Positions 1 through 64,000 of a stretch of DNA of 64,000 nt are shown in pieces. Under the pieces are notes generated by a model. The model was not told the DNA's origin, made no database searches, and saw only the letters and a list, made by a program, of their open reading frames with translations. Location of the stretch: contig NZ_CP109137.1 of NCBI RefSeq assembly GCF_035918095.1, positions 7,008,001 to 7,072,000 of the forward strand, read 5' to 3'. The first letter of the stretch is position 1; every line of letters starts with the position of its first letter. This stretch comes from Streptomyces sp. NBC_01750. Its GTDB lineage: Bacteria > Actinomycetota > Actinomycetes > Streptomycetales > Streptomycetaceae. The position numbers and the translations under genes were made by a program.

Positions 1-1826
1 TCGGGCGGCAGGTCCAGGGCGGAGAAGTTGTGGACAGCCGTGCGCAGCCGGCCCATGGTGGCCGCGGCGTGCAGCCCATGACCCACGACGTCGCCGACCA
101 CGAGCGCCACCCGGGCGCCGGGCAGCGGGATGATGTCGAACCAGTCACCGCCGACTCCGCCCACGCCGCCGAGCCCGGCCTGTGCGGGCCGGTACCGGTA
201 GGCGACGTCGATGGCGTTCTGCTCCGGCAGGCCCCGCGGCAGCAGGCTGCGCTGCAGGGTCACCGCCATGGCGTGCTCCCGCGTGTAGCGCCGGGCGTTG
301 TCGACGCTCACCGCGGCGCGGGCGACCAGCTCCTCGGCGAGCGACAGATCCTCGTCCTCGAACGCCTCGGGCTTCTCCGAGCGCCAGAACATCGCCACGC
401 CCAGAACGACGCCGCGGGCCCGCAGCGGAACGGCGATCATCGAGTGGATTCCGTACTCGACGACAAGCCTGTGGGCTCGTTCCGGATCCTGTTCCTGCCA
501 GCCGTGGAAGGCCGCCAGATCCGCCTCGAGGACCGGCTCTCCCGCGCCGATGCCGGAACCCAGCCGTGTGGAGGGTACGAAGTGGATCAGCTGGCCGAGC
601 GGGTAGAGCGCCGTGTCGTCCCGGAGGCCCTTGAAAGCTGTACGACGCATCATCTCCGGGGTGGCTCCGGCCGGCTCCTCGCCGCGCAGCACGGCCTCCA
701 CCACATCGACGGTGGCGAAGTCGGCGAAGCGGTCCGCGGCGAACTCCGCCAGTTCCTCGCACGTCCGCACCATGTCGAGCGTGGTGCCGATCTCCGTACC
801 GGCGTCGTACAGGAGCTTCAGGCGCCCGCGGGCCATGTCGGCCTTGCCGGAGAGCGCCTGCAGCTCGGTTGTGTCGCGCAGCGTCGCCACGCTGCCGGGC
901 GGCCCGCCGGCCTGGTCCGTCGAGCGCTGGTTGATGGCGAGCAGCCGCTCCCCGACCAGGTACACCTCGTCGTTGGCGATCCTGCCCGAGACCAGCAGCC
1001 GGGCGGTGATCGGATCCAGCCCGAGCTCGGTGACCGGGGCCCCTTCCACGTCCGCGGGCAGCTCGAGCAGCCGGCGCGCCTCGTCGTTGGCGAGGAGCAG
1101 CCGTCCGTCGCCGCCGACGATGAGCACTCCCTCGCGTACGGCATGCAGAACCGCGTCGTGGTGCTCGTACATCCGGGTCATCTCGGCAGGGCCCAGACCG
1201 CGGGTCTGGCGCCGCAGCCGCCTGCTGACGAGCGCCGTTCCGCCCGCGGTCACGACGAGCAGCGCGGCGGCCGCGCCGAACAGAAGCGGGAACTGATCTT
1301 GGACGACACTGCTGACATGCGAGATCGTGATCCCGGCCGAGACCAGACCGACGACCTTGCCGTGGCTGTCCTTGACGGGCACCACGGCCTGCACCAGAGG
1401 TCCGATGGTTCCGACGATCTTCTCGGTGACGACGCCGCCGGCCAGCGCAGGCTGTACGTTGCCGACGAACTTCTTCCCGATCCGGTCGGGCAGTGGGTGC
1501 GTGTAGCGGATTCCGTCGGTGCTCAGTACGACGATGAAGTCGACGCCGGACCGTTTGCGCGCCTGTTCGGCCAGGGGCTGCAGTACCGCGGTCGGGTTGG
1601 GACTCTCCAGGGCTGCCACGACGCCCGGTGAATGCGCGAATGTCTGGGCCACGGCGACGGACCGGTTGCGGGCCTCGCGTTCACTGTCGGACCGGGACTG
1701 CAGCACGAGCGCCGCCATGGCGGCGGCGACGAGCAACACCACGATCGCCACCTGCAGGAGAAAGACCTGACCGGCGACAGTTCGCATTCTGAGAACCGAG
1801 CGCGGGCGGCCGTAGCGTCCGGCCAT
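1..1826 (-). CDS. SpoIIE-type PP2C phosphatase with Cache, PAS and GAF sensors (3' end outside window)
   Basis: Membrane-anchored sensor phosphatase, probably acting on an anti-sigma-factor antagonist. Reading leftwards from the ATG at 1824-1826, the product has a membrane segment at about residues 18-43, an extracytoplasmic single-Cache-like region, a second membrane segment at about 181-201, a PAS region (about 215-320), a GAF region (about 340-500) and the start of a SpoIIE/PP2C domain with GGDWFD and VGDVVGHG metal-binding motifs. In-frame stops lie directly upstream and a GGAGGTG ribosome site is 12 bases before the ATG, so the start is firm. The catalytic domain runs off the window. The signal sensed cannot be told from sequence. 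Confidence 0.9.
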   Translation of the reverse strand, partial: MAGRYGRPRSVLRMRTVAGQVFLLQVAIVVLLVAAAMAALVLQSRSDSEREARNRSVAVAQTFAHSPGVVAALESPNPTAVLQPLAEQARKRSGVDFIVVLSTDGIRYTHPLPDRIGKKFVGNVQPALAGGVVTEKIVGTIGPLVQAVVPVKDSHGKVVGLVSAGITISHVSSVVQDQFPLLFGAAAALLVVTAGGTALVSRRLRRQTRGLGPAEMTRMYEHHDAVLHAVREGVLIVGGDGRLLLANDEARRLLELPADVEGAPVTELGLDPITARLLVSGRIANDEVYLVGERLLAINQRSTDQAGGPPGSVATLRDTTELQALSGKADMARGRLKLLYDAGTEIGTTLDMVRTCEELAEFAADRFADFATVDVVEAVLRGEEPAGATPEMMRRTAFKGLRDDTALYPLGQLIHFVPSTRLGSGIGAGEPVLEADLAAFHGWQEQDPERAHRLVVEYGIHSMIAVPLRARGVVLGVAMFWRSEKPEAFEDEDLSLAEELVARAAVSVDNARRYTREHAMAVTLQRSLLPRGLPEQNAIDVAYRYRPAQAGLGGVGGVGGDWFDIIPLPGARVALVVGDVVGHGLHAAATMGRLRTAVHNFSALDLPP

Positions 1827-2265
1827 GTGCTATTTCTACACCTCCGGCATGTGCTGGGCGATCCGCACACCGTAGATCGCAGGGGTCGCACACGCGAGAC
1901 TCCTGCCGCAATCAGCGGCTCGGGGCCGGGTTCCGGGTCGGGCGGATCATGACTCGGCAAGGTCGGCCGGAGCGCGGGCGGGCAGCGACTCCTGGGCCGC
2001 GTCCGCGGCGTCCGCCACCGCAATTCCTCTGCTGCTGACGGGAGTCGGTCGATGCCGGATGCGCCGCATCCGGCATCGACCGTCCGGACCGGCTGCGCAC
2101 CGTCCTCGCCCGGAGCCCCGGAGCCCCGGAGCCCGTCTGCGGGACATGTACATCACCTCGGCCCGCATCGGCCTCACCCGCCCGCACCCGGTTGCCGGGG
2201 CGGTGCTGGTGCTGCCGGATACGGGCCGAGGTCCGGTATGGCCGGTGCGGCTTTCGGCGGGACGC
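1827..2265. other. Intergenic region, no credible gene
   Basis: About 440 bases lie between two minus-strand genes. Only short overlapping frames without family resemblance occur here. The notable content is the perfect palindrome at 2047-2081. Confidence 0.6.
2047..2081. terminator. Perfect 17-bp inverted repeat, likely terminator of the FAD hydroxylase gene
   Basis: Arms at 2047-2063 and 2065-2081 are perfectly complementary around a single base, so the RNA folds into a very strong hairpin. It lies about 185 bases beyond the stop of the minus-strand hydroxylase. No T-run follows, as is usual in Streptomyces. A protein-binding operator is the alternative. Confidence 0.5.
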
Positions 2266-3903
2266 TCAGTCCCGGCACAGCAACTTCGTCATGACCTCGC
2301 GGACAGTGGCCTCCGGATCAGGCACCGCGTCCACCGACCGCCAGGCGACGAAGCCGTCCGGACGTACGAGCAGCGCACCTTCCGTCGTCGTACCGTGTGT
2401 CCCAGCCCAGTCGGACCTGCTGTCGGGCGTCAGGTCGGCGTCCGGTCCTGTACCGATCGTGTACGCGTCCAGCCGCACGGACAGCAGGTCGGCGACCTTC
2501 CTGGCCGCCGCCCGCCACGCCGTGCCCTCCGAGCTGAGCAGCACGAACGCCCGCTCGTAGAGGTCCAGCGTGGACAGCCGCTCACCGGATCTGACGACCC
2601 ACATGTGCGGGGACCGGGTGCCGGGCTCGCCCGTCAGCTGCATCCGCTCGGGCACCACCGGCCGTTCGGGGTCGGCACCCAGGACGGCGCCTCGGGGATA
2701 GCCGTAGCCCATGGCGACGTTGAGGATCCCGCCCTGCCGCCCGCCGCCCGGGGTGCCGGTGGGCGCGTAACCGGGGTGGCTGTGTTCGGCGGAACGGGCA
2801 GAAGCGCGCTCGCTCGTCGCGCGCGCCACCGGCAGCCGCTCGGCCTCGTACGTCGAGAGCAGTTCGGGCCCCGCCGCACCCTCCAGCACCGCCGCGAGCT
2901 TCCAGGCGAGGTTGTGCGCGTCCTGGATTCCGGTGTTGGAGCCGAAAGCTCCGGTCGGGGACATCTCGTGGGCCGAGTCGCCGGCGAGAAAGACCCGGCC
3001 GCAGGAGTACCTCTCGGCGACCCTTTCCGCGGCGTGCCACGGCGCCATACCGGTGATCTCAACATCCATACCCGATACGTCCGTTGCCCGGCGGATGTGC
3101 TCGATGCACCGCTCGTCGGTGAAGTCCTCGAGCGTCTCGCCCTGGTCCGGGTGCCACGGCGCGTGGAACACCCACTGCTCCTTGTTGTCCACCGGAAGCA
3201 GAGCGCCGCCCGTTTCGGGGTTGGTGAGGTAGCAGCAGATGAAGCGCCGGTCGCCCAGCGCTTCGGCGAGCCGCCGGGAACGGAAGGTGATGCTCACGTT
3301 GTGGAACAGGTCGCCGTGGCCCGTCTGGCCGATTCGGAGCTGCTCCCTGATGGGGCTGCGCGGCCCGTCGGCCGCGACGAGATAGTCGGCGCGCACGGTC
3401 GTGTGCTCGCCGGTCTCCCGGTTCTTCACCACCGCGCTCACGCCCGCCGCGTCCTGGTCGAACGTCATCAGTTCGGTGGAGAACCGCAGATCGCCGCCCT
3501 CCCTGCGGGCGCACGACAGCAGCACAGGTTCGAGGTCGTTCTGACTGCACAGGCACCAGCTGCTCGGGCTGAAGCGCCCGAGCGCGCCACCCGGGTCGAT
3601 CTCCTTGAACAGCCACTCCTGGTCGTCGCCCGTCAGCGATCCCGCTTGCAGAATGCCGTGGTTCTCCGCGAGAACCGATGCGGCCTGCCGGATCTCCGGC
3701 TCCGCCTCGGCACCGCGGAACAGCTCCATCGTCCTTACGTTGTTCCCGCGGCCGCGCGGGTGCTTCGAGGTTCCTGAGTGCTTCTCGATCAGCAGGTGAC
3801 TGATGCCGAGGCGACCCAGGAACAGTGAAGTGGACAGGCCCACCAGAGACCCGCCCACGATCAGGACCGGCACGCGGTGGTCGACGTTCTCTTCCATTTC
3901 CAT
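2266..3903 (-). CDS. whiE-ORFVIII: FAD-dependent aromatic hydroxylase of the spore-pigment locus (WhiE-ORFVIII type)
   Basis: Class A flavoprotein monooxygenase, 545 aa, predicted to hydroxylate the aromatic spore-pigment polyketide. It shows the FAD fold VGGSLVG at residues 16-22, an internal DG motif (VAADGPRSP) and the FAD-ribityl motif FLAGDSAHEMSPTG. The ATG at 3901-3903 was chosen because GGAG stands 6 bases before it; the open frame extends to 4125 but without a conserved N-terminal sequence. As in S. coelicolor whiE, it is transcribed divergently from the rest of the pigment operon. A start 6 bases further in (3897) is also possible. Confidence 0.88.
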   Translation of the reverse strand: MEMEENVDHRVPVLIVGGSLVGLSTSLFLGRLGISHLLIEKHSGTSKHPRGRGNNVRTMELFRGAEAEPEIRQAASVLAENHGILQAGSLTGDDQEWLFKEIDPGGALGRFSPSSWCLCSQNDLEPVLLSCARREGGDLRFSTELMTFDQDAAGVSAVVKNRETGEHTTVRADYLVAADGPRSPIREQLRIGQTGHGDLFHNVSITFRSRRLAEALGDRRFICCYLTNPETGGALLPVDNKEQWVFHAPWHPDQGETLEDFTDERCIEHIRRATDVSGMDVEITGMAPWHAAERVAERYSCGRVFLAGDSAHEMSPTGAFGSNTGIQDAHNLAWKLAAVLEGAAGPELLSTYEAERLPVARATSERASARSAEHSHPGYAPTGTPGGGRQGGILNVAMGYGYPRGAVLGADPERPVVPERMQLTGEPGTRSPHMWVVRSGERLSTLDLYERAFVLLSSEGTAWRAAARKVADLLSVRLDAYTIGTGPDADLTPDSRSDWAGTHGTTTEGALLVRPDGFVAWRSVDAVPDPEATVREVMTKLLCRD

Positions 3904-4164
3904 CAGTTGCTCCAGCTCCTGCCGCCCTAGGGGGATGGAACTTTCATGCCCTTTACCGGAGCCGTTTGCTCGCCCATTCACCCGCATGGTTCTCAGCTCT
4001 CGCGCCAGTCGTAGTACCGGACCACGATCAGTTGCGGGAGCGCCCCCCAACGCGTGGGGGGCGGACCGTCCGTATCCGCAGGGTGGTTGACCCGGCGGAT
4101 TCCACCGACGACGGACGAGGTCCACGCGAAGTGGCGGCCACGCTGTCGCAAAGGAGAGTGAAAG
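3904..4164. promoter_or_regulatory. Divergent promoter region of the whiE locus
   Basis: This 260-base gap separates the divergent hydroxylase and ORFI genes, so both promoters should lie here. In the known whiE locus both are switched on late in sporulation. I cannot assign -10/-35 boxes with confidence. AAGGAG stands 10 bases before the ORFI start. Confidence 0.6.
4041..4063. repeat. GC-rich 9-bp perfect inverted repeat in the whiE divergent region
   Basis: CGCCCCCCA at 4041-4049 pairs perfectly with TGGGGGGCG at 4055-4063 around a 5-base loop, about 100 bases upstream of the ORFI start. It may be an operator, an RNA hairpin in the leader of the pigment operon, or a barrier between the divergent promoters. 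Confidence 0.55.
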
Positions 4165-5289
4165 ATGACAACCCTGTCGGAACGGACTTCACAGTCCGCC
4201 TTCGACGGCTCCAGGCTTCGGGTCGTCCTGCTGTTGGACCTTCATGACGGTGCCCAGAACCAGTTCCTGGAGGCGTACGAGCACCTGCGCAACCAGGTGG
4301 CGTCGATCCCGGGTCACATCAGCGACCAGCTCTGCCAGTCGATCGAGAACCCGTCGCAGTGGCTCATCACCAGTGAATGGGAGAGCGCACCGCCCTTCCT
4401 GGCCTGGGTGAACAGTGAGGAGCACGTCGCGACTGTCCAGCCGCTGCACAACTGCGTGCGTGACACGCGGTCGCTGCGGTTCAGCATTCTGCGGGAGACC
4501 GAAGGGATGGCCGGCGGTGCCCCTGAGCAGCTCAGGGGCGGGCTCCAGGCCTCGCCCAGGCTCGGGGACGGCGTGGTCCGCCACGCGCTGACCTTCACCG
4601 TCAAGCCGGGCAGCGAGAAGGAAGTCGCGAAGATCCTCGCCGGCTACACCTCCCCGGCCGCCCAGGTCGACGAGAACACCCGGCTGCGCCGTACCTCGCT
4701 CTTCATGCACGGCAACCGCGTCGTGCGTGCCATCGAGGTGCAGGGAGACCTTCTCGCGGCACTGCGCTACGTGGCCCGCCAGCCCGAGGTGAGGAAGGTG
4801 GAGGAGGAAATCAACCCGTATCTGGAGCAGGACCGGGACCTGGACGATCAGGACTCCGCCCGGATGTTCTTCACCCGGGCGGCCCTCCCGGCGGTCCACC
4901 ACGTGGCAGCCGACGGGCCCGCGCCCGCCGACGTGCAACGGCACGCGCTGTTCTACCAGGCCAAGGAGGGCTGCGGGATGACCCTGGCCCGGATGCTTGC
5001 CAAGCAGGCCGAGGCGGCGGCCGACGACCCCACGACCCCCATCGCGAGCAGCACCATTTTCCAGCGCGACGACGTCGTGGTCCGGCTCATCGACATGAGC
5101 GGCGCGCTCGACGCGCGGCCCGATCTGGCGCTCGGCATCAGTGGCGCCCGGAAGGCAGCCACGCTCACCCGTCTGCTCGCCACCGGAGACGACGGCGTAC
5201 CGACCACCGACGAGGAGTTCTCCCGCTTCCTCGCCCGCTCCGACATGCGCCTGATCACGGACCGGTGCGCCTCGTCGGAAGAATCCTGA
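4165..5289 (+). CDS. whiE-ORFI: SchA/CurD-domain protein (WhiE-ORFI type)
   Basis: First gene of the pigment operon, 374 aa. The N-terminal part (about residues 17-110) resembles antibiotic-biosynthesis-monooxygenase ferredoxin-like folds. Two further related blocks (about 135-230 and 260-355) match the SchA/CurD family named after the S. halstedii and S. curacoi spore-pigment genes. Its exact catalytic role is not established; a monooxygenase or cyclase-assisting role is usual speculation. The ribosome site AAGGAGAG precedes the ATG. It is followed by the cupin gene after 69 bases. Confidence 0.85.
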   Translation: MTTLSERTSQSAFDGSRLRVVLLLDLHDGAQNQFLEAYEHLRNQVASIPGHISDQLCQSIENPSQWLITSEWESAPPFLAWVNSEEHVATVQPLHNCVRDTRSLRFSILRETEGMAGGAPEQLRGGLQASPRLGDGVVRHALTFTVKPGSEKEVAKILAGYTSPAAQVDENTRLRRTSLFMHGNRVVRAIEVQGDLLAALRYVARQPEVRKVEEEINPYLEQDRDLDDQDSARMFFTRAALPAVHHVAADGPAPADVQRHALFYQAKEGCGMTLARMLAKQAEAAADDPTTPIASSTIFQRDDVVVRLIDMSGALDARPDLALGISGARKAATLTRLLATGDDGVPTTDEEFSRFLARSDMRLITDRCASSEES

Positions 5290-5358
5290 CCCGATTGTCC
5301 GGCCCATCCAGCCACGCGGCCAAGGCCGTCGGGGGCAACGCACCTGGAGGAAGCAGTC

Positions 5359-5793
5359 ATGACCACGCACCGCCCACGCATCGTGGACCTCAGCGAGACC
5401 CAGCCCAACCGCAGGCGCGGAGGCGACCTGCGCGCCATGCTCACCCCGACCGCGGTGGGTGCCACCAGCGGCTTCATGGGGCTGGCCATCGTGCAGCCCG
5501 GTGAGCGCATCGGGGAGCACTACCACCCGTACTCCGAGGAGTTCGTCTACGTCGTCAGCGGGCTCCTCGAGGTGGACCTGGACGGGGAGACGCATGAGAT
5601 GCGGCCCGATCAGGGCCTCATGATCCCGCTGAACGTGCGCCACCGGTTCCGCAACGTCGGCCGCGAGGAGGCCCGCATGGTCTTCCACCTCGGTCCGCTC
5701 GCCCCGAGCCCGGAGCTCGGGCATGTCGACACCGAGGTCACCGAAGACGCCGAGCAGGGCCTGCCGCCGGAACGGACTGGGGCGGTGTCATGA
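5359..5793 (+). CDS. whiE-ORFII: Cupin-domain protein (WhiE-ORFII type)
   Basis: Single-domain cupin of 144 aa, the conserved second gene of spore-pigment operons. The metal-binding cupin signature is visible as [16 protein letters not shown] and, further on, [10 protein letters not shown]. It is presumed to help shape or oxidise the polyketide, but no reaction is proven for the family. GGAGGAAGC lies before the ATG, and the stop overlaps the KS-alpha start by ATGA, so translation is coupled. Confidence 0.85.
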
Positions 5794-7058
5794 ACCGGCG
5801 GGTGGCGGTCACCGGGGTCGGTATCGTCGCCCCCGGCGGAGTCGGCGCCACGGCGTTCTGGGACCTGCTCTCGAACGGCCGTACCGCGACGCGGGGCATC
5901 ACCCTCTTCAACCCGGAGGGCTTCCGCTCCCGTATCGCCGCCGAGGTCGACTTCGACCCGGCGGCCCATGGTCTCGACGAGGACCAGGTGGCGCGCTCCG
6001 ACCGGTACATCCAGTTCGCGCTGGTGGCCGCCCGGGAGGCCGTACGCGACGCCGGTCTCGACCCCGAGAAGGAGGACCCCTGGCGCATCGGGGTGTCGCT
6101 GGGCACCGCGGTCGGCGGCACCACACGTCTCGAGCACGACTACGTCGCCGTCAGCGAGAGCGGCACCTACTGGGACGTGGACCACCACCCGGCCGGACCT
6201 CATCTGCAGCGCGCGTTCTCGCCCAGCTCACTCGCCTCCGCGGTGGCCGAGCAGGTCGGTGCCCATGGCCCGGTGCAGACCGTCTCGACGGGCTGTACCT
6301 CCGGACTCGACGCCATCGGCTACGCCTTCCACGCCATCGAGGAGGGCAGGCTCGACGTCTGCATAGCCGGTGCGTCGGACTCACCCATCTCGCCCATCAC
6401 CGTGGCGTGCTTCGACGCGATCAAGGCCACCTCGCCGAACAACGACGACCCGGCCCACGCCTCCCGGCCGTTCGACGCCAACCGGGACGGGTTTGTCATG
6501 GGCGAGGGCGGCGCCGTTCTCGTCCTGGAGGACCTGGAGCACGCTCGCGCCCGCGGCGCCACGGTGTACTGCGAGATCGGGGGCTACGCCACCTTCGGCA
6601 ACGCCTACCACATGACCGGGCTGACCCCCGAGGGACTGGAGATGGCCCAGGCCATCAACACGGCCCTCGACCACGCCCGTATCGACCGCGCGCAGATCGA
6701 CTACGTCAACGCACACGGCTCCGGCACCAAACAGAACGACCGGCACGAGACGGCCGCGGTGAAGCGCTCACTGGGCGACCACGCCTTCAAAACACCCATG
6801 AGCTCCATCAAATCCATGGTGGGCCACTCGCTGGGCGCCATCGGCGCGATCGAACTCGTCGCCTGCGTCCTGGCCATGTCCCACCAGGTGGTGCCGCCGA
6901 CGGCGAACTACGAGACCCCAGACCCCGAGTGCGACCTGGACTATGTGCCGCTCACCGCCCGCCCACGGAAGCTGCACAGCGTGCTTTCGGTGGGCAGCGG
7001 GTTCGGCGGATTCCAGTCCGCGGTCGTCATGACCAGACCAAGTGGGAGGACGCTATGA
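5790..7058 (+). CDS. whiE-ORFIII: Spore-pigment type II PKS ketosynthase alpha
   Basis: Ketosynthase of the minimal type II PKS, 422 aa, condensing malonyl-ACP units into the pigment's poly-beta-ketone. The catalytic Cys169 sits in [11 protein letters not shown], the same position as in the actinorhodin KS; the catalytic histidines lie in [11 protein letters not shown] and [10 protein letters not shown]. It overlaps the cupin gene upstream and the KS-beta gene downstream by 4 bases each, so the alpha and beta subunits should be made in equal amounts. Confidence 0.95.
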
Positions 7059-8305
7059 GCTCCCGGCAGGATCGGCACACGGTCGTCACCGGCATCGGTG
7101 TCATAGCCCCCAACGGGGCCGGCACCGAGGCCTTCTGGAAGTCGACCCAGGAGGGCATCAGCGTCCTCGACCGCGTCACCCGCGAGGGCTGCGAGCATTT
7201 GCCGCTCCGAGTCGCCGGCGAGGTCCGCGACTTCGACCCGGCCGCGCTGATAGAGGAGCGCTACCTCGTTCAGACGGACCGGTTCACGCACTTCGCGATG
7301 GCTGCGGCCGATCTCGCCATGGAAGACGCCCGGCTCGGCCGCGGCGACTACGAAGGCTCGCCCTTCGCCGTCGGTGTGGTGACCGCGGCGGGCTCCGGCG
7401 GTGGCGAGTTCGGACAGCGCGAACTGCAGCGGTTGTGGGGACAGGGTTCCCGCTTCGTCGGTCCGTACCAGTCCATCGCCTGGTTCTACGCCGCCAGCAC
7501 CGGCCAGATATCGATCCGGGGCGGCTTCAAGGGACCGTGCGGCGTCGTGGCCAGCGACGAGGCGGGCGGGCTCGACGCGCTCGCGCACGCCGCCGGTGCC
7601 ATCCGCCGCGGCACCGACGCCGTCGTGGTCGGTGCCGCGGAGGCCCCGCTGGCGCCCTACTCGGTCGTCTGCCAGCTGGGGTACCAGGATCTGAGCACCG
7701 GTGAGGAACCGGACCGCGCCTACCGGCCGTTCACCTCCGACGCCTGTGGCTTCGTGCCCGCCGAAGGCGGCGCGATGCTCGTGGTCGAGGAGGAGACGGC
7801 GGCCCGCCGCCGAGGGGCCCGGGTCCGCGCCCGGGTGGCCGGGCATGCCGCGACCTTCACCGGACCGTCGCGGTGGGCGGAGTCCCGGGAGGGGCTGGCT
7901 CAGGCGATCCGTGGCGCCCTGCGGGAAGCCGAGTGTGCGCCGGAGGAGATCGATGTGGTCTTCGCGGACGCGCTCGGCGTACCGGAAGCCGACCGTGCCG
8001 AGGCGATGGCGATAGCCGACGCGCTCGGCGCACACGGCAGCAAGGTGCCGGTGACGGCACCCAAGACCGGTACCGGCCGGGCCTACTGCGGCGGACCCGT
8101 GCTCGACACGGCCGCCGCCGTGCTGGCCATGGAGCGCGACCTCATACCTCCCACGCCCAATGTCTTCGACGTGTGCCACGACCTCGATGTCGTGACCGGC
8201 CGGGCACGACCCGCTCAGCTGCGGACTGCGCTGGTGCTGAGCCGCGGGCTCATGGGCTCGAACGCGGCGCTGGTGCTGCGGCACGCCACCGAAAACCCCT
8301 CATGA
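7055..8305 (+). CDS. whiE-ORFIV: Spore-pigment ketosynthase beta (chain length factor)
   Basis: KS-beta partner, 416 aa, which sets the chain length in the KS heterodimer. The residue aligned with the catalytic Cys169 of the alpha subunit is Glu ([10 protein letters not shown]) instead of cysteine, so it cannot form the acyl-enzyme. Most chain length factors carry Gln here. The ATG at 7055 follows GGGAGGA and overlaps the alpha stop. A much longer open frame begins at 5723, but its first part is only the shadow of the alpha gene. Confidence 0.94.
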
Positions 8306-8320
8306 GAAGGAGAGTCACTC

Positions 8321-9056
<736 letters not shown>

Positions 9057-9083
9057 GCCCGGGCAAGGAAAGGGAGCCTCCCG

Positions 9084-9416
9084 ATGCACCAAGCTCTGAT
9101 CGTCGCCCGTATGGCGCCGGATTCGGCCCCGGACATCGCCAAGCTGTTCGCGGCCTCCGACGCCGGCGAACTTCCGCACCTCGTCGGCGTCAGCCGCCGC
9201 AGCCTGTTCCAGTTCGGCGATGTGTACATGCACCTGATCGAGTCCGAGAAGCCGCCCGGACCCGAGATCGCGAAGGTGACTGACCACCCGGCCTTCCAGG
9301 ACATCAGCGACCGGCTCATGGCCTTCGTCAGCCCGTACGACCCTGAGACCTGGCGGACCCCGAAGGACGCGATGGCCCACCAGTTCTACCGGTGGGAGCG
9401 CGACAGCACCACATGA
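9084..9416 (+). CDS. whiE-ORFVII: TcmI-family polyketide cyclase (WhiE-ORFVII type)
   Basis: Small ferredoxin-like cyclase of 110 aa, expected to close a later ring of the pigment. The N-terminal sequence with ARMAPDSAPDIAKLFAASD and the GVSRRSLFQFGDVYMHLIE strand match the TcmI family. It is the last gene of the operon, preceded by AAAGGGAG and followed at once by a hairpin terminator. Confidence 0.9.
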   Translation: MHQALIVARMAPDSAPDIAKLFAASDAGELPHLVGVSRRSLFQFGDVYMHLIESEKPPGPEIAKVTDHPAFQDISDRLMAFVSPYDPETWRTPKDAMAHQFYRWERDSTT

Positions 9417-9427
9417 GGACATGCGAA

Positions 9428-9464
9428 CGCCCCGAGTCCGGGCCGAGAGGCCGGGCTCGGGGCG
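9428..9464 (+). terminator. Hairpin terminator after the whiE operon
   Basis: Arms 9428-9441 and 9451-9464 form a 14-bp stem (one G-U pair) with a 9-base loop, beginning 12 bases after the cyclase stop. It lies between convergent genes and could serve both strands. Confidence 0.8.
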
Positions 9465-9516
9465 CTGTTGCGGATGTTCGTCGTTACGGGTGCCGAGGTG
9501 CGTGGAGCGAGACCGG

Positions 9517-10575
9517 TCACCCGGGGACGGTGCACTCGAACGCGTGGAGATACGGGTTGACCGGGCGGATCTCGCCGATGAGCAGGCCCGCCTTCGTCAC
9601 TCTGTGCACCAGGCTCTCCTTGGTGTGCTTCGCGCCGCCGACGTTGAGCAGCAGAAGCAGATCCATGGCGGTGGTGAACTTCATCGAGGGAGTGTCGTCC
9701 ACGAGGTTCTCGATGACCACGACCCGTGCCCCCGGCCGCGCCGCCGCGACGATGTTCCCCAGAGTTCTGCGGGTGCTCTCGTCGTCCCACTCCAGGATGT
9801 TCTTGATGATGTAGAGATCGGCCTCGACCGGGATGTCCTGGCGGCAGTCCCCTGGGACAATACGGACCCGGTCCGCGAGCGCACCCCCTTCACGCAGCCG
9901 GGGATCCGCCTTCGCGACCACGTCGGGCAGATCGAGCAGCGTGCCCCGGACGGCCGGATGCTTCTCCAGCAGACTCGCGAGCACATGCCCCTGGCCGCCG
10001 CCGATGTCCGCGACGACGGAGATCCCGGTCAGGTCGAGGAGCTCGGCGACTTCCAGTGCCGACTGCCTGCTGGACGTGGTCATGGCCCGGTTGAAGACAT
10101 GGGCCGACTCGTGCGCGTCCTGGTGCAGGTACTCGAAGAACCCCTTGCCGTACAGCTCGTGGAAGACGCTTCCGCCGGAACGCACGGCCTCGTCGAGCCG
10201 GGGCCAGGCGTCCCAGGTCCACGGCTCTGTGCACCACAGGGCGATGTACCGCAGGCTGTTCGGATCGTCGTCGCGCAGCATCAGCGACATGTCCGTGTGG
10301 GCGAACGTCCCGTCCTCGGTCTCGACGAAGATGCCGTAGCAGGACAGGGTGCGCAGCAGCCGGCGCAGCGACCTGGCATCGGAGTCCACCGCGGTCGCGA
10401 GCTGCTCCGCGGTGGCGGGCGCATCGCCGAGCGCGTCGGCCACCCCCAGCCGGGCGGCCGCGCGTACGGCGGCGGCGCACGCCGCCCCGAAGACAAGCTC
10501 CCGCAGCCGCATGGCGGGCGGGGGAGTGGACACGAAAGTGTCGGTGGTGACGGGGTTGGGACTTACGGTGGTCAT
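9517..10575 (-). CDS. O-methyltransferase, probably of the spore pigment
   Basis: SAM-dependent methyltransferase of 352 aa with a winged-helix dimerisation domain in the first 100 or so residues and a class I SAM domain whose glycine motif is VVADIGGGQGH. This is the TcmO/hydroxyneurosporene-type family common around aromatic polyketide loci. The start at 10575 was chosen over 10641 because GAGG precedes it and the extra residues are not family-like. It converges on the whiE operon, so methylation of a pigment hydroxyl is the likely role (inference). Confidence 0.85.
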   Translation of the reverse strand: MTTVSPNPVTTDTFVSTPPPAMRLRELVFGAACAAAVRAAARLGVADALGDAPATAEQLATAVDSDARSLRRLLRTLSCYGIFVETEDGTFAHTDMSLMLRDDDPNSLRYIALWCTEPWTWDAWPRLDEAVRSGGSVFHELYGKGFFEYLHQDAHESAHVFNRAMTTSSRQSALEVAELLDLTGISVVADIGGGQGHVLASLLEKHPAVRGTLLDLPDVVAKADPRLREGGALADRVRIVPGDCRQDIPVEADLYIIKNILEWDDESTRRTLGNIVAAARPGARVVVIENLVDDTPSMKFTTAMDLLLLLNVGGAKHTKESLVHRVTKAGLLIGEIRPVNPYLHAFECTVPG

Positions 10576-10607
10576 ACCGCCTCGATTCTCCTGGGGAGGG
10601 GGAACAC

Positions 10608-11672
10608 TCAGCACATCCCGGCGGGTTCGGAAGCCAGGCACACATTGCGGACGAACTCATTGCCCGTTCCGCCGCCCCGGTTGGCCAGGTCAGCGGGCTT
10701 GTTGCCCTGCACCCAGTTGTCCTTGACGACATTGCCGGTGTTGACGGCGCCCACGAAGCTCTGGAACAGCACGACTCCGCCGGAGAGCGGCGAGGAGCCG
10801 GCGTTCTCCAGGATCAGGTTCGCGCGGACGACGGTGGACTCGCTGCCGGTGAGGACGATGCCGGATCCCTGAATGGCGGGGAGGCGGGTGGTGGCGGGGC
10901 AGAACTTGTTGTTCTTGTAGATCCTGTTGGCGGCAACGGTCATCGCCCCGGCCGCGGGCTTCGACTCGTCGCCCACGATGAACAGGCCGGCGCAGTTTCC
11001 GGTCATGTCGTTGGCGCTGACGGTGAGGTTCCTGACCCGCCTGACCGTGACTCCGATCCGGTTGCCCGTCAGCCGGTTGCCCGTGATCACCGTGTTGTTG
11101 GTGTCGGTCGCCCCGCCCTCGTGGTCGACCGTATTGGCGATGAAGATGCCGGCGTCTCCGCTGTCCCGGACTGTGTTGTTACGGAACACCGCCCGGGTGG
11201 ACATCTCCTGGCCGATGCCCCAGGTGCCGTTCTGCTCGGTCGTCACCTGCTCGACGGACAGCCGGTCGGTGCGGGTGGCCCAGATGGCGCTCTTCCTGAA
11301 GCCCGAAAGGGTCAGTGAGCGGATGCTGACGCCGCCTACGTTCGTGTTCGCCGTACCCGTCACACAGATGCCGTTGCCGCCCTGAGCGCAGGTGTTCGTG
11401 GCCGGCGTGGTCGCCGGCCCCGGCTTGATCACGGTAGCCGGGCCCATCCCGCGCAGGGTCAGGTTCGGTTTCGTGACAAGGACGCTTTCGCGGTAGGTGC
11501 CGGGCCAGATGACAATGGTGTCTCCCGGTTCGGCGGCGTTCACCGCTTCCTGGATCGATTCGCCCGGATACACCGTGTGGTTGGCCGCGACGGCGGACGG
11601 AGCGGCTGCGCCCAGTCCGGAGACCATGATGACCGCGGTGCATGCGAGGCAGGTGAGCTGTCGTTTCGTCAT
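10608..11672 (-). CDS. Secreted right-handed parallel beta-helix protein
   Basis: Protein of 354 aa with an N-terminal signal peptide (hydrophobic run to about residue 29, ending in PSAVAA) followed by a NosD-like start (VYPGESIQEAVNAAEPGDTI) and many short Asn-rich beta-helix coils. Such folds bind or cleave polysaccharides, but no catalytic residues are recognisable here. It lies 32 bases upstream of the methyltransferase on the same strand, so the two are probably co-transcribed. Cell-surface or spore-wall function is only an inference from its neighbours. Confidence 0.8.
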   Translation of the reverse strand: MTKRQLTCLACTAVIMVSGLGAAAPSAVAANHTVYPGESIQEAVNAAEPGDTIVIWPGTYRESVLVTKPNLTLRGMGPATVIKPGPATTPATNTCAQGGNGICVTGTANTNVGGVSIRSLTLSGFRKSAIWATRTDRLSVEQVTTEQNGTWGIGQEMSTRAVFRNNTVRDSGDAGIFIANTVDHEGGATDTNNTVITGNRLTGNRIGVTVRRVRNLTVSANDMTGNCAGLFIVGDESKPAAGAMTVAANRIYKNNKFCPATTRLPAIQGSGIVLTGSESTVVRANLILENAGSSPLSGGVVLFQSFVGAVNTGNVVKDNWVQGNKPADLANRGGGTGNEFVRNVCLASEPAGMC

Positions 11673-11825
11673 GAGCCGAAGTTATGGGCGATCATGCCGG
11701 CTCGCCACACGGGGTGAGCGTATGGATACATCCCGTGGGCGAGTGGGTGTTTTTCGGCGGTCACGCGGCCCGGACACGGCCCTTCCCGACGGCCCGGGCT
11801 CCCCATCGCCGGCGCCGCCCGAGCG

Positions 11826-12419
11826 TCATTGGGCGGCGCGCCGCGCCGAGAAGGTGACGGCGTAACCGCCCAGTCTGCGACGGACCTCGGGGGCGTGTAA
11901 GGGCAGTTCGCCCATGACGCGGCTCAGGCCGTCCAGGGAGGCCAGGCGTACCTGCGCTCCCTCCGCACGATGAAAGGAGCGGGCCGGGCCTGTGTCGAGG
12001 AGGTCGTAGCCGATGAGGAGGCCGCCGGGGCGCAGTACACGCGCGGCCTCGGCCAGTGCGCTCTCCCAGGCCACGACGTGGTGAAGCATCAGGAAGGACA
12101 CCACGGCGTCGAAGGTGCCGTCGGCGAAGGGAAGCTCGGTGGCATCCCCCGTCCGCGCGGATGCGCGATCGCCGAAGGGCGCCAGTCGGCGCGCGCTCGC
12201 GGAAACCATGGCCGGGTCCGGGTCCACGGCCGTCAGCGTGATGCCGGGGTGCGTGGTGAGGAGCTGCGCGGTCATGGTGCCGCCGCCGGAACCGATTTCC
12301 AGCACTCGCCCCTCGAGGGTGGCTCCGGCCAGGGCCCAGGGCAGGACAACGCGCCCGGCGAACACACCCCAGGGTGCGCTTCGGCAGAACACTCGTTCCA
12401 GCGTCGGCATCACCGGCAT
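11826..12419 (-). CDS. Class I SAM-dependent methyltransferase
   Basis: Methyltransferase of 197 aa. The SAM glycine loop VLEIGSGGGTMTAQLL, the acidic residue in TAVDPDPAM and the LPFADGTFDAVVSF post-motif are all present, as in the UbiE/Methyltransf_11 group. It is the last gene of an eight-gene minus-strand operon that begins at 19875, 21 bases after the hydroxylase-like gene. Substrate unknown; it may tailor the second cluster's product. Confidence 0.82.
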   Translation of the reverse strand: MPVMPTLERVFCRSAPWGVFAGRVVLPWALAGATLEGRVLEIGSGGGTMTAQLLTTHPGITLTAVDPDPAMVSASARRLAPFGDRASARTGDATELPFADGTFDAVVSFLMLHHVVAWESALAEAARVLRPGGLLIGYDLLDTGPARSFHRAEGAQVRLASLDGLSRVMGELPLHAPEVRRRLGGYAVTFSARRAAQ

Positions 12420-12440
12420 GTCATCTCCTTCGACGGTTGC

Positions 12441-13076
12441 TCACTGCGGGGTGCGGGCGACGGACGTACCGAAGACGCGGTCCCAGTAGGGGGCACTGAT
12501 GCCGAAGCCGCGGCGGTCGTCGAGGAAGTGATGGCGCATGTGGTACGTGCGCAGGGTGCGCAGGATCCTGCTCTTCGGCCTGCCTCGGTGGAGGTAGCAG
12601 TGGAGCAGGTCGTACGCCAGGTACCCGGCCACGTATCCGGCACCGAACACCGGCGGCAGGCCGAGCACTCCGGAGGAGAGCCAGAAGGTCAGCGCGATCA
12701 TGGGAATGCTCAGGACGGGGCTGAGGATCGAGCGGCGCGCGTCCTGGGGATAGTCGTGGTGCACTCCATGCAGGATGTAGTGAATCCGGGCGCCGATGCC
12801 GCGTTCGGGCTCGAAGTGCAGCAGGAGGCGGTGGCCCCAGTACTCCGACAGCGTCCAGGCCAGATAGCCGGCGAATGCCCAGCCGGCCAGCGCGGGCGGT
12901 CCTGACCGGCCGAGGGAGAGCAGCACACCGGCTACGGTCACCGGCACGTACAGGATCGTGCTCGTCATCGGGCTTATGTGCACCAGGTGGTCCAGCAGCG
13001 GCCGGTCGACAACGGCGGGCGCGGTGCCGCGGTGCAGGGCGCCCTTGGTGGTGCGTGGGGGTGTACCGGCGGTCAT
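12441..13076 (-). CDS. Fatty-acid-hydroxylase/sterol-desaturase family membrane protein
   Basis: Di-iron membrane oxygenase of 211 aa. It has several hydrophobic segments and the histidine clusters HRLLLH, HGVHHD, HCYLHRG and HMRHHF expected for the fatty acid 2-hydroxylase/sterol desaturase family. The ATG overlaps the stop of the upstream SDR gene (ATGA), so it is translationally coupled. In this cluster it could hydroxylate or desaturate a lipid-like acyl chain (inference). The last His cluster matches the family's C-terminal HxxHH box. Confidence 0.85.
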   Translation of the reverse strand: MTAGTPPRTTKGALHRGTAPAVVDRPLLDHLVHISPMTSTILYVPVTVAGVLLSLGRSGPPALAGWAFAGYLAWTLSEYWGHRLLLHFEPERGIGARIHYILHGVHHDYPQDARRSILSPVLSIPMIALTFWLSSGVLGLPPVFGAGYVAGYLAYDLLHCYLHRGRPKSRILRTLRTYHMRHHFLDDRRGFGISAPYWDRVFGTSVARTPQ

Positions 13077-13915
13077 CGGTCGGTTCCCTGGGCAGCGGAC
13101 ACGTTCAGCCGCGCCTCGTAGCCGGTGCGGGCCTGGAAGTCGGTGGTGCGCAACAGTTGGTCGGCCTTGAGCAGCCGGCCCACGGCGTCACGCCAGGGCT
13201 GGGGTAGCAGGAACAACGAGCGGGTGACCGGGTTGGTCCAGGCCGGTACGAAGACGTTGTAGCGGGGGCGCCGGGCGGTGCGAAGGACCGCGTCGGCGAT
13301 GTTCCGCGGGGTCAGGAGAGGGACGAAGCGGCCCTTGCCGACGCCCGAGGTGAGCTCGGTACGGGCGGGGATCGGCAGCACGATGGACAGGTCGACCCCA
13401 CTGCCGCGGAGTTCGGCACGTACGGCTTCGGACAGACCGACGACACCGTGCTTCGCCGCGGAGTACGTGGCACAGCCGGGCAGACCGACCATACCGACGG
13501 CGGAGGCCATGTTGATGATGTGGCCCCGGCCGCGGGCCCGCATGGGGCCGATGGCCGCCTTCATGCCGTTGATGGTGCCGAGGAGGTTGACTCCCACCTG
13601 GTGTGCGGTGTTGTCGTCGGTCTCGTCCTCGAAGCTGCCGACGATCATTTCCCCGGCGTTGTTGACGAAGATGTCGATCTCGCCGCACTCGGCTTCCACC
13701 CGGTCGCAGAACTGCTGGGTGCTCGCGGGGTCGGTGACGTCCAGCGGGTAGGCGAGTGCGCCGATCTCGGCGGCGACGCACGCGGCGTGGTCGAGGTCAC
13801 GGGCGCCGATGACGACCTTGGCACCCTCGCGAATGAACGCTTCGGCGGTGGCGCGTCCGATACCGCGGCTGCCGCCGGTGATGGCCACAACCTTGTTCTT
13901 GATCGCTTGGGGCAT
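13073..13915 (-). CDS. Short-chain dehydrogenase/reductase
   Basis: Classical SDR of 280 aa. The NAD(P) motif is TGGSRGIGRA, followed by NNAGEM and the catalytic pair in TYSAAKHG. The C-terminal extension with RRPRYNVFVPAWTNP is typical of actinobacterial SDRs of unknown substrate. GAGGAGG stands 5 bases before the ATG. It lies between the cyclase-fold gene and the hydroxylase-like gene in one operon. A dihydro-hydroxyanthranilate dehydrogenase role would fit the pathway but nothing in the sequence proves it. Confidence 0.85.
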   Translation of the reverse strand: MPQAIKNKVVAITGGSRGIGRATAEAFIREGAKVVIGARDLDHAACVAAEIGALAYPLDVTDPASTQQFCDRVEAECGEIDIFVNNAGEMIVGSFEDETDDNTAHQVGVNLLGTINGMKAAIGPMRARGRGHIINMASAVGMVGLPGCATYSAAKHGVVGLSEAVRAELRGSGVDLSIVLPIPARTELTSGVGKGRFVPLLTPRNIADAVLRTARRPRYNVFVPAWTNPVTRSLFLLPQPWRDAVGRLLKADQLLRTTDFQARTGYEARLNVSAAQGTDR

Positions 13916-13924
13916 GAGTCCTCC

Positions 13925-14377
13925 TCATGACGTGATGGATGGAGCGTTGTGCCCGCCGAGCAGGCCGCGGAGGATTGAGGTGATGGATTCGGTCAGGGCC
14001 CGGGTGGCGATCGGGTCGATGATCGCGGCGAGACTGGGAATCCCCAGGTCGAAGGCGGCGGCGAAGCGTACGGTGACGGACTCGTCGTCCTGGCGGACAC
14101 ACCAGCTGCCCTCGAAACGGTCGAAGTCCCCGTCCGACTGGGCGAAGTCGATGGTCAGCGCCGCGGCGTCGATCCGGTCCCGTTCGGACCAGCACAGCAC
14201 ACCGTTACGGAAGTTCACCGACCAGTCCGAGTGAACGGTGTCCGCGTCCACACCGGTGACGACCACCTGCCGCACCGCGTCGGTGTAGCGGGGGTAGGAG
14301 GCGAAGTCCCGCAGCCGTTCGAAAACGGCCGCTGCGGAGGTACCGGTCACGAGGGCATCGACAGTGACCTCTGGCAT
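13925..14377 (-). CDS. SRPBCC-fold polyketide cyclase/dehydrase-like protein
   Basis: Protein of 150 aa with the START/Bet v1 pattern of the polyketide cyclase group: VDALVTGTSAAAVFERLRD, YPRYTDAVRQV and a late FDLGIPSLAAIIDP helix. It may cyclise or bind the acyl product of this cluster. GGAAGGGG precedes the start. It sits 6 bases after the aminotransferase stop in the same operon. Generic lipid-binding functions are also common in this fold. Confidence 0.75.
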   Translation of the reverse strand: MPEVTVDALVTGTSAAAVFERLRDFASYPRYTDAVRQVVVTGVDADTVHSDWSVNFRNGVLCWSERDRIDAAALTIDFAQSDGDFDRFEGSWCVRQDDESVTVRFAAAFDLGIPSLAAIIDPIATRALTESITSILRGLLGGHNAPSITS

Positions 14378-14383
14378 GTCGGC

Positions 14384-15652
14384 TCATCCCCTTCCGGGAA
14401 GTGACGAAGCGGAGCGGAGCAGGGCCGCGGCAGCCGTGGTGAGGGCCGCGCCGATCCGCTCCAGGTCGGCGTCGCGGAGCACGGCCGGGGGCGTCAGCCG
14501 GACCACGCGCTGAGCATTGAGGGAGTGATTGGTCAGCAGCCCGGCGTCCAGCAGGTGCAACACCAGCTCGCCGGCCGTCTGCGCGTCGCACATCTCAATG
14601 CCGATCAGCAGGCCGCGGCCGCGGATGTCTGCCACGATGTCCCCCCGCAGCGGCGCCAGGGCGGCTTCGACGCGGGCCAGGATGTCATGGCCGAGGACCC
14701 TGGCGCGCTCGACGAGACGTTCGCCGGCGATGGCTCGTACCGCCGCGGCGGCGGCAGCCATCGCCACGGGCGACGCGGCGAAGGTGGAGGTGTGCAGAAA
14801 CGGGTCCCGGTCGAACGGCGCGTAGGCCGCGGCGGTGGACACCGCCGCGGCGACCGGAATGACGCCGCCACTGAGGCCCTTGCCGACCAGCAGGACATCC
14901 GGGCGGATGTCCTCGGGGTCGGCGCCCCACCATGTGCCCAGTCGGCCCAGACCTGTCTGGATCTCGTCCAGTACGAAGAAGGCGCCGTGCTCGGCACAGA
15001 GCCGCTGGACCTGTGCCAGGTAGCCCGGCGGCGGGATGACGACGCCGCCTTCGCCCTGCACGGGTTCGAGAACGAGGCAGGCCGGACCGCCGTGGCCGAG
15101 GGCCTCCGCCAGCTTGCCGAGATCACCGAACGGCACGTGCTCGGCCGGCAGCAGGGGCCGGAACGGCTCCTGGTACAGCGGCTGGGAGGTGAGGGCCAGC
15201 GCTCCTGTGGTCTTTCCGTGGTATCCGCCGACGGCCGAGATCAGCCGGGTCTTCCCCTGTGCCCTGGCCAGTTTGATCGCGGTCTCGACCGCCTCGGCCC
15301 CGGAGTTGACGAAGTGCACATGGTCCAGCCCGGGCGGGGTGACCCCGGCCAGCTCCGAGGCGGCGGTGGCGGCCACCGGCTCCAGCAGCAGCCGGGTGGC
15401 CATCGGGTGGCGGCGTACCTGCGCGGTAACCGCCTCGACCACCTGCGGATGGCAGTGCCCGAGCAGGAAGACTCCGTATCCGCCGCAGTCCAGATACTCC
15501 TTGCCGTCGGCGTCCCACACATACGCGCCTCGGGAGGTGACTTCCATCGCCGCACCCGTCATGGACGCCAACCGGGCCCGGCCCCGGCTGAGATGGCGCC
15601 GGTACACGTCCAGCACCTCGACGGCCGTGGCGGGCGTCGTCGGGCTGCTCAC
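14384..15652 (-). CDS. Class III PLP-dependent aminotransferase
   Basis: Aminotransferase of 422 aa of the ornithine/acetylornithine type. PLP-binding features are NSGAEAVETAIKLAR, VLDEIQTGLGR and the Schiff-base lysine Lys258 in LLVGKGLSGG. It would move an amino group onto an aldehyde or ketone. The GTG start overlaps the stop of the upstream reductase gene, so the reductase and aminotransferase may act in sequence, first making an aldehyde and then aminating it (inference). Confidence 0.88.
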   Translation of the reverse strand: MSSPTTPATAVEVLDVYRRHLSRGRARLASMTGAAMEVTSRGAYVWDADGKEYLDCGGYGVFLLGHCHPQVVEAVTAQVRRHPMATRLLLEPVAATAASELAGVTPPGLDHVHFVNSGAEAVETAIKLARAQGKTRLISAVGGYHGKTTGALALTSQPLYQEPFRPLLPAEHVPFGDLGKLAEALGHGGPACLVLEPVQGEGGVVIPPPGYLAQVQRLCAEHGAFFVLDEIQTGLGRLGTWWGADPEDIRPDVLLVGKGLSGGVIPVAAAVSTAAAYAPFDRDPFLHTSTFAASPVAMAAAAAAVRAIAGERLVERARVLGHDILARVEAALAPLRGDIVADIRGRGLLIGIEMCDAQTAGELVLHLLDAGLLTNHSLNAQRVVRLTPPAVLRDADLERIGAALTTAAAALLRSASSLPGRG

Positions 15653-16710
15653 GCCGTGACCAGTGCTGGAGCCGGGCGGTTCATGCCCTTCGTGCGTACG
15701 AGTTGCGACAGCGCGGCGTGCAGCGCGGATTCCGCCCGGTCCGCCCCCATCGCCGCCGGCAGGCCGGGCTTCCCCAGATCGGTGGGGAACGGCTGGTGGG
15801 CGGTGAACAGCGCGGTCATTGCGAGCAGATCATCGAGGCGACGACGGGTAGCGGGAGGCAGGTCCGCCATGAACACCGGCCGGATCAGACGGTCCACCAG
15901 GTCCGGGGAGACCATGCGCGGCAGTGTCAGGTCCAGGCCGGCTTGTGCGGCGAATTCGGCGGCCAGCGCCAGGAGACGGTCGGCGCGCAGAGCCTGATCG
16001 CCTGCGGTCACCCACACCTCCCCCTCGTGCGCGCCGTCGCGGACCAGGGCGGCGACCGTGGCGGCCACCACGTCCTGCGGCACGAAGTCGATCAGGGAAC
16101 CGGGCGACAGCGGCACCAGGGGCAGCCGCCCGCGCAGCAGGCTCGCCAGCATGCCGTGCAGACCCTGGAATGCCGAGATCTCTCCGGTGCGGGAGTCTCC
16201 GGTGATCACCGACGGGCGGATGATCACCGCCGGTACGCCCGAAGTGCGTACGATGTCCTCGCCCGCGCGTTTGGAGTCCAGATAGTTCTCGGGACGGGCG
16301 GTGCGCTCCCCGGTGTCCTGCCCCGGCCCGGAACCGGAACCGGTGATGCCGGTCCTGGCCACGAAGGCCGAGGAGACGTGGTACAGCAACGCATTGGCGT
16401 CCGCGACGAGTTGGACGATCCGCAGGGTGCCGGCCTCGTTGAGGGCGTGGGTCGCCGCCGGCCCGTCGGTGAAGCCGGTGACCGCGGCGCAGTGCACCAC
16501 GGCGTCCACCCGTGCGCAGAGGTCCGCGTACGCGGTTGCGTCGAGGCCGAGCCGGGGAGCGGTGAGGTCTCCGGTGAGCTGTTCGTCGGCGCCGGGTACC
16601 GGAGTGTGGTGGACCAGCGCAATCACCCGCCGGCCGGACAGTTCCGGGAGCAGCGCCGTACCGAGCACTCCGGAGGCTCCGGTCAGCAGGACGGTCGGGG
16701 CAGCCGGCAC
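15649..16710 (-). CDS. NAD(P)-dependent epimerase / thioester-reductase-like protein
   Basis: Extended SDR of 353 aa. It begins with the Rossmann motif LLTGASGVLGTALL and has YLDSKRAGEDIV, a YxxxK-type site, plus a VIIRPSVITGDSRTG segment as in NAD_binding_4 proteins that reduce acyl thioesters. It may release or reduce an acyl-ACP/CoA intermediate to an aldehyde. GAGGTG lies 8 bases before the GTG start. It is preceded by a 12-bp tandem repeat and followed, with overlap, by the aminotransferase. Sugar epimerase activity is less likely in this context. Confidence 0.75.
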   Translation of the reverse strand: MPAAPTVLLTGASGVLGTALLPELSGRRVIALVHHTPVPGADEQLTGDLTAPRLGLDATAYADLCARVDAVVHCAAVTGFTDGPAATHALNEAGTLRIVQLVADANALLYHVSSAFVARTGITGSGSGPGQDTGERTARPENYLDSKRAGEDIVRTSGVPAVIIRPSVITGDSRTGEISAFQGLHGMLASLLRGRLPLVPLSPGSLIDFVPQDVVAATVAALVRDGAHEGEVWVTAGDQALRADRLLALAAEFAAQAGLDLTLPRMVSPDLVDRLIRPVFMADLPPATRRRLDDLLAMTALFTAHQPFPTDLGKPGLPAAMGADRAESALHAALSQLVRTKGMNRPAPALVTA

Positions 16711-16742
16711 GTTCGGGTCACCTCACAGCTGGATGTCTTGCA

Positions 16743-16790
16743 CACAGTCGGGGACACAGTCAGGGATGCGGTCAGGGAAACCGTCAGGGA
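16743..16790. repeat. Four tandem copies of a 12-bp repeat
   Basis: Four head-to-tail units share the core GTCRGGGA (16743-16754, 16755-16766, 16767-16778, 16779-16790). The last unit contains the stop codon of the acyl-CoA-dehydrogenase-like gene, and the array fills the gap to the reductase gene. It looks like replication slippage. Confidence 0.8.
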
Positions 16791-17914
16791 ATGAGCAGGG
16801 GCCGGCCCGCGAAGTAGTCCGTCAGCGGTGCGGCCGTACGGGACTTCGACGGCGGGTGGAAGGCCAGCGCGCGGCAGGCCGACTGCAGGTACGCGAGCTC
16901 TCCGGACGCGATGAAGGCCATTCCCCCGAGCGCCTCCATGCACAGGGCCAGGGTCCGGCTGATCGCGTCCTGCGCGGCGTAACGGCAGATCAGCGACTGG
17001 GCGAGGGCTTCTTCTCCGGGCGGGCGCCGACCGATCGCGGACGCGAGACCCTCGACCGAGAGCATGGCCGCCTCGACCGCGACGATGGCTTCGCCGCGCA
17101 CGGTGGGGTCCACCCGGGTGTCCGCCAGGGTTCGCTCCACCATCGCCGAGGCGGCCCCCAGATAGCTTGCGGTCATCAGCAGTTCGAACCAGACGAAGCC
17201 GACGGTCTGCAGATGGTCCGCCCGGCCCTCGTCGGTGACACCGGTGCGTACCAACAGCTCGGCGGGGACGGCCACATCGTCGAGGACGACTTCCTCGCTC
17301 TCCGCCGCGGCCAGGACCGGAGTGCGCCAGAACGGGCGCACGCTCACTCCGGGGGCGTCGGCAGGCACCAGGGCGATCGCCAGCTCCCACGAACCGTCCG
17401 GGCCCGGCAGCATGAAGGACGCGGTGAGCAGTTTCATCGACCTGGCGAGGCTGCACGGCTTCTTCGAGCCGCTCAACCGGACCTGGTCCCCGTCCATCCG
17501 AGCGGTCAGTGCCGGGCGGAGGATGCCCTGACCGGTACGCCCTTCGGCGAAGCCGGAGGCGAGCAGCAGATTCTCCTCGGCGATGGCGGCGAGCAGCAGC
17601 CACTCCATTCCGTCGCCGGCTGACGCCGTCTCGGCCAGCGTCGCGGTGGAGAAGTGATGCATCGTGGTGGCCACGGCGAGCGCGGGCGAGCGGGAACCCA
17701 GCGCGCGTTGTACACGTACCGCGGACAACAGGTCGGCCCCCGCTCCTCCGTGCACGGCGGGGACGAGCAGCCCCGGCCCGCCGGCCAGGGTGAAGGCCTT
17801 GAGCGCCGTTCCTTCGGTGGTCTCCAGATCCAGCAGCGGCACCGCTGCCAGCTGCTTGTCCAGTCCCGGCAGGAGACTCTCCAGGCTCTCGCGCTCACGC
17901 CGCAGAAAACGCAT
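16784..17914 (-). CDS. Acyl-CoA dehydrogenase family protein
   Basis: Flavin acyl-CoA dehydrogenase-like protein of 376 aa: N-terminal helical part (PAVHGGAGADLLSAVRVQRAL), a central beta domain (about residues 140-220) and a C-terminal helical bundle ending FHPPSKSRTAAPLTDYFAG. It could introduce a double bond or oxidise an acyl chain in the pathway. GGTGGGAGGG precedes the ATG. I did not identify a convincing catalytic glutamate, so an N-oxygenase-like or non-dehydrogenating role remains possible. Confidence 0.78.
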   Translation of the reverse strand: MRFLRRERESLESLLPGLDKQLAAVPLLDLETTEGTALKAFTLAGGPGLLVPAVHGGAGADLLSAVRVQRALGSRSPALAVATTMHHFSTATLAETASAGDGMEWLLLAAIAEENLLLASGFAEGRTGQGILRPALTARMDGDQVRLSGSKKPCSLARSMKLLTASFMLPGPDGSWELAIALVPADAPGVSVRPFWRTPVLAAAESEEVVLDDVAVPAELLVRTGVTDEGRADHLQTVGFVWFELLMTASYLGAASAMVERTLADTRVDPTVRGEAIVAVEAAMLSVEGLASAIGRRPPGEEALAQSLICRYAAQDAISRTLALCMEALGGMAFIASGELAYLQSACRALAFHPPSKSRTAAPLTDYFAGRPLLIP

Positions 17915-17937
17915 ACCCTCCCACCTCCGTCATCGTG

Positions 17938-19875
17938 TCATTCACCGGCCCTCACAGGGGTTGTCCCGGAGGTCGTCAGCAGCGCCTCGAGCTCGTCGCC
18001 GAGGATCGACACGCCTTCCTGCGTGAGCAGGGACTCCGGATGGAACTGCAGAGAACGCAAGGAAGGACCGCGAAGGGCGTGCACCTCACCGTTCTCCGGG
18101 TCCCGACTGACCTCGACGCCTTTGAACCGGTCGTCGGCCGACACAGCGGCGAAGGTGTTGTAGAAGCCCACAGGGGTACGGCGGCCGAACAGGTCGATCT
18201 CGCGTTGCACCCCTTGGTTGGGCGGATCCTTGCGGATCAGTTCGAGTCCCAGCACCCCGCACACCACCTGATGTCCCAGGCATACCGCCAGGAAGGGCCG
18301 TCGTTCGTCCATGAGCCGGCGGACAGTGCGGCGCAGCGCGGCGATCTTGGGGGCGTCGAAGTCCCGTGGATCGCCGGGGCCGGGGCCCACGATGACAAGG
18401 TCGAAGTCGTCAGGCTCGTAGGGTTCGTCGAACCTGCGCGTGGTGACCTCAGGTCCGAGCGCGCGCAGTTGATGCCTGAGCATCTCGGTGAAGGAGTCCT
18501 CGCCGTCCACCACGAGCACACGGTGGCCGGCCAGCGCTTCGCGGTGGTACCCGGCGTCACCCGGGGGCTCCAGCCAGAACCGGGAGAGTGTGACGTTGCG
18601 CCGGGCCAACGCCTCGCGGACCTGCGGGTGTCCGGCGATGCGGGGTGAGCGGCGAGAGGTGCCCGGGGGATGCGGTTGCGTGCCGTGCACGGCATCCAGC
18701 AGGGCAGCGGTCTTCGCGCGGGTCTCGGCGACCTCGGAGTCCGGATCGGAGTGGCGGACCAGCGTCGCTCCGACACCGATCCGCAGCCGGCCCTCCGCTC
18801 CGATGTCCGCCGTACGGATGAGCAGTGCCGAGTCGAGCTGCCGGGCGCCGGAATCGTCGCGGCCGATCAGCGCGAGCACTCCGCTGTAGTAGCCGCGCCC
18901 CTCGGGCTCGTAACGCTTGATGACACGGCAGGCGTTCTCCAGCGGGCTGCCGGTGACCGTGGGGACGAACATGGTCTCCCGCAGGATTTCCCTGACGTCC
19001 CGTGAACTACGCCCGGTCAGCACGTATTCGGTGTGCGCGAGCCGGGTCATTTCCTTGAGGTACGGGCCCGAGGTCCGCACGCCGGGTTCGCAGATCCGCG
19101 CCATCATCTTGAGTTCCTCGTCGACCACCATGTACAGCTCGTCGGTCTCTTTGGGGTCGGCCAGGAAACGCAGGACGTCGGGCACCGTGGGCCCGGCCGG
19201 CGGGTGGCGGTATGTCCCGCTGATCGGGTTCATCCTCACCGTGCCGGCTGTCAGGCTGACGTGCCGCTCCGGGGTGGCGCCCACCAGGGTGCGCGAGCCC
19301 GTGTGAATGAGGAACGTCCAGTAGGCGCCCACCTCGCGGGCGAGGAGGCGGCGGAACACCGTGAGTGCGGCGTCGGTGACAGAACCCTCCACCGTGGCTA
19401 CGAACGACCGTCTGATGACGAAGTTGGCGCCCTCGCCCCTGCCTATCTCTTCACTGAGGATCTTGCGGACGATGGTCCCATAGGCCCCGTCGTCGATGTC
19501 GAACTCCCCGCCGTTCAGGTCGATCGGCCGGTCCGGGATCCTCTCCAGCAGTGCGGCGGAACCCATGGTGGCCTGTTCCCCGACGCTCATGGCGAGCAGC
19601 GGCGTCCGGTCGTCCTGGTACTCGAATCCACGCTCGGCGATCTGGCGGTACGGAATGAGTACGACCATTTCGTGCCGGGCCTGACCGGCCGGCCCCTGGC
19701 CCTCCTTCTGCTCCTGCGTCACCGGAAGCTCCGCGAGAGTCGGCACCTCGAGAACGTCGCCGACGAGGATCTCGACCTGATCGCGCCCGGCCGAAGAGGG
19801 GCGGTGCAGCAGCGCGAAGGGGGGTGCGTCGGGGGTGAGCAGGCTGTCGAGACGCGCAGTGTCCATGTCGCTCAC
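17938..19875 (-). CDS. Fused chorismate aminase: anthranilate synthase or ADIC synthase (TrpEG/PhzE type)
   Basis: 645-aa fusion of a chorismate-utilising domain (about residues 1-410, with MNPISGTYRHPP, DEELKMMARIC and GSPLENACRVIKRYEPEGRG) and a class I glutamine amidotransferase (about 455-645, nucleophile Cys in AVCLGHQVVCG, His-Glu in FHPESLL). It converts chorismate and glutamine to anthranilate or 2-amino-2-deoxyisochorismate; motifs do not decide between the two. The GTG at 19875 is chosen for its GGGAG site; an ATG lies 9 bases further in and the open frame extends to 19899. It leads the minus operon and is divergent from a DAHP synthase gene, showing dedicated aromatic precursor supply. 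Confidence 0.88.
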   Translation of the reverse strand: MSDMDTARLDSLLTPDAPPFALLHRPSSAGRDQVEILVGDVLEVPTLAELPVTQEQKEGQGPAGQARHEMVVLIPYRQIAERGFEYQDDRTPLLAMSVGEQATMGSAALLERIPDRPIDLNGGEFDIDDGAYGTIVRKILSEEIGRGEGANFVIRRSFVATVEGSVTDAALTVFRRLLAREVGAYWTFLIHTGSRTLVGATPERHVSLTAGTVRMNPISGTYRHPPAGPTVPDVLRFLADPKETDELYMVVDEELKMMARICEPGVRTSGPYLKEMTRLAHTEYVLTGRSSRDVREILRETMFVPTVTGSPLENACRVIKRYEPEGRGYYSGVLALIGRDDSGARQLDSALLIRTADIGAEGRLRIGVGATLVRHSDPDSEVAETRAKTAALLDAVHGTQPHPPGTSRRSPRIAGHPQVREALARRNVTLSRFWLEPPGDAGYHREALAGHRVLVVDGEDSFTEMLRHQLRALGPEVTTRRFDEPYEPDDFDLVIVGPGPGDPRDFDAPKIAALRRTVRRLMDERRPFLAVCLGHQVVCGVLGLELIRKDPPNQGVQREIDLFGRRTPVGFYNTFAAVSADDRFKGVEVSRDPENGEVHALRGPSLRSLQFHPESLLTQEGVSILGDELEALLTTSGTTPVRAGE

Positions 19876-20170
19876 TATTGCTCCCAATCGGGAATTCACC
19901 AGAACCGGTTACAACCAACGGCCCGTATCCGTGGCGTAATTTTTGCATCAGGGCGGCATGTGGGCCACTACTCACACGAGTAGGGAGGTTCGCCCCGGAC
20001 GGCCGTGTCAACAAATCTTGACTGCTCGCATGAGTAGCCCCACTCACCTTGTATCCGGCTAGAGTCGGAGTTCATTCGCCCCGTCGAGCCGGGGGCGGAA
20101 ATGTCGTTGATTCGACTGCTGGGTTACGAGCATTTGGAGAAACGTTGAAGGCGATACACGGGCAGTCGAC
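19876..20170. promoter_or_regulatory. Divergent promoter region of the second biosynthetic cluster
   Basis: About 295 bases separate the two divergent operons. It is AT-richer than its surroundings and contains the paired palindromes at 19968-20037, a TTGACT hexamer at 20019-20024 and TATCC/TAGAGT-like boxes near 20051-20065 that could belong to the rightward promoter. Confidence 0.6.
19968..20037. promoter_or_regulatory. Pair of 16-bp palindromic operator-like sites
   Basis: CTACTCACACGAGTAG at 19968-19983 is a perfect 6-4-6 inverted repeat. CTGCTCGCATGAGTAG at 20022-20037 is the same palindrome with one mismatch. Their centres are 54 bases apart, close to five helical turns, between divergent operons. 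This is what one expects for cooperative binding of a dimeric regulator, although the regulator is not known. Confidence 0.7.
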
Positions 20171-21394
20171 ATGGCCAGGTGTCTCATGAACGTCGCCATA
20201 AGGTGGGCCGGTCTCACCGAATCGGACGCCACACTTTCCGAGCACGAAATCCGCTCCTGGCGGTCCTGGCCGGCCCTGCAGCAGCCCGACTGGGGCGACG
20301 ACTGGCTCGTCGCCGAAGTCGGCAGAGGTCTCGCGAGCCTGCCGGAACTCATCGACGGCGACGAGACCAGGGTGCTGCGGCAGCTTCTCTCCGAAGTGGC
20401 CGACGGACGCCGCCAGGTGATCCAGGCCGGGGACTGCGCGGAGGACCCGGCGGAGTGCACCCCCCGCCATCTCGCGCGCAAGGTCGGCCTGCTCGACGCC
20501 ATGGCGGGGGTCATGCGCATCGGTACCGGTCAGCCGGTGATCCGGGTCGGCCGTATAGCCGGGCAGTTCGCCAAACCCCGGTCCAGTCCGACGGAGTACG
20601 TGGACGGCGCGGAGCTCCCCGTCTACCGCGGGCACCTCGTCAACAGTCCGCGGGCCACGGTGGAAGACCGCAGGCCCGACCCGATGCGCCTGCTGGCCTG
20701 CCACCGGGCCGCGGGCTCCGCGACGGCGTATCTGCGCAGGCAGCAGGATGCCTCCGGTGCACCGGTGTGGACGAGCCACGAAGCCCTTGTCCTCGACTAT
20801 GAACTGCCGCAGCTCCGCCGCGACCCGGACGGCGGGCTCGTCCTCACCTCCACACACTGGCCGTGGATAGGCGACCGCACCCGCCAGCCGGACGGCGCGC
20901 ATGTGCGCCTGCTGGCGGCGGTGAGCAACCCGGTGGCCTGCAAGGTGGGGCCGAGCATGACGGAGGACGAACTGCTGCGCCTGTGTGAGCTGCTGGACCC
21001 GGACCGGCAGCCCGGCAGGCTCACGCTCATCGCCCGCATGGGCATCGGCGCCGCGGCCGGGCAACTCTCCCGCCTGGCCGCCCGCGTCCGGTCGGCCGGC
21101 CACCCGGTCGTCTGGCTGTGCGACCCGATGCACGGCAACACCGTCCGTGCCACCAACGGCCGCAAGACTCGCCTTCTGTCCTCCATCACCCAGGAGATAC
21201 GGGAGTTCCGGACGGTGCTCGACGGGCTCGGCCTGAACCCGGGAGGCCTGCATCTGGAGACCACTCCGGATTCCGTCGTCGAATGCTTGCCGGACAACTC
21301 GCACATTGATCGCTGCGACGGACCGTATACAACATTGTGCGACCCGCGACTGAACGTGTGGCAGGCCCTGACCGCCGCCGAAGCATGGCACTGA
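20171..21394 (+). CDS. Class II (plant-type) DAHP synthase
   Basis: 3-deoxy-D-arabino-heptulosonate 7-phosphate synthase, 407 aa, first step of the shikimate pathway, condensing PEP and erythrose 4-phosphate. Family motifs are VIQAGDCAEDPAEC, RVGRIAGQFAKPRSSP and VWLCDPMHGNT. It is somewhat shorter than primary-metabolism AroH-II enzymes (about 450 aa), as is common for cluster-specific copies. An ATG at 20186 is an alternative start. Together with the divergent chorismate aminase it raises flux to an aminobenzoate-type precursor. Confidence 0.92.
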   Translation: MARCLMNVAIRWAGLTESDATLSEHEIRSWRSWPALQQPDWGDDWLVAEVGRGLASLPELIDGDETRVLRQLLSEVADGRRQVIQAGDCAEDPAECTPRHLARKVGLLDAMAGVMRIGTGQPVIRVGRIAGQFAKPRSSPTEYVDGAELPVYRGHLVNSPRATVEDRRPDPMRLLACHRAAGSATAYLRRQQDASGAPVWTSHEALVLDYELPQLRRDPDGGLVLTSTHWPWIGDRTRQPDGAHVRLLAAVSNPVACKVGPSMTEDELLRLCELLDPDRQPGRLTLIARMGIGAAAGQLSRLAARVRSAGHPVVWLCDPMHGNTVRATNGRKTRLLSSITQEIREFRTVLDGLGLNPGGLHLETTPDSVVECLPDNSHIDRCDGPYTTLCDPRLNVWQALTAAEAWH

Positions 21395-21407
21395 AAGGAA
21401 CTGTCCC

Positions 21408-21665
21408 ATGTCCGCTGTAAAGAATCAGATTGCCTGCGACCAGCTCCGGGAAATCGTGGCATTGGTTCTTGAGATCGATGTGGCCGACGTTCTTACCGAT
21501 TCACATTTCTACGACGACCTGTCGGCCGACTCCTTGGAGAAGGTGGAAATCGCCGTACGGATCGAGCGGGATTTCGGGGTTTCTCTCGGCGCCGACGAGG
21601 CCGCGGAGCTGAGCAGCGTCGCGGCCGCGCTGGCCCTGCTGCGCGACAAGGGCGTGGTGGGCTGA
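21408..21665 (+). CDS. Acyl carrier protein
   Basis: ACP of 85 aa with the phosphopantetheine serine Ser42 in SADSLEKVEIAVRIE. It is more FabC/AcpP-like than the aromatic-PKS ACP at 8321. The ATG follows GAAAGGAAC, 13 bases after the DAHP synthase stop, and its stop overlaps the first ketosynthase start. It probably carries the starter or extender chain for the KS pairs. Confidence 0.93.
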   Translation: MSAVKNQIACDQLREIVALVLEIDVADVLTDSHFYDDLSADSLEKVEIAVRIERDFGVSLGADEAAELSSVAAALALLRDKGVVG

Positions 21666-22894
21666 TGCCGAGCGCCGCTCACGGCCACGGAGGGCTCGTG
21701 GTCACAGGCATCGGCGCCGTCTCGCCGGCAGGTGTCGGAACTACGGCACTGTGGGAAGCGGTGTCCGGCGGCCGTGTGGCGACGGGCCCGGTGACCCGGT
21801 TCGACGCCTCCGGCTACGCGGCGCGTACAGCGGGCGAAGTCCCGTCGTCCTGTTTGCCGGAACTCGATGCCGCCGTGCCGCCGCACCCCTCACGCGCGGC
21901 CCGCTATCTCGCCGTCGCCACGGCCGAGGCGGTCCGCAGCGCCGCCCTGGTGCCCGGCCGGGTCTCCGGCCGCACCGGTGTCTTCACCGGCACCGTCATG
22001 GGAACGCGCCCGGTACTCGAACACGGGCTCACGGAAACGTCGTTGACGCTCACCGGTACGGAGTGGGCCGAGCCGGAGCGCCTTCTCGACCTCATACCCG
22101 CGGTCGTTGACGTGGACGGCCCCGTGGTCCTTCTCGCCTCGGGCTGCTCCGTGGGCGGGGACGCGATCTCCCGCGGGGCCGCCGCAATAGCCGCCGGTGA
22201 GGTCGAAGTGGCCGTCTGCGGCGGGGCGGAGGAGCTTTCGCAGGAGGTCCTGGCCATGTTCACGAGCCTGCGGGCGCTCGCTCCGGATGTGGCCCGCCCT
22301 TTCGACGCCGACCGCCGGGGGATGCTGCCCTCCGAAGGGGCCGGTGTACTGGTTCTGGAAAGCGCGGAGCACTGCGCCGCCCGCGGCGGCCGGGCCCGGG
22401 CACGGCTGCTCGGCCACGCGTCCGCCGCGGACGCGTACCACCTGACGCGGCCCCGGCCCACCGGCGATGCCGTCGTCGAGGTACTGACCACGTGCCTGAA
22501 GCAGGCCTGGCGCACGGCGGAGCAGGTGGACTGGGTATGCGCGCACGGGACCGGGACACCCGTCGGCGACGGCATCGAGGCGCGGGCGATCACCGCCGCT
22601 CTGGGCACCGTGCCGCGCCGGCCCGTCGTGTCGTCGCTCAAAGGGGCACTCGGCCACCCCCAGGGCGCAGCCGCCGCGTTGGAGGCGGTCGTGGCCGTGA
22701 AGGCACTGCGCGCCGGGAGGATCCCGGGCAACGCCACACTGCGGCGGCCGGACCCCGCGTGCTCCGGCATCGACCTCGTCCCACCGCGGGGGCGCGCGGC
22801 TCACGTCACGACGGTGGCGAGCCTGACCTTCGGCCTCGGCGGCGGAGTGTCCGCGCTCATGCTGGGAAGCGCGGAGGCCGACGATGACGCATAG
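21665..22894 (+). CDS. Ketosynthase alpha, pair 1
   Basis: Beta-ketoacyl synthase of KASII/type II PKS kind, 409 aa. Catalytic Cys161 is in LLASGCSVGGDA, and histidines are in CAHGTGTPVGDG and GALGHPQGAAA, so it should be active. It overlaps the ACP stop by one base and the following KS-like gene by 11 bases. Its sequence is distant from the whiE ketosynthase, closer to enzymes of reduced or polyene-type type II systems than to aromatic ones (inference from motifs, not a search). Confidence 0.9.
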   Translation: MPSAAHGHGGLVVTGIGAVSPAGVGTTALWEAVSGGRVATGPVTRFDASGYAARTAGEVPSSCLPELDAAVPPHPSRAARYLAVATAEAVRSAALVPGRVSGRTGVFTGTVMGTRPVLEHGLTETSLTLTGTEWAEPERLLDLIPAVVDVDGPVVLLASGCSVGGDAISRGAAAIAAGEVEVAVCGGAEELSQEVLAMFTSLRALAPDVARPFDADRRGMLPSEGAGVLVLESAEHCAARGGRARARLLGHASAADAYHLTRPRPTGDAVVEVLTTCLKQAWRTAEQVDWVCAHGTGTPVGDGIEARAITAALGTVPRRPVVSSLKGALGHPQGAAAALEAVVAVKALRAGRIPGNATLRRPDPACSGIDLVPPRGRAAHVTTVASLTFGLGGGVSALMLGSAEADDDA

Positions 22895-23813
22895 CGCCGG
22901 TGTGAGAGTCACCGGACTCGGCGTACGGCTGACAGCGGCCGGGTCACCACAACCGGTCGGCCTGGTCGACTCCCGTACCCCCGAAGGCATACGGGCCGGT
23001 GAGGACGAGACCGCACACGCCCTCGCCGCAGCCACCACCGCGGTCTGTGGCCTCGGCCCGGCCAGGAGCTTACGGACCGGCACGGTATGGGCGAGCTCCA
23101 CAGCGGGCCTCCAGGAATACGCGCAGACCTGCGCCGACATCCCCGCGCTGGGGCCCGGGCGGGTGTCACCGCGCCGCGCGGCGCGGTCGGCGTACACCGG
23201 ACCGGTGACTGCGGTCTCCGTGCGCTTCGGCTTCGACGGTCCCTATCTGAACCTCACCGGGGCACAGGACACAGGCGCGCACGCGGTCGTCGAAGCCGCC
23301 CGCATGATCGAACAGGGCCAGTGTGCACGGGTGTTGGTCGGCGGATCCGCCGCCTGGCCGGCGGTACGTCCCGGCGCGGCCCGGCCACGGTCGGAAGGCG
23401 CCGCGTGCGTCGTCCTGGAGAAGCACCCCGGGACCGGCGGTGGCACGGACGTCCGGCTGCTGGAGCGGGCCCGTGTCGGCCCCGGCGCCGCGGCGCGGGA
23501 CGACGGCCCGGCCTCCTTCATCAGGGGCTGCCTGGAACGCATGGGCGGCAGGCCACGGCGGGTGGTCCTCTCCGCGGCTGCCGGATCCCACATCCCGGCG
23601 GGCGTGGTGTCGCAGCTGTGCGCCGCCCCCTGTCTGGATGTGGAAGCGCGCTGGGGGGATCTCGGCGCCGCCGGCGGTTTCGCCGCGGTGGCCGCCGCGG
23701 TCGCCATGTCCACCCGTCGCCTCCAGAAAAGAAATCCGCACATTCTCGTGCTGGCCATCGGCGCGGGCAATGCCGTCGCCATCGAAGTGACATCGCGAAG
23801 GGGAGGTCGGTAA
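22884..23813 (+). CDS. Ketosynthase beta (chain length factor-like), pair 1
   Basis: Short KS homologue of 309 aa. The residue aligned with the catalytic cysteine is Gln (TGAQDTGAHAV), the classic chain-length-factor substitution, and the HGTGT histidine motif is missing, so it is non-catalytic. It should pair with the KS at 21665. Codon 63 (23070-23072) is a TTA leucine codon, rare in Streptomyces and dependent on the bldA tRNA. The stop codon TAA overlaps the ATG of the ligase gene. Confidence 0.85.
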   Translation: MTHSAGVRVTGLGVRLTAAGSPQPVGLVDSRTPEGIRAGEDETAHALAAATTAVCGLGPARSLRTGTVWASSTAGLQEYAQTCADIPALGPGRVSPRRAARSAYTGPVTAVSVRFGFDGPYLNLTGAQDTGAHAVVEAARMIEQGQCARVLVGGSAAWPAVRPGAARPRSEGAACVVLEKHPGTGGGTDVRLLERARVGPGAAARDDGPASFIRGCLERMGGRPRRVVLSAAAGSHIPAGVVSQLCAAPCLDVEARWGDLGAAGGFAAVAAAVAMSTRRLQKRNPHILVLAIGAGNAVAIEVTSRRGGR

Positions 23814-25351
23814 TGGATCTGGTCGAACGACTGCTGGGCAGGCACATCGAGGCCGGTGGAGGAGAACGGGTCTGCTACGTGGACCCCGACGTCGGTGAGG
23901 TCACCCACGCCCGACTGCACGACGCGGCGCGCGCCTACGCCGGTACGCTCCGGAAACTGGGGGTCCCGCCGGGCACCCGCGGTCTGGTGGTGGCCGACGA
24001 CTCGGTCGCCACCGTGGCCGCCATCCTCGGGCTCTGGTGGCACGGGTGCGTGCCGGTACCGGTGAGCCCCGTACTCTCCGACGCCGAGATCCGCTTCATG
24101 GCCGCGGACAGCGAAGCCGGATTCGCCCACTTCGACGCCCCGGCAGCGAAACAGCGCACGCTGGAAGAGGAGTTCGCCTCCCTGCCCTTCACAACGGGGG
24201 ACCAGGGCAGGGCCGTGTTCACGGCCGGCGGGTCCCCGGAGCCGGACCCGGAGCCGTCCCCGGAGCCGTCCCCGGAGCCCGTGCAGTGGCCAGCGGGCCG
24301 TCCGGCACTGGTGCAGTACACCTCCGGGAGCACCGGGGCACCCAAGGGCGTCCTGCACGCCGCGACGGGCATCGAGGCGGTCCTCTCCGGAATCGGAAGC
24401 ACGCTGCGGCTGCGCCAGGACGACGTCGTCCTGTCCACCGCCAAGCTGTCCTTCGGCTACGGCTTCGGGAACTCGGTGCTTCTTCCACTGGCCGCCGGTG
24501 CGCGCACCATACTGCTGCGCGGCTCCGTGGACGCCCATGTGGTCTCCAGCAGCCTGCGCCGACACCGCCCGACCGTGTTCTTCTCGGTGCCCCGTATGTA
24601 CGCCGCGCTGCTGGCGCTCGCGGACAGCCACGGACCCGAGGGGTTCGCTTCCGTACGACTCGCCGTCACCGCGGGCGAGCACTGCCCCGCGCAGCTCGGC
24701 GAGCGGATCCGGAGCACTTTCGGCGTGCCACTGGTCAACGGGCTGGGGGCCACCGAGGCGCTGCACATCGTCGTCGCGACCCCGCCTTCGCAGATCACGC
24801 CGGGCGCGACCGGCCGCGCGGTCCCGGGCATCGAGGTGACGGTGCGGGACGACGACGGGCTTACGGTCCCCGACGGGACCGAGGGGCGGCTGCACATCGC
24901 GGGCCCCTCGGTGGCGCTCGGCTATCTCAACCGGGTCGAGGCGACGCGCCGGACCTTCGCCGAGGGAGGCGCTTACACCAGTGACATCGTCCGGCGTACG
25001 GAGGAGGGAGAAATCTGGCACCTGTGCCGCGCCGACGACGTACTGAACCTGGGCGGGTACAAGGTCGCTCCGGGCGAGATCGAGACCGTGGTCCGCGAGA
25101 CCGACCAGGTCGCGGAGTGCGCGGTGGTCGCGAGCGCCGACGAGCACGGTCTCGAACAGGCCGTCGTCTACGCCGTACCGGTGGCCGGGGCGGACCACGC
25201 CGCTGTGCGCAAGGCGATCCTGCTGTCGATCCGCAAACGCCTCGCCCCGTTCAAACGCCCCTCCCGGATCGAAGTGATCGACGTCCTGCCGGTCACCTCC
25301 ACCGGCAAGCTGGCCCGGCACGAGCTGCGTGAGTCGGCGGGTCGCCGATGA
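23813..25351 (+). CDS. Benzoate-CoA-ligase-like AMP-forming enzyme (aryl starter activation)
   Basis: ANL-superfamily adenylating enzyme, 512 aa. It has the P-loop VQYTSGSTGAPKG, the benzoate-ligase-like AKLSFGYGFGNSVLLPL stretch, NGLGATEALH, and the C-terminal lysine in VTSTGKLARHE. This subgroup activates benzoate and substituted benzoates. With the chorismate aminase nearby, the likely substrate is an aminobenzoate loaded onto CoA or ACP (inference). A Pro-Glu repeat (24231-24288) sits just before the P-loop and is unusual. The ATG overlaps the upstream stop; a longer frame from 23087 is a shadow. Confidence 0.85.
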   Translation: MDLVERLLGRHIEAGGGERVCYVDPDVGEVTHARLHDAARAYAGTLRKLGVPPGTRGLVVADDSVATVAAILGLWWHGCVPVPVSPVLSDAEIRFMAADSEAGFAHFDAPAAKQRTLEEEFASLPFTTGDQGRAVFTAGGSPEPDPEPSPEPSPEPVQWPAGRPALVQYTSGSTGAPKGVLHAATGIEAVLSGIGSTLRLRQDDVVLSTAKLSFGYGFGNSVLLPLAAGARTILLRGSVDAHVVSSSLRRHRPTVFFSVPRMYAALLALADSHGPEGFASVRLAVTAGEHCPAQLGERIRSTFGVPLVNGLGATEALHIVVATPPSQITPGATGRAVPGIEVTVRDDDGLTVPDGTEGRLHIAGPSVALGYLNRVEATRRTFAEGGAYTSDIVRRTEEGEIWHLCRADDVLNLGGYKVAPGEIETVVRETDQVAECAVVASADEHGLEQAVVYAVPVAGADHAAVRKAILLSIRKRLAPFKRPSRIEVIDVLPVTSTGKLARHELRESAGRR

Positions 25352-26487
25352 GCTGGGACATCACGGGTATCGGTGCCGTCGCGGGCATCGGCAATGACCC
25401 GTACGAGATCTTCGACTCGCTGTGCGCGGGGCGGAGTGGCCTGGCCCGGCTGCGCGCGTTCGATCTCGGCAAGTACCGTGCGCAGCACGCGTACGAGATC
25501 GACGACCGTACCGGACCCGGGCACGACCAGCCGTTGCGGGCCACCCGCTGGCTCAAGACCGCGGTGGCGCAGGCCCTGGCCGACGCCGGGCTCGACGAGG
25601 ACCCGGGCTCCTGCCCCGTACTCGTCGGCACCACCTTGCGCGAGCAGCGCTCGGCCGAGCTGTGGTGGCGGCACAAGATGCCGCTCGCTCCGTCCGACCT
25701 GCACTTCGGCACAGCGCTGCGGGAGCGCTTCGGCTCGTCGCAGACCTACACCTTCGCCAACGCCTGCGCCGCCGCGCTGTACGCGCTCGGCATGGCCACC
25801 GACATGATCGAACTGGGCCTCGCCGACGCCGTCGTGGTGGCGGGCACGGACTCGATCACCGAGAGCGCCTACGGCGTGCTCGACCGGGTACAGAACGAGA
25901 CGCCCCGGGCGCTGCGCCCGTTCGACCGGGCACGCAACGGGATGCTCATGGGCGAGGGAGCCGTCGCCGTCGTCGTGCAGCGAACGGGAGCCCGGCCGGG
26001 CGGAGTTCACGCCGTCCTTCGCGGGGTGAGCATGAACTGCGACGCGAGCCATCCCACCGCGCCCGACCCCAGGACCATCGCGACGGCCGTTCACGATGCG
26101 TACCGGCGGGCGGACGTGAAGGCCGCCGACATCGATCTGGTGATGCTGCACGGTAGCGGCACCCAGCTCAACGACGCCGCCGAGGCGACCGCACTGTCGG
26201 ACGTGTTCGCCGGCACGGGCGCCGATCCACTGCTGACGGCGATCAAGTCGATGACCGGACACACCCTCGGCGGTTCCGGTCTGCTCAGTCTCATCATGGC
26301 CGCGCTCTCGCTCCACCGGGGCGTCGTACCGCCGGTGCTCGGACTCGACGACCCGATCGAGGAGGCGGCCGGGCTGCGTCTGGTACGCGACCGGGCGGCC
26401 ACCGCCGACCTGGCAACCGCGCAGGTGAACGCCTTCGGATTCGGTGGGATCAACGCAGTGGCCATCCTGGAGAAGGGGGCGTCATGA
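25348..26487 (+). CDS. Ketosynthase alpha, pair 2
   Basis: Beta-ketoacyl synthase of 379 aa with catalytic Cys140 in TFANACAAALYALG and histidines in MLHGSGTQLND and SMTGHTLGGSG. The set is complete, so it should be active. It overlaps the ligase stop and the next KS-like gene by 4 bases each. Its position directly after the aryl-CoA ligase makes it a candidate for the first condensation on the aryl starter (inference). Confidence 0.9.
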   Translation: MSWDITGIGAVAGIGNDPYEIFDSLCAGRSGLARLRAFDLGKYRAQHAYEIDDRTGPGHDQPLRATRWLKTAVAQALADAGLDEDPGSCPVLVGTTLREQRSAELWWRHKMPLAPSDLHFGTALRERFGSSQTYTFANACAAALYALGMATDMIELGLADAVVVAGTDSITESAYGVLDRVQNETPRALRPFDRARNGMLMGEGAVAVVVQRTGARPGGVHAVLRGVSMNCDASHPTAPDPRTIATAVHDAYRRADVKAADIDLVMLHGSGTQLNDAAEATALSDVFAGTGADPLLTAIKSMTGHTLGGSGLLSLIMAALSLHRGVVPPVLGLDDPIEEAAGLRLVRDRAATADLATAQVNAFGFGGINAVAILEKGAS

Positions 26488-27458
26488 CACCTGCAACCGC
26501 CGTGATCACGGGTGTGGGGCTCGCCGTCCCGGGCCTCGACGGGGCCGAGGATCTTCTGCGGCCGCCTTCGGCGGGTGGCGGCTTCGAGCCTGCCACCGGG
26601 CTCAAGGGCCGGGAGATGCGGCACAAGGACCGCGCCTCGCGGCTTGCGCTCCGGTCGGTCGAACCGGCGCTGCGCGATGCGGGCCTGCTGGCGGACGACA
26701 GCGTCTACCACGGACCCGCGCCGTCCACGGCCGTCGTGGTCAGCACCAATTTCGGAAACCTGGACAGTGTCTGCGACTTCGCGGACACCATCGCCGAACA
26801 CACCGTCACCGGGCTGAGCCCGCTGGGCCTTCCGCACACATCCAGCAATGTGATCGCCGGCTGGGTCGCCATTCGTTATGGGATGCGCGGACCGAACATC
26901 ACCGTGTGCAACGGCGGGACGAGCGGAACCGACGCCCTGTACTGGGCCCGGAACCTGATCGCGGTCCGGCGCGCCGACGTCGTCGTCGTGATCGGTGTGG
27001 AGCCGGACACCGAGCCGGCCGCCCGCCTTCTCGCGGACGGCTCGGACCGGCCGATGCTGGACGGCGCGGCGGCGCTCGTCGTCGAGTCGGCCGAGCATGC
27101 CGGGGCCCGCGGCGCCCGCCCGCGTGCCGTGCTCACGGAAGTCGTACGGGAGTCCGGCCTGTCGGCCGCGGTGGACGTGGCCCTGAAAGCGCACGCCGGG
27201 CCCGTCGGGCTGTGGCTCACCGCCCAGGGCACGTCGGTCCCCGCACTGGCCGGGGCCGCGGACATCGGCGCGGTACCGACGGTGGATCTCGCGGCCCGGC
27301 TCGGCCACTGCTCGGGGGCCCTGGGCGTGCTGCAGTGCGCGGCGGGGGTCGCGTACCTCGCCGGGGGCGGGGCCGGCTCGGTCCTGTCGACCAGCGGCGG
27401 CCCCGACGACGATGCGGCCACCGCCCTGCTGCTCACTGCCACCGGTGAGGCGTCATGA
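26484..27458 (+). CDS. Ketosynthase beta (chain length factor-like), pair 2
   Basis: KS homologue of 324 aa. The position of the active cysteine is Gly (TVCNGGTSGTDAL) and the HGTGT motif is replaced (TAQGTSVPA), while a GHCSGALG remnant of the third motif remains. It is therefore a non-catalytic partner of the KS at 25348. Its stop overlaps the start of the third ketosynthase. Confidence 0.85.
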   Translation: MTPATAVITGVGLAVPGLDGAEDLLRPPSAGGGFEPATGLKGREMRHKDRASRLALRSVEPALRDAGLLADDSVYHGPAPSTAVVVSTNFGNLDSVCDFADTIAEHTVTGLSPLGLPHTSSNVIAGWVAIRYGMRGPNITVCNGGTSGTDALYWARNLIAVRRADVVVVIGVEPDTEPAARLLADGSDRPMLDGAAALVVESAEHAGARGARPRAVLTEVVRESGLSAAVDVALKAHAGPVGLWLTAQGTSVPALAGAADIGAVPTVDLAARLGHCSGALGVLQCAAGVAYLAGGGAGSVLSTSGGPDDDAATALLLTATGEAS

Positions 27459-28684
27459 CCGCAGGACACGGCGCAGGGCGCCGGGTCGTCGTCACCGGCC
27501 TGGGCGCGATCTCCTGTCTGGGCGCGGGGGTCCCGGCCTTCTGGCGCGGGCTGGCCGCCGGCGGGAGCCGCCCCGAACCCATGGCCGACCCGGCCGCCCG
27601 CATGCGCAACAGGCGGATGTACCTGGTGCCGCAGGCCGATGTGCCCACGGAGCCTGCCCGGTTGGCCCATGTGCCCCTGGCAGCGGGCCCCCGGATGGCG
27701 GTGGCCGCGGCCCGCGAGGCGGTCGCCGATGCCGGGCTCGATGCCCGTACGCGGGCCGGGCTCCCCGTTGTCATGGGCGTGGAGATGGGTAACGCGGGGA
27801 TGCACGAAGGCCGCCGGGCCGACGGGCCCGGCGGCGCCGCGCCCGTCGGCGGCGACACGGCCTGGTCGCCGATGACGGTCACCTCGGCGGCGGTCGGCGC
27901 GGCGCTCGGCGCCACGGGAGGCAACGTCAGCGTGGGCAACGCGTGCGCCGCCAGCGGTTACGCCGCCGCGCTCGCCGCCGACATGATCCGCAGCGGGGAG
28001 GCCGACATCGTCCTCACCGGCGGCGCGGAAGGCCCCACCCGGGTGGGCATGGGTGTCTTCAACCGTCTGGGCGCTCTCGACTCCGACCGCTGCCGCCCCT
28101 TCGACCTGCACCGACAGGGCACCGTCTTCGGCGACGGCGCCGCCATGCTGGTCCTCGAATCGGCGGAGAGCGCCGCACGCCGCGGAGCCACCCCGTACGC
28201 GGAACTGGCGGGCGCCGCGTGGAGCTGCGACGCGCACCATCCGACGGCGCCCGACCCCAGGGGCACACAGGCGTCCCGGAGCATTCGCCAGGCGCTCACG
28301 GAAGCCGGCCTGACCGGCTCGGACATCGGCGCGGTCGTCCCGCACGGCACGGGTACGCCGCTGAACGACGTCGTCGAGAGCCGGGTGCTGAACGAGGTGT
28401 TCGGGGACCGGAGTCCCCGACTTCCGCTGTTCAGCCTCAAAGCCATGATCGGGCACACCGCCGGGGTCGCCGGCGCCTTCGGCTGTCTGACCGCCGCGCT
28501 GCTTCTGCACCACCGCACGGTCCCGGCGAACGCGCCGCTGGACGAGCAGGACCCCGAGTGCCCCGTATGGCTCCCGCAGAAGGAGTCCGTACCCCTGTCG
28601 GGGCGTGCGGTTCTGGTCAACTCCTACGCGTTCGGCGGGAACAACGTGTCCGTCGTGCTCGCCGGGGCGGAGGGAGCCGCATGA
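27455..28684 (+). CDS. Ketosynthase alpha, pair 3
   Basis: Beta-ketoacyl synthase of 409 aa with catalytic Cys164 in SVGNACAASGYAAA and histidines in VPHGTGTPLND and AMIGHTAGVAG. All catalytic residues are present. It is coupled by ATGA overlaps to the preceding and following KS-like genes. Having a third active KS suggests that separate heterodimers handle different stretches of chain growth, or a second chain. Confidence 0.9.
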   Translation: MTAGHGAGRRVVVTGLGAISCLGAGVPAFWRGLAAGGSRPEPMADPAARMRNRRMYLVPQADVPTEPARLAHVPLAAGPRMAVAAAREAVADAGLDARTRAGLPVVMGVEMGNAGMHEGRRADGPGGAAPVGGDTAWSPMTVTSAAVGAALGATGGNVSVGNACAASGYAAALAADMIRSGEADIVLTGGAEGPTRVGMGVFNRLGALDSDRCRPFDLHRQGTVFGDGAAMLVLESAESAARRGATPYAELAGAAWSCDAHHPTAPDPRGTQASRSIRQALTEAGLTGSDIGAVVPHGTGTPLNDVVESRVLNEVFGDRSPRLPLFSLKAMIGHTAGVAGAFGCLTAALLLHHRTVPANAPLDEQDPECPVWLPQKESVPLSGRAVLVNSYAFGGNNVSVVLAGAEGAA

Positions 28685-29649
28685 CCGGTCTCGATGTGCT
28701 CGGACTCGGTGTCGTACTGCCCGGTGCGGACAAGCCGGCCGACGCCCTGGCGGTGTCCGCCGCGCCCGCACCCGGCTGGTTCGATGTCACGGCTGCCCTG
28801 CCCGGTCGCGGATACAGGCGACTGCCCGCCGCCTGCCAGTACTTGCTCGCTGCCGCCGGGAACGCCCTGGACGACGCGGGCGCGGCACCGGCCTCGACCC
28901 CGGCCGAACGGCTCGGTGTCGTCGTCGGCACCAACAACGCCGGTATGGCGCTGATGGACGAGCAGGACCGCACCATCCTCGACCTGGACGCGGACGGGAT
29001 CAGTCCGATCACCGCGCCCTATTTCGCGATGAGTCTGTTCGCGTCCCGGCTCGCGGTCGAACACACGATCCACGGATTCACCCTCACGACGAACTCGCCG
29101 CGGACCGCGGGTTTCGACGCGGTCCAGGCCGGCGCTCGCGCGCTGGCCTGCGGCCGGGCGGACCTCGTCATCGTCGGCGCGACCGAGGAAACACTGCCGG
29201 ACAGCGAGCCGGGCGCCGAAGGCAGTGACATCGGTGCCGTCGCCCTGGTCTGCGCCCGGGCCACGGGCGCGCCCAACCCCGCGGCCTACGGCACCTGTCG
29301 TATGCGTAACGCCTTCCTCGCACCCGGCGTCGCGCCCGCCGTCGCGCTCGACGAAACCTGGGCGGCACTGACCGCCGACGGGCCGCGGCCGCGCCATGTG
29401 CACGCGGTTCTCGACGACTCGCCCACGGGCCGGGCCGTCCTCGACTGGGTGGACGGCAAGGCGGCCGAGGTCTCCGTCTCCCCGGCCGGCCCCGGCTGTC
29501 TGTCGCCGATGCGCCATGTGGCCGCGCTGCTCGGTGCCGGGAGCGGTCCCGACCGCGTCGTCGTCACCGCCGCAGCCGAGGGCAACGTGGCGTTCCTGCG
29601 ACTGACAAATTTCCCTGACAACCACCCTCAGCTGCACGGGAGTCGGTAA
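28681..29649 (+). CDS. Ketosynthase beta (chain length factor-like), pair 3
   Basis: KS homologue of 322 aa. Alignment to its neighbour places Pro at the position of the active cysteine (TTNSPRTAGFDA), and the C-terminal histidine motifs are missing. It is the most degenerate of the three partners. The ATG at 28681 overlaps the stop of pair-3 KS; an upstream extension of the frame is the shadow of that gene. Its stop shares one base with the enoyl reductase start. Confidence 0.82.
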   Translation: MTGLDVLGLGVVLPGADKPADALAVSAAPAPGWFDVTAALPGRGYRRLPAACQYLLAAAGNALDDAGAAPASTPAERLGVVVGTNNAGMALMDEQDRTILDLDADGISPITAPYFAMSLFASRLAVEHTIHGFTLTTNSPRTAGFDAVQAGARALACGRADLVIVGATEETLPDSEPGAEGSDIGAVALVCARATGAPNPAAYGTCRMRNAFLAPGVAPAVALDETWAALTADGPRPRHVHAVLDDSPTGRAVLDWVDGKAAEVSVSPAGPGCLSPMRHVAALLGAGSGPDRVVVTAAAEGNVAFLRLTNFPDNHPQLHGSR

Positions 29650-30446
29650 TGATTACTGAGATCCAGGGGTCCTGGTCCCTCGTCCTCGGCGTGTCCAGTG
29701 GCTTCGGACGGGCGACAGCACGCGCGCTCGCGGCCCGCGGCGGAAACATCATCGGAGTCCACTTCGACACCTCCGACGGAGCCGAGGCCGCGGCGAAGTT
29801 CGCCGGCGAACTGCGCGACCTCGGGGTGTCCGCCCACTTCTTCAACCTCAACGCGGCCAGCGCCTCCACCCGTTCCGAGGTGATTACCCAAGCCGCCGAG
29901 CTGACGGGCGCCCAAGGGGTGCGGATCGTCCTGCACTCGCTCGCCTTCGGCTCACTGCTGCCCTTCGTGCCCACCCCCGAGAAGCCGGAGGTGATCACTT
30001 CCAGGCAGATGGCGATGACTGTCGACGTCATGGCCCACAGCCTCGTGTACTGGGTCCAGGACCTTCTCGCGGCAGGACTTCTGCCCCGTGGAGCGAAGAT
30101 CTACGGCATGACCAGTGCGGGCAGCACCCAGGTCCTGGACAGCTACGGAGCGGTCTCCGCGGCCAAGGCCACGCTGGAGGCTCATCTGCGCCAGCTCGCC
30201 GCCGAACTGGCCCCGCGCGGTGTGGCGGTCAACGCGCTCCGGGCCGGCACCACCCTGACGCCCGCCCTCGACAAGATCCCGAACAGCGCCGAGTACGCCG
30301 AACTGTGCCGTGCGCGCAATCCCCACGGGCGGCTCACCGAGCCGGAGGACGTCGCAGAGGCGATCGTCCTGCTGTCGATGAGCGATTCGTCCTGGCTCAC
30401 GGGCAACGTGATCGGCGTCGACGGCGGCGAACTGCTCACCGCATGA
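29649..30446 (+). CDS. FabI/FabL-like enoyl-ACP reductase
   Basis: SDR-fold protein of 265 aa. It departs from classical SDRs in the way enoyl-ACP reductases do: nucleotide motif GVSSGFGRATARALA, HSLAFGSLLPF in the middle, and a Tyr-x6-Lys active site (SYGAVSAAKATLE) instead of Tyr-x3-Lys. It would reduce a 2-enoyl thioester, so at least one saturated unit is expected in the product. It directly follows the third KS-beta. Some family members act as atypical ketoreductases, so activity is not certain. Confidence 0.8.
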   Translation: MITEIQGSWSLVLGVSSGFGRATARALAARGGNIIGVHFDTSDGAEAAAKFAGELRDLGVSAHFFNLNAASASTRSEVITQAAELTGAQGVRIVLHSLAFGSLLPFVPTPEKPEVITSRQMAMTVDVMAHSLVYWVQDLLAAGLLPRGAKIYGMTSAGSTQVLDSYGAVSAAKATLEAHLRQLAAELAPRGVAVNALRAGTTLTPALDKIPNSAEYAELCRARNPHGRLTEPEDVAEAIVLLSMSDSSWLTGNVIGVDGGELLTA

Positions 30447-30490
30447 CTGCTCAGCACACGACTGCTCACCGCATGACCGCTCACCGCACA
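30431..30490. repeat. Imperfect 30-bp tandem duplication
   Basis: The block at 30431-30460 recurs at 30461-30490 with few changes; the first 17 bases (ACTGCTCACCGCATGAC) are identical. The first copy contains the last codons and stop of the enoyl reductase gene. Slippage has lengthened the spacer before the ACP gene. Confidence 0.85.
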
Positions 30491-30550
30491 ACCGCCGTCC
30501 CGGCCGGGGCGGAAGCGCACCTGCACATCTCCGCGAAGGGAACCACACCC

Positions 30551-30829
30551 ATGTCCGAGAACACCACGTCCACCGCCGGCCTCGACCTCGACGAGCTGCG
30601 CACGATCGTCGCCGACGCCCTCGAACTCCCCACGGAAGAAGTCACGGACGAGGCGCACTTCGTGAACGACCTCCAGGTGGACTCGCTGATGGCTCTCGAG
30701 ATCGTCGTGAATCTGGAGAAGCGATACGGCATCAAGGTCGCCGAGTCCGACTTCAAGGAGCTCACCAACGTGCTCCAGGTCCACGGACTCGTCGAATCCA
30801 AGCTCAAGGAACAGGCCCACGCCGCCTGA
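30551..30829 (+). CDS. Acyl carrier protein (second of the cluster)
   Basis: ACP of 92 aa with the phosphopantetheine serine Ser45 in LQVDSLMALEIVVNLE. The ATG at 30551 is preceded by GAAGGGAAC; the frame is open further upstream (to 30305) but that part overlaps the reductase gene and the duplicated repeat and is not ACP-like. Having two different ACPs suits a pathway with separate starter and elongation carriers. Confidence 0.92.
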   Translation: MSENTTSTAGLDLDELRTIVADALELPTEEVTDEAHFVNDLQVDSLMALEIVVNLEKRYGIKVAESDFKELTNVLQVHGLVESKLKEQAHAA

Positions 30830-30946
30830 GCGACGGGCCTCCTCACGGGCGGTGGGCCCGGCACTTCGCACCACACCGGGCCCACGCCCCGGAGCCGCCC
30901 CCCGGCCCCCGTCCCTCTCCCACCCAGCCAACCGAAAGGCACTGAC

Positions 30947-31693
30947 ATGTCAGACAGTCATCGTCCTGTCGCCCTCGTCTCCGGCGGCTCCCGGGGCATC
31001 GGGCGGGCCGTGGTGATCCGGCTCGCCCGGGACGGCTACGACGTGGCGTTCTGCTACCGCTCCGACGCGGAGGCCGCCGACCAGGTGGTGAAGGAAGCCA
31101 CCGAACTCGGAGCACGTGTGGCCGCCCGCCGGGTCGACGTCTCGGACCCCGCCGCGGCCCGCGCCTTCGTGGAGCTCATGGAATCCGAACTCGGGCCCCT
31201 GGACGCCGTCGTCACCTCCGCGGGCGTCACCCGTGACAATCCGCTCGTGCTGATGCGAGACGAGCAGTGGCGGGACGTCATCGCCACCAACCTCGACGGT
31301 ACGTACAACATCTGCCGGGCTGCGGTCTTCTCCCTGATGAAGCGGCGCACCGGGACGATCACCACCCTGTCCTCGGTCGCCGGGGTCCACGGCAACGCCA
31401 CCCAGTCCAACTACTCGGCGTCCAAGGCGGGCATCATCGGCTTCACCCGGGCGCTCGCGAAGGAGTGCGGCAAGTACGGGATTCGCGTCAACTCGGTCGC
31501 GCCCGGACTCATCGAGACGGACATGACCGCGGCGCTGTCCGGCGAGGCCAGGGAGAGCATCCTGGGGAAGATCCCGCTGGCCCGCTTCGGTTCCCCGGAC
31601 GACGTCGCCGACCTGGTGTCCTTCCTGGTCTCCCCGCGTGCGGGCTACATCAGCGGCCAAGTGCTCGGCGTGGACGGCGGGCTGGTCGTCTGA
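30947..31693 (+). CDS. 3-oxoacyl-ACP reductase (FabG-like ketoreductase)
   Basis: SDR ketoreductase of 248 aa that reduces beta-keto groups to beta-hydroxyls. It shows VSGGSRGIGRAVV, TSAGVTRDNPLVLM (a FabG hallmark), the catalytic SNYSASKAGIIGF and VAPGLIETDM. CCGAAAGGCACT precedes the ATG. With the enoyl reductase and ACPs this gives a reducing type II PKS. A clear dehydratase gene was not found in the cluster. Confidence 0.92.
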   Translation: MSDSHRPVALVSGGSRGIGRAVVIRLARDGYDVAFCYRSDAEAADQVVKEATELGARVAARRVDVSDPAAARAFVELMESELGPLDAVVTSAGVTRDNPLVLMRDEQWRDVIATNLDGTYNICRAAVFSLMKRRTGTITTLSSVAGVHGNATQSNYSASKAGIIGFTRALAKECGKYGIRVNSVAPGLIETDMTAALSGEARESILGKIPLARFGSPDDVADLVSFLVSPRAGYISGQVLGVDGGLVV

Positions 31694-31724
31694 GCCCCGC
31701 GCCGGCCCGCTTCGAGGAGATCCC

Positions 31725-32633
31725 GTGAGCAAGCAGCTGATGGCGGTGTGCGCCGCGCCCCTGGTCGCGACCCGTGCGGCGTACTCCGCTTTCCATCCAC
31801 CCCGTACCGCGCAACGACGGAGACCGGACCAATTCGGTCTCCAGACCGAGGAGTTGACCATCGCCGCCCCCGGCCGCACCCGCCTCAGCGCCTGGCTGTG
31901 CCGGGGGGACCCGGGCCGGGTGGTGCTTCTCGGTCACGGCCTCGGGCTGGAGAAGTCCCGCAGTCTGCCGTACGCCCGCTTCCTTCACCGGGGCGGATAC
32001 ACGGTGCTGCTCTTCGACTTCCGCAATCACGGTGACAGCTCCCAGGACCGCGGTTTCGCGGGATTCGACCGGCGCTTCGCCGAGGACGCCGTCGCGGCGG
32101 CCACCCACCTCCGGGCCATGCCGGAATTCGCCGAAGCCCGCCTGGCCCTCTACGGATTCTCGCTGTCCTCGTTCGCGATGCTGCGCGCGCTCGCCGCGTT
32201 GCACGGCGCGGTCCACGCCGTGGTGTGCGACAGCGGCCCCGCCTGCGATCCGCCCGCGATCTCCCCGAACCTGCTGCGCTCAGGGCTGCTGCCCGTCCCC
32301 GCCGTCATGCGGGAAGCCCCTGCCCGGCCCGTGGTGGAGTACGTGTTCCGCATGCTCAATCACATCACGATGGGCGCCTCGGGCGACTGGCCTCCGACGC
32401 CGGACCGGCCGGCCTACGCCACCACCCCGATGCTGTTCATCGCCGGCGGCGCGGACTCCGTCGTACCTGCCGACGAGATCCTGCGCCTGGCGCGCCCGTA
32501 CCCGCGCGCCGAGACCCTGGTCGTTCCCGGTGCGAAACACCTGCGCGCGATGTGGACCGACAAGGACCAGTACACGTCGACCGTCCTCGAATTCCTCGAG
32601 CGTTGCCTCGACCCGACGAAAGCGGTGCGCTGA
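31725..32633 (+). CDS. Alpha/beta hydrolase
   Basis: Hydrolase-fold protein of 302 aa: oxyanion region LLGHGLGLEKS, nucleophile serine in YGFSLSSFAML, acid in IAGGADSVVPADE and histidine in VPGAKHLRAMW. It is likely to hydrolyse an ester, amide or thioester, for instance releasing the chain. The GTG start at 31725 is supported by GAGGAGA 5 bases upstream; the longer open frame reaches back into the ketoreductase gene. It overlaps the next gene by TGATG. Confidence 0.82.
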   Translation: MSKQLMAVCAAPLVATRAAYSAFHPPRTAQRRRPDQFGLQTEELTIAAPGRTRLSAWLCRGDPGRVVLLGHGLGLEKSRSLPYARFLHRGGYTVLLFDFRNHGDSSQDRGFAGFDRRFAEDAVAAATHLRAMPEFAEARLALYGFSLSSFAMLRALAALHGAVHAVVCDSGPACDPPAISPNLLRSGLLPVPAVMREAPARPVVEYVFRMLNHITMGASGDWPPTPDRPAYATTPMLFIAGGADSVVPADEILRLARPYPRAETLVVPGAKHLRAMWTDKDQYTSTVLEFLERCLDPTKAVR

Positions 32634-33694
32634 TGCGACTGGGCCTGAACCTGCGCTACTTGGGAAACCTGGGCGCGGGGCCCGACCCCAAAGCCTCGGC
32701 GCTCTACGTCCAGGAGGCCGAGCAACTCGGCTTCTCCGTGGCGTGGACGGCCGAGGTGTTCAGCTCCGACGCGGTGTCCCTGCTCGGCTGGCTCGCCGCG
32801 CACACCAGCAGGATCGACCTCGGCACCGCGGTGATGCAGATCCCGGCCCGCACCCCCACCATGACGGCGATGACCGCAGCGACCCTCGACATCATTTCCG
32901 GCGGTCGTTTCCGGCTCGGTCTCGGCGTCTCCGGGCCACAGGTCTCGGAAGGGTGGCACGGCGCCCGGTTCGACCGGCCGCTGGCACGCACCCGCGAGTA
33001 CATCGACGTGGTGCGCCTCGCGCTGCGCCGGGAGGACGTCGCGTACGACGGCGAGTACCACCGACTGCCTCTGCCGGACGGGCCCGGCAAGGCGCTGCGC
33101 CTCGGGACCCGCCCGCTCCGCAAGGACGTCCCGGTGTATCTGGCCGCTGTGGGGCCACGCAATACGACACTCGCCGGGGAGATCGCGGACGGCTGGCTCT
33201 CGGTGTTCTTCCAGCCGGAGTCCGGTGCCCTGCACCTGGCGAATCTGCGCGCCGGACGGGAGAAGCGCGGCAAGGACCTCACCGGGTTCGACGTCGTCGC
33301 GACGGTGCCCGTCGTGGTGGGCGACGACCTCGCGGAGTGCGCCGACCGGGTCCGGATGTACACCACCCACTACCTCGGCGGCATGGGGTCACGCGGGCAG
33401 AACTTCTACAACAGCCTTGCGGTCCGCCTCGGTTACGCGGATGCCGCACGCCGTGTACAGGAGCTGTACCTGGCCGGCAAACCACGCGAGGCGGCGGCGG
33501 CCGTACCCCAGGAGTTCCTGGAACGCACCGCTCTGCTGGGCCCGGTCGACCGGATCGCCGACGGCCTGCGCGCCTACGCCGAAGCGGGCGTGACGACCCT
33601 GTCCGCCATGATCTTCCCCGAGAACACGCCCGACGGGGTGCGCAGTCTGCGGGCGATCACCGAGGCATTCGAGAAGTCGGGGGCCGGCGGGTGA
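32633..33694 (+). CDS. LLM-class F420/flavin-dependent oxidoreductase
   Basis: Luciferase-like TIM-barrel protein of 353 aa. It has the LGLNLRY opening, AVMQIPARTPTMTAM, and GGRFRLGLGVSGPQVSEGWHG, typical of F420-dependent oxidoreductases of actinobacteria. It would carry out a hydride-transfer redox step on the product or an intermediate. The start overlaps the hydrolase stop. Confidence 0.88.
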   Translation: MRLGLNLRYLGNLGAGPDPKASALYVQEAEQLGFSVAWTAEVFSSDAVSLLGWLAAHTSRIDLGTAVMQIPARTPTMTAMTAATLDIISGGRFRLGLGVSGPQVSEGWHGARFDRPLARTREYIDVVRLALRREDVAYDGEYHRLPLPDGPGKALRLGTRPLRKDVPVYLAAVGPRNTTLAGEIADGWLSVFFQPESGALHLANLRAGREKRGKDLTGFDVVATVPVVVGDDLAECADRVRMYTTHYLGGMGSRGQNFYNSLAVRLGYADAARRVQELYLAGKPREAAAAVPQEFLERTALLGPVDRIADGLRAYAEAGVTTLSAMIFPENTPDGVRSLRAITEAFEKSGAGG

Positions 33695-33740
33695 TACCCG
33701 GCCTTCCGCACCACGCACCGTCCGGGAAAGGACTCCCCTC

Positions 33741-34922
33741 GTGTACGACGTCATAGTGGTGGGCGCACGCTGCGCCGGGGCCCCGACGGCCATGCTCTTC
33801 GCCCGGGCCGGCTACCGCGTCCTGATGGTGGACAAGGCCCGCTACCCCCGCGACACCATGTCCACCCTCTACATCCATCAGCCCGGTGTGGCCCTGCTCC
33901 AGCGGTGGGGCATCCTCGACGCGGTCACGGCCACCGGCTGTCCGCCGATGGAAAAGGCCCGCCACCAGGTGGCGGACGTCCGGCTGGAGGGGTGCTCGTG
34001 GCCCGTCGACGGAATCAGCGCCGCCTACGCGCCCCGCCGCTATCTGCTGGACCGGATCCTCGCCGACGCGGCTGTCGCGGCCGGCGCGGAGTTCCGGGAG
34101 CAGTGCACGGTGGACGACCTCCTCTTCGAGGGGGACCGGGTGGTCGGGGTCGGCATCCGGACCGCGGCCGGACGGTCCGAGGAACGCGCCCGGCTGGTGG
34201 TCGGTGCGGACGGCATGCGGTCCAAGGTGGCGGCGCTGGCCGGTGCGCCCGTCGTCTGTGAAGACCCCCTGATGACGTGTGTCTACTACAGCTTCTGGTC
34301 GGGCCTGCCGACCGGCTTCGAGGTGTACCAGTCGACCGGACGGTGGGCGGGTTTCGTGCCCACCAACGACGGGCTGACGCTCGTGGGAACGTACTTCCCG
34401 CAGTCCGAGTTCGACACCGTACGGGCGGATGTCCGGCGCGCGTTCCTCGGCAATGTGGCCGCCGCCGCGCCCGGTCTGGACGAACGGCTGGCAGCCGCCA
34501 CCCAGGAGGACCGGCTCTACGGAACCGGTGACCAGCGGAATTTCTTCCGGCAGGCATCGGGCCCCGGCTGGGCGCTCGTGGGCGACGCGGGCCACCACAA
34601 GGACTCGATCACGGGCAAGGGCATCACCGACGCCTTCCGGCAGGCGACGGCCCTGACGGGCTGTGTTGCGGACGGCCTGCAGGACCGGCCCCGGCTGGAC
34701 GCCGCGCTGCGCCGATACGCCATCGACCGCGACGAGTTGGTCATGGACGGCTACCGGGACACCCTGGCGGTGGCCGAGCTCCGGCCGAATCGCCGTCTGG
34801 CGCTGATGCGCGCCATCGCGGACGATCCGGTGATGATCGAGCGTTTCTTCTCCACCGTCTCCGGAGCGTGCCCGTCCAGTGAACTGATCACGCCGGAGTG
34901 GCGAGAACGGGCGCGGGCCTGA
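33741..34922 (+). CDS. FAD-dependent oxidoreductase/monooxygenase
   Basis: Flavoprotein of 393 aa with the FAD motif VVGARCAGAPTAMLFAR at the N-terminus, VVGADGMRSKV in the middle and WALVGDAGHHKDSITGKGI near residues 280-300, resembling geranylgeranyl-reductase-like and p-hydroxybenzoate-hydroxylase-like enzymes. Hydroxylation of the aromatic unit is plausible. It starts at GTG 33741 after GGGAAAGGA and is the last gene of the rightward operon, ending just before a strong hairpin. Confidence 0.82.
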   Translation: MYDVIVVGARCAGAPTAMLFARAGYRVLMVDKARYPRDTMSTLYIHQPGVALLQRWGILDAVTATGCPPMEKARHQVADVRLEGCSWPVDGISAAYAPRRYLLDRILADAAVAAGAEFREQCTVDDLLFEGDRVVGVGIRTAAGRSEERARLVVGADGMRSKVAALAGAPVVCEDPLMTCVYYSFWSGLPTGFEVYQSTGRWAGFVPTNDGLTLVGTYFPQSEFDTVRADVRRAFLGNVAAAAPGLDERLAAATQEDRLYGTGDQRNFFRQASGPGWALVGDAGHHKDSITGKGITDAFRQATALTGCVADGLQDRPRLDAALRRYAIDRDELVMDGYRDTLAVAELRPNRRLALMRAIADDPVMIERFFSTVSGACPSSELITPEWRERARA

Positions 34923-34945
34923 CCGGCTGCTTCACCACGGGACCT

Positions 34946-34975
34946 CCACCGGGCCGCTGTCGCGGCCCGGTGGAT
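34946..34975. terminator. Bidirectional hairpin terminator
   Basis: Thirteen-base perfect arms at 34946-34958 and 34963-34975 enclose a 4-base loop. It lies between the convergent FAD enzyme and thioesterase genes. Confidence 0.88.
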
Positions 34976-34980
34976 CCGTG

Positions 34981-35406
34981 TCAGAGGCCGAACACGCCAG
35001 GGTCCGAGGCCACGGCGCGGAAGTACTCGCGCGGGTCGGCGACCAGCTTGCGTGCCTTCAGGTCGAGCAGACCGCCGACGTTGAAGACCTCGGCCACGAG
35101 GGTGTTGTCGTCCGTACGGTGGAAGGTCTGCTCCACCCGGAACGACTTGCCCTCCCCGAAGATGAAGGCGCAGGTGATGTCGACGTCATCACCCGCGACC
35201 ACCTCGCGGTGGTACCTGATCGTGCTCTCCAGATTGATCGGGCCGACGCCCTTCGCCAGCAGTGCGTTCTGCTCGATGCCGGCGGCCCGCAGCAACTCCC
35301 AGCGCGCGTGCTCCGCATGCTGCAGATACACATTTCCATTGAGGTGGCCCTGGGCATCCGTCTCGTAACCGCGGACGGTAACTCGCACAGTAAACAGGTC
35401 TGCCAT
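34981..35406 (-). CDS. Hotdog-fold acyl-CoA/ACP thioesterase
   Basis: 4HBT-family thioesterase of 141 aa with the signature YETDAQGHLNGNVYLQHAEH. It may hydrolyse the finished or aberrant acyl thioester; a hotdog dehydratase role is conceivable because no other dehydratase is visible. The ATG at 35406 has GAAGGG 6 bases upstream; the open frame reaches 35448, overlapping the regulator gene. It lies 25 bases after the LuxR regulator on the same strand and is probably co-transcribed with it. Confidence 0.85.
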   Translation of the reverse strand: MADLFTVRVTVRGYETDAQGHLNGNVYLQHAEHARWELLRAAGIEQNALLAKGVGPINLESTIRYHREVVAGDDVDITCAFIFGEGKSFRVEQTFHRTDDNTLVAEVFNVGGLLDLKARKLVADPREYFRAVASDPGVFGL

Positions 35407-35431
35407 GAAAATCCCTTCAGAACGGCGCCCT

Positions 35432-38008
35432 TCAAGCGCCTTGTGCAAGGTAACGGGCCACTTCCACCCGCGAATTGATGTCGAGCTTCCGGAATATCAC
35501 TCGCAGGTGATAGTTCACGGTGTGCGGGGACAGGCTTACCCGCCGGGCGATCTGGCGATTCGTCAGACCGTCGCCGACCAGACGGGCGATGGCCCGCTCG
35601 GCCTCGGTGAGGGCATCCCACCCGGCAGGCGTGTCCACGGGCGGGCGGGCCGGAGCCGGTGCCGGAATCGGAGCTGCCGGGAGACTGTTGTCCCTCAGCA
35701 GGTCACGCACCCGGTCCGCGTCCGCCTTCGCCCCGATCTGCTCGAACCTGTGCAGGGCTGCCTGCAGACAGCCCTGAGCCAGCGCCCCGTTCCTGCCCTC
35801 GTCCGCGGAGAACAGCACACCGAGATCCTCTTCCGCCAACGCTCCGGAGCAGGGGCTGAGATGCTCCCTGGAGGCTCGGCGCAACGCGGCGGCGTCCCTC
35901 TCCAGGAGTCCCCGGGCATGCGCCGCCGAGACACACACCGAGTGGTGCTCGGTATTGGCGGCCGCGAGCGCCTCCACCGAGGCGACCACGGCCGCCGCGA
36001 GCGGCGCGTCGTCGGCGGCGAGAGCCAGTCTGACGAACCATGGCGCGGCGCCCGGTTCCTCGACGAACAGTTGCCGCTGCGTCAGCAGATCCGCGTACTG
36101 GGTGGTGAGCAGCTCGGCCGTCCGCCGCGGGCCGAGCTGGGCCGTGGCCACCAGACACTCCCCCCAGGAGAAATGGATCGAGGGGAACACCGTGCTGTCC
36201 GCGCCCACCACAGCCCGGGTGCGCCACACATAGTCCGCGGCCGATGACAGGTCCCCGCGGCGCAGGGCAACCAGGATGAGGACCGCCTGCCCGACGGGGA
36301 TGACCCAGCTGCTGCCCGCCTCCACGGCGGCGGACAGCCCGGCCTGGGCGGCGTCCTGCGCCTCCTGGAGCCGGCTCGACTGGAGGAGCAACCGGGAACG
36401 GGTGATCAGGATCGCCGCCGCGTGGTCCGTGAGCCCCGCCCGCTCGGCTTCCTCCCGGGCAGTCCGTATCAGCAGTTCGGCTTCGTCGAACTGGCCGAGG
36501 TCGGACAGTTTGGAGGCCAGTGCAAGTCGTACGTACGGACGCCACATCGTTGGTGTGGACCGGCCGATGCGACTCACCGCCTGCCGCCCCCACCGCAGCC
36601 CCTCGGTCAGGTTGCCCGCGGACCACTCCAGATTGGAGATCACTGTCGTGGCCGTCACGGCGTCCGCGTCGCCGTCCGCCTCCGTGCGCGAGTCGAGGAT
36701 CGACCGCGCATTACCCCACACGCGGCGCTCGTCGTCGGCAAACAGAGAGACGATATTGCGGGCTGCCGCGTCGGCCTTCCCCGGTGCGACGGCGTGCGCG
36801 TCGGCCAGGATGGCGGTGAGTTCGGTCCGCAGTTCCTCGGTCGAGCCCAGTGTCAGCGGCTCCGTACGCGCACTCCTGGCCAGCAGCAGGGCGGGTACCA
36901 GGCGGCCGGTCAGACGCTGTGAGACAGAGCCCTGCGCGACAGCCGGCACGGAAGCCGGGACGGGTGGCGTCTTTACGATGGTCACGCCCTGCGACAGCAG
37001 AAGTTCGGGTGTGAGCGGCACGTTCGCGCGCCGCTGATTCCGTAGCGTGTCGATGTCATTGTTCAGAGCGAGCCGCACTGCCGGAGGCAATGCCTCCGCT
37101 ATCGCCCGCCGGATCAGTTCGTGCTGGAGCACCGCTTGCTCACCGGGGCAGATGAGCAACCCCGCGGCCATGGCCTCGTTCAGTGCGGGGAGTAAGGACG
37201 CCGTTGTCTCGCGCTGCATCGCGGCCAGTTCACCGATCATGAAGGATCCGCCTATTGCGGCGGCGACTTGGATCAGCTGATGAGATTTCTCCGAGAGCTC
37301 ATTCAGCCAGCGTGAAGCGACTTCTCGGATTCGCTGAGGGATCCGAACGTCAGTGAGGCGGGCCTGTTCACCGAGGAGTGCAAGGTTTCCCTCTTCCCGT
37401 AATCCTCTGACGAGCTCGACAATGAGCAGCGGGTTCCCGCCCGCACTCCGGACCATGGAAATGAGGTCCGCATCAGGCTCCGCGCCCAATAACTCGGCCG
37501 CCAATTCCATGGATTCTTCGTCGGACAACCGGCCCAACTCGATCCTGGCCACTCGGGCACTCTCGCCCAACAACCGCCTCACGGTTCGGCTCTCGTGCTG
37601 TGCTCGTAGCCCGAGCAGCCAAGTCACCTGAGCATGGCTCCCGTGAGGCTGCGCAGAGAGGACGGAATTTGTAACCTTGGAGTTCGCGTGGTGGAAATTG
37701 TCCACGAGAACAAGCCGCGGTCTCGAAGCCCCGAGGGACCCGGACTCAAGTCCGGCCAGGAACGACTCGATTCGGCGGTTCCCCGATGATCCATCGTGCG
37801 GGGAGATCGAGAACGACGAGGTGGCGAACCCGAGTTCCGCTGCGAGCCGTTCCGTCTCCCGCATCAAGCGGGTCTTGCCCGTCCCGGCGGGCCCCTCAAG
37901 GATCAGGGCGTTACTGCAGCCACTTGAACCTACGGCGAGAAATTCTGCTATTCGTGCCCACTCTCGCCTGCGGCCTAATGGCCGAAGACTGTCAATGTGC
38001 TCCGTCAT
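35432..38008 (-). CDS. Large ATP-binding LuxR-family regulator (LAL/MalT type), TTA-containing
   Basis: Likely pathway-specific activator, 858 aa. Walker A is LEGPAGTGKTRLM (about residues 37-49), Walker B-like LVLVDNFHH follows, then a long helical repeat region, and the C-terminal LuxR helix-turn-helix (LTNRQIARRVSLSPHTVNYH, about 812-831). Three TTA leucine codons lie at 37193-37195, 37400-37402 and 37490-37492 (codons 272, 203 and 173), so translation should depend on the bldA tRNA. Its 5' half is AT-richer than its neighbours. The ATG at 38008 has CGAGG upstream; the open frame to 38137 is not conserved-looking. Confidence 0.9.
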   Translation of the reverse strand: MTEHIDSLRPLGRRREWARIAEFLAVGSSGCSNALILEGPAGTGKTRLMRETERLAAELGFATSSFSISPHDGSSGNRRIESFLAGLESGSLGASRPRLVLVDNFHHANSKVTNSVLSAQPHGSHAQVTWLLGLRAQHESRTVRRLLGESARVARIELGRLSDEESMELAAELLGAEPDADLISMVRSAGGNPLLIVELVRGLREEGNLALLGEQARLTDVRIPQRIREVASRWLNELSEKSHQLIQVAAAIGGSFMIGELAAMQRETTASLLPALNEAMAAGLLICPGEQAVLQHELIRRAIAEALPPAVRLALNNDIDTLRNQRRANVPLTPELLLSQGVTIVKTPPVPASVPAVAQGSVSQRLTGRLVPALLLARSARTEPLTLGSTEELRTELTAILADAHAVAPGKADAAARNIVSLFADDERRVWGNARSILDSRTEADGDADAVTATTVISNLEWSAGNLTEGLRWGRQAVSRIGRSTPTMWRPYVRLALASKLSDLGQFDEAELLIRTAREEAERAGLTDHAAAILITRSRLLLQSSRLQEAQDAAQAGLSAAVEAGSSWVIPVGQAVLILVALRRGDLSSAADYVWRTRAVVGADSTVFPSIHFSWGECLVATAQLGPRRTAELLTTQYADLLTQRQLFVEEPGAAPWFVRLALAADDAPLAAAVVASVEALAAANTEHHSVCVSAAHARGLLERDAAALRRASREHLSPCSGALAEEDLGVLFSADEGRNGALAQGCLQAALHRFEQIGAKADADRVRDLLRDNSLPAAPIPAPAPARPPVDTPAGWDALTEAERAIARLVGDGLTNRQIARRVSLSPHTVNYHLRVIFRKLDINSRVEVARYLAQGA

Positions 38009-38427
38009 CGATCCCTCGAAACCTTGGGCTGATGTCGCCGAGCCGAGCAGGGTGAAGATTGTGGGGGGAATGACAAGACATGACGGACCCTCCCGGGTAT
38101 GGATGAGCGGCGAACGGCACCATGTCCGCATCCACATTGCCAGGTTCCCCAGCCTCGTGGCCGATCGGCGGTGCGGCGTGTGCGTGTGATTTGCATCTCA
38201 TTAAACTTACTGTCGGTTACGGTGTGATCGAGGGTGTCCGAGGTCATGATCCTGGCCCTCTGCCGGGGCGCGTTGGAGGCTGCCGCGGTAAATAAATGGC
38301 CGGAAATAAATGGGTGGCGGCGCGTCGCGAGCCGGGGATAGGGTCCCTTCGTTCCCGGACGCGGCCGTGTGCCGCTCTCGAGCGGAACTGCGTTGGATCG
38401 TTGAGGAAGCAGGAGGTGAGGACATTG
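38009..38427. promoter_or_regulatory. Intergenic region between LuxR regulator and leader ORF
   Basis: About 420 bases with a low-GC stretch near 38188-38320, including AAATAAATGG repeated at 38292 and 38307 and TTAAACTTACTG near 38200. Promoters for the regulator (leftward) and the leader ORF (rightward) should lie here. I see no credible gene. Confidence 0.5.
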
Positions 38428-38499
38428 ATGACTGGCACGGCGACGGGCTTTACCCGCATTCAGGAGTTCATCGTTCCCACCCCTGTGGTTTCACGCTGA
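38428..38499 (+). CDS. 23-codon leader ORF upstream of an rsgA relic
   Basis: Short ORF with a strong ribosome site (AGGAGGTGAGG) that encodes 23 residues ending FTRIQEFIVPTPVVSR. It matches the leader ORF at 45105 in length, in the pattern MT....G..RI..FI..T.V.S and in its distance (81 bases) to the next start. Since the gene it preceded is now a relic, this copy probably has no current role. Confidence 0.65.
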   Translation: MTGTATGFTRIQEFIVPTPVVSR

Positions 38500-38515
38500 C
38501 ACTCACACCACTTCC

Positions 38516-38561
38516 GCGCGCCGAGCGCGCTCCTGGGGCCACCCTTCGAAGGCTTTCCCTT
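38516..38561 (+). promoter_or_regulatory. Leader hairpins with alternative pairing
   Basis: Directly after the leader ORF lies a GCGCG/CGCGC hairpin (38516-38530). It is followed by CCTTCGAAGG (38543-38552), whose second arm AAGG (38549-38552) can instead pair with CCTT at 38558-38561. The same choice of two exclusive hairpins exists at 45190-45240. Confidence 0.55.
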
Positions 38562-38580
38562 GTATCTCCCTTCTGTTTCC

Positions 38581-38697
38581 GTGCCCGTTCCGTCTTCGTC
38601 GCACCCGCTGTCGTCCTACGCCAGGGACGAGCGCTGGACGCCGAGTCCGACTCTGCGGCGCCGTACCGCCTTTGCGCGCTCCACTTCATCGAGCCGC
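38581..38697 (+). pseudogene. Relic of an rsgA-like GTPase gene
   Basis: Reading from GTG 38581, the translation SSSHPLSSYARDERW corresponds to the RsgA N-terminus at 45257 (ASSHPLTPYGWDEGW), and RRRTAFARSTSSSRS corresponds to its PRRTAFVRSTSSKRS. About 66 codons between these blocks are missing, and everything after them is lost at a junction near 38697 with a methyltransferase fragment on the other strand. Confidence 0.75.
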
Positions 38698-38990
38698 TCC
38701 CCGTACCTCCCCGCGTCCTTGGTCAGCATGCCGAGGCCGGCAAGTGCGTCAAGGAAGTCCAGCGAGAACCGCTCGTGCAGCCCCAGACGCTTCCGCAACT
38801 CGGGCTCGGTCAGCGGGCCTTCGGCCAATGTGCTGAACAGATCCAGTTCCAGCGCGCTGTGCAGCACCCTCGTCCGACAGGTGAGCGCAGCCAGCCGCAG
38901 GATCGGCTCGGGATGCCGCCGGCCCGTGACGCGACCAGTTCGCGAGCCGCAGCTGGCACTCTCCGATGTGTGGCCATCAGAGGGATCAGG
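38698..38990 (-). pseudogene. N-terminal fragment of an O-methyltransferase
   Basis: Minus-strand reading gives HPEPILRLAALTCRTRVLHS, then ALELDLFSTLAEGPLTEPEL and LGMLTKDAGRYGE. This is the winged-helix dimerisation domain of the O-methyltransferase family to which the 9517-10575 enzyme also belongs. The SAM-binding domain is absent because the gene is cut at the rsgA relic. No good start codon is visible. Confidence 0.65.
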
Positions 38991-39209
38991 CGCATTGCGG
39001 TCGATCGCCTGCTGCCGCCGGTCTGGAATGGGCTGGTGGCCTTAGGAATGCTGTACGCGGCCGCGGGGAGGGCCCCGGCCGAGCCACCACTCGCCGGGCC
39101 GCCCGAGGGACACCCCGAGCGGGTGCGTGCCGACGTACCGCTGACCGTTGATGAGCGCACGCTCGCCCGCTGCCTGCCCCCTCTGCGCCGGCCGGAGCAA
39201 GAAGGTTGA
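38970..39209 (+). CDS. Small DUF6059-like protein
   Basis: Short protein of about 79 aa. The segment VWNGLVALGMLY, a Pro-rich stretch, then GHPERVRADVPLTVDERTLAR follow the pattern I associate with DUF6059 proteins, which are common near Streptomyces biosynthetic and regulatory genes. Function unknown. The GTG at 38970 lacks a clear ribosome site, and the gene overlaps the methyltransferase fragment on the other strand, so it may be another relic. Confidence 0.5.
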   Translation: MAIRGIRRIAVDRLLPPVWNGLVALGMLYAAAGRAPAEPPLAGPPEGHPERVRADVPLTVDERTLARCLPPLRRPEQEG

Positions 39210-39239
39210 TCGGATGGCAACGATCTCCCGGCTTCGACA

Positions 39240-39590
39240 GTTGGCAGGCACACGTTCGGGCCTGACCGAGCATCGTCGCTGCTGAGCGGGCGGTTCTTCG
39301 CGCTTGCGTGGGAAAGTGCCGCGACGCGCACAGCGGTGGGGTCGGGGTGAGCTGACGCGAGCGCGTCGTCGCGGCCGGACTGCTCGGTACCGGCCGCAAC
39401 CGTGCTCGGCGATGTGTGAGCCGGGCTTGCGGCGTGGCCGTCCCTGCTGAGCGTTGTCCACGGCGGGGACGGCGTCGACCAGCGGCAGACGTCGTTGTGG
39501 TTACAGTCAGTCCTGATCACCGCGAGTGGGTGCGGTGACCGTCGGTGATCAGGTGGTGTTTCGATCCGGCTCGGACACAGGAGGCCCGGG
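39240..39590 (-). pseudogene. Remnant of an IS5-type transposase
   Basis: Minus-strand translation, with frameshifts, yields GSKHHLITDGHRTHSR followed by LVDAVPAVDNAQQGRPRRKP. These blocks match the conserved catalytic core of Streptomyces IS5-family DDE transposases. No intact frame, second half or terminal inverted repeats were found, so the element is dead. Confidence 0.65.
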
Positions 39591-39595
39591 GCTCG

Positions 39596-40024
39596 TCAGA
39601 GCCTCCCGCCGATCTCACAGGCCCGGCATGGCGGCCGTCCGCAGGTGCACTGCATGATGGCGTCGAGGACCTCGCGGTCGTGGTAGAGGCACTCGTCCTT
39701 GCATGTGTGGCGCGGGATGAATCCTGCCGCGATCTCGCCGGGCCACGGCTCGTGGCCGTCCCGGCAGCGGACGAACCGATCCGGGTCGGTGGAGTGCAGG
39801 TCGTGCATGCTCGACCGCGCCTCCTCCTCCAACTCCCGCACTCGCTCCACCAGAGCCTTGAGCTCGGCGGAGATGCCGGAGTACCGGTCGGCGCCGGTCC
39901 TTACGTGCGCGGCCCGCAGTGCCATCGCTGCGTTGCCCAAAAACCTGCCGGCATCCTGAAGGTCGGTCACGTGGTGCATCTGAATGCCGGTCACGCCCCG
40001 GACCCACACTGCGTCCATGCTCAC
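39596..40024 (-). CDS. Hypothetical protein with Cys-rich C-terminus
   Basis: Unrecognised protein of 142 aa. A central helical stretch (SAELKALVERVRELEEEARS) could form a coiled coil, and the C-terminal part carries cysteines and histidines (HTCKDECLYH, then CTCGRPPCRAC) that could bind a metal. It lies next to the transposase remnant. Codon usage looks like that of a real gene, but no function can be assigned. Confidence 0.5.
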   Translation of the reverse strand: MSMDAVWVRGVTGIQMHHVTDLQDAGRFLGNAAMALRAAHVRTGADRYSGISAELKALVERVRELEEEARSSMHDLHSTDPDRFVRCRDGHEPWPGEIAAGFIPRHTCKDECLYHDREVLDAIMQCTCGRPPCRACEIGGRL

Positions 40025-40245
40025 TGATCCACCTTCCCGGCGTGCGCCTGGTTTTCTTGCGAGAGATTACGCGCGGCGCCGGTATCTCCGCATAATGAGA
40101 AACAATCTATTTACGGACGCTAAAGGCCTCGCCTGCGCCCGTCCAGTAAATTGTGCGTGAATCGGCTCACAGCCGGGGTGGTGGATCTTCTATTGAATCT
40201 TCAGCTGATTTCTTGTCCGCCGGATGTCACTCCCGCCCGTGTCGG

Positions 40246-41409
40246 TCATCCGGCGACCGTGTAGGAGCTCGCTCCCGTCCCGGCGAGCCCACCGCCTTCG
40301 ACGATCAGGTACTCCGGGCGAATGGGGTGCCCGTCGAGCCAGCACTCCAGGATCTCCCGCGTACCGGCCGCGTAGCGTGCCTGCGCCGAGAGGGTCGACC
40401 CGGACACGTGCGGCGTCATCGCCTCGTAGGGCATGGTGCGCCAGGGATGGTCGGGCGGTGGCGGCTGCGGGTACCAGACGTCACCGGCGTAACCGGCCAG
40501 TTGGCCGCTGTTGAGGGCCCGCACCACGGCGTCCCGGTTGACGATGAGCGCCCGTGCGGTGTTGACGATGTACGAACCGCGCTTCATGGCCCCGATCAGC
40601 TCGTCGTCGAAGAGGTTCTTCGTCTGTGGATGCAGCGGAGTGTGGATCGACAGCACATCGACGGAGGAGGCCAGCGAACGGGCGTCGGGATGCCAGGTCA
40701 GCTCCAGCTCCTCCTCGACCTTCTTGGACAGCCGGTGCACGTCGCAGTAGTGCAGCGTGACGTCGAACGGCTTGAGGCGGCGCAGTACCGCCTGGCCGAT
40801 ACGGCCGGAGCCGAGGACGCCGACGTCCATGCCTTCGAGGTCGTAGGCGCGCGAGACGCTGTCGGCGATGTTCCATCCCTTCTTGGTGGTCACCCACTCG
40901 TGAGCCGGCATGTAGTTGTGCACCAGGGTGAGGATCTGCATCACGGCGTGCTCCGACACACTGATGCTGTTGCTGAAAGTCACCTCGGCCACGGTCATGC
41001 CATGGGAGATGGCGCTCGGCAGATCGACGTGGTCCGACCCGATCCCCGCGGTGATCGCGAGTCTGAGCCGGGGAGCCGCGGCGATGCGCTCGGGGGTCAG
41101 ATAGGCGGGCCAGAATGGCTGCGAGATGACCACGTCGGTGTCGGGAAGCTCGTGATCCAGGGTGGAGTCCGCCCCTTCCTTGTCGCTCGTGACGACGAAG
41201 GTGTGACCCCGGTCCTCCAGGAACCGGCGCAGTCCCAGTTCTCCGGAGACGCAGCCGAGGAGGTGCCCCGGGGCGAAATCGATGGCCTGCGGGGTCGGCG
41301 CGGTCTGACCGCCCGGATAGCCGGTGATGGTGGGAATCTCGTCGCGGGCGTAGTCGGGAGGATATCCGCCCACGGGATCCGGATAGAGCACCGCAAGGAT
41401 TTTTGCCAT
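40246..41409 (-). CDS. fdh: NAD-dependent formate dehydrogenase
   Basis: D-2-hydroxyacid-dehydrogenase-family formate dehydrogenase, 387 aa, oxidising formate to CO2 with NAD. Family-specific sequence runs through the whole protein: AVLYPDPVGGYPPDYARD, VISQPFWPAYLTPERIA, the NAD loop GVLGSGRIGQAV, NTARALIVNRDAV and the catalytic histidine in TPHVSGSTLSAQ. It is divergent from the fluoride-channel/formamidase genes, which would supply formate from formamide. Confidence 0.94.
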   Translation of the reverse strand: MAKILAVLYPDPVGGYPPDYARDEIPTITGYPGGQTAPTPQAIDFAPGHLLGCVSGELGLRRFLEDRGHTFVVTSDKEGADSTLDHELPDTDVVISQPFWPAYLTPERIAAAPRLRLAITAGIGSDHVDLPSAISHGMTVAEVTFSNSISVSEHAVMQILTLVHNYMPAHEWVTTKKGWNIADSVSRAYDLEGMDVGVLGSGRIGQAVLRRLKPFDVTLHYCDVHRLSKKVEEELELTWHPDARSLASSVDVLSIHTPLHPQTKNLFDDELIGAMKRGSYIVNTARALIVNRDAVVRALNSGQLAGYAGDVWYPQPPPPDHPWRTMPYEAMTPHVSGSTLSAQARYAAGTREILECWLDGHPIRPEYLIVEGGGLAGTGASSYTVAG

Positions 41410-41548
41410 GGCCGTCCTCCATCGGTGGGGCCACTGCTCCGGTGAACGGGTTGGGCACCGGTAAACCGGTCAAACGCCGATGATCTTGAATTTTAGTCGA
41501 GTGTGCGTCGGCGCTGCAATCCCCAGGGGATAATGGGGAGGTGTTCCG

Positions 41549-42058
41549 GTGGATAGGGATGCGGCTATTTCGATGAGGCCTGTGACGGGAGTTCGGGAGC
41601 CGTTCCGCGCGCATCTGCGCGGGGGCGTCCTGGCGGCGGTCGCGCTCGGCGGCCTGCTGGGCGGGACGGCCCGTTACGCGCTGGGGCTGGCCTTCCCCGC
41701 GCCTGGGGCGACGTTCCCGTGGACGACATTCGCCGTCAACGTGTCCGGATCGTTCGCGCTGGCGCTGCTGCTCTTTTATGTGTTCGAGGCCTGGCCGCCG
41801 ACCCTGTACGTGCGGCCGTTCGCCGCCGTCGGCTTCCTCGGCGCCTTCACCACCTTCTCGACCTGGATGGTCGACACCGATCGCCTGCTGGGCCACGGCC
41901 ACTACGCAGCCGCGGCGTTGAACATCGTCGGGAGCCTCTTCGCCGGGGCGGCCGCCACCGTTCTGGGCCTGGCCATCGGCCGGCTGACGTCGGCCCGGCA
42001 CATACGGCTCGACGCGCGGCGCGGGCGCGCCCGCCGATACGGCTGGTGGGTGCGGTGA
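41549..42058 (+). CDS. crcB: CrcB/Fluc fluoride channel subunit 1
   Basis: Membrane protein of 169 aa with four predicted helices and the Fluc signatures GGTARYALG, FAVNVSGSFALALLL and FLGAFTTFSTWM. It is expected to export fluoride as part of a dual-topology dimer. The N-terminal 25 residues are an extension. GTG start after GGGAGGTG. No fluoride-riboswitch consensus was recognised upstream. It overlaps the second channel gene. Confidence 0.92.
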   Translation: MDRDAAISMRPVTGVREPFRAHLRGGVLAAVALGGLLGGTARYALGLAFPAPGATFPWTTFAVNVSGSFALALLLFYVFEAWPPTLYVRPFAAVGFLGAFTTFSTWMVDTDRLLGHGHYAAAALNIVGSLFAGAAATVLGLAIGRLTSARHIRLDARRGRARRYGWWVR

Positions 42059-42423
42059 TCATCCTGCTCGCCGTCGGTGCGGCGGCCGCGGCCGGGGCAG
42101 TGGCGCGTTACGTCCTCGGCCAGTACGTGCAGTACCGGAGCCCGGGCGCGTTCCCACGCGGCACCTGGCTGATCAACGTGAGCGGATCGTTCGTGCTGGG
42201 GCTTCTGGTGGGCCTCGGCGCACGGCACGCATTGCCGGAGCAGGTCGTGACCATTGCCGGCGTGGGTTTCTGCGGCGCCTATACGACGTTCTCCACATTC
42301 AGTTACGAGTTGGTCCTCCTGTGCGAGAAAGGGCAGGTCGGCAAGGCCCTGCTGTACGCCGCTTCGAGTCTCGCGGTGGGTCTTGCGGCAGCAGCGGCGG
42401 CGCTCGCGATCGGGTCGTTCTGA
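42055..42423 (+). CDS. crcB: CrcB/Fluc fluoride channel subunit 2
   Basis: Second fluoride channel homologue, 122 aa: AGAVARYVLG, WLINVSGSFVLGLLVG and GFCGAYTTFSTFSYE. Tandem genes of this kind encode heterodimeric channels with opposite-facing subunits. The GTG at 42055 overlaps the stop of subunit 1; a longer frame from 41719 is only the shadow of that gene. Confidence 0.92.
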   Translation: MIILLAVGAAAAAGAVARYVLGQYVQYRSPGAFPRGTWLINVSGSFVLGLLVGLGARHALPEQVVTIAGVGFCGAYTTFSTFSYELVLLCEKGQVGKALLYAASSLAVGLAAAAAALAIGSF

Positions 42424-42571
42424 GAAGATCCAGGCCCGGCCGTCCGGTACTTGACACCTGGATTTGCGAGACGTCTCCTTGAAGGTAAGAAACGCGCTGC
42501 GCCGTGTGCTGATCGGGGCGCATCGCACGCACTCGGGTTGGCTAGCGTCCACGGGCATCCGGAGGCTGCTG

Positions 42572-42850
42572 ATGGCAACCTATGAATATCTATGCAGCCG
42601 ATGTGGGCCCTTCGACGTGAAGTTGGCGATCGGGACGGCGCCCAAGGTTTACGGTTGCCCTGTTTGCGCAGGCGCTGCGAGACGTGTGTACTCCTCGCCC
42701 GGCTTTACGCTGACCTCGAACGCGGTCGCCGCCCTTCATGACCAGGAGGAGCAGGCCCGTGAGGCCCCGGCAGTAGTCTCCGAAGTGCCGTCACGCACAA
42801 GGGTGCCACGGCACCCGCACCCCGCGCTCTCGCGGTTGCCGCGTCCCTGA
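42572..42850 (+). CDS. FmdB-family zinc-ribbon regulatory protein
   Basis: Small protein of 92 aa beginning MATYEYLCSRCGPFDVK with a second CPVCAG pair, giving the four-cysteine zinc ribbon of the FmdB/putative regulatory family. FmdB was named for its link to formamidase in Methylophilus, which agrees with the formamidase and amide channel genes downstream. GGAGG lies 6 bases before the ATG. Confidence 0.88.
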   Translation: MATYEYLCSRCGPFDVKLAIGTAPKVYGCPVCAGAARRVYSSPGFTLTSNAVAALHDQEEQAREAPAVVSEVPSRTRVPRHPHPALSRLPRP

Positions 42851-42883
42851 GGGCGTCCACGCGGACTTAGGAGGTGCGTCCTC

Positions 42884-43522
42884 GTGGGAAACGTGGGACT
42901 GCTGTTTGTCGGTGCAGTGCTCTTCATCAACGGAATGCTGTTGCTCGGGAAGGTCGACGCCAAGGCGGCAGCGGTGTTCAACCTGTTCGTGGGCGCACTG
43001 CAGGTGCTGACGCCGACTTATCTCATCTTCGTCGCCGCCGGCGAACCCAGAGGGATCCTGGCGGCATCCGGCATCTATCTGTTCGGCTTCACCTACCTGT
43101 ATGTAGGTGTGGGCCTCCTCGCCGGTCTCGACAGTACCGGCGTCGGCTACTACTCCCTGTTCGTTGCGGTTGCGGCCCTGGGGTACTCGTTCGTCAATTT
43201 CCGGATCTTCAGGGACTACCCGTTCGGGGTCATCTGGCTCTACTGGGCGTTCCTGTGGTTCCTGTTCTTCCTGTTGCTCGGTCTCAAGATGGACAGTCTC
43301 AGAATCTATACAGGCTGGGTCACGGCGATCCAGGGCTGGGTCACCGGCGCGATTCCCGCGGCGCTGCTGCTCTCCGGCTACTGGGTGAGCCCCAATGAAA
43401 CCGCCATCGCGCTGGCGGTGTTCGGCGTGGTGGTGTTCGGGGCGCTGTGGCCCCTCACCCGGAATTCGCGGCAACCGGCCCCAGCCGCCCCGGCGGCCGG
43501 AAGCGTAGGCGCACAAACGTGA
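42884..43522 (+). CDS. amiS: AmiS/UreI-family amide or urea channel
   Basis: Membrane protein of 212 aa with about six to seven helices and conserved AmiS/UreI segments (NLFVGALQVLTPTYLIF, GFTYLYVGVG, WLYWAFLWFLFFL). It should admit short-chain amides such as formamide or urea. GTG start after AGGAGGTG. It lies 24 bases upstream of the formamidase gene and is probably co-transcribed with it. Confidence 0.92.
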   Translation: MGNVGLLFVGAVLFINGMLLLGKVDAKAAAVFNLFVGALQVLTPTYLIFVAAGEPRGILAASGIYLFGFTYLYVGVGLLAGLDSTGVGYYSLFVAVAALGYSFVNFRIFRDYPFGVIWLYWAFLWFLFFLLLGLKMDSLRIYTGWVTAIQGWVTGAIPAALLLSGYWVSPNETAIALAVFGVVVFGALWPLTRNSRQPAPAAPAAGSVGAQT

Positions 43523-43546
43523 CGGGATCAGAAACCAGGAGCTGTC

Positions 43547-44797
43547 ATGCCAGAAATCATCTTCAATGTGGACCACAGTAAGTCGATGCGTGACCAGGAC
43601 GTTCCCGGACACAACAGGTGGCACCCGGACGTCCCCACCGTCGCCATGGTGAAGCCGGGAGCGGAGTTCCGCATGGAATGCCGCGACTGGACCGACTGCC
43701 AGGTCGGCAACAACGACACCGCCAACGACGTACGCGACATCGACCTGACCATCCCTCACATGCTCAGCGGTCCGGTAGGCGTGGAGGGCGCCGAACCCGG
43801 CGACCTGCTCGTCGTCGACATACTCGACCTCGGCCCCGTGCCGCAGCAGACCGGGGACGCGGCGGGCCAGGGCTGGGGCTACACCGGTATCTTCGCCAAG
43901 GCCAACGGCGGCGGCTTCCTGACCGACTATTTCCCGGACGCCTACAAGGCGATATGGGACTTCCACGGACAGCAGGCGGTCTCCCGCCACCTTCCCGGGA
44001 TCAGCTTCACCGGGATCACCCACCCCGGGCTGTTCGGAACCGCCCCGTCCACCGAGATGCTCGCACGCTGGAACGCCCGCGAGCAGGCGCTGATCGACAC
44101 CGACCCGAACCGGGTCCCGCCACTCGCCGTACCGCCGGACAGCACCAACGCACTCGCGGGCACGGCCACCGGAGACCTCGCCACGCGCATCGCCGCGGAA
44201 GGCGCACGCACGGTGCCGGCCCGCGAGAACGGAGGCAACCACGACATCAAGAACTTCACGCGCGGTTCGCGGGTCTTCTACCCCGTACACGTCAAGGACG
44301 CCAAGCTCTCGGGAGGCGACCTGCACTTCAGTCAGGGCGACGGAGAAATCACCTTCTGCGGCGCCATCGAGATGGGCGGCTTCATCGACTTCCACGTCGA
44401 CCTGATCAAGGGCGGCATGGAGACGTACGGCATCTCCACCAACCCGGTGTTCATTCCGGGCAACGTCGAACCGAGGTACACGGAGTTCCTCACTTTCATC
44501 GGAATCTCCGTCGACCACGACACGGACACGAACTACTACCTCGACGCGACACTGGCCTACCGCCGGGCCTGCCTCAACGCCGTCGAGTACTTCAAGAAGT
44601 TCGGCTACAGCGGAGAGCAGGCCTACCTGCTGCTCGGCTCCTCCCCCATAGAGGGACGTATCAGCGGCATCGTCGACATCCCCAACGCCTGCTGCTCGTT
44701 GTACGTACCCACCGCCATGTTCGACTTCGAGGTCCGTCCCAGCGCCGCCGGACCGATGAAGGCCGACCGAGGCCAGTGCGCGTTGGCCACCGCCTGA
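43547..44797 (+). CDS. fmdA: Formamidase
   Basis: FmdA/AmdA-family formamidase of 416 aa that hydrolyses formamide to formate and ammonia. Recognisable sequence includes DHSKSMRDQDVPGHNRWHPD, EWRDWTDCQVG-like FRMECRDWTDCQ, PHMLSGPVGVEGAEPGDLL and GITHPGLFGTAPS. With the amide channel and formate dehydrogenase it forms a route from formamide to ammonia and CO2. GATCAGAAACCAGGAGC precedes the ATG. Confidence 0.95.
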   Translation: MPEIIFNVDHSKSMRDQDVPGHNRWHPDVPTVAMVKPGAEFRMECRDWTDCQVGNNDTANDVRDIDLTIPHMLSGPVGVEGAEPGDLLVVDILDLGPVPQQTGDAAGQGWGYTGIFAKANGGGFLTDYFPDAYKAIWDFHGQQAVSRHLPGISFTGITHPGLFGTAPSTEMLARWNAREQALIDTDPNRVPPLAVPPDSTNALAGTATGDLATRIAAEGARTVPARENGGNHDIKNFTRGSRVFYPVHVKDAKLSGGDLHFSQGDGEITFCGAIEMGGFIDFHVDLIKGGMETYGISTNPVFIPGNVEPRYTEFLTFIGISVDHDTDTNYYLDATLAYRRACLNAVEYFKKFGYSGEQAYLLLGSSPIEGRISGIVDIPNACCSLYVPTAMFDFEVRPSAAGPMKADRGQCALATA

Positions 44798-45104
44798 CCG
44801 GACCCCAGTTGCGGCCCCGCGGTCTCGGCTGCGACTCAGCCCTGCACGTCATCGCCGTTTGCCAGATCCGTGAGGGCGGGCCGCGGCCGGGACCTTGTCT
44901 GCGCGGTTGAAGCCCGCAGGCCCAGGACCTCGCGCAGAACACTGTACGAGTCGTGGCGTGAGGTCGGTCGGCCGGCTGCGGGTGTCGTACGGATGAGAGT
45001 AATTCGATGGCGCGACGGGCCCGTGTACCCCTAGAGTCGGTGCTGTTCGAGCGGCAACCAGGTGTTGCCGCTGGTGACTTGGCTTGGTTTGGGAGGTGTG
45101 ACCG
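44798..45104. promoter_or_regulatory. Intergenic region upstream of the rsgA leader
   Basis: About 307 bases without a credible gene. A TAGAGT hexamer near 45032 is a possible -10 box for the leader/rsgA transcript. GGGAGG at 45091 is the ribosome site of the leader ORF. Confidence 0.5.
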
Positions 45105-45176
45105 ATGACTGTCGTTGAGATGGGCGCTGCCCGCATCCGGAAGTTCATCCAGTCCACCTCCGTGGCCTCCGGCTGA
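45105..45176 (+). CDS. 23-codon leader ORF upstream of rsgA
   Basis: Short ORF with a strong GGGAGG ribosome site 8 bases before the ATG. It encodes 23 residues ending ARIRKFIQSTSVASG, and its stop is 80 bases before the rsgA ATG. Length, pattern and spacing are shared with the ORF at 38428. Conservation between the duplicates at both peptide and RNA level suggests a translated leader that controls rsgA by attenuation (inference). Confidence 0.7.
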   Translation: MTVVEMGAARIRKFIQSTSVASG

Positions 45177-45189
45177 CCTCTCTCTTCTC

Positions 45190-45240
45190 CCGCGCCAGTG
45201 AGCGCGGAGCCGGGGCCCCCTTGTGAAGGGTCACCCCCTT
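45190..45240 (+). promoter_or_regulatory. Mutually exclusive hairpins between leader ORF and rsgA
   Basis: After an imperfect CGCG hairpin (about 45189-45208), CCCTT at 45218-45222 can pair with AAGGG at 45226-45230. The same AAGGG can instead pair with CCCTT at 45236-45240. The two helices exclude each other, the arrangement expected of an attenuator or a translation switch. The relic locus at 38516-38561 keeps the same alternative pairing although the bases differ. Confidence 0.6.
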
Positions 45241-45256
45241 GTCTTCCTTTTCTCTC

Positions 45257-46402
45257 ATGGGTTCGTCCTCGGCTTCCTCGCATCCCCTCACTCCCTACGG
45301 CTGGGATGAGGGCTGGGAGACTGAGTTCGCCCCGTACGCGGAGCAGGGTCTGCTGCTCGGCCGTGTCGTACGTGTCGACCGCGGTCAGTGTGATGTCGTC
45401 ACTCCGGCAGGCCTTGTCCGTGCTGATACCGAGTTCGTCGTTCCCCGCGACCCGATGAAGGTCGTATGTACGGGGGACTGGGTCGCTGTCGACCCCGAAG
45501 GTGGCGATCCGCGGTACGTGCGGACGCTGCTGCCGCGGCGCACCGCCTTTGTGCGGTCGACGTCGTCCAAGCGCTCCGAGGGCCAGGTACTGGCCACCAA
45601 CATCGATCACGTCGTCATCTGTGTGTCGCTCGCGGTCGAACTCGATCTCGGGCGCATCGAGCGGTTCCTCGCACTCGCGATGTCCAGCTCCAGCGGTGAT
45701 GCGCTGCTGCATAAATCGGCACATTCCTGGGAGAGCGGCGCGCAGCCGCTCGTCGTGCTCACCAAGGCCGATTTGGTGCCCGATGTGACGGGTCTTTCGT
45801 ATCTCGTCCAGGACGTGGAGACGACCGCGCCCGGAGTGCAGGTGCTGGGCGTCAGTTCGGCGTCAGGCGAGGGCATCGATGTGCTCTCCGCGATCCTCTC
45901 CGGCGGGACGAGTGTGCTGCTCGGCGCGTCCGGCGCGGGCAAGTCGACGCTCGCCAACGCGCTGCTCGGCGAGGACGTGATGGATGTGCGGGCGACCCGT
46001 GACGTCGACGGCAAGGGCCGGCACACCACCACGACCCGCAACCTCTTCGTGCTCCCCGGCGGGGGTGTGCTGATCGACACGCCTGGGCTGCGCGGCGTAG
46101 GGCTCTGGGACGCGGAGACCGGCGTGGGCCAGGTCTTCTCGGAGATCGAGGAGCTCGCCGAGGAGTGCCGCTTCCACGACTGCGCTCACGAGTCGGAGCC
46201 GAGCTGTGCGGTGCTCGTCGCGATCGAGGACGGTTCGCTGCCGGAGCGGCGGCTGGAGAGCTACCGCAAGTTGCTGCGGGAGAACCGGCGCATCGTCGCG
46301 AAGACGGACGCGCGGCTGCGGGCGGAGATCCTGCGCGACTGGAAGCAGAAGGGCGCCGAGGGTCGCGCGGCGATGCAGGTGAAGCGCGGCCGGGTGCGCT
46401 GA
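45257..46402 (+). CDS. rsgA: Ribosome small-subunit-dependent GTPase A
   Basis: Ribosome assembly GTPase of 381 aa with the circularly permuted G-motif order of the family: TKAD (G4) and VSSASGEG (G5) come before the P-loop GASGAGKST (G1), the HTTTTRNL switch (G2) and DTPGLRGVGL (G3). An N-terminal OB-fold region precedes it and a C-terminal zinc site (CRFHDCAHESEPSC) follows. The ATG at 45257 is preferred over the in-frame codon at 45239 because similarity to the relic at 38581 begins there. Confidence 0.93.
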   Translation: MGSSSASSHPLTPYGWDEGWETEFAPYAEQGLLLGRVVRVDRGQCDVVTPAGLVRADTEFVVPRDPMKVVCTGDWVAVDPEGGDPRYVRTLLPRRTAFVRSTSSKRSEGQVLATNIDHVVICVSLAVELDLGRIERFLALAMSSSSGDALLHKSAHSWESGAQPLVVLTKADLVPDVTGLSYLVQDVETTAPGVQVLGVSSASGEGIDVLSAILSGGTSVLLGASGAGKSTLANALLGEDVMDVRATRDVDGKGRHTTTTRNLFVLPGGGVLIDTPGLRGVGLWDAETGVGQVFSEIEELAEECRFHDCAHESEPSCAVLVAIEDGSLPERRLESYRKLLRENRRIVAKTDARLRAEILRDWKQKGAEGRAAMQVKRGRVR

Positions 46403-46414
46403 GTGCACAGGGGG

Positions 46415-46451
46415 ACCCGGGCCCGGTGACCTCGCGGTCACCGGCGCCCGG
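46415..46451. terminator. Hairpin terminator between convergent genes
   Basis: CCGGTGACC (46423-46431) pairs with GGTCACCGG (46436-46444) around a 4-base loop, and the flanking CCGGG/CCCGG bases extend the stem with one bulge. It lies between the rsgA and flavin-protein stops. Confidence 0.85.
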
Positions 46452-46462
46452 GGCAACACCCC

Positions 46463-46828
46463 TCAGTCCAGGCCCCAGCTGTGGATCTTCCGCGGGTGGA
46501 TCCGGATCAGTTCCTCGCTGAAGTGCGGGCCCAACTCGTGCGGGCCCGTGAGCAGTTCCGCCTCGCCCCGGATGTCCACACCGCGGACCTTCCACGGCTG
46601 GAGGCTCACGATGTCGTCGACCACCAGCGCCACCTTCGGGTTCTCCCGGAGGTTGCGCCACTTCTTCGTCGTGCCCAGGGCGTAGCCGCCGACCAGGATC
46701 GTCCCGTCCTCCTGCGGGAAGAACCCGACCGGGTTCGCCTGTGGCTGCCCCTTCGGGTCGACGGTCGCCAGCCTTCCCAGGCGCTGGGACTTGAGGTACG
46801 CGCGCTCGGCGTCGCTGAATTCGGTCAT
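46463..46828 (-). CDS. PPOX-class (F420- or FMN-binding) oxidoreductase
   Basis: Split-barrel flavin/F420-binding protein of 121 aa, with AERAYLKSQRLGRLATVDPK and GQPQANPVGFFPQ at the N-terminus, as in the Rv1155-like PPOX-class F420-dependent family. Probably a redox enzyme of unknown substrate. The ATG at 46828 is where family similarity begins; the open frame extends to 47026. Confidence 0.85.
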   Translation of the reverse strand: MTEFSDAERAYLKSQRLGRLATVDPKGQPQANPVGFFPQEDGTILVGGYALGTTKKWRNLRENPKVALVVDDIVSLQPWKVRGVDIRGEAELLTGPHELGPHFSEELIRIHPRKIHSWGLD

Positions 46829-46949
46829 GGATGCAGCCTCACACGCGCGCCTCGTCGTCCGCATCGGCTGCTGGTCCTGGGCGAGTCCTAGGACTTCCGG
46901 CCGGTCGGGGACCGGCCAGGGACCGCTCAGGGCCCGGGTCCCGGACCGC

Positions 46950-47235
46950 TCAGGCCGGGAGCCCCCACGCCGGGGCCGGCGCGTTCGGAGCGACTGGACG
47001 GATTCGCAGGTCCGGGTGGTCCCCACGCGCCGTGATCAGCCCCGACTCGCCCCTTCTCAGCGGGATCCGGATCGCACCGTCGCCCGCCTCCTCCCACCAC
47101 AGCCGCCGGCCCCGCCCGGCGCGGACCTCGATCGGGCCCGCGATGCCGTGGCGTACGACGCACGGCGCGCCCGCCTCGCTGGTCAGCCGGAGGGCCTGAG
47201 GGCCTCGTCCGCCGAAAGACGCTGGGCGGCGCTCG
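46950..47235 (-). pseudogene. C-terminal remnant of a larger enzyme, possibly a glycoside hydrolase
   Basis: Minus-strand frame whose last 80 residues look gene-like (LRLTSEAGAPCVVRHGI, IRIPLRRGESGLITARGD, then a stop at 46950). There is no start codon or ribosome site, and upstream the frame runs into the DUF456 gene in another frame. The beta-strand pattern is reminiscent of C-terminal domains of glycoside hydrolases such as family 95, but the match is weak. Confidence 0.35.
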
Positions 47236-47257
47236 GCGGAGGCCGACGGGGCCTCGC

Positions 47258-47740
47258 TCAGCCCGAGAGGACCGCGCCCAGCCACGCCCCTGCCACCAGC
47301 AGACAGGCGAACAGCTCCACCAGCACGCTCGTCCCCACCGCCCGCATCACCGCCCGGGTCGAGGCCATCGCCGGGCCGTGCCCGCCGAGCCGTTGCCGCT
47401 CGGAGCCGTAGATCCCCCCGATGAATCCCAGAATCCCGCCCACCACCGGCACCAGAAAGAAGCCGACCAGCGCCCCCGCGCCCGCGAACATCGCCATCCG
47501 CCGGGTGACCCCCACCCCGCGCAGCCGGCGCGGTGGCAGCAGCCACACCACCACCTGGGTGACCAGTAGTACGACGGTCGAGCCCACCAGCAGCGCCCAG
47601 GCCAGTCCGGACTGCTCGTGCAACGACCACCACAGCATCGCGGCCCAGATCAGCCACGGCCCCGGAACACCGGGCACGAGCACCCCGAGCAGGCCCAGCA
47701 GCATCACCAGGCCGACCATCAGGAGCTGCCATGCGCCCAT
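47258..47740 (-). CDS. DUF456-family membrane protein
   Basis: Hydrophobic protein of 160 aa with several membrane segments and the DUF456 features LLGVLVPGVPGPWLIWAAML and FFLVPVVGGILGFIGGIYG. Function unknown. It starts 23 bases after the stop of the upstream regulator gene on the same strand, so the pair may be co-transcribed. Confidence 0.88.
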   Translation of the reverse strand: MGAWQLLMVGLVMLLGLLGVLVPGVPGPWLIWAAMLWWSLHEQSGLAWALLVGSTVVLLVTQVVVWLLPPRRLRGVGVTRRMAMFAGAGALVGFFLVPVVGGILGFIGGIYGSERQRLGGHGPAMASTRAVMRAVGTSVLVELFACLLVAGAWLGAVLSG

Positions 47741-47763
47741 CTGCCAAGGGTGCAGGAAGCTGA

Positions 47764-48756
47764 TTATTCCCGCAGGTCGCGGGCCACCCAGCCCTTCGCG
47801 TACGCATGCCAGCCGAGCTGCAGCCGCGTCGTCACGCCGGTCAGCTCCATCAGCCCCTTCACCCGGCGCTGAACGGTCCGCAGCCCAAGATCCAGCTGCT
47901 TGGCCACACTCGCGTCCGTCATCCCGGCGAGCAGCAGCGACAGGATCTCCAGATCCGTGGCATCGGGCCCCGTCGCCTCCTCCTCGCCCACCTCGCCGCC
48001 CGCGCCGAGCCGCAGCGGCAGCGCCTCCCGCCACACCGCCTCGAACAGACCCGCCAGTGACTCCAGCAGCCCGCTCTCATGCACGACGAGTGCCGCGGGA
48101 TCGGCCCCGCGCCCGGTCAGCGACACCATCGCGAGCGTGCGGTCGGCGACAAGCAGCTTGGTCGGCACCCGGTCCACCACCCGCACCTGTTCGTCACGGC
48201 CCAGCGCCGCGCTCAGCTCGTTGATCCCGTTGGGCCGCGAGAACACCTCGCGCTCGACCACCACCCGGTACCGCACGCCGCGCGTCGCGGCCTTCTCCTC
48301 CGCCTCGTTGTCCGTCCCGGTGACCACGACCGGATTTCCGGTGACCAGGGCGCAGACCTCCTGGGTCGCGCCCAGCTGCAGTTGTACGAAGCGGTGCGCG
48401 ACGGCACTCGCGCCCGTCACCACCTCGACCAGATCGTGCACGGCCGGAGCGGTGGCCTCCGCCCTGAACTCCTCCGCCAGCAGCGCCGCGGCCAGTTCCG
48501 CCCGCTCCAGCTCGTGGCGCTGCTGGGTCAGCAGTGCGCCCAGCGCGACACCGGGCGGAGCCGCCACCCACCGTCCGGTGCGGGCCGAGGACTGCGCGGC
48601 GAGACCCTGCTGTTCCAGCCGCCGTAGCGCGCGCTCCGTATCCGTCTCAGGGAGCGCCAGCCGGTGCGCGAGATCGGGGACTTCCGCCGCCCCGAGCGCG
48701 ACGAGTGCGCGGTACGCCGATTCCTGCCTCTCGTCGAGACCTATCGCCTGCAGCAT
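47764..48756 (-). CDS. TrmB/LuxR-type transcriptional regulator
   Basis: Regulator of 330 aa with two DNA-binding regions: an N-terminal TrmB-like winged helix (MLQAIGLDERQESAYRALV, then LAHRLALPETDTERALRRLE) and a C-terminal LuxR helix-turn-helix (LLLAGMTDASVAKQLDLGL, then RTVQRRVKGLMELTGV). Such proteins form a large Streptomyces family of unknown ligand. The ATG at 48756 follows GGAGGGTGGGG; the open frame continues to 48918 without family likeness. Confidence 0.85.
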   Translation of the reverse strand: MLQAIGLDERQESAYRALVALGAAEVPDLAHRLALPETDTERALRRLEQQGLAAQSSARTGRWVAAPPGVALGALLTQQRHELERAELAAALLAEEFRAEATAPAVHDLVEVVTGASAVAHRFVQLQLGATQEVCALVTGNPVVVTGTDNEAEEKAATRGVRYRVVVEREVFSRPNGINELSAALGRDEQVRVVDRVPTKLLVADRTLAMVSLTGRGADPAALVVHESGLLESLAGLFEAVWREALPLRLGAGGEVGEEEATGPDATDLEILSLLLAGMTDASVAKQLDLGLRTVQRRVKGLMELTGVTTRLQLGWHAYAKGWVARDLRE

Positions 48757-49132
48757 CTGACCCCACCCTCCCCGGACGTGCACTTCTTCGGCCGCACTGG
48801 CGGAAACCGGCCAAGGCGTATTCCCGCCGCGTGCATCATCCCCGCACCGCCCGCCCCTCTGCCAATGTGGCGTCACCGCAGCACCAAGAGCCCCGGAAAA
48901 CAGCGCACTTCCGGCCATATGCGCCGGATTCGGATGGGAGGGGCGATGCGCCCGATATCGCGTTCACCGGGGGCGGCCACCGTGACCGTCCATCACGCGG
49001 TGCGCCGGCCACGAACGGTCCGCCGGGCGTCCTTCCCGTGGGGGGTTGGGGCGCCCGGCGGACCACTTGACGCATATTTCTTTTTTCGGGATGCACCGTT
49101 TTCGTGCCGCCCGTGCGGTGGACAATAAGGGC
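48757..49132. promoter_or_regulatory. Divergent promoter region, no gene seen
   Basis: About 376 bases between the divergent regulator and PP2C-like genes. A TTGACG hexamer near 49068 followed by a T-rich stretch may be part of the rightward promoter. Nothing else was recognised. Confidence 0.45.
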
Positions 49133-50962
49133 ATGAGCCAGCAGGGGGAGAGGCCCGCCACCGAGGACGAATGGTGGGACCGGCTGTACGACGAATCCGC
49201 CCCGGACACCGGTCCCGCGGCGCCGACGCGCGACACGCTGGACGACCGGTTCGACTCCGCGGCGGATGCGGTGGCCGCGGAGAGTACCCCCGAGCCGTCG
49301 CAGCCGGACGACCCTCGCGATCCGGGCGATCGCGGCAGGTGGCGCCCGCGCGCCTGGTGGGAGTCGCGCCCGGCGGATGCGGCGGCTTCCGCCGAGCCGG
49401 ACATGCCGCGCCGTCCTGCGAGGCCGCCACGGCAACGCGCGCCGTGGGAACGGCCGGCCGCCCCCGACCAGCCGCACGCACCCCCGCCGGCTGCGCTGCC
49501 CGAGCCGCCCCGTTCGGATGCCGGGTCCCGCGGGAAAGCCCGGCCGCCGCGGCCGGATGGCGCACCGCGCGACAACGCCCGGCCGCCGCGGCCCGACGTC
49601 GCGCCGCGGGAACCATCCCGGCCGCCGTGGGCAAAGGGCCCGCGCGCGCAACTGCCGGTCCCGGAAGAGCCTTTCGACGCCGAACCCGCCGCGCCGGCCG
49701 CGCCCGGTTACTCGGCCACCCGGCCGGACGCGGCGCACGGCATCCCCCCGGCCGGCGCGGAGCCGCCCCGGCACGAGGCCCCGCCCGGACGAGCGGCCGC
49801 CCAGGACCAGCACGACGACGCGCCCGCACCTGCTCCTGTCCCCGCCCCCGCGGCACCGCGGGCAGCACCCCCGCCGCCGCAGGTCCCCGCGCCGCCGGCC
49901 CCGCCCGCACCGCCGCAGACCGCCATGGATCCGCCCCCGCCACCACCCCACGCCGGCCTCGTGGAGCCGCGCCCCCACGTCGCATACGTCGGTGGCGGAC
50001 CGCCCACCTATGACGCCGAGCCCACCGCGCTGCCCGCGGCCCAGCCGCACGAGCTGGACAACCTCGTCGCCGACACCGTGCTCGACGGAGCCCACTACGG
50101 CACGTACACCCTGCGCGCCGCCTCCGTCCGCGGGGACTCCGCGCGCTACCGCGGCGAGCCGCGCCGCGACGCCCTGCTCACCGCGCGCTTCGGCAGCGGC
50201 GAGGCGGCGCTTGTCATGGTCGCCGTGGCCAGCGGCGCCCGCGTCGCCGAAGGGGCCCACCTCGCCGCCGCCGAGGCCTGTCGCTGGATAGGCGGCGCCG
50301 TCGGCCGCAGCCACGCCCGCCTGGCCGCGGACATCCGGGCCGGACGCCGGGGCGATCTCAAGTCGGGTCTGCACCGGCTCACCGACCGCAGCTTCGGCAA
50401 ACTGCGGGCCCGCGCCGCCGAGCTCGGCGTCGAGCCCGAGGAGTACACCGCGAACCTCCGGTGTCTGCTGCTCTCCGCCGACCCCGAGTGCCGTACGCGC
50501 GTGTTCTTCGGAGTCGGCGGCGGCGGTCTTTTCCGCCTTCGCGACGGCGCCTGGCAGGACATCGAGCCGCATGTCCCCGACTCCGCCGCGGTGGCAGGAG
50601 CTCCCGTCGTCGGATACGGCTCGGCGCCCGCGGACACGCCCGCCGAGTCCCCCGACGGCGACCGGCTCACCATGGACCTGGGGATCGCGACGCCTCCGTC
50701 CCCGTATATCGAGGCCCCGCCACCGCCCCCCGCCGAACCGTTCAGGTTCCGCGCCTCCGTGGCCCGCCCCGGTGACACCCTGCTGCTGTGCAGCAGCGGA
50801 CTGGCCGACCCGCTGCGTGGGGAAGCCGCCCTCGCCGAAGAGCTGGCCGAGCGCTGGGCGCCCGCCGGACCGCCGGGACTGGCCACGTTCCTCGCCGACA
50901 CCCAGCTGAGGGTGAAGGGATACGCCGATGACCGTACGGCTGTCGCAGTCTGGGAGGCGTAA
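49133..50962 (+). CDS. PP2C-like protein with long proline-rich N-terminal region
   Basis: Protein of 609 aa. Residues 1 to about 310 are low-complexity, rich in Pro, Ala and Arg. From about residue 330 a PP2C-like domain begins (YGTYTLRAASVRGDSARYRG) and ends with YADDRTAVAVWEA, where PP2C enzymes have their last aspartates. The usual RxxNEDA and DGHGG metal-binding motifs are not evident, so it may be a pseudophosphatase. The ATG at 49133 was chosen over 49046 for its AAGG site and because WWDRLYDE follows. Confidence 0.75.
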   Translation: MSQQGERPATEDEWWDRLYDESAPDTGPAAPTRDTLDDRFDSAADAVAAESTPEPSQPDDPRDPGDRGRWRPRAWWESRPADAAASAEPDMPRRPARPPRQRAPWERPAAPDQPHAPPPAALPEPPRSDAGSRGKARPPRPDGAPRDNARPPRPDVAPREPSRPPWAKGPRAQLPVPEEPFDAEPAAPAAPGYSATRPDAAHGIPPAGAEPPRHEAPPGRAAAQDQHDDAPAPAPVPAPAAPRAAPPPPQVPAPPAPPAPPQTAMDPPPPPPHAGLVEPRPHVAYVGGGPPTYDAEPTALPAAQPHELDNLVADTVLDGAHYGTYTLRAASVRGDSARYRGEPRRDALLTARFGSGEAALVMVAVASGARVAEGAHLAAAEACRWIGGAVGRSHARLAADIRAGRRGDLKSGLHRLTDRSFGKLRARAAELGVEPEEYTANLRCLLLSADPECRTRVFFGVGGGGLFRLRDGAWQDIEPHVPDSAAVAGAPVVGYGSAPADTPAESPDGDRLTMDLGIATPPSPYIEAPPPPPAEPFRFRASVARPGDTLLLCSSGLADPLRGEAALAEELAERWAPAGPPGLATFLADTQLRVKGYADDRTAVAVWEA

Positions 50963-51042
50963 CCGCGTTCGCCATGGGTTGATGGAACTGCAGGCCGATG
51001 AAGGCCGGAGCAGGCCCGAAGCCGAGAAGGGGTGCGCATCCC

Positions 51043-52785
51043 ATGGCCAAGCAGAACGTGGCGGAGCAGTTCGTCGACGTCCTCGTCCGCGCCGGTGTCC
51101 AGCGGCTGTACGGGGTCGTCGGCGACAGTCTCAACCCCATCGTCGACGCCATCCGCCGCAACTCCGCCATCGACTGGATCCAGGTCAGGCACGAGGAGGT
51201 CGCCGCCTTCGCGGCCGGCGCCGAGGCCCAGATCACCGGAAAGCTCGCCGCCTGCGCCGGCTCCTGCGGACCCGGTAACCTCCACCTCATCAACGGTCTG
51301 TACGACGCCCAGCGCTCGATGGCGCCCGTACTGGCCCTCGCCTCGCACATTCCCTCCAGCGAGATCGGCCTCGGCTACTTCCAGGAGACCCATCCCGACC
51401 AGCTGTTCCGCGAGTGCAGCCACTACAACGAGATGATCTCCAGCCCGCAGCAGATGCCGCGACTCCTGCAGACCGCGATCCAGCACGCGATCGGCCGGAG
51501 CGGTGTCAGCGTCGTTTCGCTCCCGGGCGACATCGCATCGCACCCAGCCCCGGAGAAGTCGATCGAGCACGCACTGGTCGTCTCACGCCCCACCGTACGG
51601 CCGGGGGACACGGAGATCGACAAGCTGGTGCAGATGATCGACGAGGCGGAGCGGGTCACGCTCTTCTGCGGCAGCGGTACGGCGGGCGCGCATGCCGAGG
51701 TCATGCAGTTCGCGGAGCGCATCAAGTCCCCGGTCGGACACGCGCTGCGCGGCAAGGAGTGGATTCAGTACGACAACCCGTACGACGTCGGTATGAGCGG
51801 ACTGCTCGGCTACGGCGCCGCCTACGAGGCCACCCACGAGTGCGATCTGCTGATCCTGCTCGGCACGGACTTCCCGTACAACGCCTTCCTGCCCGACGAC
51901 GTGAAGATCGTCCAGGTCGATGTCAGGCCCGAACACCTCGGCCGCCGCTCCAAGCTGGACCTGGCCGTCTGGGGCGACGTGCGCGAGACGCTGCGCTGTC
52001 TGACGCCACGCGTGCGCCCCAAGACGGACCGCAGATTCCTCGACAAGATGCTGAAGAAGCACGCCGACGCGCTCGAGGGCGTGATCAAGGCGTACACCCG
52101 CAAGGTGGAGAAGCACGTCCCGATCCATCCCGAGTACGTCGCCTCCGTACTGGACGAACTCGCCGACGAGGACGCGGTGTTCACCGTGGACACGGGCATG
52201 TGCAATGTGTGGGCGGCTCGCTACATCTCGCCCAACGGCCGCCGCAGGATCATCGGTTCGTTCAGCCATGGCTCGATGGCGAATGCCCTGCCGCAGGCGA
52301 TCGGCGCCCAGTTCATCGACCGGAACCGCCAGGTCGTCTCGATGTCCGGGGACGGCGGTTTCACCATGCTGATGGGCGACTTCCTCACCCTCGTCCAGTA
52401 CGACCTGCCGGTGAAGATCGTCCTGTTCAACAACTCCTCTCTGGGAATGGTGGAGCTGGAGATGCTGGTGTCGGGACTTCCGTCGTACGGAACCACCAAC
52501 CGCAACCCCGACTTCGCGGCGATCGCGCGGGCGGCGGGGGCATATGGCGTACGGGTGGAGAAGCCGAAGCAACTCGCGGGCGCGCTCAAGGACGCATTCC
52601 GTCACAAGGGCCCGGCGCTCGTGGATGTGGTCACCGACCCGAACGCGCTCTCCATCCCGCCGAAGATCAGCGCCGAGATGGTGACCGGCTTCGCGCTCTC
52701 CGCCAGCAAGATGGTGCTGGACGGTGGCGTGGGCCGAATGGTCCAGATGGCGCGCTCGAATCTGCGTAACGTGCCGAGGCCCTGA
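51043..52785 (+). CDS. poxB: ThDP-dependent pyruvate dehydrogenase (pyruvate oxidase)
   Basis: Thiamine-diphosphate enzyme of 580 aa of the PoxB family, converting pyruvate to acetate and CO2. The catalytic glutamate lies in VRHEEVAAFAAGAEAQ, and the ThDP/Mg motif runs from SGDGGFTMLMGDF to VLFNNSSLGMVE. The ATG at 51043 starts the conserved AKQNVAEQFVDVL; the open frame from 50998 adds 15 non-conserved residues. It ends with a lipid-binding-like C-terminal helix (MVLDGGVGRMVQMARSN). Confidence 0.93.
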   Translation: MAKQNVAEQFVDVLVRAGVQRLYGVVGDSLNPIVDAIRRNSAIDWIQVRHEEVAAFAAGAEAQITGKLAACAGSCGPGNLHLINGLYDAQRSMAPVLALASHIPSSEIGLGYFQETHPDQLFRECSHYNEMISSPQQMPRLLQTAIQHAIGRSGVSVVSLPGDIASHPAPEKSIEHALVVSRPTVRPGDTEIDKLVQMIDEAERVTLFCGSGTAGAHAEVMQFAERIKSPVGHALRGKEWIQYDNPYDVGMSGLLGYGAAYEATHECDLLILLGTDFPYNAFLPDDVKIVQVDVRPEHLGRRSKLDLAVWGDVRETLRCLTPRVRPKTDRRFLDKMLKKHADALEGVIKAYTRKVEKHVPIHPEYVASVLDELADEDAVFTVDTGMCNVWAARYISPNGRRRIIGSFSHGSMANALPQAIGAQFIDRNRQVVSMSGDGGFTMLMGDFLTLVQYDLPVKIVLFNNSSLGMVELEMLVSGLPSYGTTNRNPDFAAIARAAGAYGVRVEKPKQLAGALKDAFRHKGPALVDVVTDPNALSIPPKISAEMVTGFALSASKMVLDGGVGRMVQMARSNLRNVPRP

Positions 52786-52928
52786 TTCCCGTGACGGCTT
52801 CCTCTCGGCGACTCCTGTTTGGTTGAGGAATGGACATGAGTGGCATTCCCCGCGTGGGGCATGCATCTCGTGAACATGCTCGGCAGAAGGGGTAGTTACG
52901 AGGAAACCGGAGAAAGGGTCGCTTCGAC

Positions 52929-53402
52929 GTGTGGGTGGGGATGATGACTGGGCGTCAGGGAGGGGCCGGACCTGCTGCGAGCGGGCACGGCCGGGAACCT
53001 GGGGCGGAAGGAGAACCGGAGAGCCGGCTGCACCGCCGATTAGGGTGCGCGGATCTTGCGTCCGTTCCGGAAGTACGATGTGCGCTGCGGGACTTGCTGC
53101 GGCACTGGGGGAAGCCGGACGCGGCAGATGTGGCGGAGCTGCTCGCGAGCGAGCTGGTGACCAATGCGCTGATCCACACCGATCACGGAGCGGTGGTCAC
53201 AGCCACCGTCGCCGCTTCCACACTCCGTGTGGAGGTGCGGGATTTCATGGCCGGACTGCCTGTGCAGCCTGTCCCGGCAGGTCGACTCGGTACGAACGGC
53301 AGGGGACTCGTGCTGGTGCAGAGTCTCGCGGACGCGTGGGGTGTACGGACCCACGGCGTGGGCAAGGTCGTCTGGTTCGAGCTGCACGGAGGGCCGGCCT
53401 GA
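52929..53402 (+). CDS. ATP-binding regulatory protein (RsbW-like histidine-kinase fold)
   Basis: GHKL ATPase-domain protein of 157 aa, of the anti-sigma/regulatory type abundant in Streptomyces. The N-box is LLASELVTNALIHTDHG and the G-box region GRGLVLVQSLADAWGVR. Its C-terminal VWFELHGG is typical. It probably binds or phosphorylates an anti-sigma antagonist. Start uncertain: GTG 52929 or an ATG at 52941/52944. Confidence 0.85.
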   Translation: MWVGMMTGRQGGAGPAASGHGREPGAEGEPESRLHRRLGCADLASVPEVRCALRDLLRHWGKPDAADVAELLASELVTNALIHTDHGAVVTATVAASTLRVEVRDFMAGLPVQPVPAGRLGTNGRGLVLVQSLADAWGVRTHGVGKVVWFELHGGPA

Positions 53403-53503
53403 CGGACGCAGACCGGCCCCTGTGACGGTGGATGCACACGCACGCTGTACTCGCCCGGGTGCTCGCCACTCTCGCCCGAGAGCCCCGGCACCCAGCCGGG
53501 AAG

Positions 53504-54592
53504 TCAGCCGAATTGCCGCTCGAGATCCGTGAGTTTGCGCTCCAGGGAGTCGAGACGTGGCAGCGTCTGGGTATCGTCCTCGGCGGTGAGGTCCACGGTG
53601 CGCGGCTCAGCGCCAATGGATCCCTTCACGGCCTGAAGCGAGAGCCGGGAGCGAAGCGGCAGTTGTCCCGGCTCCGCTATGGCGGGCTCCGGGCCGGACC
53701 CGACAGCTCCGACCGTCTGCGCGCTGCCCGCCCCGGAATTGCCCGAGCCGGCGGAGGCGAGGGCCGGAAGCTCCGTCCGACGCGCGTCGTGTCCGCGCCC
53801 CCACGCCCGGTGCTGCCGGTTGAGCGCCCTGATCTGCGCCCGCTCCAGCTTCTCCCGGTCCCGCCTGCGAAGGCGGTTCTGTTCTTTCTCCCGCCGGTCC
53901 TCGCGCACCTCGTCGACCGCCTCGTCCAGCGTGCGCACGCCTTCCAGCAGCATCAGCGACCAGGCGCCGAAGGTCTCCCGGGGCGCCCTCAGCCACCGTA
54001 CGATCCGGATCTGCGGCAGCGGCCGGGGCACGAGGCCCTGCTCGCGCAGCGCGGCCCTGCGGGTCTGCTTCAGCGCACGGTCGAAAAGGACCGCCGCGGA
54101 GAGTGACATGCCCGCGAAGAACTGCGGGGCGCCCGCGTGGTCCATTCCGCGTGGCGCATGTACCCAGTTGAACCAGGCGGCCGCGCCCGCGAAAGTCCAC
54201 ACCAGCAGTCGCGAGCCGAGCGCGGCGTCACCGTGGCTGGCCTCACGAACCGCGAGCACCGAGCAGAACATGGCCGCGCCGTCGAGGCCGAAGGGGACCA
54301 GATACTCCCAGCCTCCGTAGAGGCTGAGATTCTGCCGGCCGAAGCCGACCAGGCCGTGGAAGGAGAGCGCGGCGGCAACCGCCGCACAGCAGAAGAGGAG
54401 CACATAGGAAGCCGTGCCGTAGACCGCCTCCTTGCGTCTGCGACGCTCCTCGCTGCGCTCCCAGCTGTCCTCGGACGCGGCCTTGCCGCCGGCGCGCTTG
54501 CCGCGCGCGACCACTGCCACCGCGACCAGGACTCCCACGAGCATCACGCCGCCGGGTAGCAGCCAGTCCAGCGATATGTCGGTCAGTCTCAT
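53504..54592 (-). CDS. DUF2637-family membrane protein
   Basis: Protein of 362 aa with four to five membrane segments in the first 170 residues (including FHGLVGFGRQNLSLYGGWEY and FGLDGAAMFCSVLAVREASH, typical of DUF2637), then a charged helical region (DEVREDRREKEQNRLRRRDR) and a C-terminal coiled-coil-like segment. Relatives occur in actinobacterial chromosomes and conjugative plasmids; function unknown. The ATG at 54592 has AAGGGA upstream; another lies at 54607. Confidence 0.78.
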   Translation of the reverse strand: MRLTDISLDWLLPGGVMLVGVLVAVAVVARGKRAGGKAASEDSWERSEERRRRKEAVYGTASYVLLFCCAAVAAALSFHGLVGFGRQNLSLYGGWEYLVPFGLDGAAMFCSVLAVREASHGDAALGSRLLVWTFAGAAAWFNWVHAPRGMDHAGAPQFFAGMSLSAAVLFDRALKQTRRAALREQGLVPRPLPQIRIVRWLRAPRETFGAWSLMLLEGVRTLDEAVDEVREDRREKEQNRLRRRDREKLERAQIRALNRQHRAWGRGHDARRTELPALASAGSGNSGAGSAQTVGAVGSGPEPAIAEPGQLPLRSRLSLQAVKGSIGAEPRTVDLTAEDDTQTLPRLDSLERKLTDLERQFG

Positions 54593-54623
54593 GTGCGGTG
54601 TCCCTTGCATCGCGATAGGTCCA

Positions 54624-54645
54624 TTCGGCCGCCATATTGGCCGAA
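54624..54645. repeat. 7-bp inverted repeat upstream of the DUF2637 gene
   Basis: TTCGGCC at 54624-54630 pairs with GGCCGAA at 54639-54645 across an 8-base AT-richer centre. Its position 32 bases before the DUF2637 start suits an operator or promoter element. Confidence 0.45.
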
Positions 54646-54803
54646 GTGCCCGCGCGCCCAAGGGGTTTCGCGGCAAGTCGACGCCAACGGGCTTGCGTGG
54701 CACACGGATAGGTGCGATCCGGTCGAACTACCGTACGGGTGAAGGGGGTTGAGTTCGATTTATGCCAGGCGGAAGCACGGCGTGGAACCCGGCGCCCGGA
54801 CAC

Positions 54804-55649
54804 TCAGGCGCTCGGCTGAAGCCTTCCCACGCGGTCGGCGTCGCACGTACGCGGACAGGTGACGCAGGTGTCCTCGGGCCGGAGTGTGTAGAAGAGGCAG
54901 CAGCTGGCCCGGTCACGGGTCGGCAGCTGCTCGCCGTTCGGCCCGGTGAGCTCGCGGAATCCGGCGGTGCCGACGTACGGCTTGGTGGCGCCCGGCAGCA
55001 GCTGCTCGAGCTCCAGCACGGCCCGCCGCTCCTCACCGAGCAGATGCGCGATGTACCAGAGGCCCTCGGCGATCTCGTCGGTCGCCATGCCCCACAGCGC
55101 ACGCCTGCCGCGCCGCATCCGCGGCCCGAAGCCGTCCAGGACGGGCCCGATGTGCTCGGCGACGGCGGAGCGCACCTCGGCGCGCAGCGCCTCCTCGTCC
55201 GGTACGACACGGGCGCCGGGCAACCGGGCGGCCGGATCGTCCGCCAGGCAGGCGAATTCCCTCACTCGTACCGTCATCCGGCCGGGCATGCGCTGAAAGG
55301 CGACATCGTCGACGGGCACCCGCGGCACCCGGCGGTGCAGAAACCAGGGCACCGTGATCAGCAGGCAAGCCGGCCAGGCGTAACGGTGCAGACCGAAGCC
55401 GGCGATCACATCGGGGCGGGCCCGCTGTCCGTAGTCCCGCAGGACCTGTGCGTCGTCCCAGGCGAGAAAGCCGTCGAGCGCGGGCCCGCCGGCCGCGAGC
55501 TCGCCCGCGCCCACCCAGCCTTCGCCGGCCGGCGCCTGCTCGCCGTCCATGAGCTCCCGTACGCGCAGCCCGGGGAAGACCTCGGCCAGACGCGCGTACG
55601 CGTCCTCGACGGGCGAGGTGAGGGCGGGCAGCAGAGCGGGAACGGTCAT
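54804..55649 (-). CDS. FhuF-like ferric-siderophore reductase, 2Fe-2S protein
   Basis: Protein of 281 aa. Its C-terminus carries the 2Fe-2S cysteine pattern of FhuF-type reductases (ASCCLFYTLRPEDTCVTCPR), with Cys-Cys, ten residues, then Cys-x2-Cys. It should release iron from imported siderophores in the cytoplasm. An iron box at 55678-55696 lies just upstream, so DmdR/IdeR repression is expected. The start may be ATG 55649 or GTG 55661. Confidence 0.85.
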   Translation of the reverse strand: MTVPALLPALTSPVEDAYARLAEVFPGLRVRELMDGEQAPAGEGWVGAGELAAGGPALDGFLAWDDAQVLRDYGQRARPDVIAGFGLHRYAWPACLLITVPWFLHRRVPRVPVDDVAFQRMPGRMTVRVREFACLADDPAARLPGARVVPDEEALRAEVRSAVAEHIGPVLDGFGPRMRRGRRALWGMATDEIAEGLWYIAHLLGEERRAVLELEQLLPGATKPYVGTAGFRELTGPNGEQLPTRDRASCCLFYTLRPEDTCVTCPRTCDADRVGRLQPSA

Positions 55650-55677
55650 GCAGGAGACCACCGAATCGCGATCGTTT

Positions 55678-55696
55678 GCAGGTTAGCCTTACCTTA
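55678..55696. promoter_or_regulatory. Iron box (DmdR/IdeR operator)
   Basis: GCAGGTTAGCCTTACCTTA matches 15 of 19 positions of the consensus TTAGGTTAGGCTAACCTAA family (with the C-centred variant) and lies 29 bases upstream of the FhuF-like start. It should bind the iron-dependent repressor. Confidence 0.8.
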
Positions 55697-55798
55697 CCCG
55701 ACGCGATCGATGTTTGAACTGTGACCCCGTCCGCCTATCGTGCTCAAGGGCCCCGCACTCGCGCGCCGGGCCCGGCACCCGGCCGGAGGAGGACTCGA

Positions 55799-56632
55799 GT
55801 GGAGCAGGCCCGAGCGCGCGATGCCGCAGCGCCGCAGCCTTACGCGTCCGCGTCCGCGCCCGTCCCCGGACAGGCTGGTCCTGGCGACCGTACGGGCCCG
55901 GGGCGGCCGCGTGTACCGGACGAGGCCCGCCTGCCTGAACAGGCCCGCATGCCGGAACAGGCCCGAGGCGAGCACACCCACAGCGAGCCGCCCGGCCTCG
56001 CGCCTCGCCCGGTCCAGCGCCACTCGGTACGCGGCCAGATCCTCGAAGCGCTGAGGGCAGCTCTCGTCGACGGCGAGCTGATCCCCGGCGAGGTCTACTC
56101 GGCCCCCGTACTGGGGGAGCGCTTCGGCGTCTCGGCGACCCCCGTGCGCGAGGCGATGCAGCAGTTGGCGACCGAAGGCGCGGTCGAGGTCATCCCGAAC
56201 CGCGGCTTCCGCGTCACGCGACGCAGTCCCCGCGAGCTGGCCGAGCTGGCCGAGGTCCGCGCCCTCATCGAGATCCCGGTCGTGCTGCGCCTGGCCCGAA
56301 CGGTCCCGGCCGCCGGCTGGGCGGCGCTGCGCCCGCTGGCCGACGCGACGGCAGCGGCGGCGGCGAGGGGCGACCGCGCGGCGTACGCGGAGACGGACCG
56401 CGCCTTCCACCGCGCGGTGCTCGCCCTTTCCGGCAATCAGCAGCTGGTGATGGTCGCGGACGACCTCCACCGCCGCTCCCAGTGGCCCCTGGCGAGCGCA
56501 CCGGTCACCCGCAGGGCGGACCTGGTCGCGGACGCGGCGGAGCACATGGCCCTGCTGGAGGCCTTGGTGGCGCAGGACCTCCGGGTGGTGCAGTCGCTGG
56601 TGCGGGAGCACTTCACGGGCGCCGAGGGCTGA
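55799..56632 (+). CDS. GntR-family (FadR/FCD type) transcriptional regulator
   Basis: Regulator of 277 aa. A poorly conserved, Pro/Ala-rich N-terminal tail precedes the winged helix (ALVDGELIPGEVYSAPVLGE, FGVSATPVREAMQQLATEGA) and an FCD ligand-binding helical domain (LAELAEVRALIEIPVVLRLA, TDRAFHRAVLALSGNQQLV). The GTG at 55799 has GGAGGAGG 6 bases upstream, better than the GTG at 55721. It is divergent from the iron-regulated FhuF-like gene; its ligand is unknown. Confidence 0.87.
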   Translation: MEQARARDAAAPQPYASASAPVPGQAGPGDRTGPGRPRVPDEARLPEQARMPEQARGEHTHSEPPGLAPRPVQRHSVRGQILEALRAALVDGELIPGEVYSAPVLGERFGVSATPVREAMQQLATEGAVEVIPNRGFRVTRRSPRELAELAEVRALIEIPVVLRLARTVPAAGWAALRPLADATAAAAARGDRAAYAETDRAFHRAVLALSGNQQLVMVADDLHRRSQWPLASAPVTRRADLVADAAEHMALLEALVAQDLRVVQSLVREHFTGAEG

Positions 56633-56752
56633 CGGCTTGGCTTGGGGCAGCCCCTCAAACTTCGCTGTGCTCAAGATCCACTGTCACAGGAAATTCCGGA
56701 AGCGGCGCCTGTGGGTGCTCGGGGGCTGTGGGCTTTGCCGTCCGGTTACGGG

Positions 56753-56796
56753 AGTTGCCCCCTCAGGCCAGTCCGTCGGATGCGCAAGGGGCAACT
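56753..56796. other. Inverted repeat in a gene-free stretch
   Basis: AGTTGCCCC at 56753-56761 pairs with GGGGCAACT at 56788-56796 across a 26-base loop. It lies in the roughly 300-base gap (56633-56929) after the GntR gene, where I see no gene. It may be a weak terminator or the edge of a lost mobile element. Confidence 0.4.
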
Positions 56797-56929
56797 TGTC
56801 CGGAGCGGCGTGACCGCTCTGGCGCGCCCGTCGGTTTTTGGAGAAGGGTATTTTGCGTCGTCACCCACGCCGCGACGTCGGAAAGACTCTTCACGGCTCC
56901 GCCTCAGCCGACCAGCTCACCAGAGCGGC

Positions 56930-57022
56930 CGCACGGCGATCGGGGACATCCCGCCCCACGAGTACGAGACCAACTACTACGCTCAACTCCAGCCCCAACC
57001 GGCGGCTGGAGTCAACGCATAG
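56930..57022 (+). pseudogene. C-terminal remnant of an IS3-type transposase
   Basis: Reading to the stop at 57020-57022 gives AIGDIPPHEYETNYYAQ followed by LQPQPAAGVNA, the typical end of IS3-family OrfB transposases of Streptomyces. The sequence before it does not continue the transposase, so only the last 30 or so codons survive. Confidence 0.7.
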
Positions 57023-57029
57023 AGCCTCC

Positions 57030-57134
57030 AGGGAGCTGAGGGAACGCGGTGTGGTGCTCACTGGCCGCCGGACCCTGGTGATCATGCGGCCCAAGGTGCT
57101 GCGCCGGATCGCACGGGCGGAGGGAACAGAGTGA
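57030..57134 (+). pseudogene. C-terminal remnant of a Crp/Fnr-like regulator
   Basis: The frame ending at 57134 encodes SRELRERGVVLTGRRTLVIM followed by RPKVLRRIARAEGTE, which resembles the end of the winged helix of Crp/Fnr proteins. The cyclic-nucleotide-binding domain and the rest of the helix-turn-helix are missing. It abuts the transposase remnant, which probably marks the deletion. Confidence 0.45.
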
Positions 57135-57291
57135 CGCATGCGCGCTGCGGGCCATCTGTGCACACGGTCACAGTTCGAATGAGTCGTGCGTCCTCGCATC
57201 CCTGCCTCCAGCCGCGCCACCCTTCTGATCCAACCGGGCACCATTGCGTCAGCAGCGACCGAGCGCCATCGAGAGCCACCGAAAGGCGACC

Positions 57292-58008
57292 ATGACCGAC
57301 CCCGTGAGCCGGACGATCCTCCTGCTCGACATCGAGAAGTACAGCGATCGTGACGACGTCGAGCAGGCGTATCTGCGGCGCGTGCTCTATGACATCGCCG
57401 ACCGTGCCCTGGAACACGCCGGTATCGAGGAAACACTGCGGATACGGGCCGACCGGGGCGACTCCGTCATGGAGCTGATCGACGCCAACGCGTCCGTGAC
57501 GGCTCTGCTCCGCGCCCTGCTCTCCGAAGTTCCGGCCCAACTGCACGGATACAACCGGCTGGCGTCCAGCTCGGCGCAGATCCGACTGCGCGGAGTCGTC
57601 GCCACCGGGTACGTCGCCATCGACCAGCACGGCGGGTGGGTGGGCTCCGACCTCAACCATGCCTGCCGCCTCCTGGACGCCCGGTTGCTACGCAAAGCCT
57701 TACGCGAGCGAGCCGACGGCTTCGCGCTGTGCGTGTCGGAAGGCGTCCACACAGGAATCGTGCGCCACGACCACCACGGCATCCCGGCGGCCGACTTCCA
57801 CCAGGTGACCCTGGCCAGCAAGAACGGCCCGCTGCGCGCCTGGCTCCACGGACCCGTACCGCCCGGCGGGGACGACCAAGATGGCCCGAACGCGGAGGAA
57901 ACCCGGGTACCGGGTACTTCGGGAGAACGCACGGTCGCGGTCCGGCACAACGAGGGCATCATCTCCACCGGCGACAGCGCCCGCAACGTCATCCGGCGGC
58001 AGGGCTGA
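57292..58008 (+). CDS. Nucleotide-cyclase-homology protein with C-terminal NEGI-type motif
   Basis: Protein of 238 aa. The N-terminal LLLDIEKYSDRDDVEQAYLR and GDSVMELIDANASVTALL resemble a degenerate class III adenylate/guanylate cyclase homology domain common in Streptomyces. A disordered stretch follows and the protein ends with AVRHNEGIISTGDSARNV. A matching motif (HIRQNEGIVSLGDHAVDM) opens the next gene, which overlaps by TGATG. Paired motifs of this kind suggest contact between the two products (inference). Cyclase activity is unlikely without the full metal motif. Confidence 0.65.
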   Translation: MTDPVSRTILLLDIEKYSDRDDVEQAYLRRVLYDIADRALEHAGIEETLRIRADRGDSVMELIDANASVTALLRALLSEVPAQLHGYNRLASSSAQIRLRGVVATGYVAIDQHGGWVGSDLNHACRLLDARLLRKALRERADGFALCVSEGVHTGIVRHDHHGIPAADFHQVTLASKNGPLRAWLHGPVPPGGDDQDGPNAEETRVPGTSGERTVAVRHNEGIISTGDSARNVIRRQG

Positions 58009-58271
58009 TGCCCGAACCCGTGCACATCCGGCAGAACGAGGGGATCGTCTCCCTCGGCGATCACGCGGTCGACATGCTGTACCGCGCCGAGCGGATGACG
58101 GTCGTTCCCTCCGAACTGCTGCGGCGCCCAGCCGAGGTGCCGCCGGTGGGCGGCGTGATCGGCCGGCCACCGCTCCCGGCGTCACTGTTCGTCGGCCGGG
58201 ACGCCGAACTGGCCGCACTCCACGAGGCTCTCTGCGGCGCCTCTGCCGGACACCGGCATCTCGCTGTGCAG
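58008..58271 (+). pseudogene. N-terminal remnant of an NB-ARC/STAND-type protein
   Basis: Starting at ATG 58008, the frame encodes the NEGI-type motif, then PPVGGVIGRPPLPASLFVGR and DAELAALHEAL, the usual entry to an NB-ARC ATPase with a TPR tail. Before the Walker A loop the sequence switches to an ATPase of another kind, and the frame stops at 58331. The large effector-sensor gene has thus lost all but its first 85 or so codons. Confidence 0.65.
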
Positions 58272-58560
58272 CGGCTGACGCATGGGGGATCCCGTACGAC
58301 ACCGACCTGTCGGACGCCGCCGCCGTCATAGTCGCCGAGCTCGCCGCGAACGCCGTCACCCACGGGCGCTGCCCGGGCGGGACTTCGCCCTGCGGCTGAC
58401 ACTCTCGGCCGACACCCTGCGGATCGAGGTCTCCGACGCCCGCACTGAGAAGCGTCCGCAGGAGGTACCGCCCGGAGGGGAGTCGGGGTGCGGGCTCGTC
58501 CTGGTCGTGGCGCTCGCGGACCGGTGGGGCTTGCACGATCGCGTGCCCCTCGGCAAGACC
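58262..58560 (+). pseudogene. Frameshifted remnant of an RsbW-like ATP-binding protein
   Basis: Two frames joined by a shift near 58370 encode WGIPYDTDLSDAAAVIVAEL, AANAVTHGR and then DFALRLTLSADTLRIEVSDA, SGCGLVLVVALADRWGLHDR and PLGKT, the core of an anti-sigma-type GHKL ATPase. Both ends are missing and it is fused directly to the NB-ARC remnant. Confidence 0.72.
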
Positions 58561-58632
58561 TGCGCGCGGATGTCGGTCTGCTGCATTACTCTGTGCCGCC
58601 GTTGCCGAAGTCCGAACGAACGGGGGCCATTC

Positions 58633-58986
58633 ATGACCGCGGAGTTGCCGGAGTCGTCCATACCCGACGAGGCGTGGGAGGAGTTCCAGCGCGCGAGCGA
58701 AGGGCCGGCACGCCTCGCCGCGCCCAAGGAGCCGTCCGCTCGGGCGCGGATGGTGACCGAGCGGCTGCGGCTCGAGGACGAGGCGGCCGCCCGGCGGCAG
58801 CGCCGTCCGCGCGGGTGGGGGAGGAAGGCGGCGGTGCGCGCTGAGCCCGAGGCGTGGCGGGCCTGGCCGTCCCGGCAGCGGTGGGCGCGCAGGCGCCGGG
58901 CCTGGGGAGTCTTCTGGGTGGTCGTGGTGGTCGTCGTCGTGCTGCTCGTCATGAATCCGGAGAGAACACTGTCCTGGCTGGTGTGA
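58633..58986 (+). CDS. Small tail-anchored membrane protein, hypothetical
   Basis: Protein of 117 aa: an acidic N-terminus (SSIPDEAWEEFQRASEG), a basic middle rich in Arg, and one C-terminal membrane segment dominated by Val (about residues 91-106). Family not recognised. The ATG at 58633 follows CGGGGGCC; the open frame upstream belongs to the ATPase remnant. Codon use and composition fit a real Streptomyces gene. Confidence 0.6.
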   Translation: MTAELPESSIPDEAWEEFQRASEGPARLAAPKEPSARARMVTERLRLEDEAAARRQRRPRGWGRKAAVRAEPEAWRAWPSRQRWARRRRAWGVFWVVVVVVVVLLVMNPERTLSWLV

Positions 58987-58995
58987 GCCGAGTGC

Positions 58996-59508
58996 TCAGG
59001 GGGAGGACTCCAGGCCGGTCAGCAGTGAGGCGATGTCCAGCCCGGTCATGAGGTATCGCTCGAAGGCGAGGTTGTGCAGGGCGTAGGAGGAGCGCCGGCG
59101 CCGGATCAGGTCGATCGCCCCCGCGCCGTCGTGGCCGAGCTCGATCAGCGTCTGGGCCACCACCAGGCCCGATCGGTTGTAGCCGGAGTAACAGCGCACG
59201 AGCACGATCCGCCCGGCGCGTACCGCATCGGCGGCCAGTACCGCCAGGCCGCGGACCCGGTCGATCTGCCCGGAGGTCAGCCAGTCGTCGGGGATGGGGG
59301 AGACATGGTGCTCGACCCCGTCGGGCGGGCCGTGGCCGACGCGGGTGAACAGGCTGATCACCAGGTCGAATTCGCGGTCCACAACAACATCGAGGTGCCG
59401 GTTCCGGTCGTCCTCCCAGACATGGCCGCCCATCCAGAGGCAGGTCGTGATCTCGTCCCAGGGCGATCCGGGATCCGGAACGGGGTGGTCCGTGCGACGT
59501 GCCTTCAC
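58996..59508 (-). CDS. Dual-specificity/protein-tyrosine phosphatase-like protein
   Basis: Phosphatase of 170 aa with the Cys-x5-Arg active-site loop in VRCYSGYNRSGLVVAQ and a WMGGHVWEDD segment typical of actinobacterial dual-specificity phosphatases. It probably removes phosphate from Tyr or Ser/Thr residues. The GTG at 59508 is supported by GGGAGG 5 bases upstream; the open frame from 59532 lacks a site. Confidence 0.85.
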   Translation of the reverse strand: MKARRTDHPVPDPGSPWDEITTCLWMGGHVWEDDRNRHLDVVVDREFDLVISLFTRVGHGPPDGVEHHVSPIPDDWLTSGQIDRVRGLAVLAADAVRAGRIVLVRCYSGYNRSGLVVAQTLIELGHDGAGAIDLIRRRRSSYALHNLAFERYLMTGLDIASLLTGLESSP

Positions 59509-59537
59509 TGAGCCCTCCCTTTGCGGAGACATCCACG

Positions 59538-59632
59538 CTAGGTGACAGAGAAGCCGCCGTCCACGAACAAGGTCTGGCCCGTCATATAGCGTGCAGCGTC
59601 GCTCGCCAGGAAGACCGCCGCTGCCCGATCAG
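59538..59632 (-). pseudogene. C-terminal fragment of a short-chain dehydrogenase
   Basis: Minus-strand translation gives AVFLASDAARYMTGQTLFVD followed by GGFSVT and a stop at 59538-59540, the universal end of classical SDR enzymes. Only about 30 codons remain; upstream sequence belongs to the next gene. Confidence 0.82.
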
Positions 59633-60447
59633 GCCGCGGGCTCGGGCTGGGCCGGGGAGGTGTGGAGCGGCGCGGCTGGGGTCGCCGGTGCCAGTTGAGC
59701 CGCCAGCCAGACCGGTACGCCGTCCAGCAGGCGGAACAGCCGGCCCGCCTCCGCCCGCAAACGGCTCGCCTCCGGCTCCGGTTCGCAGTCGGCCAGTGCC
59801 GCCAGCGCCGGCGCCGTGCCGATCAGAAAGCCGAGCTCCTCGCGGATCCGCAGCGATTCGGAGAAGCCGTGCCTGGCCTCCGCCAACTCGCCGTCACGCA
59901 GCGCGAGTCCGGCCTGGTGGTGCCAGGTGAAGGAGAGCAGCAGCGTGTCACCCTGCGCGGTTGCTCCGGCGTGCGCCCGCTGGTACGCGGCACGGGCCGC
60001 CTGCGGCGAGTCGGCGATGTGCTCGGCGACAAGGCCGCGGCGGAAGTCGAGCAGCGGGCGCCTGGGCGAGGTGGGGGCGAGCAGTGCCGCGGCCCTGCCG
60101 AGTGCGGAGCGGGCCTCGTCGGCCCGGTCGCGTACACCGAGGCGGGTCGCCGCGTACGCGAGCCTCCCGCGCTCGCACGCCGCGCCGCCGCGTTCGTCGT
60201 CGTCCCGGGCCACCGCCTCGGCCGTACGCAGCGCGTCCTCGGCGTCCGCCCAGCCGTCGGCGGTGAACAGACAGCGCTCGACGAGCAGTCCGGCCCGCTC
60301 GAGTGCCCCCGCGGGATTCGCTGTGTGGGCTTCGAGCAGGGCTGCCGCGTCGGTCCAACAGCCGCGCGAGCGCAGCCGCCATACCGCGGTCTGGAGGGGG
60401 TCGTCACCTGCGGTGGTTCCGGAACCAGACATGGCGGTATGCGCCAC
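59629..60447 (-). CDS. TPR-like helical repeat protein, hypothetical
   Basis: Ala-rich helical protein of 272 aa with repeats of the tetratricopeptide kind (for example DALRTAEAVARDDDERGGAA, AARAAYQRAHAGATAQGD and AEARHGFSESLRIREELGF). It may be a scaffold or regulatory partner, function unknown. It starts at GTG 60447 with GGGGAGG 5 bases upstream. Its C-terminus is Ala/Pro-rich and abuts the SDR fragment. Confidence 0.7.
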   Translation of the reverse strand: MAHTAMSGSGTTAGDDPLQTAVWRLRSRGCWTDAAALLEAHTANPAGALERAGLLVERCLFTADGWADAEDALRTAEAVARDDDERGGAACERGRLAYAATRLGVRDRADEARSALGRAAALLAPTSPRRPLLDFRRGLVAEHIADSPQAARAAYQRAHAGATAQGDTLLLSFTWHHQAGLALRDGELAEARHGFSESLRIREELGFLIGTAPALAALADCEPEPEASRLRAEAGRLFRLLDGVPVWLAAQLAPATPAAPLHTSPAQPEPAA

Positions 60448-60681
60448 TTGCCCTCCCCGAGCACGCCATTGAGCTGTTGAGTCAGTCGCATCTCAGCATG
60501 GATAGGCATGCCTGGCCAAGAGGTCAGGTGAATGAATTCACAATCATGCGGCGCGGGATGGGGCGCGGGTGGTCAGTGGTGCGCCCCTTCCCCAGCCCGG
60601 GATCCGCCCCGGACCCCGCGCCTCAATAGATGGCGAGGCCGGATTTCCCAGCGCGTCCGCAGGTCCGGGGCGGCCCCGGCT

Positions 60682-62415
60682 TCAGCTCATCCGCAGCGCC
60701 AGGAAGAAGTCCAGCTTGTCCTCCAGGCGCGACAGGTCACGGCCCGTCAGTTGCTCGATCCTGCCCACTCTGTAGCGCAGTGTGTTCACATGCAGATGCA
60801 GCCGCGTCGCGCACCGCGTCCACGACCCGTCGCAGTCCAGGAACGCCTCCAGCGTCGGGATCAGCTCCGCGCGGTGGCGCTGGTCGTAGTCGCGGAGCGG
60901 GTCCAGCAGCCGGGCCGTGAACGCGCGGCGCACATCGTCCGGGACGAAGGGCAGCAGCAGCACGTGCGAGGCCAGCTCGTGGTGACCTGCCGCGCAGACC
61001 CTGCCCGGGCGGGCCGCCGCCACCCGGCGGGCGTGTCTCGCCTCCTCCAGCGCGCCCCGCAGACCCTCCGCCGAGCTCACTGCCGCGCTGACGCCCAGCG
61101 TGAGCCGGCCGTCGTCGGCGAGACCCGCGGAGAGCGGGTCGCGTACGGACAGCAGCAGCGCGTCGGCGTGCAGTCCGGCCTCGGAGGAGCCGGCCTCGGG
61201 GGCGTCCGGGTCGAGGGCCGTCGCGGGCAGCGGGAGCAGCGCGATCGCCTCGTCGCCGGTGTGGGCGACCGCGATCCGGTCCGCGGAGTCGGGACCGGCT
61301 GCCCCCGGGTCGACCAGGATCTCCTCCAGCAGCGACTGGGCGACCGGGCCGGCCTCGATGGCCGTACCGCCCGTACCGCCCGTACCGACTGCGCCGGCCG
61401 TACCGGGCGCCCCGTCCTGCCCCCAGTCCACCCGCGCCACCACCACCTGCCAGTGCGGCGCCGTGCCGAGACCCGGCAGCAGCACCGGCGCGGCCACTCG
61501 CAGACGCGCCGCGATCTCGGCCGGTGCCGCTCCCGCCTGGACCAGTTCCAGAACCTCCTGGGCGAGCCGTCGGCGTACCGTACGGGCCGCCTCGCGCCGG
61601 TCGCGCTCGACGGCGATCAGCTGGGTCACGCCTTGCAGCAGGTCCAGTCGCGCGGCCGGCCAGTCGCCCGCGTCCGCCTCGACCGCCAGCAGCCAGTCGG
61701 ACAGCACCGTCTCGCGGACGTCTCTCGAGGCGGGGGCGGCGCCGCGGCCGTTGTTACGGATCGGGAAGAGGGAGTACGTCACCCCGTGGACCGTCGCCCG
61801 ATGCGGCCCCCGGCGGCCGGCGCGGGTGGCCGCCAGATGCTCACCGGCGAGTGTGGCGCTCACCTCGCCGGGCAGCGGGTCGCCCGCGCCCGCGATCTGG
61901 CGGCCGGTGGGGGAGAGCACCCAGGCTCGAAGGTCCAGGTCGGAGCCGAGCAGGTCCAGGACCACCTCCGGCCCGCCGCCCGCCGGGCCGGAGGTCATCA
62001 GCCGCCTGTGCCTGTCCACGACTGCGGCGAGGTCCCCGGCCCGCTCACCGGAGACCTGACGCACCACATGCTCAGTGATCGTCGCAAATGCAACGGATTC
62101 ATTGACTGCAAAGAGCGGCAGTCGATGGCGAGAACACGCCTCGATGAGGTCGCCCGGAATGTTTCCCAGCTCCGCCTCTCCGGCCGCCAGGCCGGCCACC
62201 CCGGCGCCCGCCAGGATCCGGACGAACGGCTCGGAGTCCGCGGCCGTCCGCCGCCAGGCGAGCCCGGTCAGCACCAGTTCGCCCCCCGAGAGATAGCGGC
62301 TCGGATCGCGCAGGTCGGTGGTCATCACACCGCGGACACCGCGGTCCAGTTCGTCCTCGCCGCCGAGCAGCCGCAGCCCAAGCGCGTCGGTTTCCAGCAG
62401 TGCGCGCAGCCGCAT
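60682..62415 (-). CDS. PucR-family transcriptional regulator of purine catabolism
   Basis: Regulator of 577 aa: PucR N-terminal domain (MRLRALLETDALGLRLLGGE, YLSGGELVLTGLAWR), a central GGDEF-like part, and the C-terminal helix-turn-helix (CATRLHLHVNTLRYRVGRIE). It is divergent from xanthine dehydrogenase genes and so probably controls purine breakdown. A run of Gly-Thr-rich repeats (near 61365-61400) interrupts the middle. The ATG at 62415 is the conserved start; the frame is open to 63126. The 290-base gap to 62704 should hold both promoters. Confidence 0.88.
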   Translation of the reverse strand: MRLRALLETDALGLRLLGGEDELDRGVRGVMTTDLRDPSRYLSGGELVLTGLAWRRTAADSEPFVRILAGAGVAGLAAGEAELGNIPGDLIEACSRHRLPLFAVNESVAFATITEHVVRQVSGERAGDLAAVVDRHRRLMTSGPAGGGPEVVLDLLGSDLDLRAWVLSPTGRQIAGAGDPLPGEVSATLAGEHLAATRAGRRGPHRATVHGVTYSLFPIRNNGRGAAPASRDVRETVLSDWLLAVEADAGDWPAARLDLLQGVTQLIAVERDRREAARTVRRRLAQEVLELVQAGAAPAEIAARLRVAAPVLLPGLGTAPHWQVVVARVDWGQDGAPGTAGAVGTGGTGGTAIEAGPVAQSLLEEILVDPGAAGPDSADRIAVAHTGDEAIALLPLPATALDPDAPEAGSSEAGLHADALLLSVRDPLSAGLADDGRLTLGVSAAVSSAEGLRGALEEARHARRVAAARPGRVCAAGHHELASHVLLLPFVPDDVRRAFTARLLDPLRDYDQRHRAELIPTLEAFLDCDGSWTRCATRLHLHVNTLRYRVGRIEQLTGRDLSRLEDKLDFFLALRMS

Positions 62416-62704
62416 CTCGTCGCCACCGATCTGTCTCGTTGTCGCCGGTGGCCCTTGGCCACCGTTTCCAGGGGAAAACATCGAGGTTACTGAGCCTCGC
62501 CTTTCGTTCGAATCTACAAGACGAGACAGGCGACCAGCCAACTCCTTCATGGTTTCGGTGACTGCACCAGGCGCAGACTGGCTTGTGTACTGGGGCCACA
62601 GCGCGTTAACAGCACATGAATAAGCGCGTGAACAACCAGTCGAGGGCCGGCCGTCCCGGGCCCGCTGCGACGAACGACCCCGATTGAGAAGAAGAGAGCC
62701 ACTC

Positions 62705-63604
62705 ATGGACTTCCTTCGCCCCGCCAGCTGGGAGGAGGCGCTCGCCGCCAAGGCCGAGCACCCCACGGCTGTACCCATCGCGGGTGGCACCGATGTGATG
62801 GTCGAGATCAACTTCGACCACCGCCGGCCGGAGTACCTCCTGGACCTGAACCGCATCGGCGAGCTGCTCGAGTGGGAGGTCGGCGAGGACACCGTCCGAC
62901 TGGGCGCCTCCGTTCCGTACACCCGGATCATGGAGAACCTCCGGGCCGAACTGCCCGGTCTGGCATTGGCTTCGCACACCGTCGCATCGCCCCAGATCCG
63001 CAACCGCGGCGGTGTCGGCGGCAACCTCGGCACCGCATCCCCGGCCGGCGACGCCCACCCGGCGCTGCTCGCCGCGGGCGCCGAGGTCGAGGTCGAGTCG
63101 GTACGAGGCAGCCGCCTCATCCCCATCGACGAGTTCTACACCGGCGTCAAGCGCAACGCGCTTGCGGCGGACGAGCTGATTCGGGCCGTCCACATCGAAA
63201 AGGCAGACGGACCGCAGCAGTTCTCGAAGGTGGGCACTCGCAACGCGATGGTGATCGCGGTCTGCGCCTTCGGTCTTGCTCTGCACCCTCGGACCCGCAC
63301 GGTACGCACCGGCATCGGCTCCGCCGCCCCGACCCCGGTCCGGGCGAAGGCGGCCGAGGAATTCCTGAACGCCGCGCTCGAAGAGGGCGGTTTCTGGGAC
63401 AGCAGGAAAATCATTACCCCGTCGGTCGCCAAGCAGTTCGCGTTGCTCGCCTCCGGTGACTGCAACCCGATCGACGACGTGCGCGGCACGGCGAGTTACC
63501 GCCGCCACGCGGTCGGCGTCATGGCCCGCCGGACCCTGGGCTGGACCTGGGAGGCATACCGGGGCAATGCCCACGGCACAAAGGGAGGCGCACAGTGCGC
63601 GTGA
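62705..63604 (+). CDS. Xanthine dehydrogenase FAD-binding subunit
   Basis: FAD subunit of 299 aa of the molybdenum hydroxylase family. FAD-binding motifs are VPIAGGTDVMVEIN and IRNRGGVGGNLGTASPAGD. It passes electrons from the iron-sulfur subunit during oxidation of hypoxanthine and xanthine. The ATG at 62705 starts the family-typical MDFLRPASWEEAL. Its stop overlaps the next gene by 10 bases. Confidence 0.92.
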   Translation: MDFLRPASWEEALAAKAEHPTAVPIAGGTDVMVEINFDHRRPEYLLDLNRIGELLEWEVGEDTVRLGASVPYTRIMENLRAELPGLALASHTVASPQIRNRGGVGGNLGTASPAGDAHPALLAAGAEVEVESVRGSRLIPIDEFYTGVKRNALAADELIRAVHIEKADGPQQFSKVGTRNAMVIAVCAFGLALHPRTRTVRTGIGSAAPTPVRAKAAEEFLNAALEEGGFWDSRKIITPSVAKQFALLASGDCNPIDDVRGTASYRRHAVGVMARRTLGWTWEAYRGNAHGTKGGAQCA

Positions 63605-64000
63605 ACTTCACGGTCAACGGTCGTCAGCAGGAAGCGGACGACGTGTGGGAGGGCGAGAGCCTGCTCTACGTGCTGCGTGAGCGCATGGGCCTGCCCGGCT
63701 CCAAGAACGCCTGCGAGCAGGGCGAGTGCGGCTCCTGCACGGTCCGCCTCGACGGCGTCCCGGTCTGTTCCTGCCTCGTTGCCGCGGGTCAGGTCGAGGG
63801 CCGCGAGGTCGTCACCGTAGAGGGCCTGGCGGACTTCGCCAGGCAGCGGGCCGAGCACGGCGGCTGCGCCACCGGCGCCTGTGGCACCACCCTGGACCAG
63901 GCCAAGCGGTGGGAAGCCAGGCCTTCCGACTCGCAGACCGGTGAGGGCTCCGCGCTGTCCCCGATCCAGCAGGCGTTCATCGATGCCGGTGCCGTGCAGT
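63595..64000 (+). CDS. Xanthine dehydrogenase 2Fe-2S subunit (3' end outside window)
   Basis: Iron-sulfur subunit; 135 codons lie in the window. The N-terminal plant-type 2Fe-2S site is NACEQGECGSCTVRLDG with a later VCSCLVAAG cysteine. An insertion between the two clusters (about residues 78-120) is longer than in standard XdhC-type subunits. The second cluster should follow the last visible residues. The GTG at 63595 follows AAGGGAGG and overlaps the FAD subunit. Confidence 0.9.
   Translation, partial: MRVNFTVNGRQQEADDVWEGESLLYVLRERMGLPGSKNACEQGECGSCTVRLDGVPVCSCLVAAGQVEGREVVTVEGLADFARQRAEHGGCATGACGTTLDQAKRWEARPSDSQTGEGSALSPIQQAFIDAGAVQ

Follow-up and report, generated by a model that had tools for sequence, protein, structure and literature searches.

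Reducing type II polyketide synthases (PKSs) are a young family. The cinnamoyl-lipid PKSs build their ring from the chain, and azoxymycin is of PABA and polyketide origin. The avenalumic acid (ava) and p-coumaric acid (cma) pathways are described as a reducing type II extension of aminobenzoate (PMC10777205), while streptoaminal clusters are reported to combine ketosynthase/KS-beta (KS/CLF) sets with an aminotransferase (PMC12187902). Type I PKSs furnish a described precedent for a thioester reductase and a class-III aminotransferase giving first an aldehyde and then an amine (PMC5300972).

In the window, the whole stretch of 64,000 nucleotides of Streptomyces sp. NBC_01750 that was analysed (NZ_CP109137.1, positions 7,008,001 to 7,072,000), we detected 25 genes between 11.8 and 38.1 kb, arranged as two divergent operons, separated by a 271-bp gap, and one convergent pair (Table 1). 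Domain scans recovered, on the minus strand, class-I methyltransferase, FA_hydroxylase, SDR, Polyketide_cyc and class-III aminotransferase domains, a NAD_binding_4 thioester reductase, an acyl-CoA-dehydrogenase-like flavoprotein and PhzE, and, on the plus strand, a class-II DAHP synthase, an acyl carrier protein (ACP), three KS/KS-beta pairs, a benzoate-CoA-ligase-like enzyme, an enoyl reductase, a second ACP, a ketoreductase, an LLM-class F420 enzyme and a FAD enzyme. These scans confirmed every element that the initial annotation had named in two divergent operons at 11.8-38.0 kb, and added to its list an alpha/beta hydrolase (at ~31.7-32.6 kb), a thioesterase of the hotdog fold and a LuxR regulator of large size. 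The scan of the cluster ORFs detected no dehydratase and showed neither a transporter nor a flavin reductase. Adjacent genes from ACP1 through ER overlap by 1-11 bases, and six of the seven intergenic gaps in the left operon are of 23 bp or less. The cluster is intact and rare, on a Streptomyces-type chromosome, and is composed of two modules, an 18-gene core (PHZE to LuxR) and a left operon (ACAD-TR-AT3-CYC-SDR1-FAH-MT). A whiE-like spore-pigment PKS at 2.2-9.4 kb of the window is separate from it.

Table 1. Features of the cluster in window coordinates, with the principal match or analysis behind each assignment
Feature	Position	Strand	Assignment	Evidence
MT	11826..12419	-	SAM methyltransferase	PF08241 4e-24
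FAH	12441..13076	-	di-iron fatty-acid-hydroxylase (FA 2-hydroxylase-like) membrane enzyme	PF04116 1.2e-19
SDR1	13073..13915	-	short-chain dehydrogenase/reductase, YxxxK	PF00106 6e-47; NF005878 above cut-off
CYC	13925..14377	-	SRPBCC cyclase/aromatase-fold protein	PF03364 8e-16
AT3	14384..15652	-	class-III omega-aminotransferase	PF00202 1e-86
TR	15649..16710	-	stand-alone thioester reductase	PF07993 4e-33; TIGR01746 6e-28, under cut-off
ACAD	16784..17914	-	acyl-CoA-dehydrogenase-fold flavoprotein, candidate amine N-hydroxylase	AlphaFold model pLDDT 85.5
PHZE	17938..19899	-	PhzE-type 2-amino-2-deoxyisochorismate synthase	full-length match PhzE 3r74, 5.7e-192
Promoter region	19900..20170	.	divergent intergenic region	gap between operons, 271 bp
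DAHPS	20171..21394	+	class-II DAHP synthase	PF01474 1e-122
ACP1	21408..21665	+	acyl carrier protein, DSL serine motif	PF00550 7e-11
KS1	21665..22894	+	ketosynthase, Cys-His-His intact	domain scan, alignment
CLF1	22884..23813	+	short KS-beta without catalytic Cys	domain scan, alignment
LIG	23813..25351	+	aryl-ACP ligase, benzoate-CoA-ligase-like	PF00501 3e-70
KS2	25348..26487	+	ketosynthase of ava-like cassette	domain scan, alignment
CLF2	26484..27458	+	short KS-beta of ava-like cassette	domain scan, alignment
KS3	27455..28684	+	ketosynthase	domain scan, alignment
CLF3	28681..29649	+	short KS-beta	domain scan, alignment
ER	29649..30446	+	FabL-like enoyl-ACP reductase, Y-x6-K	closest PDB match FabL 3oic 1.6e-25
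ACP2	30551..30829	+	acyl carrier protein, start codon approximate	PF00550 5e-15
KR	30947..31693	+	FabG-type ketoreductase, YxxxK	PF13561 2e-63
ABH	31638..32633	+	alpha/beta hydrolase; longest frame, start probably later	PF12146 5e-13
LLM	32636..33694	+	F420-dependent oxidoreductase family, start approximate	PF00296 3e-82
FAD	33741..34922	+	FAD-binding monooxygenase/halogenase-fold oxidoreductase	PF01494 7e-21
TE	34981..35448	-	4HBT hotdog thioesterase	PF13279 2e-19
LUXR	35432..38137	-	large ATPase-type LuxR regulator, core end	PF00196 3e-14

The alignment revealed that KS1, KS2 and KS3 all retain Cys-His-His and that the catalytic-Cys column is occupied by Q in CLF1, G in CLF2 and R in CLF3, short partners without the Cys in which the N-terminal ketoacyl-synthase domain is the only one detected by domain scan. 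This bears out the earlier claim of three complete KS alpha/beta pairs. Such a number is not unique: two or three are described for cinnamoyl-lipid clusters (PMC9381841). The core contains the ACP-ligase-KS-CLF-ACP(-KR) cassette of the avenalumate-type reducing type II PKSs and, beyond it, two more KS/CLF pairs and the FabL-like enoyl reductase. The aryl-primed, reducing type II PKS that had been proposed is supported. LIG has benzoate-CoA ligase 2v7b as its closest PDB match (1e-75) and matches TIGR02262 at 1.5e-97, under the family cut-off. KS2 matches the KS of six cassette loci at 59-70%, KS3 has a 62% relative in the S. typhae locus L063, and of the 7,994 candidates scored for CLF1, 24 are relatives at E<=1e-20.

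The order ACP1-LIG-KS2-CLF2-ACP2 is kept in all 18 fetched loci, drawn from 21 genomes with a near-full-length ligase at 51-60%, and KR follows ACP2 at 65-69% in eight of them. In all four loci tested (L067, L070, L073 and L084) the best family of the neighbouring ANL enzyme is the avenalumate diazotase AvaA6, under its cut-off, which ties the cassette to ava (PMC10777205). The two fetched relatives with KS1/CLF1, S. coacervatus and one other genome, have the entire core in the order PHZE|DAHPS-ACP1-KS1-CLF1-LIG-KS2-CLF2-KS3-CLF3-ER-ACP2-KR-ABH-LLM-FAD|TE-LUXR, with identities of 64-88% in L061 and 57-84% in L065/L066 (65-81% for ABH and 76-87% for TE in both relatives). LUXR is the last gene in common with the S. 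coacervatus locus, where the neighbouring genes look unrelated to those here. The core is under purifying selection, with dN/dS of 0.16-0.44 for all 18 genes against the two relatives; this, together with the order kept in 18/18 loci, places the gene arrangement beyond chance. As to the tailoring enzymes, LLM scores 386 on TIGR03559 (cut-off 335), and the closest PDB match of FAD is 3e1t (8e-18).

PHZE is, by homology, a 2-amino-2-deoxyisochorismate (ADIC) synthase, and in a tree it groups with four of five PhzD-linked PhzE proteins (87/92), away from the chromosomal paralogs. The 'TrpEG/PhzE-type aminase' of the initial annotation is thereby narrowed to PhzE, as the full-length match to 3r74 led us to reject PabAB or an ordinary TrpEG. 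DAHPS scores under the family cut-off of TIGR01358. Genome searches with PhzD found none in the own genome (0 matches in G000 and G273) and a single 26% match (2e-7) in S. coacervatus, whereas the query matched at 69% in G145 and, for S. typhae, at 52-79%; a DhbA-type SDR is likewise missing here. PhzD and an SDR adjoin LIG/KS2/CLF2 in L073, L084 and L136, and the LIG motif differs from that of PhzD-linked ligases. With no PhzD found in the genome, anthranilate or aminobenzoate is a putative starter.

The left operon is absent from the core loci of both core relatives, and TR has no match in either genome, so that the 26 kb of the initial annotation do not make up one conserved unit. The left cassette is mobile: seven of its eight loci read are without a KS/CLF pair, ACAD directly adjoins TR in six and lies within 3.5 kb in the other two, and AT3 is found in seven, CYC in six, and SDR1 and FAH in three. 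MT has one 42% fragment as its only match in eight cassette loci, and several JGI relatives of FAH are annotated as dihydroceramide fatty acyl 2-hydroxylase. For the ACAD model the top Foldseek match is nitrososynthase 3mxl, with monooxygenases narrowly ahead of acyl-CoA dehydrogenases (2.5e-14 versus 1.2e-13). A profile search placed DszC on top (1e-11), a single-sequence search gave acyl-CoA dehydrogenase 6u1v as top PDB match (4e-7), and the top NCBIfam family, under its cut-off, is the RedW dehydrogenase. The closest PDB relative of AT3 is putrescine aminotransferase 4uox (1e-84). The TR-AT3 pair and the adjacent flavoprotein point to an amine, perhaps N-hydroxylated, and not to a plain lipid or polyene acid; the operon may carry acyl chains through to N-hydroxylated amines. 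The earlier prediction of a lipid-like or polyene chain on an aminobenzoyl head stands in part, there being an ER, no dehydratase among the cluster ORFs scanned and probably an amine as end group.

We propose, with a probability of roughly 0.6, that the cluster directs the synthesis of a polyketide that is aryl-primed, partly reduced and amine-terminated, and that it consists of a core that is conserved and an end-group operon that was acquired. DAHPS would boost shikimate flux and PHZE would produce ADIC, which a further enzyme would aromatise to the aminobenzoate loaded by LIG onto ACP1. The first extension or extensions might fall to KS2/CLF2 and KR, as in avenalumate synthesis, and chain lengthening to KS1/CLF1 and KS3/CLF3 with KR, ER and ACP2, with dehydration activity borrowed from fatty-acid synthesis and some units left saturated by the ER. 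TE or ABH would release the acid in the two core relatives; here TR would release the chain as an aldehyde in its place, AT3 would convert this to a primary amine and ACAD may N-hydroxylate it. If both modules act on one molecule, it could be decorated by FAH, SDR1, CYC, MT, LLM and FAD. Only tentatively would we go on to a new natural-product class, in which an ADIC-derived aminoaryl primer is aromatised without PhzD by a new cluster enzyme (ABH, LLM or FAD), extended by a three-KS/CLF reducing type II PKS and released by the free-standing reductase to give an N-hydroxyamine, with the modules joined by recombination and the core-only relatives releasing the acid.

Given that TR is missing from both core relatives and that the left cassette is mostly without KS/CLF, the two modules may lead to different products. 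The core could, as in S. coacervatus, yield an acid of the aryl-polyketide type, and the left operon a separate fatty-amine-derived compound, the PHZE promoter being all that they share. The relatives do have a complete, bounded core with no left operon beside it, and L128, L130 and L131 carry ACAD-TR-AT3-CYC-SDR1-FAH with no KS/CLF pair. Its neighbours there are a flavin reductase, which was confirmed for L130, and a gene judged by eye to be NO-synthase-like (the L128 copy is without NCBIfam family), but neither was seen in this cluster. Moreover, PHZE is the first gene of the left operon, 23 bp from ACAD, and Streptomyces NPDC057445 has listed relatives of both TR (86%) and CLF1 (77%), each with a longest contig of 49,116 bp, a recurrence in a second species. 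Against this, FAH of NPDC057445 does not figure in the top 120 of the 561 matches, so that the left operon is seen there only in part. Two neighbouring pathways seem to us a real but lesser prospect.

Somewhat less probable again is an anthranilate-primed alkaloid, in which the 2-amino group attacks a short chain or terminal aldehyde to give a quinoline, tetrahydroquinoline or cyclic imine and not an open chain. PhzE places nitrogen ortho to the carboxylate, the TR and aminotransferase of argimycin reportedly lead to spontaneous cyclisation (PMC5300972), and S. typhae L063 combines LIG-KS2-CLF2-KS3-CLF3-ER with a TrpEG-like synthase; however, the presence of an ER and of three KS/CLF pairs speaks for a longer chain, and the starter is only putative. 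A short phenyl-alkenoic acid of the avenalumate/p-coumarate type, its aryl amine lost by diazotisation, has the shared ACP-LIG-KS-CLF-ACP(-KR) cassette in its favour, but the cluster ORFs scanned hold neither a diazotase nor a denitrifying reductase, and neither nitrous-acid genes nor a 3,4-AHBA synthase, and the LIG motif is unlike that of PhzD-linked ligases, making this product very improbable. Hardly better are the chances of a cinnamoyl-lipid pathway, with a benzene ring formed from the polyketide itself and with LIG and PHZE serving something else. Cinnamoyl-lipid clusters are described with LuxR regulators and with KS/CLF pairs numbering two or three (PMC9381841), which would fit, but LIG sits between KS pairs, DAHPS leads its operon, and the scan of the cluster ORFs found neither an isomerase nor a dehydratase.

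As had been anticipated, the open-access literature searched held no description of this gene set and no matching pathway whose product is known, and the cluster therefore probably encodes a new pathway within the recently recognised reducing-polyketide family. Three KS/CLF pairs and an ER come together in it with a starter derived from PhzE and with reductive-amination genes in a portable operon, and ADIC use without PhzD, the division of labour among three KS/CLF pairs and the travel of end-group operons between pathways as units can all be tested here. A natural control is at hand in the core-only relatives, through which one and the same chain can be compared with its amine end and without it.

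Among known systems, the PhzCDE supply of 3-hydroxyanthranilate shares DAHPS and PhzE with this locus, whereas PhzD and a DhbA-like SDR are missing here; the PhzE-type ADIC synthase of the PhzCDE/DHHA pathway is recognised by sequence alone. The cinnamoyl-lipid PKSs (gla, skyllamycin, youssoufene) likewise have several KS/CLF pairs and LuxR regulators as described (PMC9381841), in contrast to the chorismate-derived starter and ligase here, and no domain of their ring-forming isomerase/dehydratase set was found among the cluster ORFs scanned. Azoxymycin has aromatic amine precursors in common (PMC6783550) but needs the AzoC diiron N-oxygenase, and no AzoC/AurF domain (PF11583) occurs among those ORFs. 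By description, the streptoaminal/5-alkyl-tetrahydroquinoline (stm) cluster, with two KS/CLF sets in nine genes, is alike in its reducing KS/CLF sets and aminotransferase (PMC12187902), which lie here in different operons. The terminal amination of argimycin and coelimycin is described with TR followed by a class-III aminotransferase and an ACAD-like dehydrogenase/hydroxylase, as here (PMC5300972). Argimycin also has a flavin reductase gene, which was not seen in this cluster; those are type I PKSs with TR as a domain, whereas here it is a free protein. The aliphatic azoxy clusters (azodyrecin, valanimycin) have the aldehyde, transaminase and N-hydroxylase logic in common as described (PMC9379638), and TR/AT3/ACAD relatives adjoin a VlmO-like protein in L133/L134; this protein from L133 had no match in the own genome, in a search without an independent positive control. 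The ava and cma pathways share the aryl-ACP ligase, two ACPs and KS/CLF, and the FabG ketoreductase is described for ava, as here, but as absent from cma (PMC10777205). Among the cluster ORFs scanned there is no second ANL enzyme to match the AvaA6 diazotase, no domain of the AvaH/AvaI 3,4-AHBA synthase pair and no ANS nitrite genes, and TR scores just 26 bits on the AvaA7 reductase model (cut-off 400). The ACP, aryl-ACP ligase, Cys-His-His KS and Cys-less CLF of an ava-like cassette are found here in one operon, in the order kept by all 18 relatives' loci, and to these the present cluster adds two KS/CLF pairs, an ER, PhzE and the reductive-amination operon.

The cluster lies in a Streptomyces-type genome of 9.0 Mb (G000), and domain scans of its ORFs recovered every gene family named in the initial annotation. 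Further genes code for an alpha/beta hydrolase (ABH), a hotdog thioesterase (TE) and a large LuxR regulator (LUXR). In an eight-way alignment with the neighboring whiE-like pair as control, the active-site Cys and both His are intact in KS1, KS2 and KS3, and the Cys column is occupied by Q, G and R, respectively, in the shortened KS-beta subunits CLF1, CLF2 and CLF3. The enoyl reductase (ER), whose nearest PDB relative is FabL, has a Y-x6-K spacing as against the YxxxK of the ketoreductase (KR). The cluster ORFs scanned contained no dehydratase domain; the ava and cma gene table, in the cited part of PMC10777205, likewise lists none. The spore-pigment-like system at 2.2-9.4 kb holds KS, CLF, ACP, cyclases, SchA/CurD and an FAD hydroxylase, and the right flank (2-hydroxyacid dehydrogenase, CrcB, AmiS/UreI, formamidase and RsgA by Pfam) appears unrelated.

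Positions of the cluster and of other loci discussed in the text
Feature	Position	Strand	Remark
Cluster under test	window 11,826-38,137	both strands	domain scans
Spore-pigment-like (whiE-like) aromatic type II PKS	window 2266-9416		distinct system, directly left of cluster
Chromosomal PhzE paralog (L135)	G000:C1:2486156-2488084
Streptomyces typhae locus L063	152-19429		LIG-KS2-CLF2-KS3-CLF3-LLM-ER-ACP2-KR, TrpEG-like synthase, fused FAD/old-yellow-enzyme flavoprotein

The 18-gene core from PHZE to LUXR is syntenic in S. coacervatus (locus L061, from one genome-contig scan yielding 4 loci) and in one further genome, G273; in S. coacervatus both flanks appear unrelated as judged by eye. Values of dN/dS for the 18 genes are 0.16-0.42 against one of these relatives and 0.18-0.44 against the other, the rows for SDR1 against both (0.78, 1.36) and for KR against locus L130 (1.09) having been left out because they are cross-matches among SDRs and not orthologs. 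Searches with the aryl-ACP ligase (LIG) across 392 genomes of the genus at E<=1e-60 gave matches in 101, among which, the window aside, only G273 reaches 71% identity and 21 more have near-full-length matches of 51-60%. We read the ligase loci of G273 and of 18 of these 21 genomes (G005, G023 and G377 being left out): the order ACP1-LIG-KS2-CLF2-ACP2 is conserved in all 18, and is followed by KR at 65-69% in eight. These 18 loci gave no match to CLF3, CLF1, KS3, FAD, LLM or ABH, and a single match each, at 34%, to KS1 and ER. CLF1 has at least 24 relatives at E<=1e-20 (7,994 candidates scored out of 5.8 billion proteins), a lower bound since no entry named S. coacervatus, though its genome has CLF1.

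PHZE aligns end to end with the PhzE of known structure 3r74 (5.7e-192) and carries the motif PISGT, not the PIKGT that marks aminodeoxychorismate synthases. The TrpEG outgroup had a very long branch and was removed from the tree; among the remaining 11 sequences, the three core PHZE group together (100/100). Four PhzD-linked PHZE attach to this clade at 87/92, short of the tool's starred level, and a fifth falls outside; three chromosomal paralogs stand apart (100/100). Only six columns separate the core from the PhzD-linked PHZE, and they carry no reading. His398 of TrpE is a rule for distinguishing ADIC synthase from anthranilate synthase, which we dropped because the presumed anthranilate synthase of locus L063 is, by eye, also without it. 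Homology thus suggests that the core lineage makes ADIC. In S. coacervatus PhzD has a remote match and no other, and in the genome studied here and in G273 it has none; if the core lineage does make ADIC, it must complete the aromatic ring by another route. The chromosomal PhzE paralog (47-56%; L135, L140 and L141) adjoins a DAHP synthase in all three genomes examined, two of which are without any genomic PhzD match.

At three other loci (L073 in G145, L084 in G192 and L136 in S. typhae) the LIG/KS2/CLF2 cassette stands beside PhzE, PhzD and an SDR, the last scoring above the dhbA equivalog cut-off at L073; at L073 and L084 there is also a diazotase resembling AvaA6, with a score that falls short of the family cut-off. 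PhzD and the SDR likely supply 3-hydroxyanthranilate, and these are apparently avenalumate-like pathways with that primer. The ligase motif reads NGLGATEALH(I/F) in the three core loci versus NCFGATELMHV in the three PhzD-linked ones, a difference that is only suggestive because NCLGATEVMHV occurs in L067, L070 and L072, loci without PHZE over the 20 kb covered. Locus L063 is a candidate anthranilate-primed relative, with a fused flavoprotein that we take to resemble 2-aminobenzoyl-CoA monooxygenase.

The left operon has a different distribution: the core loci of S. coacervatus and G273 contain none of its orthologs, and the thioester reductase (TR) had no match in either whole genome. At E<=1e-30, TR is matched in 49 of the 392 genomes; this count includes the window's own, and five of the others reach 61-64%. 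At the eight TR loci read from the other 48 genomes, two of them cut by contig ends, ACAD adjoins TR in six and lies within 3.5 kb in the other two, accompanied by the aminotransferase AT3 (7/8), CYC (6/8) and SDR1 with FAH (3/8); a KS matching KS1 (40%) is near only one, L133. The proteins P0002 (TR, 86%) and P0122 (CLF1, 77%) both come from Streptomyces sp. NPDC057445, and their entries give the same length for the longest contig, 49,116 bp, which suggests that the fusion of core and left operon is present in a second species. The 120 best of 561 FAH matches include none from this strain, which therefore need not carry the complete left operon.

The azodyrecin proposal, in the cited part of PMC9379638, has an aldehyde-forming enzyme followed by a transaminase and a two-component N-hydroxylase. 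This sequence of enzymes, together with the fold matches of ACAD, led us to read the left cassette as a route that would convert an acyl thioester to an aldehyde, an amine and then an N-hydroxylamine. N-hydroxylation is the weakest step of this reading. ACAD could instead be an acyl-CoA dehydrogenase, the class that ranks first in single-sequence searches. The predicted structure (pLDDT 85.5, nine input sequences) has an amine nitrososynthase as its best match; TdsC, KijD3 and DszC come next, and acyl-CoA dehydrogenases score only slightly worse, so that the fold ranking narrowly favors an N-/S-monooxygenase.

In L128 (G157), L130 (G164) and L131 (G373) the genes ACAD-TR-AT3-CYC-SDR1-FAH occur without a KS/CLF pair. 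L128 has, at greater distance, a FabH-like KS, an AurF-family gene and an ACP (the ACP by eye); inspection by eye points to a FabH-like gene at L130 and to an ACP at L131, and a flavin reductase was confirmed within the L130 cassette. A NO-synthase-like gene (by eye) follows FAH in all three, NCBIfam assigning no family to the L128 copy; the match in the genome studied here sits in a region without any cassette gene. These cassettes possibly make N-nitroso or diazeniumdiolate fatty amines. In L133 (G125) and L134 (G350), TR, AT3 and ACAD lie near a 151-aa protein whose D51, H82, H110 and D114 match the iron-ligand positions given for VlmO in the cited part of PMC11705231; neither Pfam nor NCBIfam names a family for the L133 copy. 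L133 also has an R2-like-oxidase relative nearby, scoring below its cut-off, and adjoins a KS as well as an AmcE-family gene of the cispentacin type. L133 and L134 are probable aliphatic azoxy clusters.

The azoxymycin cluster, a first guess from the PABA-like genes, was rejected, as the cluster ORFs scanned contain no AurF/AzoC and the synthase is PhzE, not PabAB. The start of the system works in the same way as in avenalumate-type reducing type II PKSs, but the avenalumate pathway itself was ruled out: neither a diazotase set nor an AHBA synthase was found in the cluster ORFs scanned. By sequence, the cluster could still be of the streptoaminal/5aTHQ kind, but the one described in the cited part of PMC12187902 consists of nine genes with two KS/CLF sets, versus three pairs here. 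Multiple KS/CLF pairs are shared with cinnamoyl-lipid clusters (PMC9381841, in part), and argimycin-type pathways (PMC5300972, in part) likewise use reductive amination. The earlier view that no described pathway has this set held in the open-access literature searched, which gave no match and mostly excludes subscription journals.
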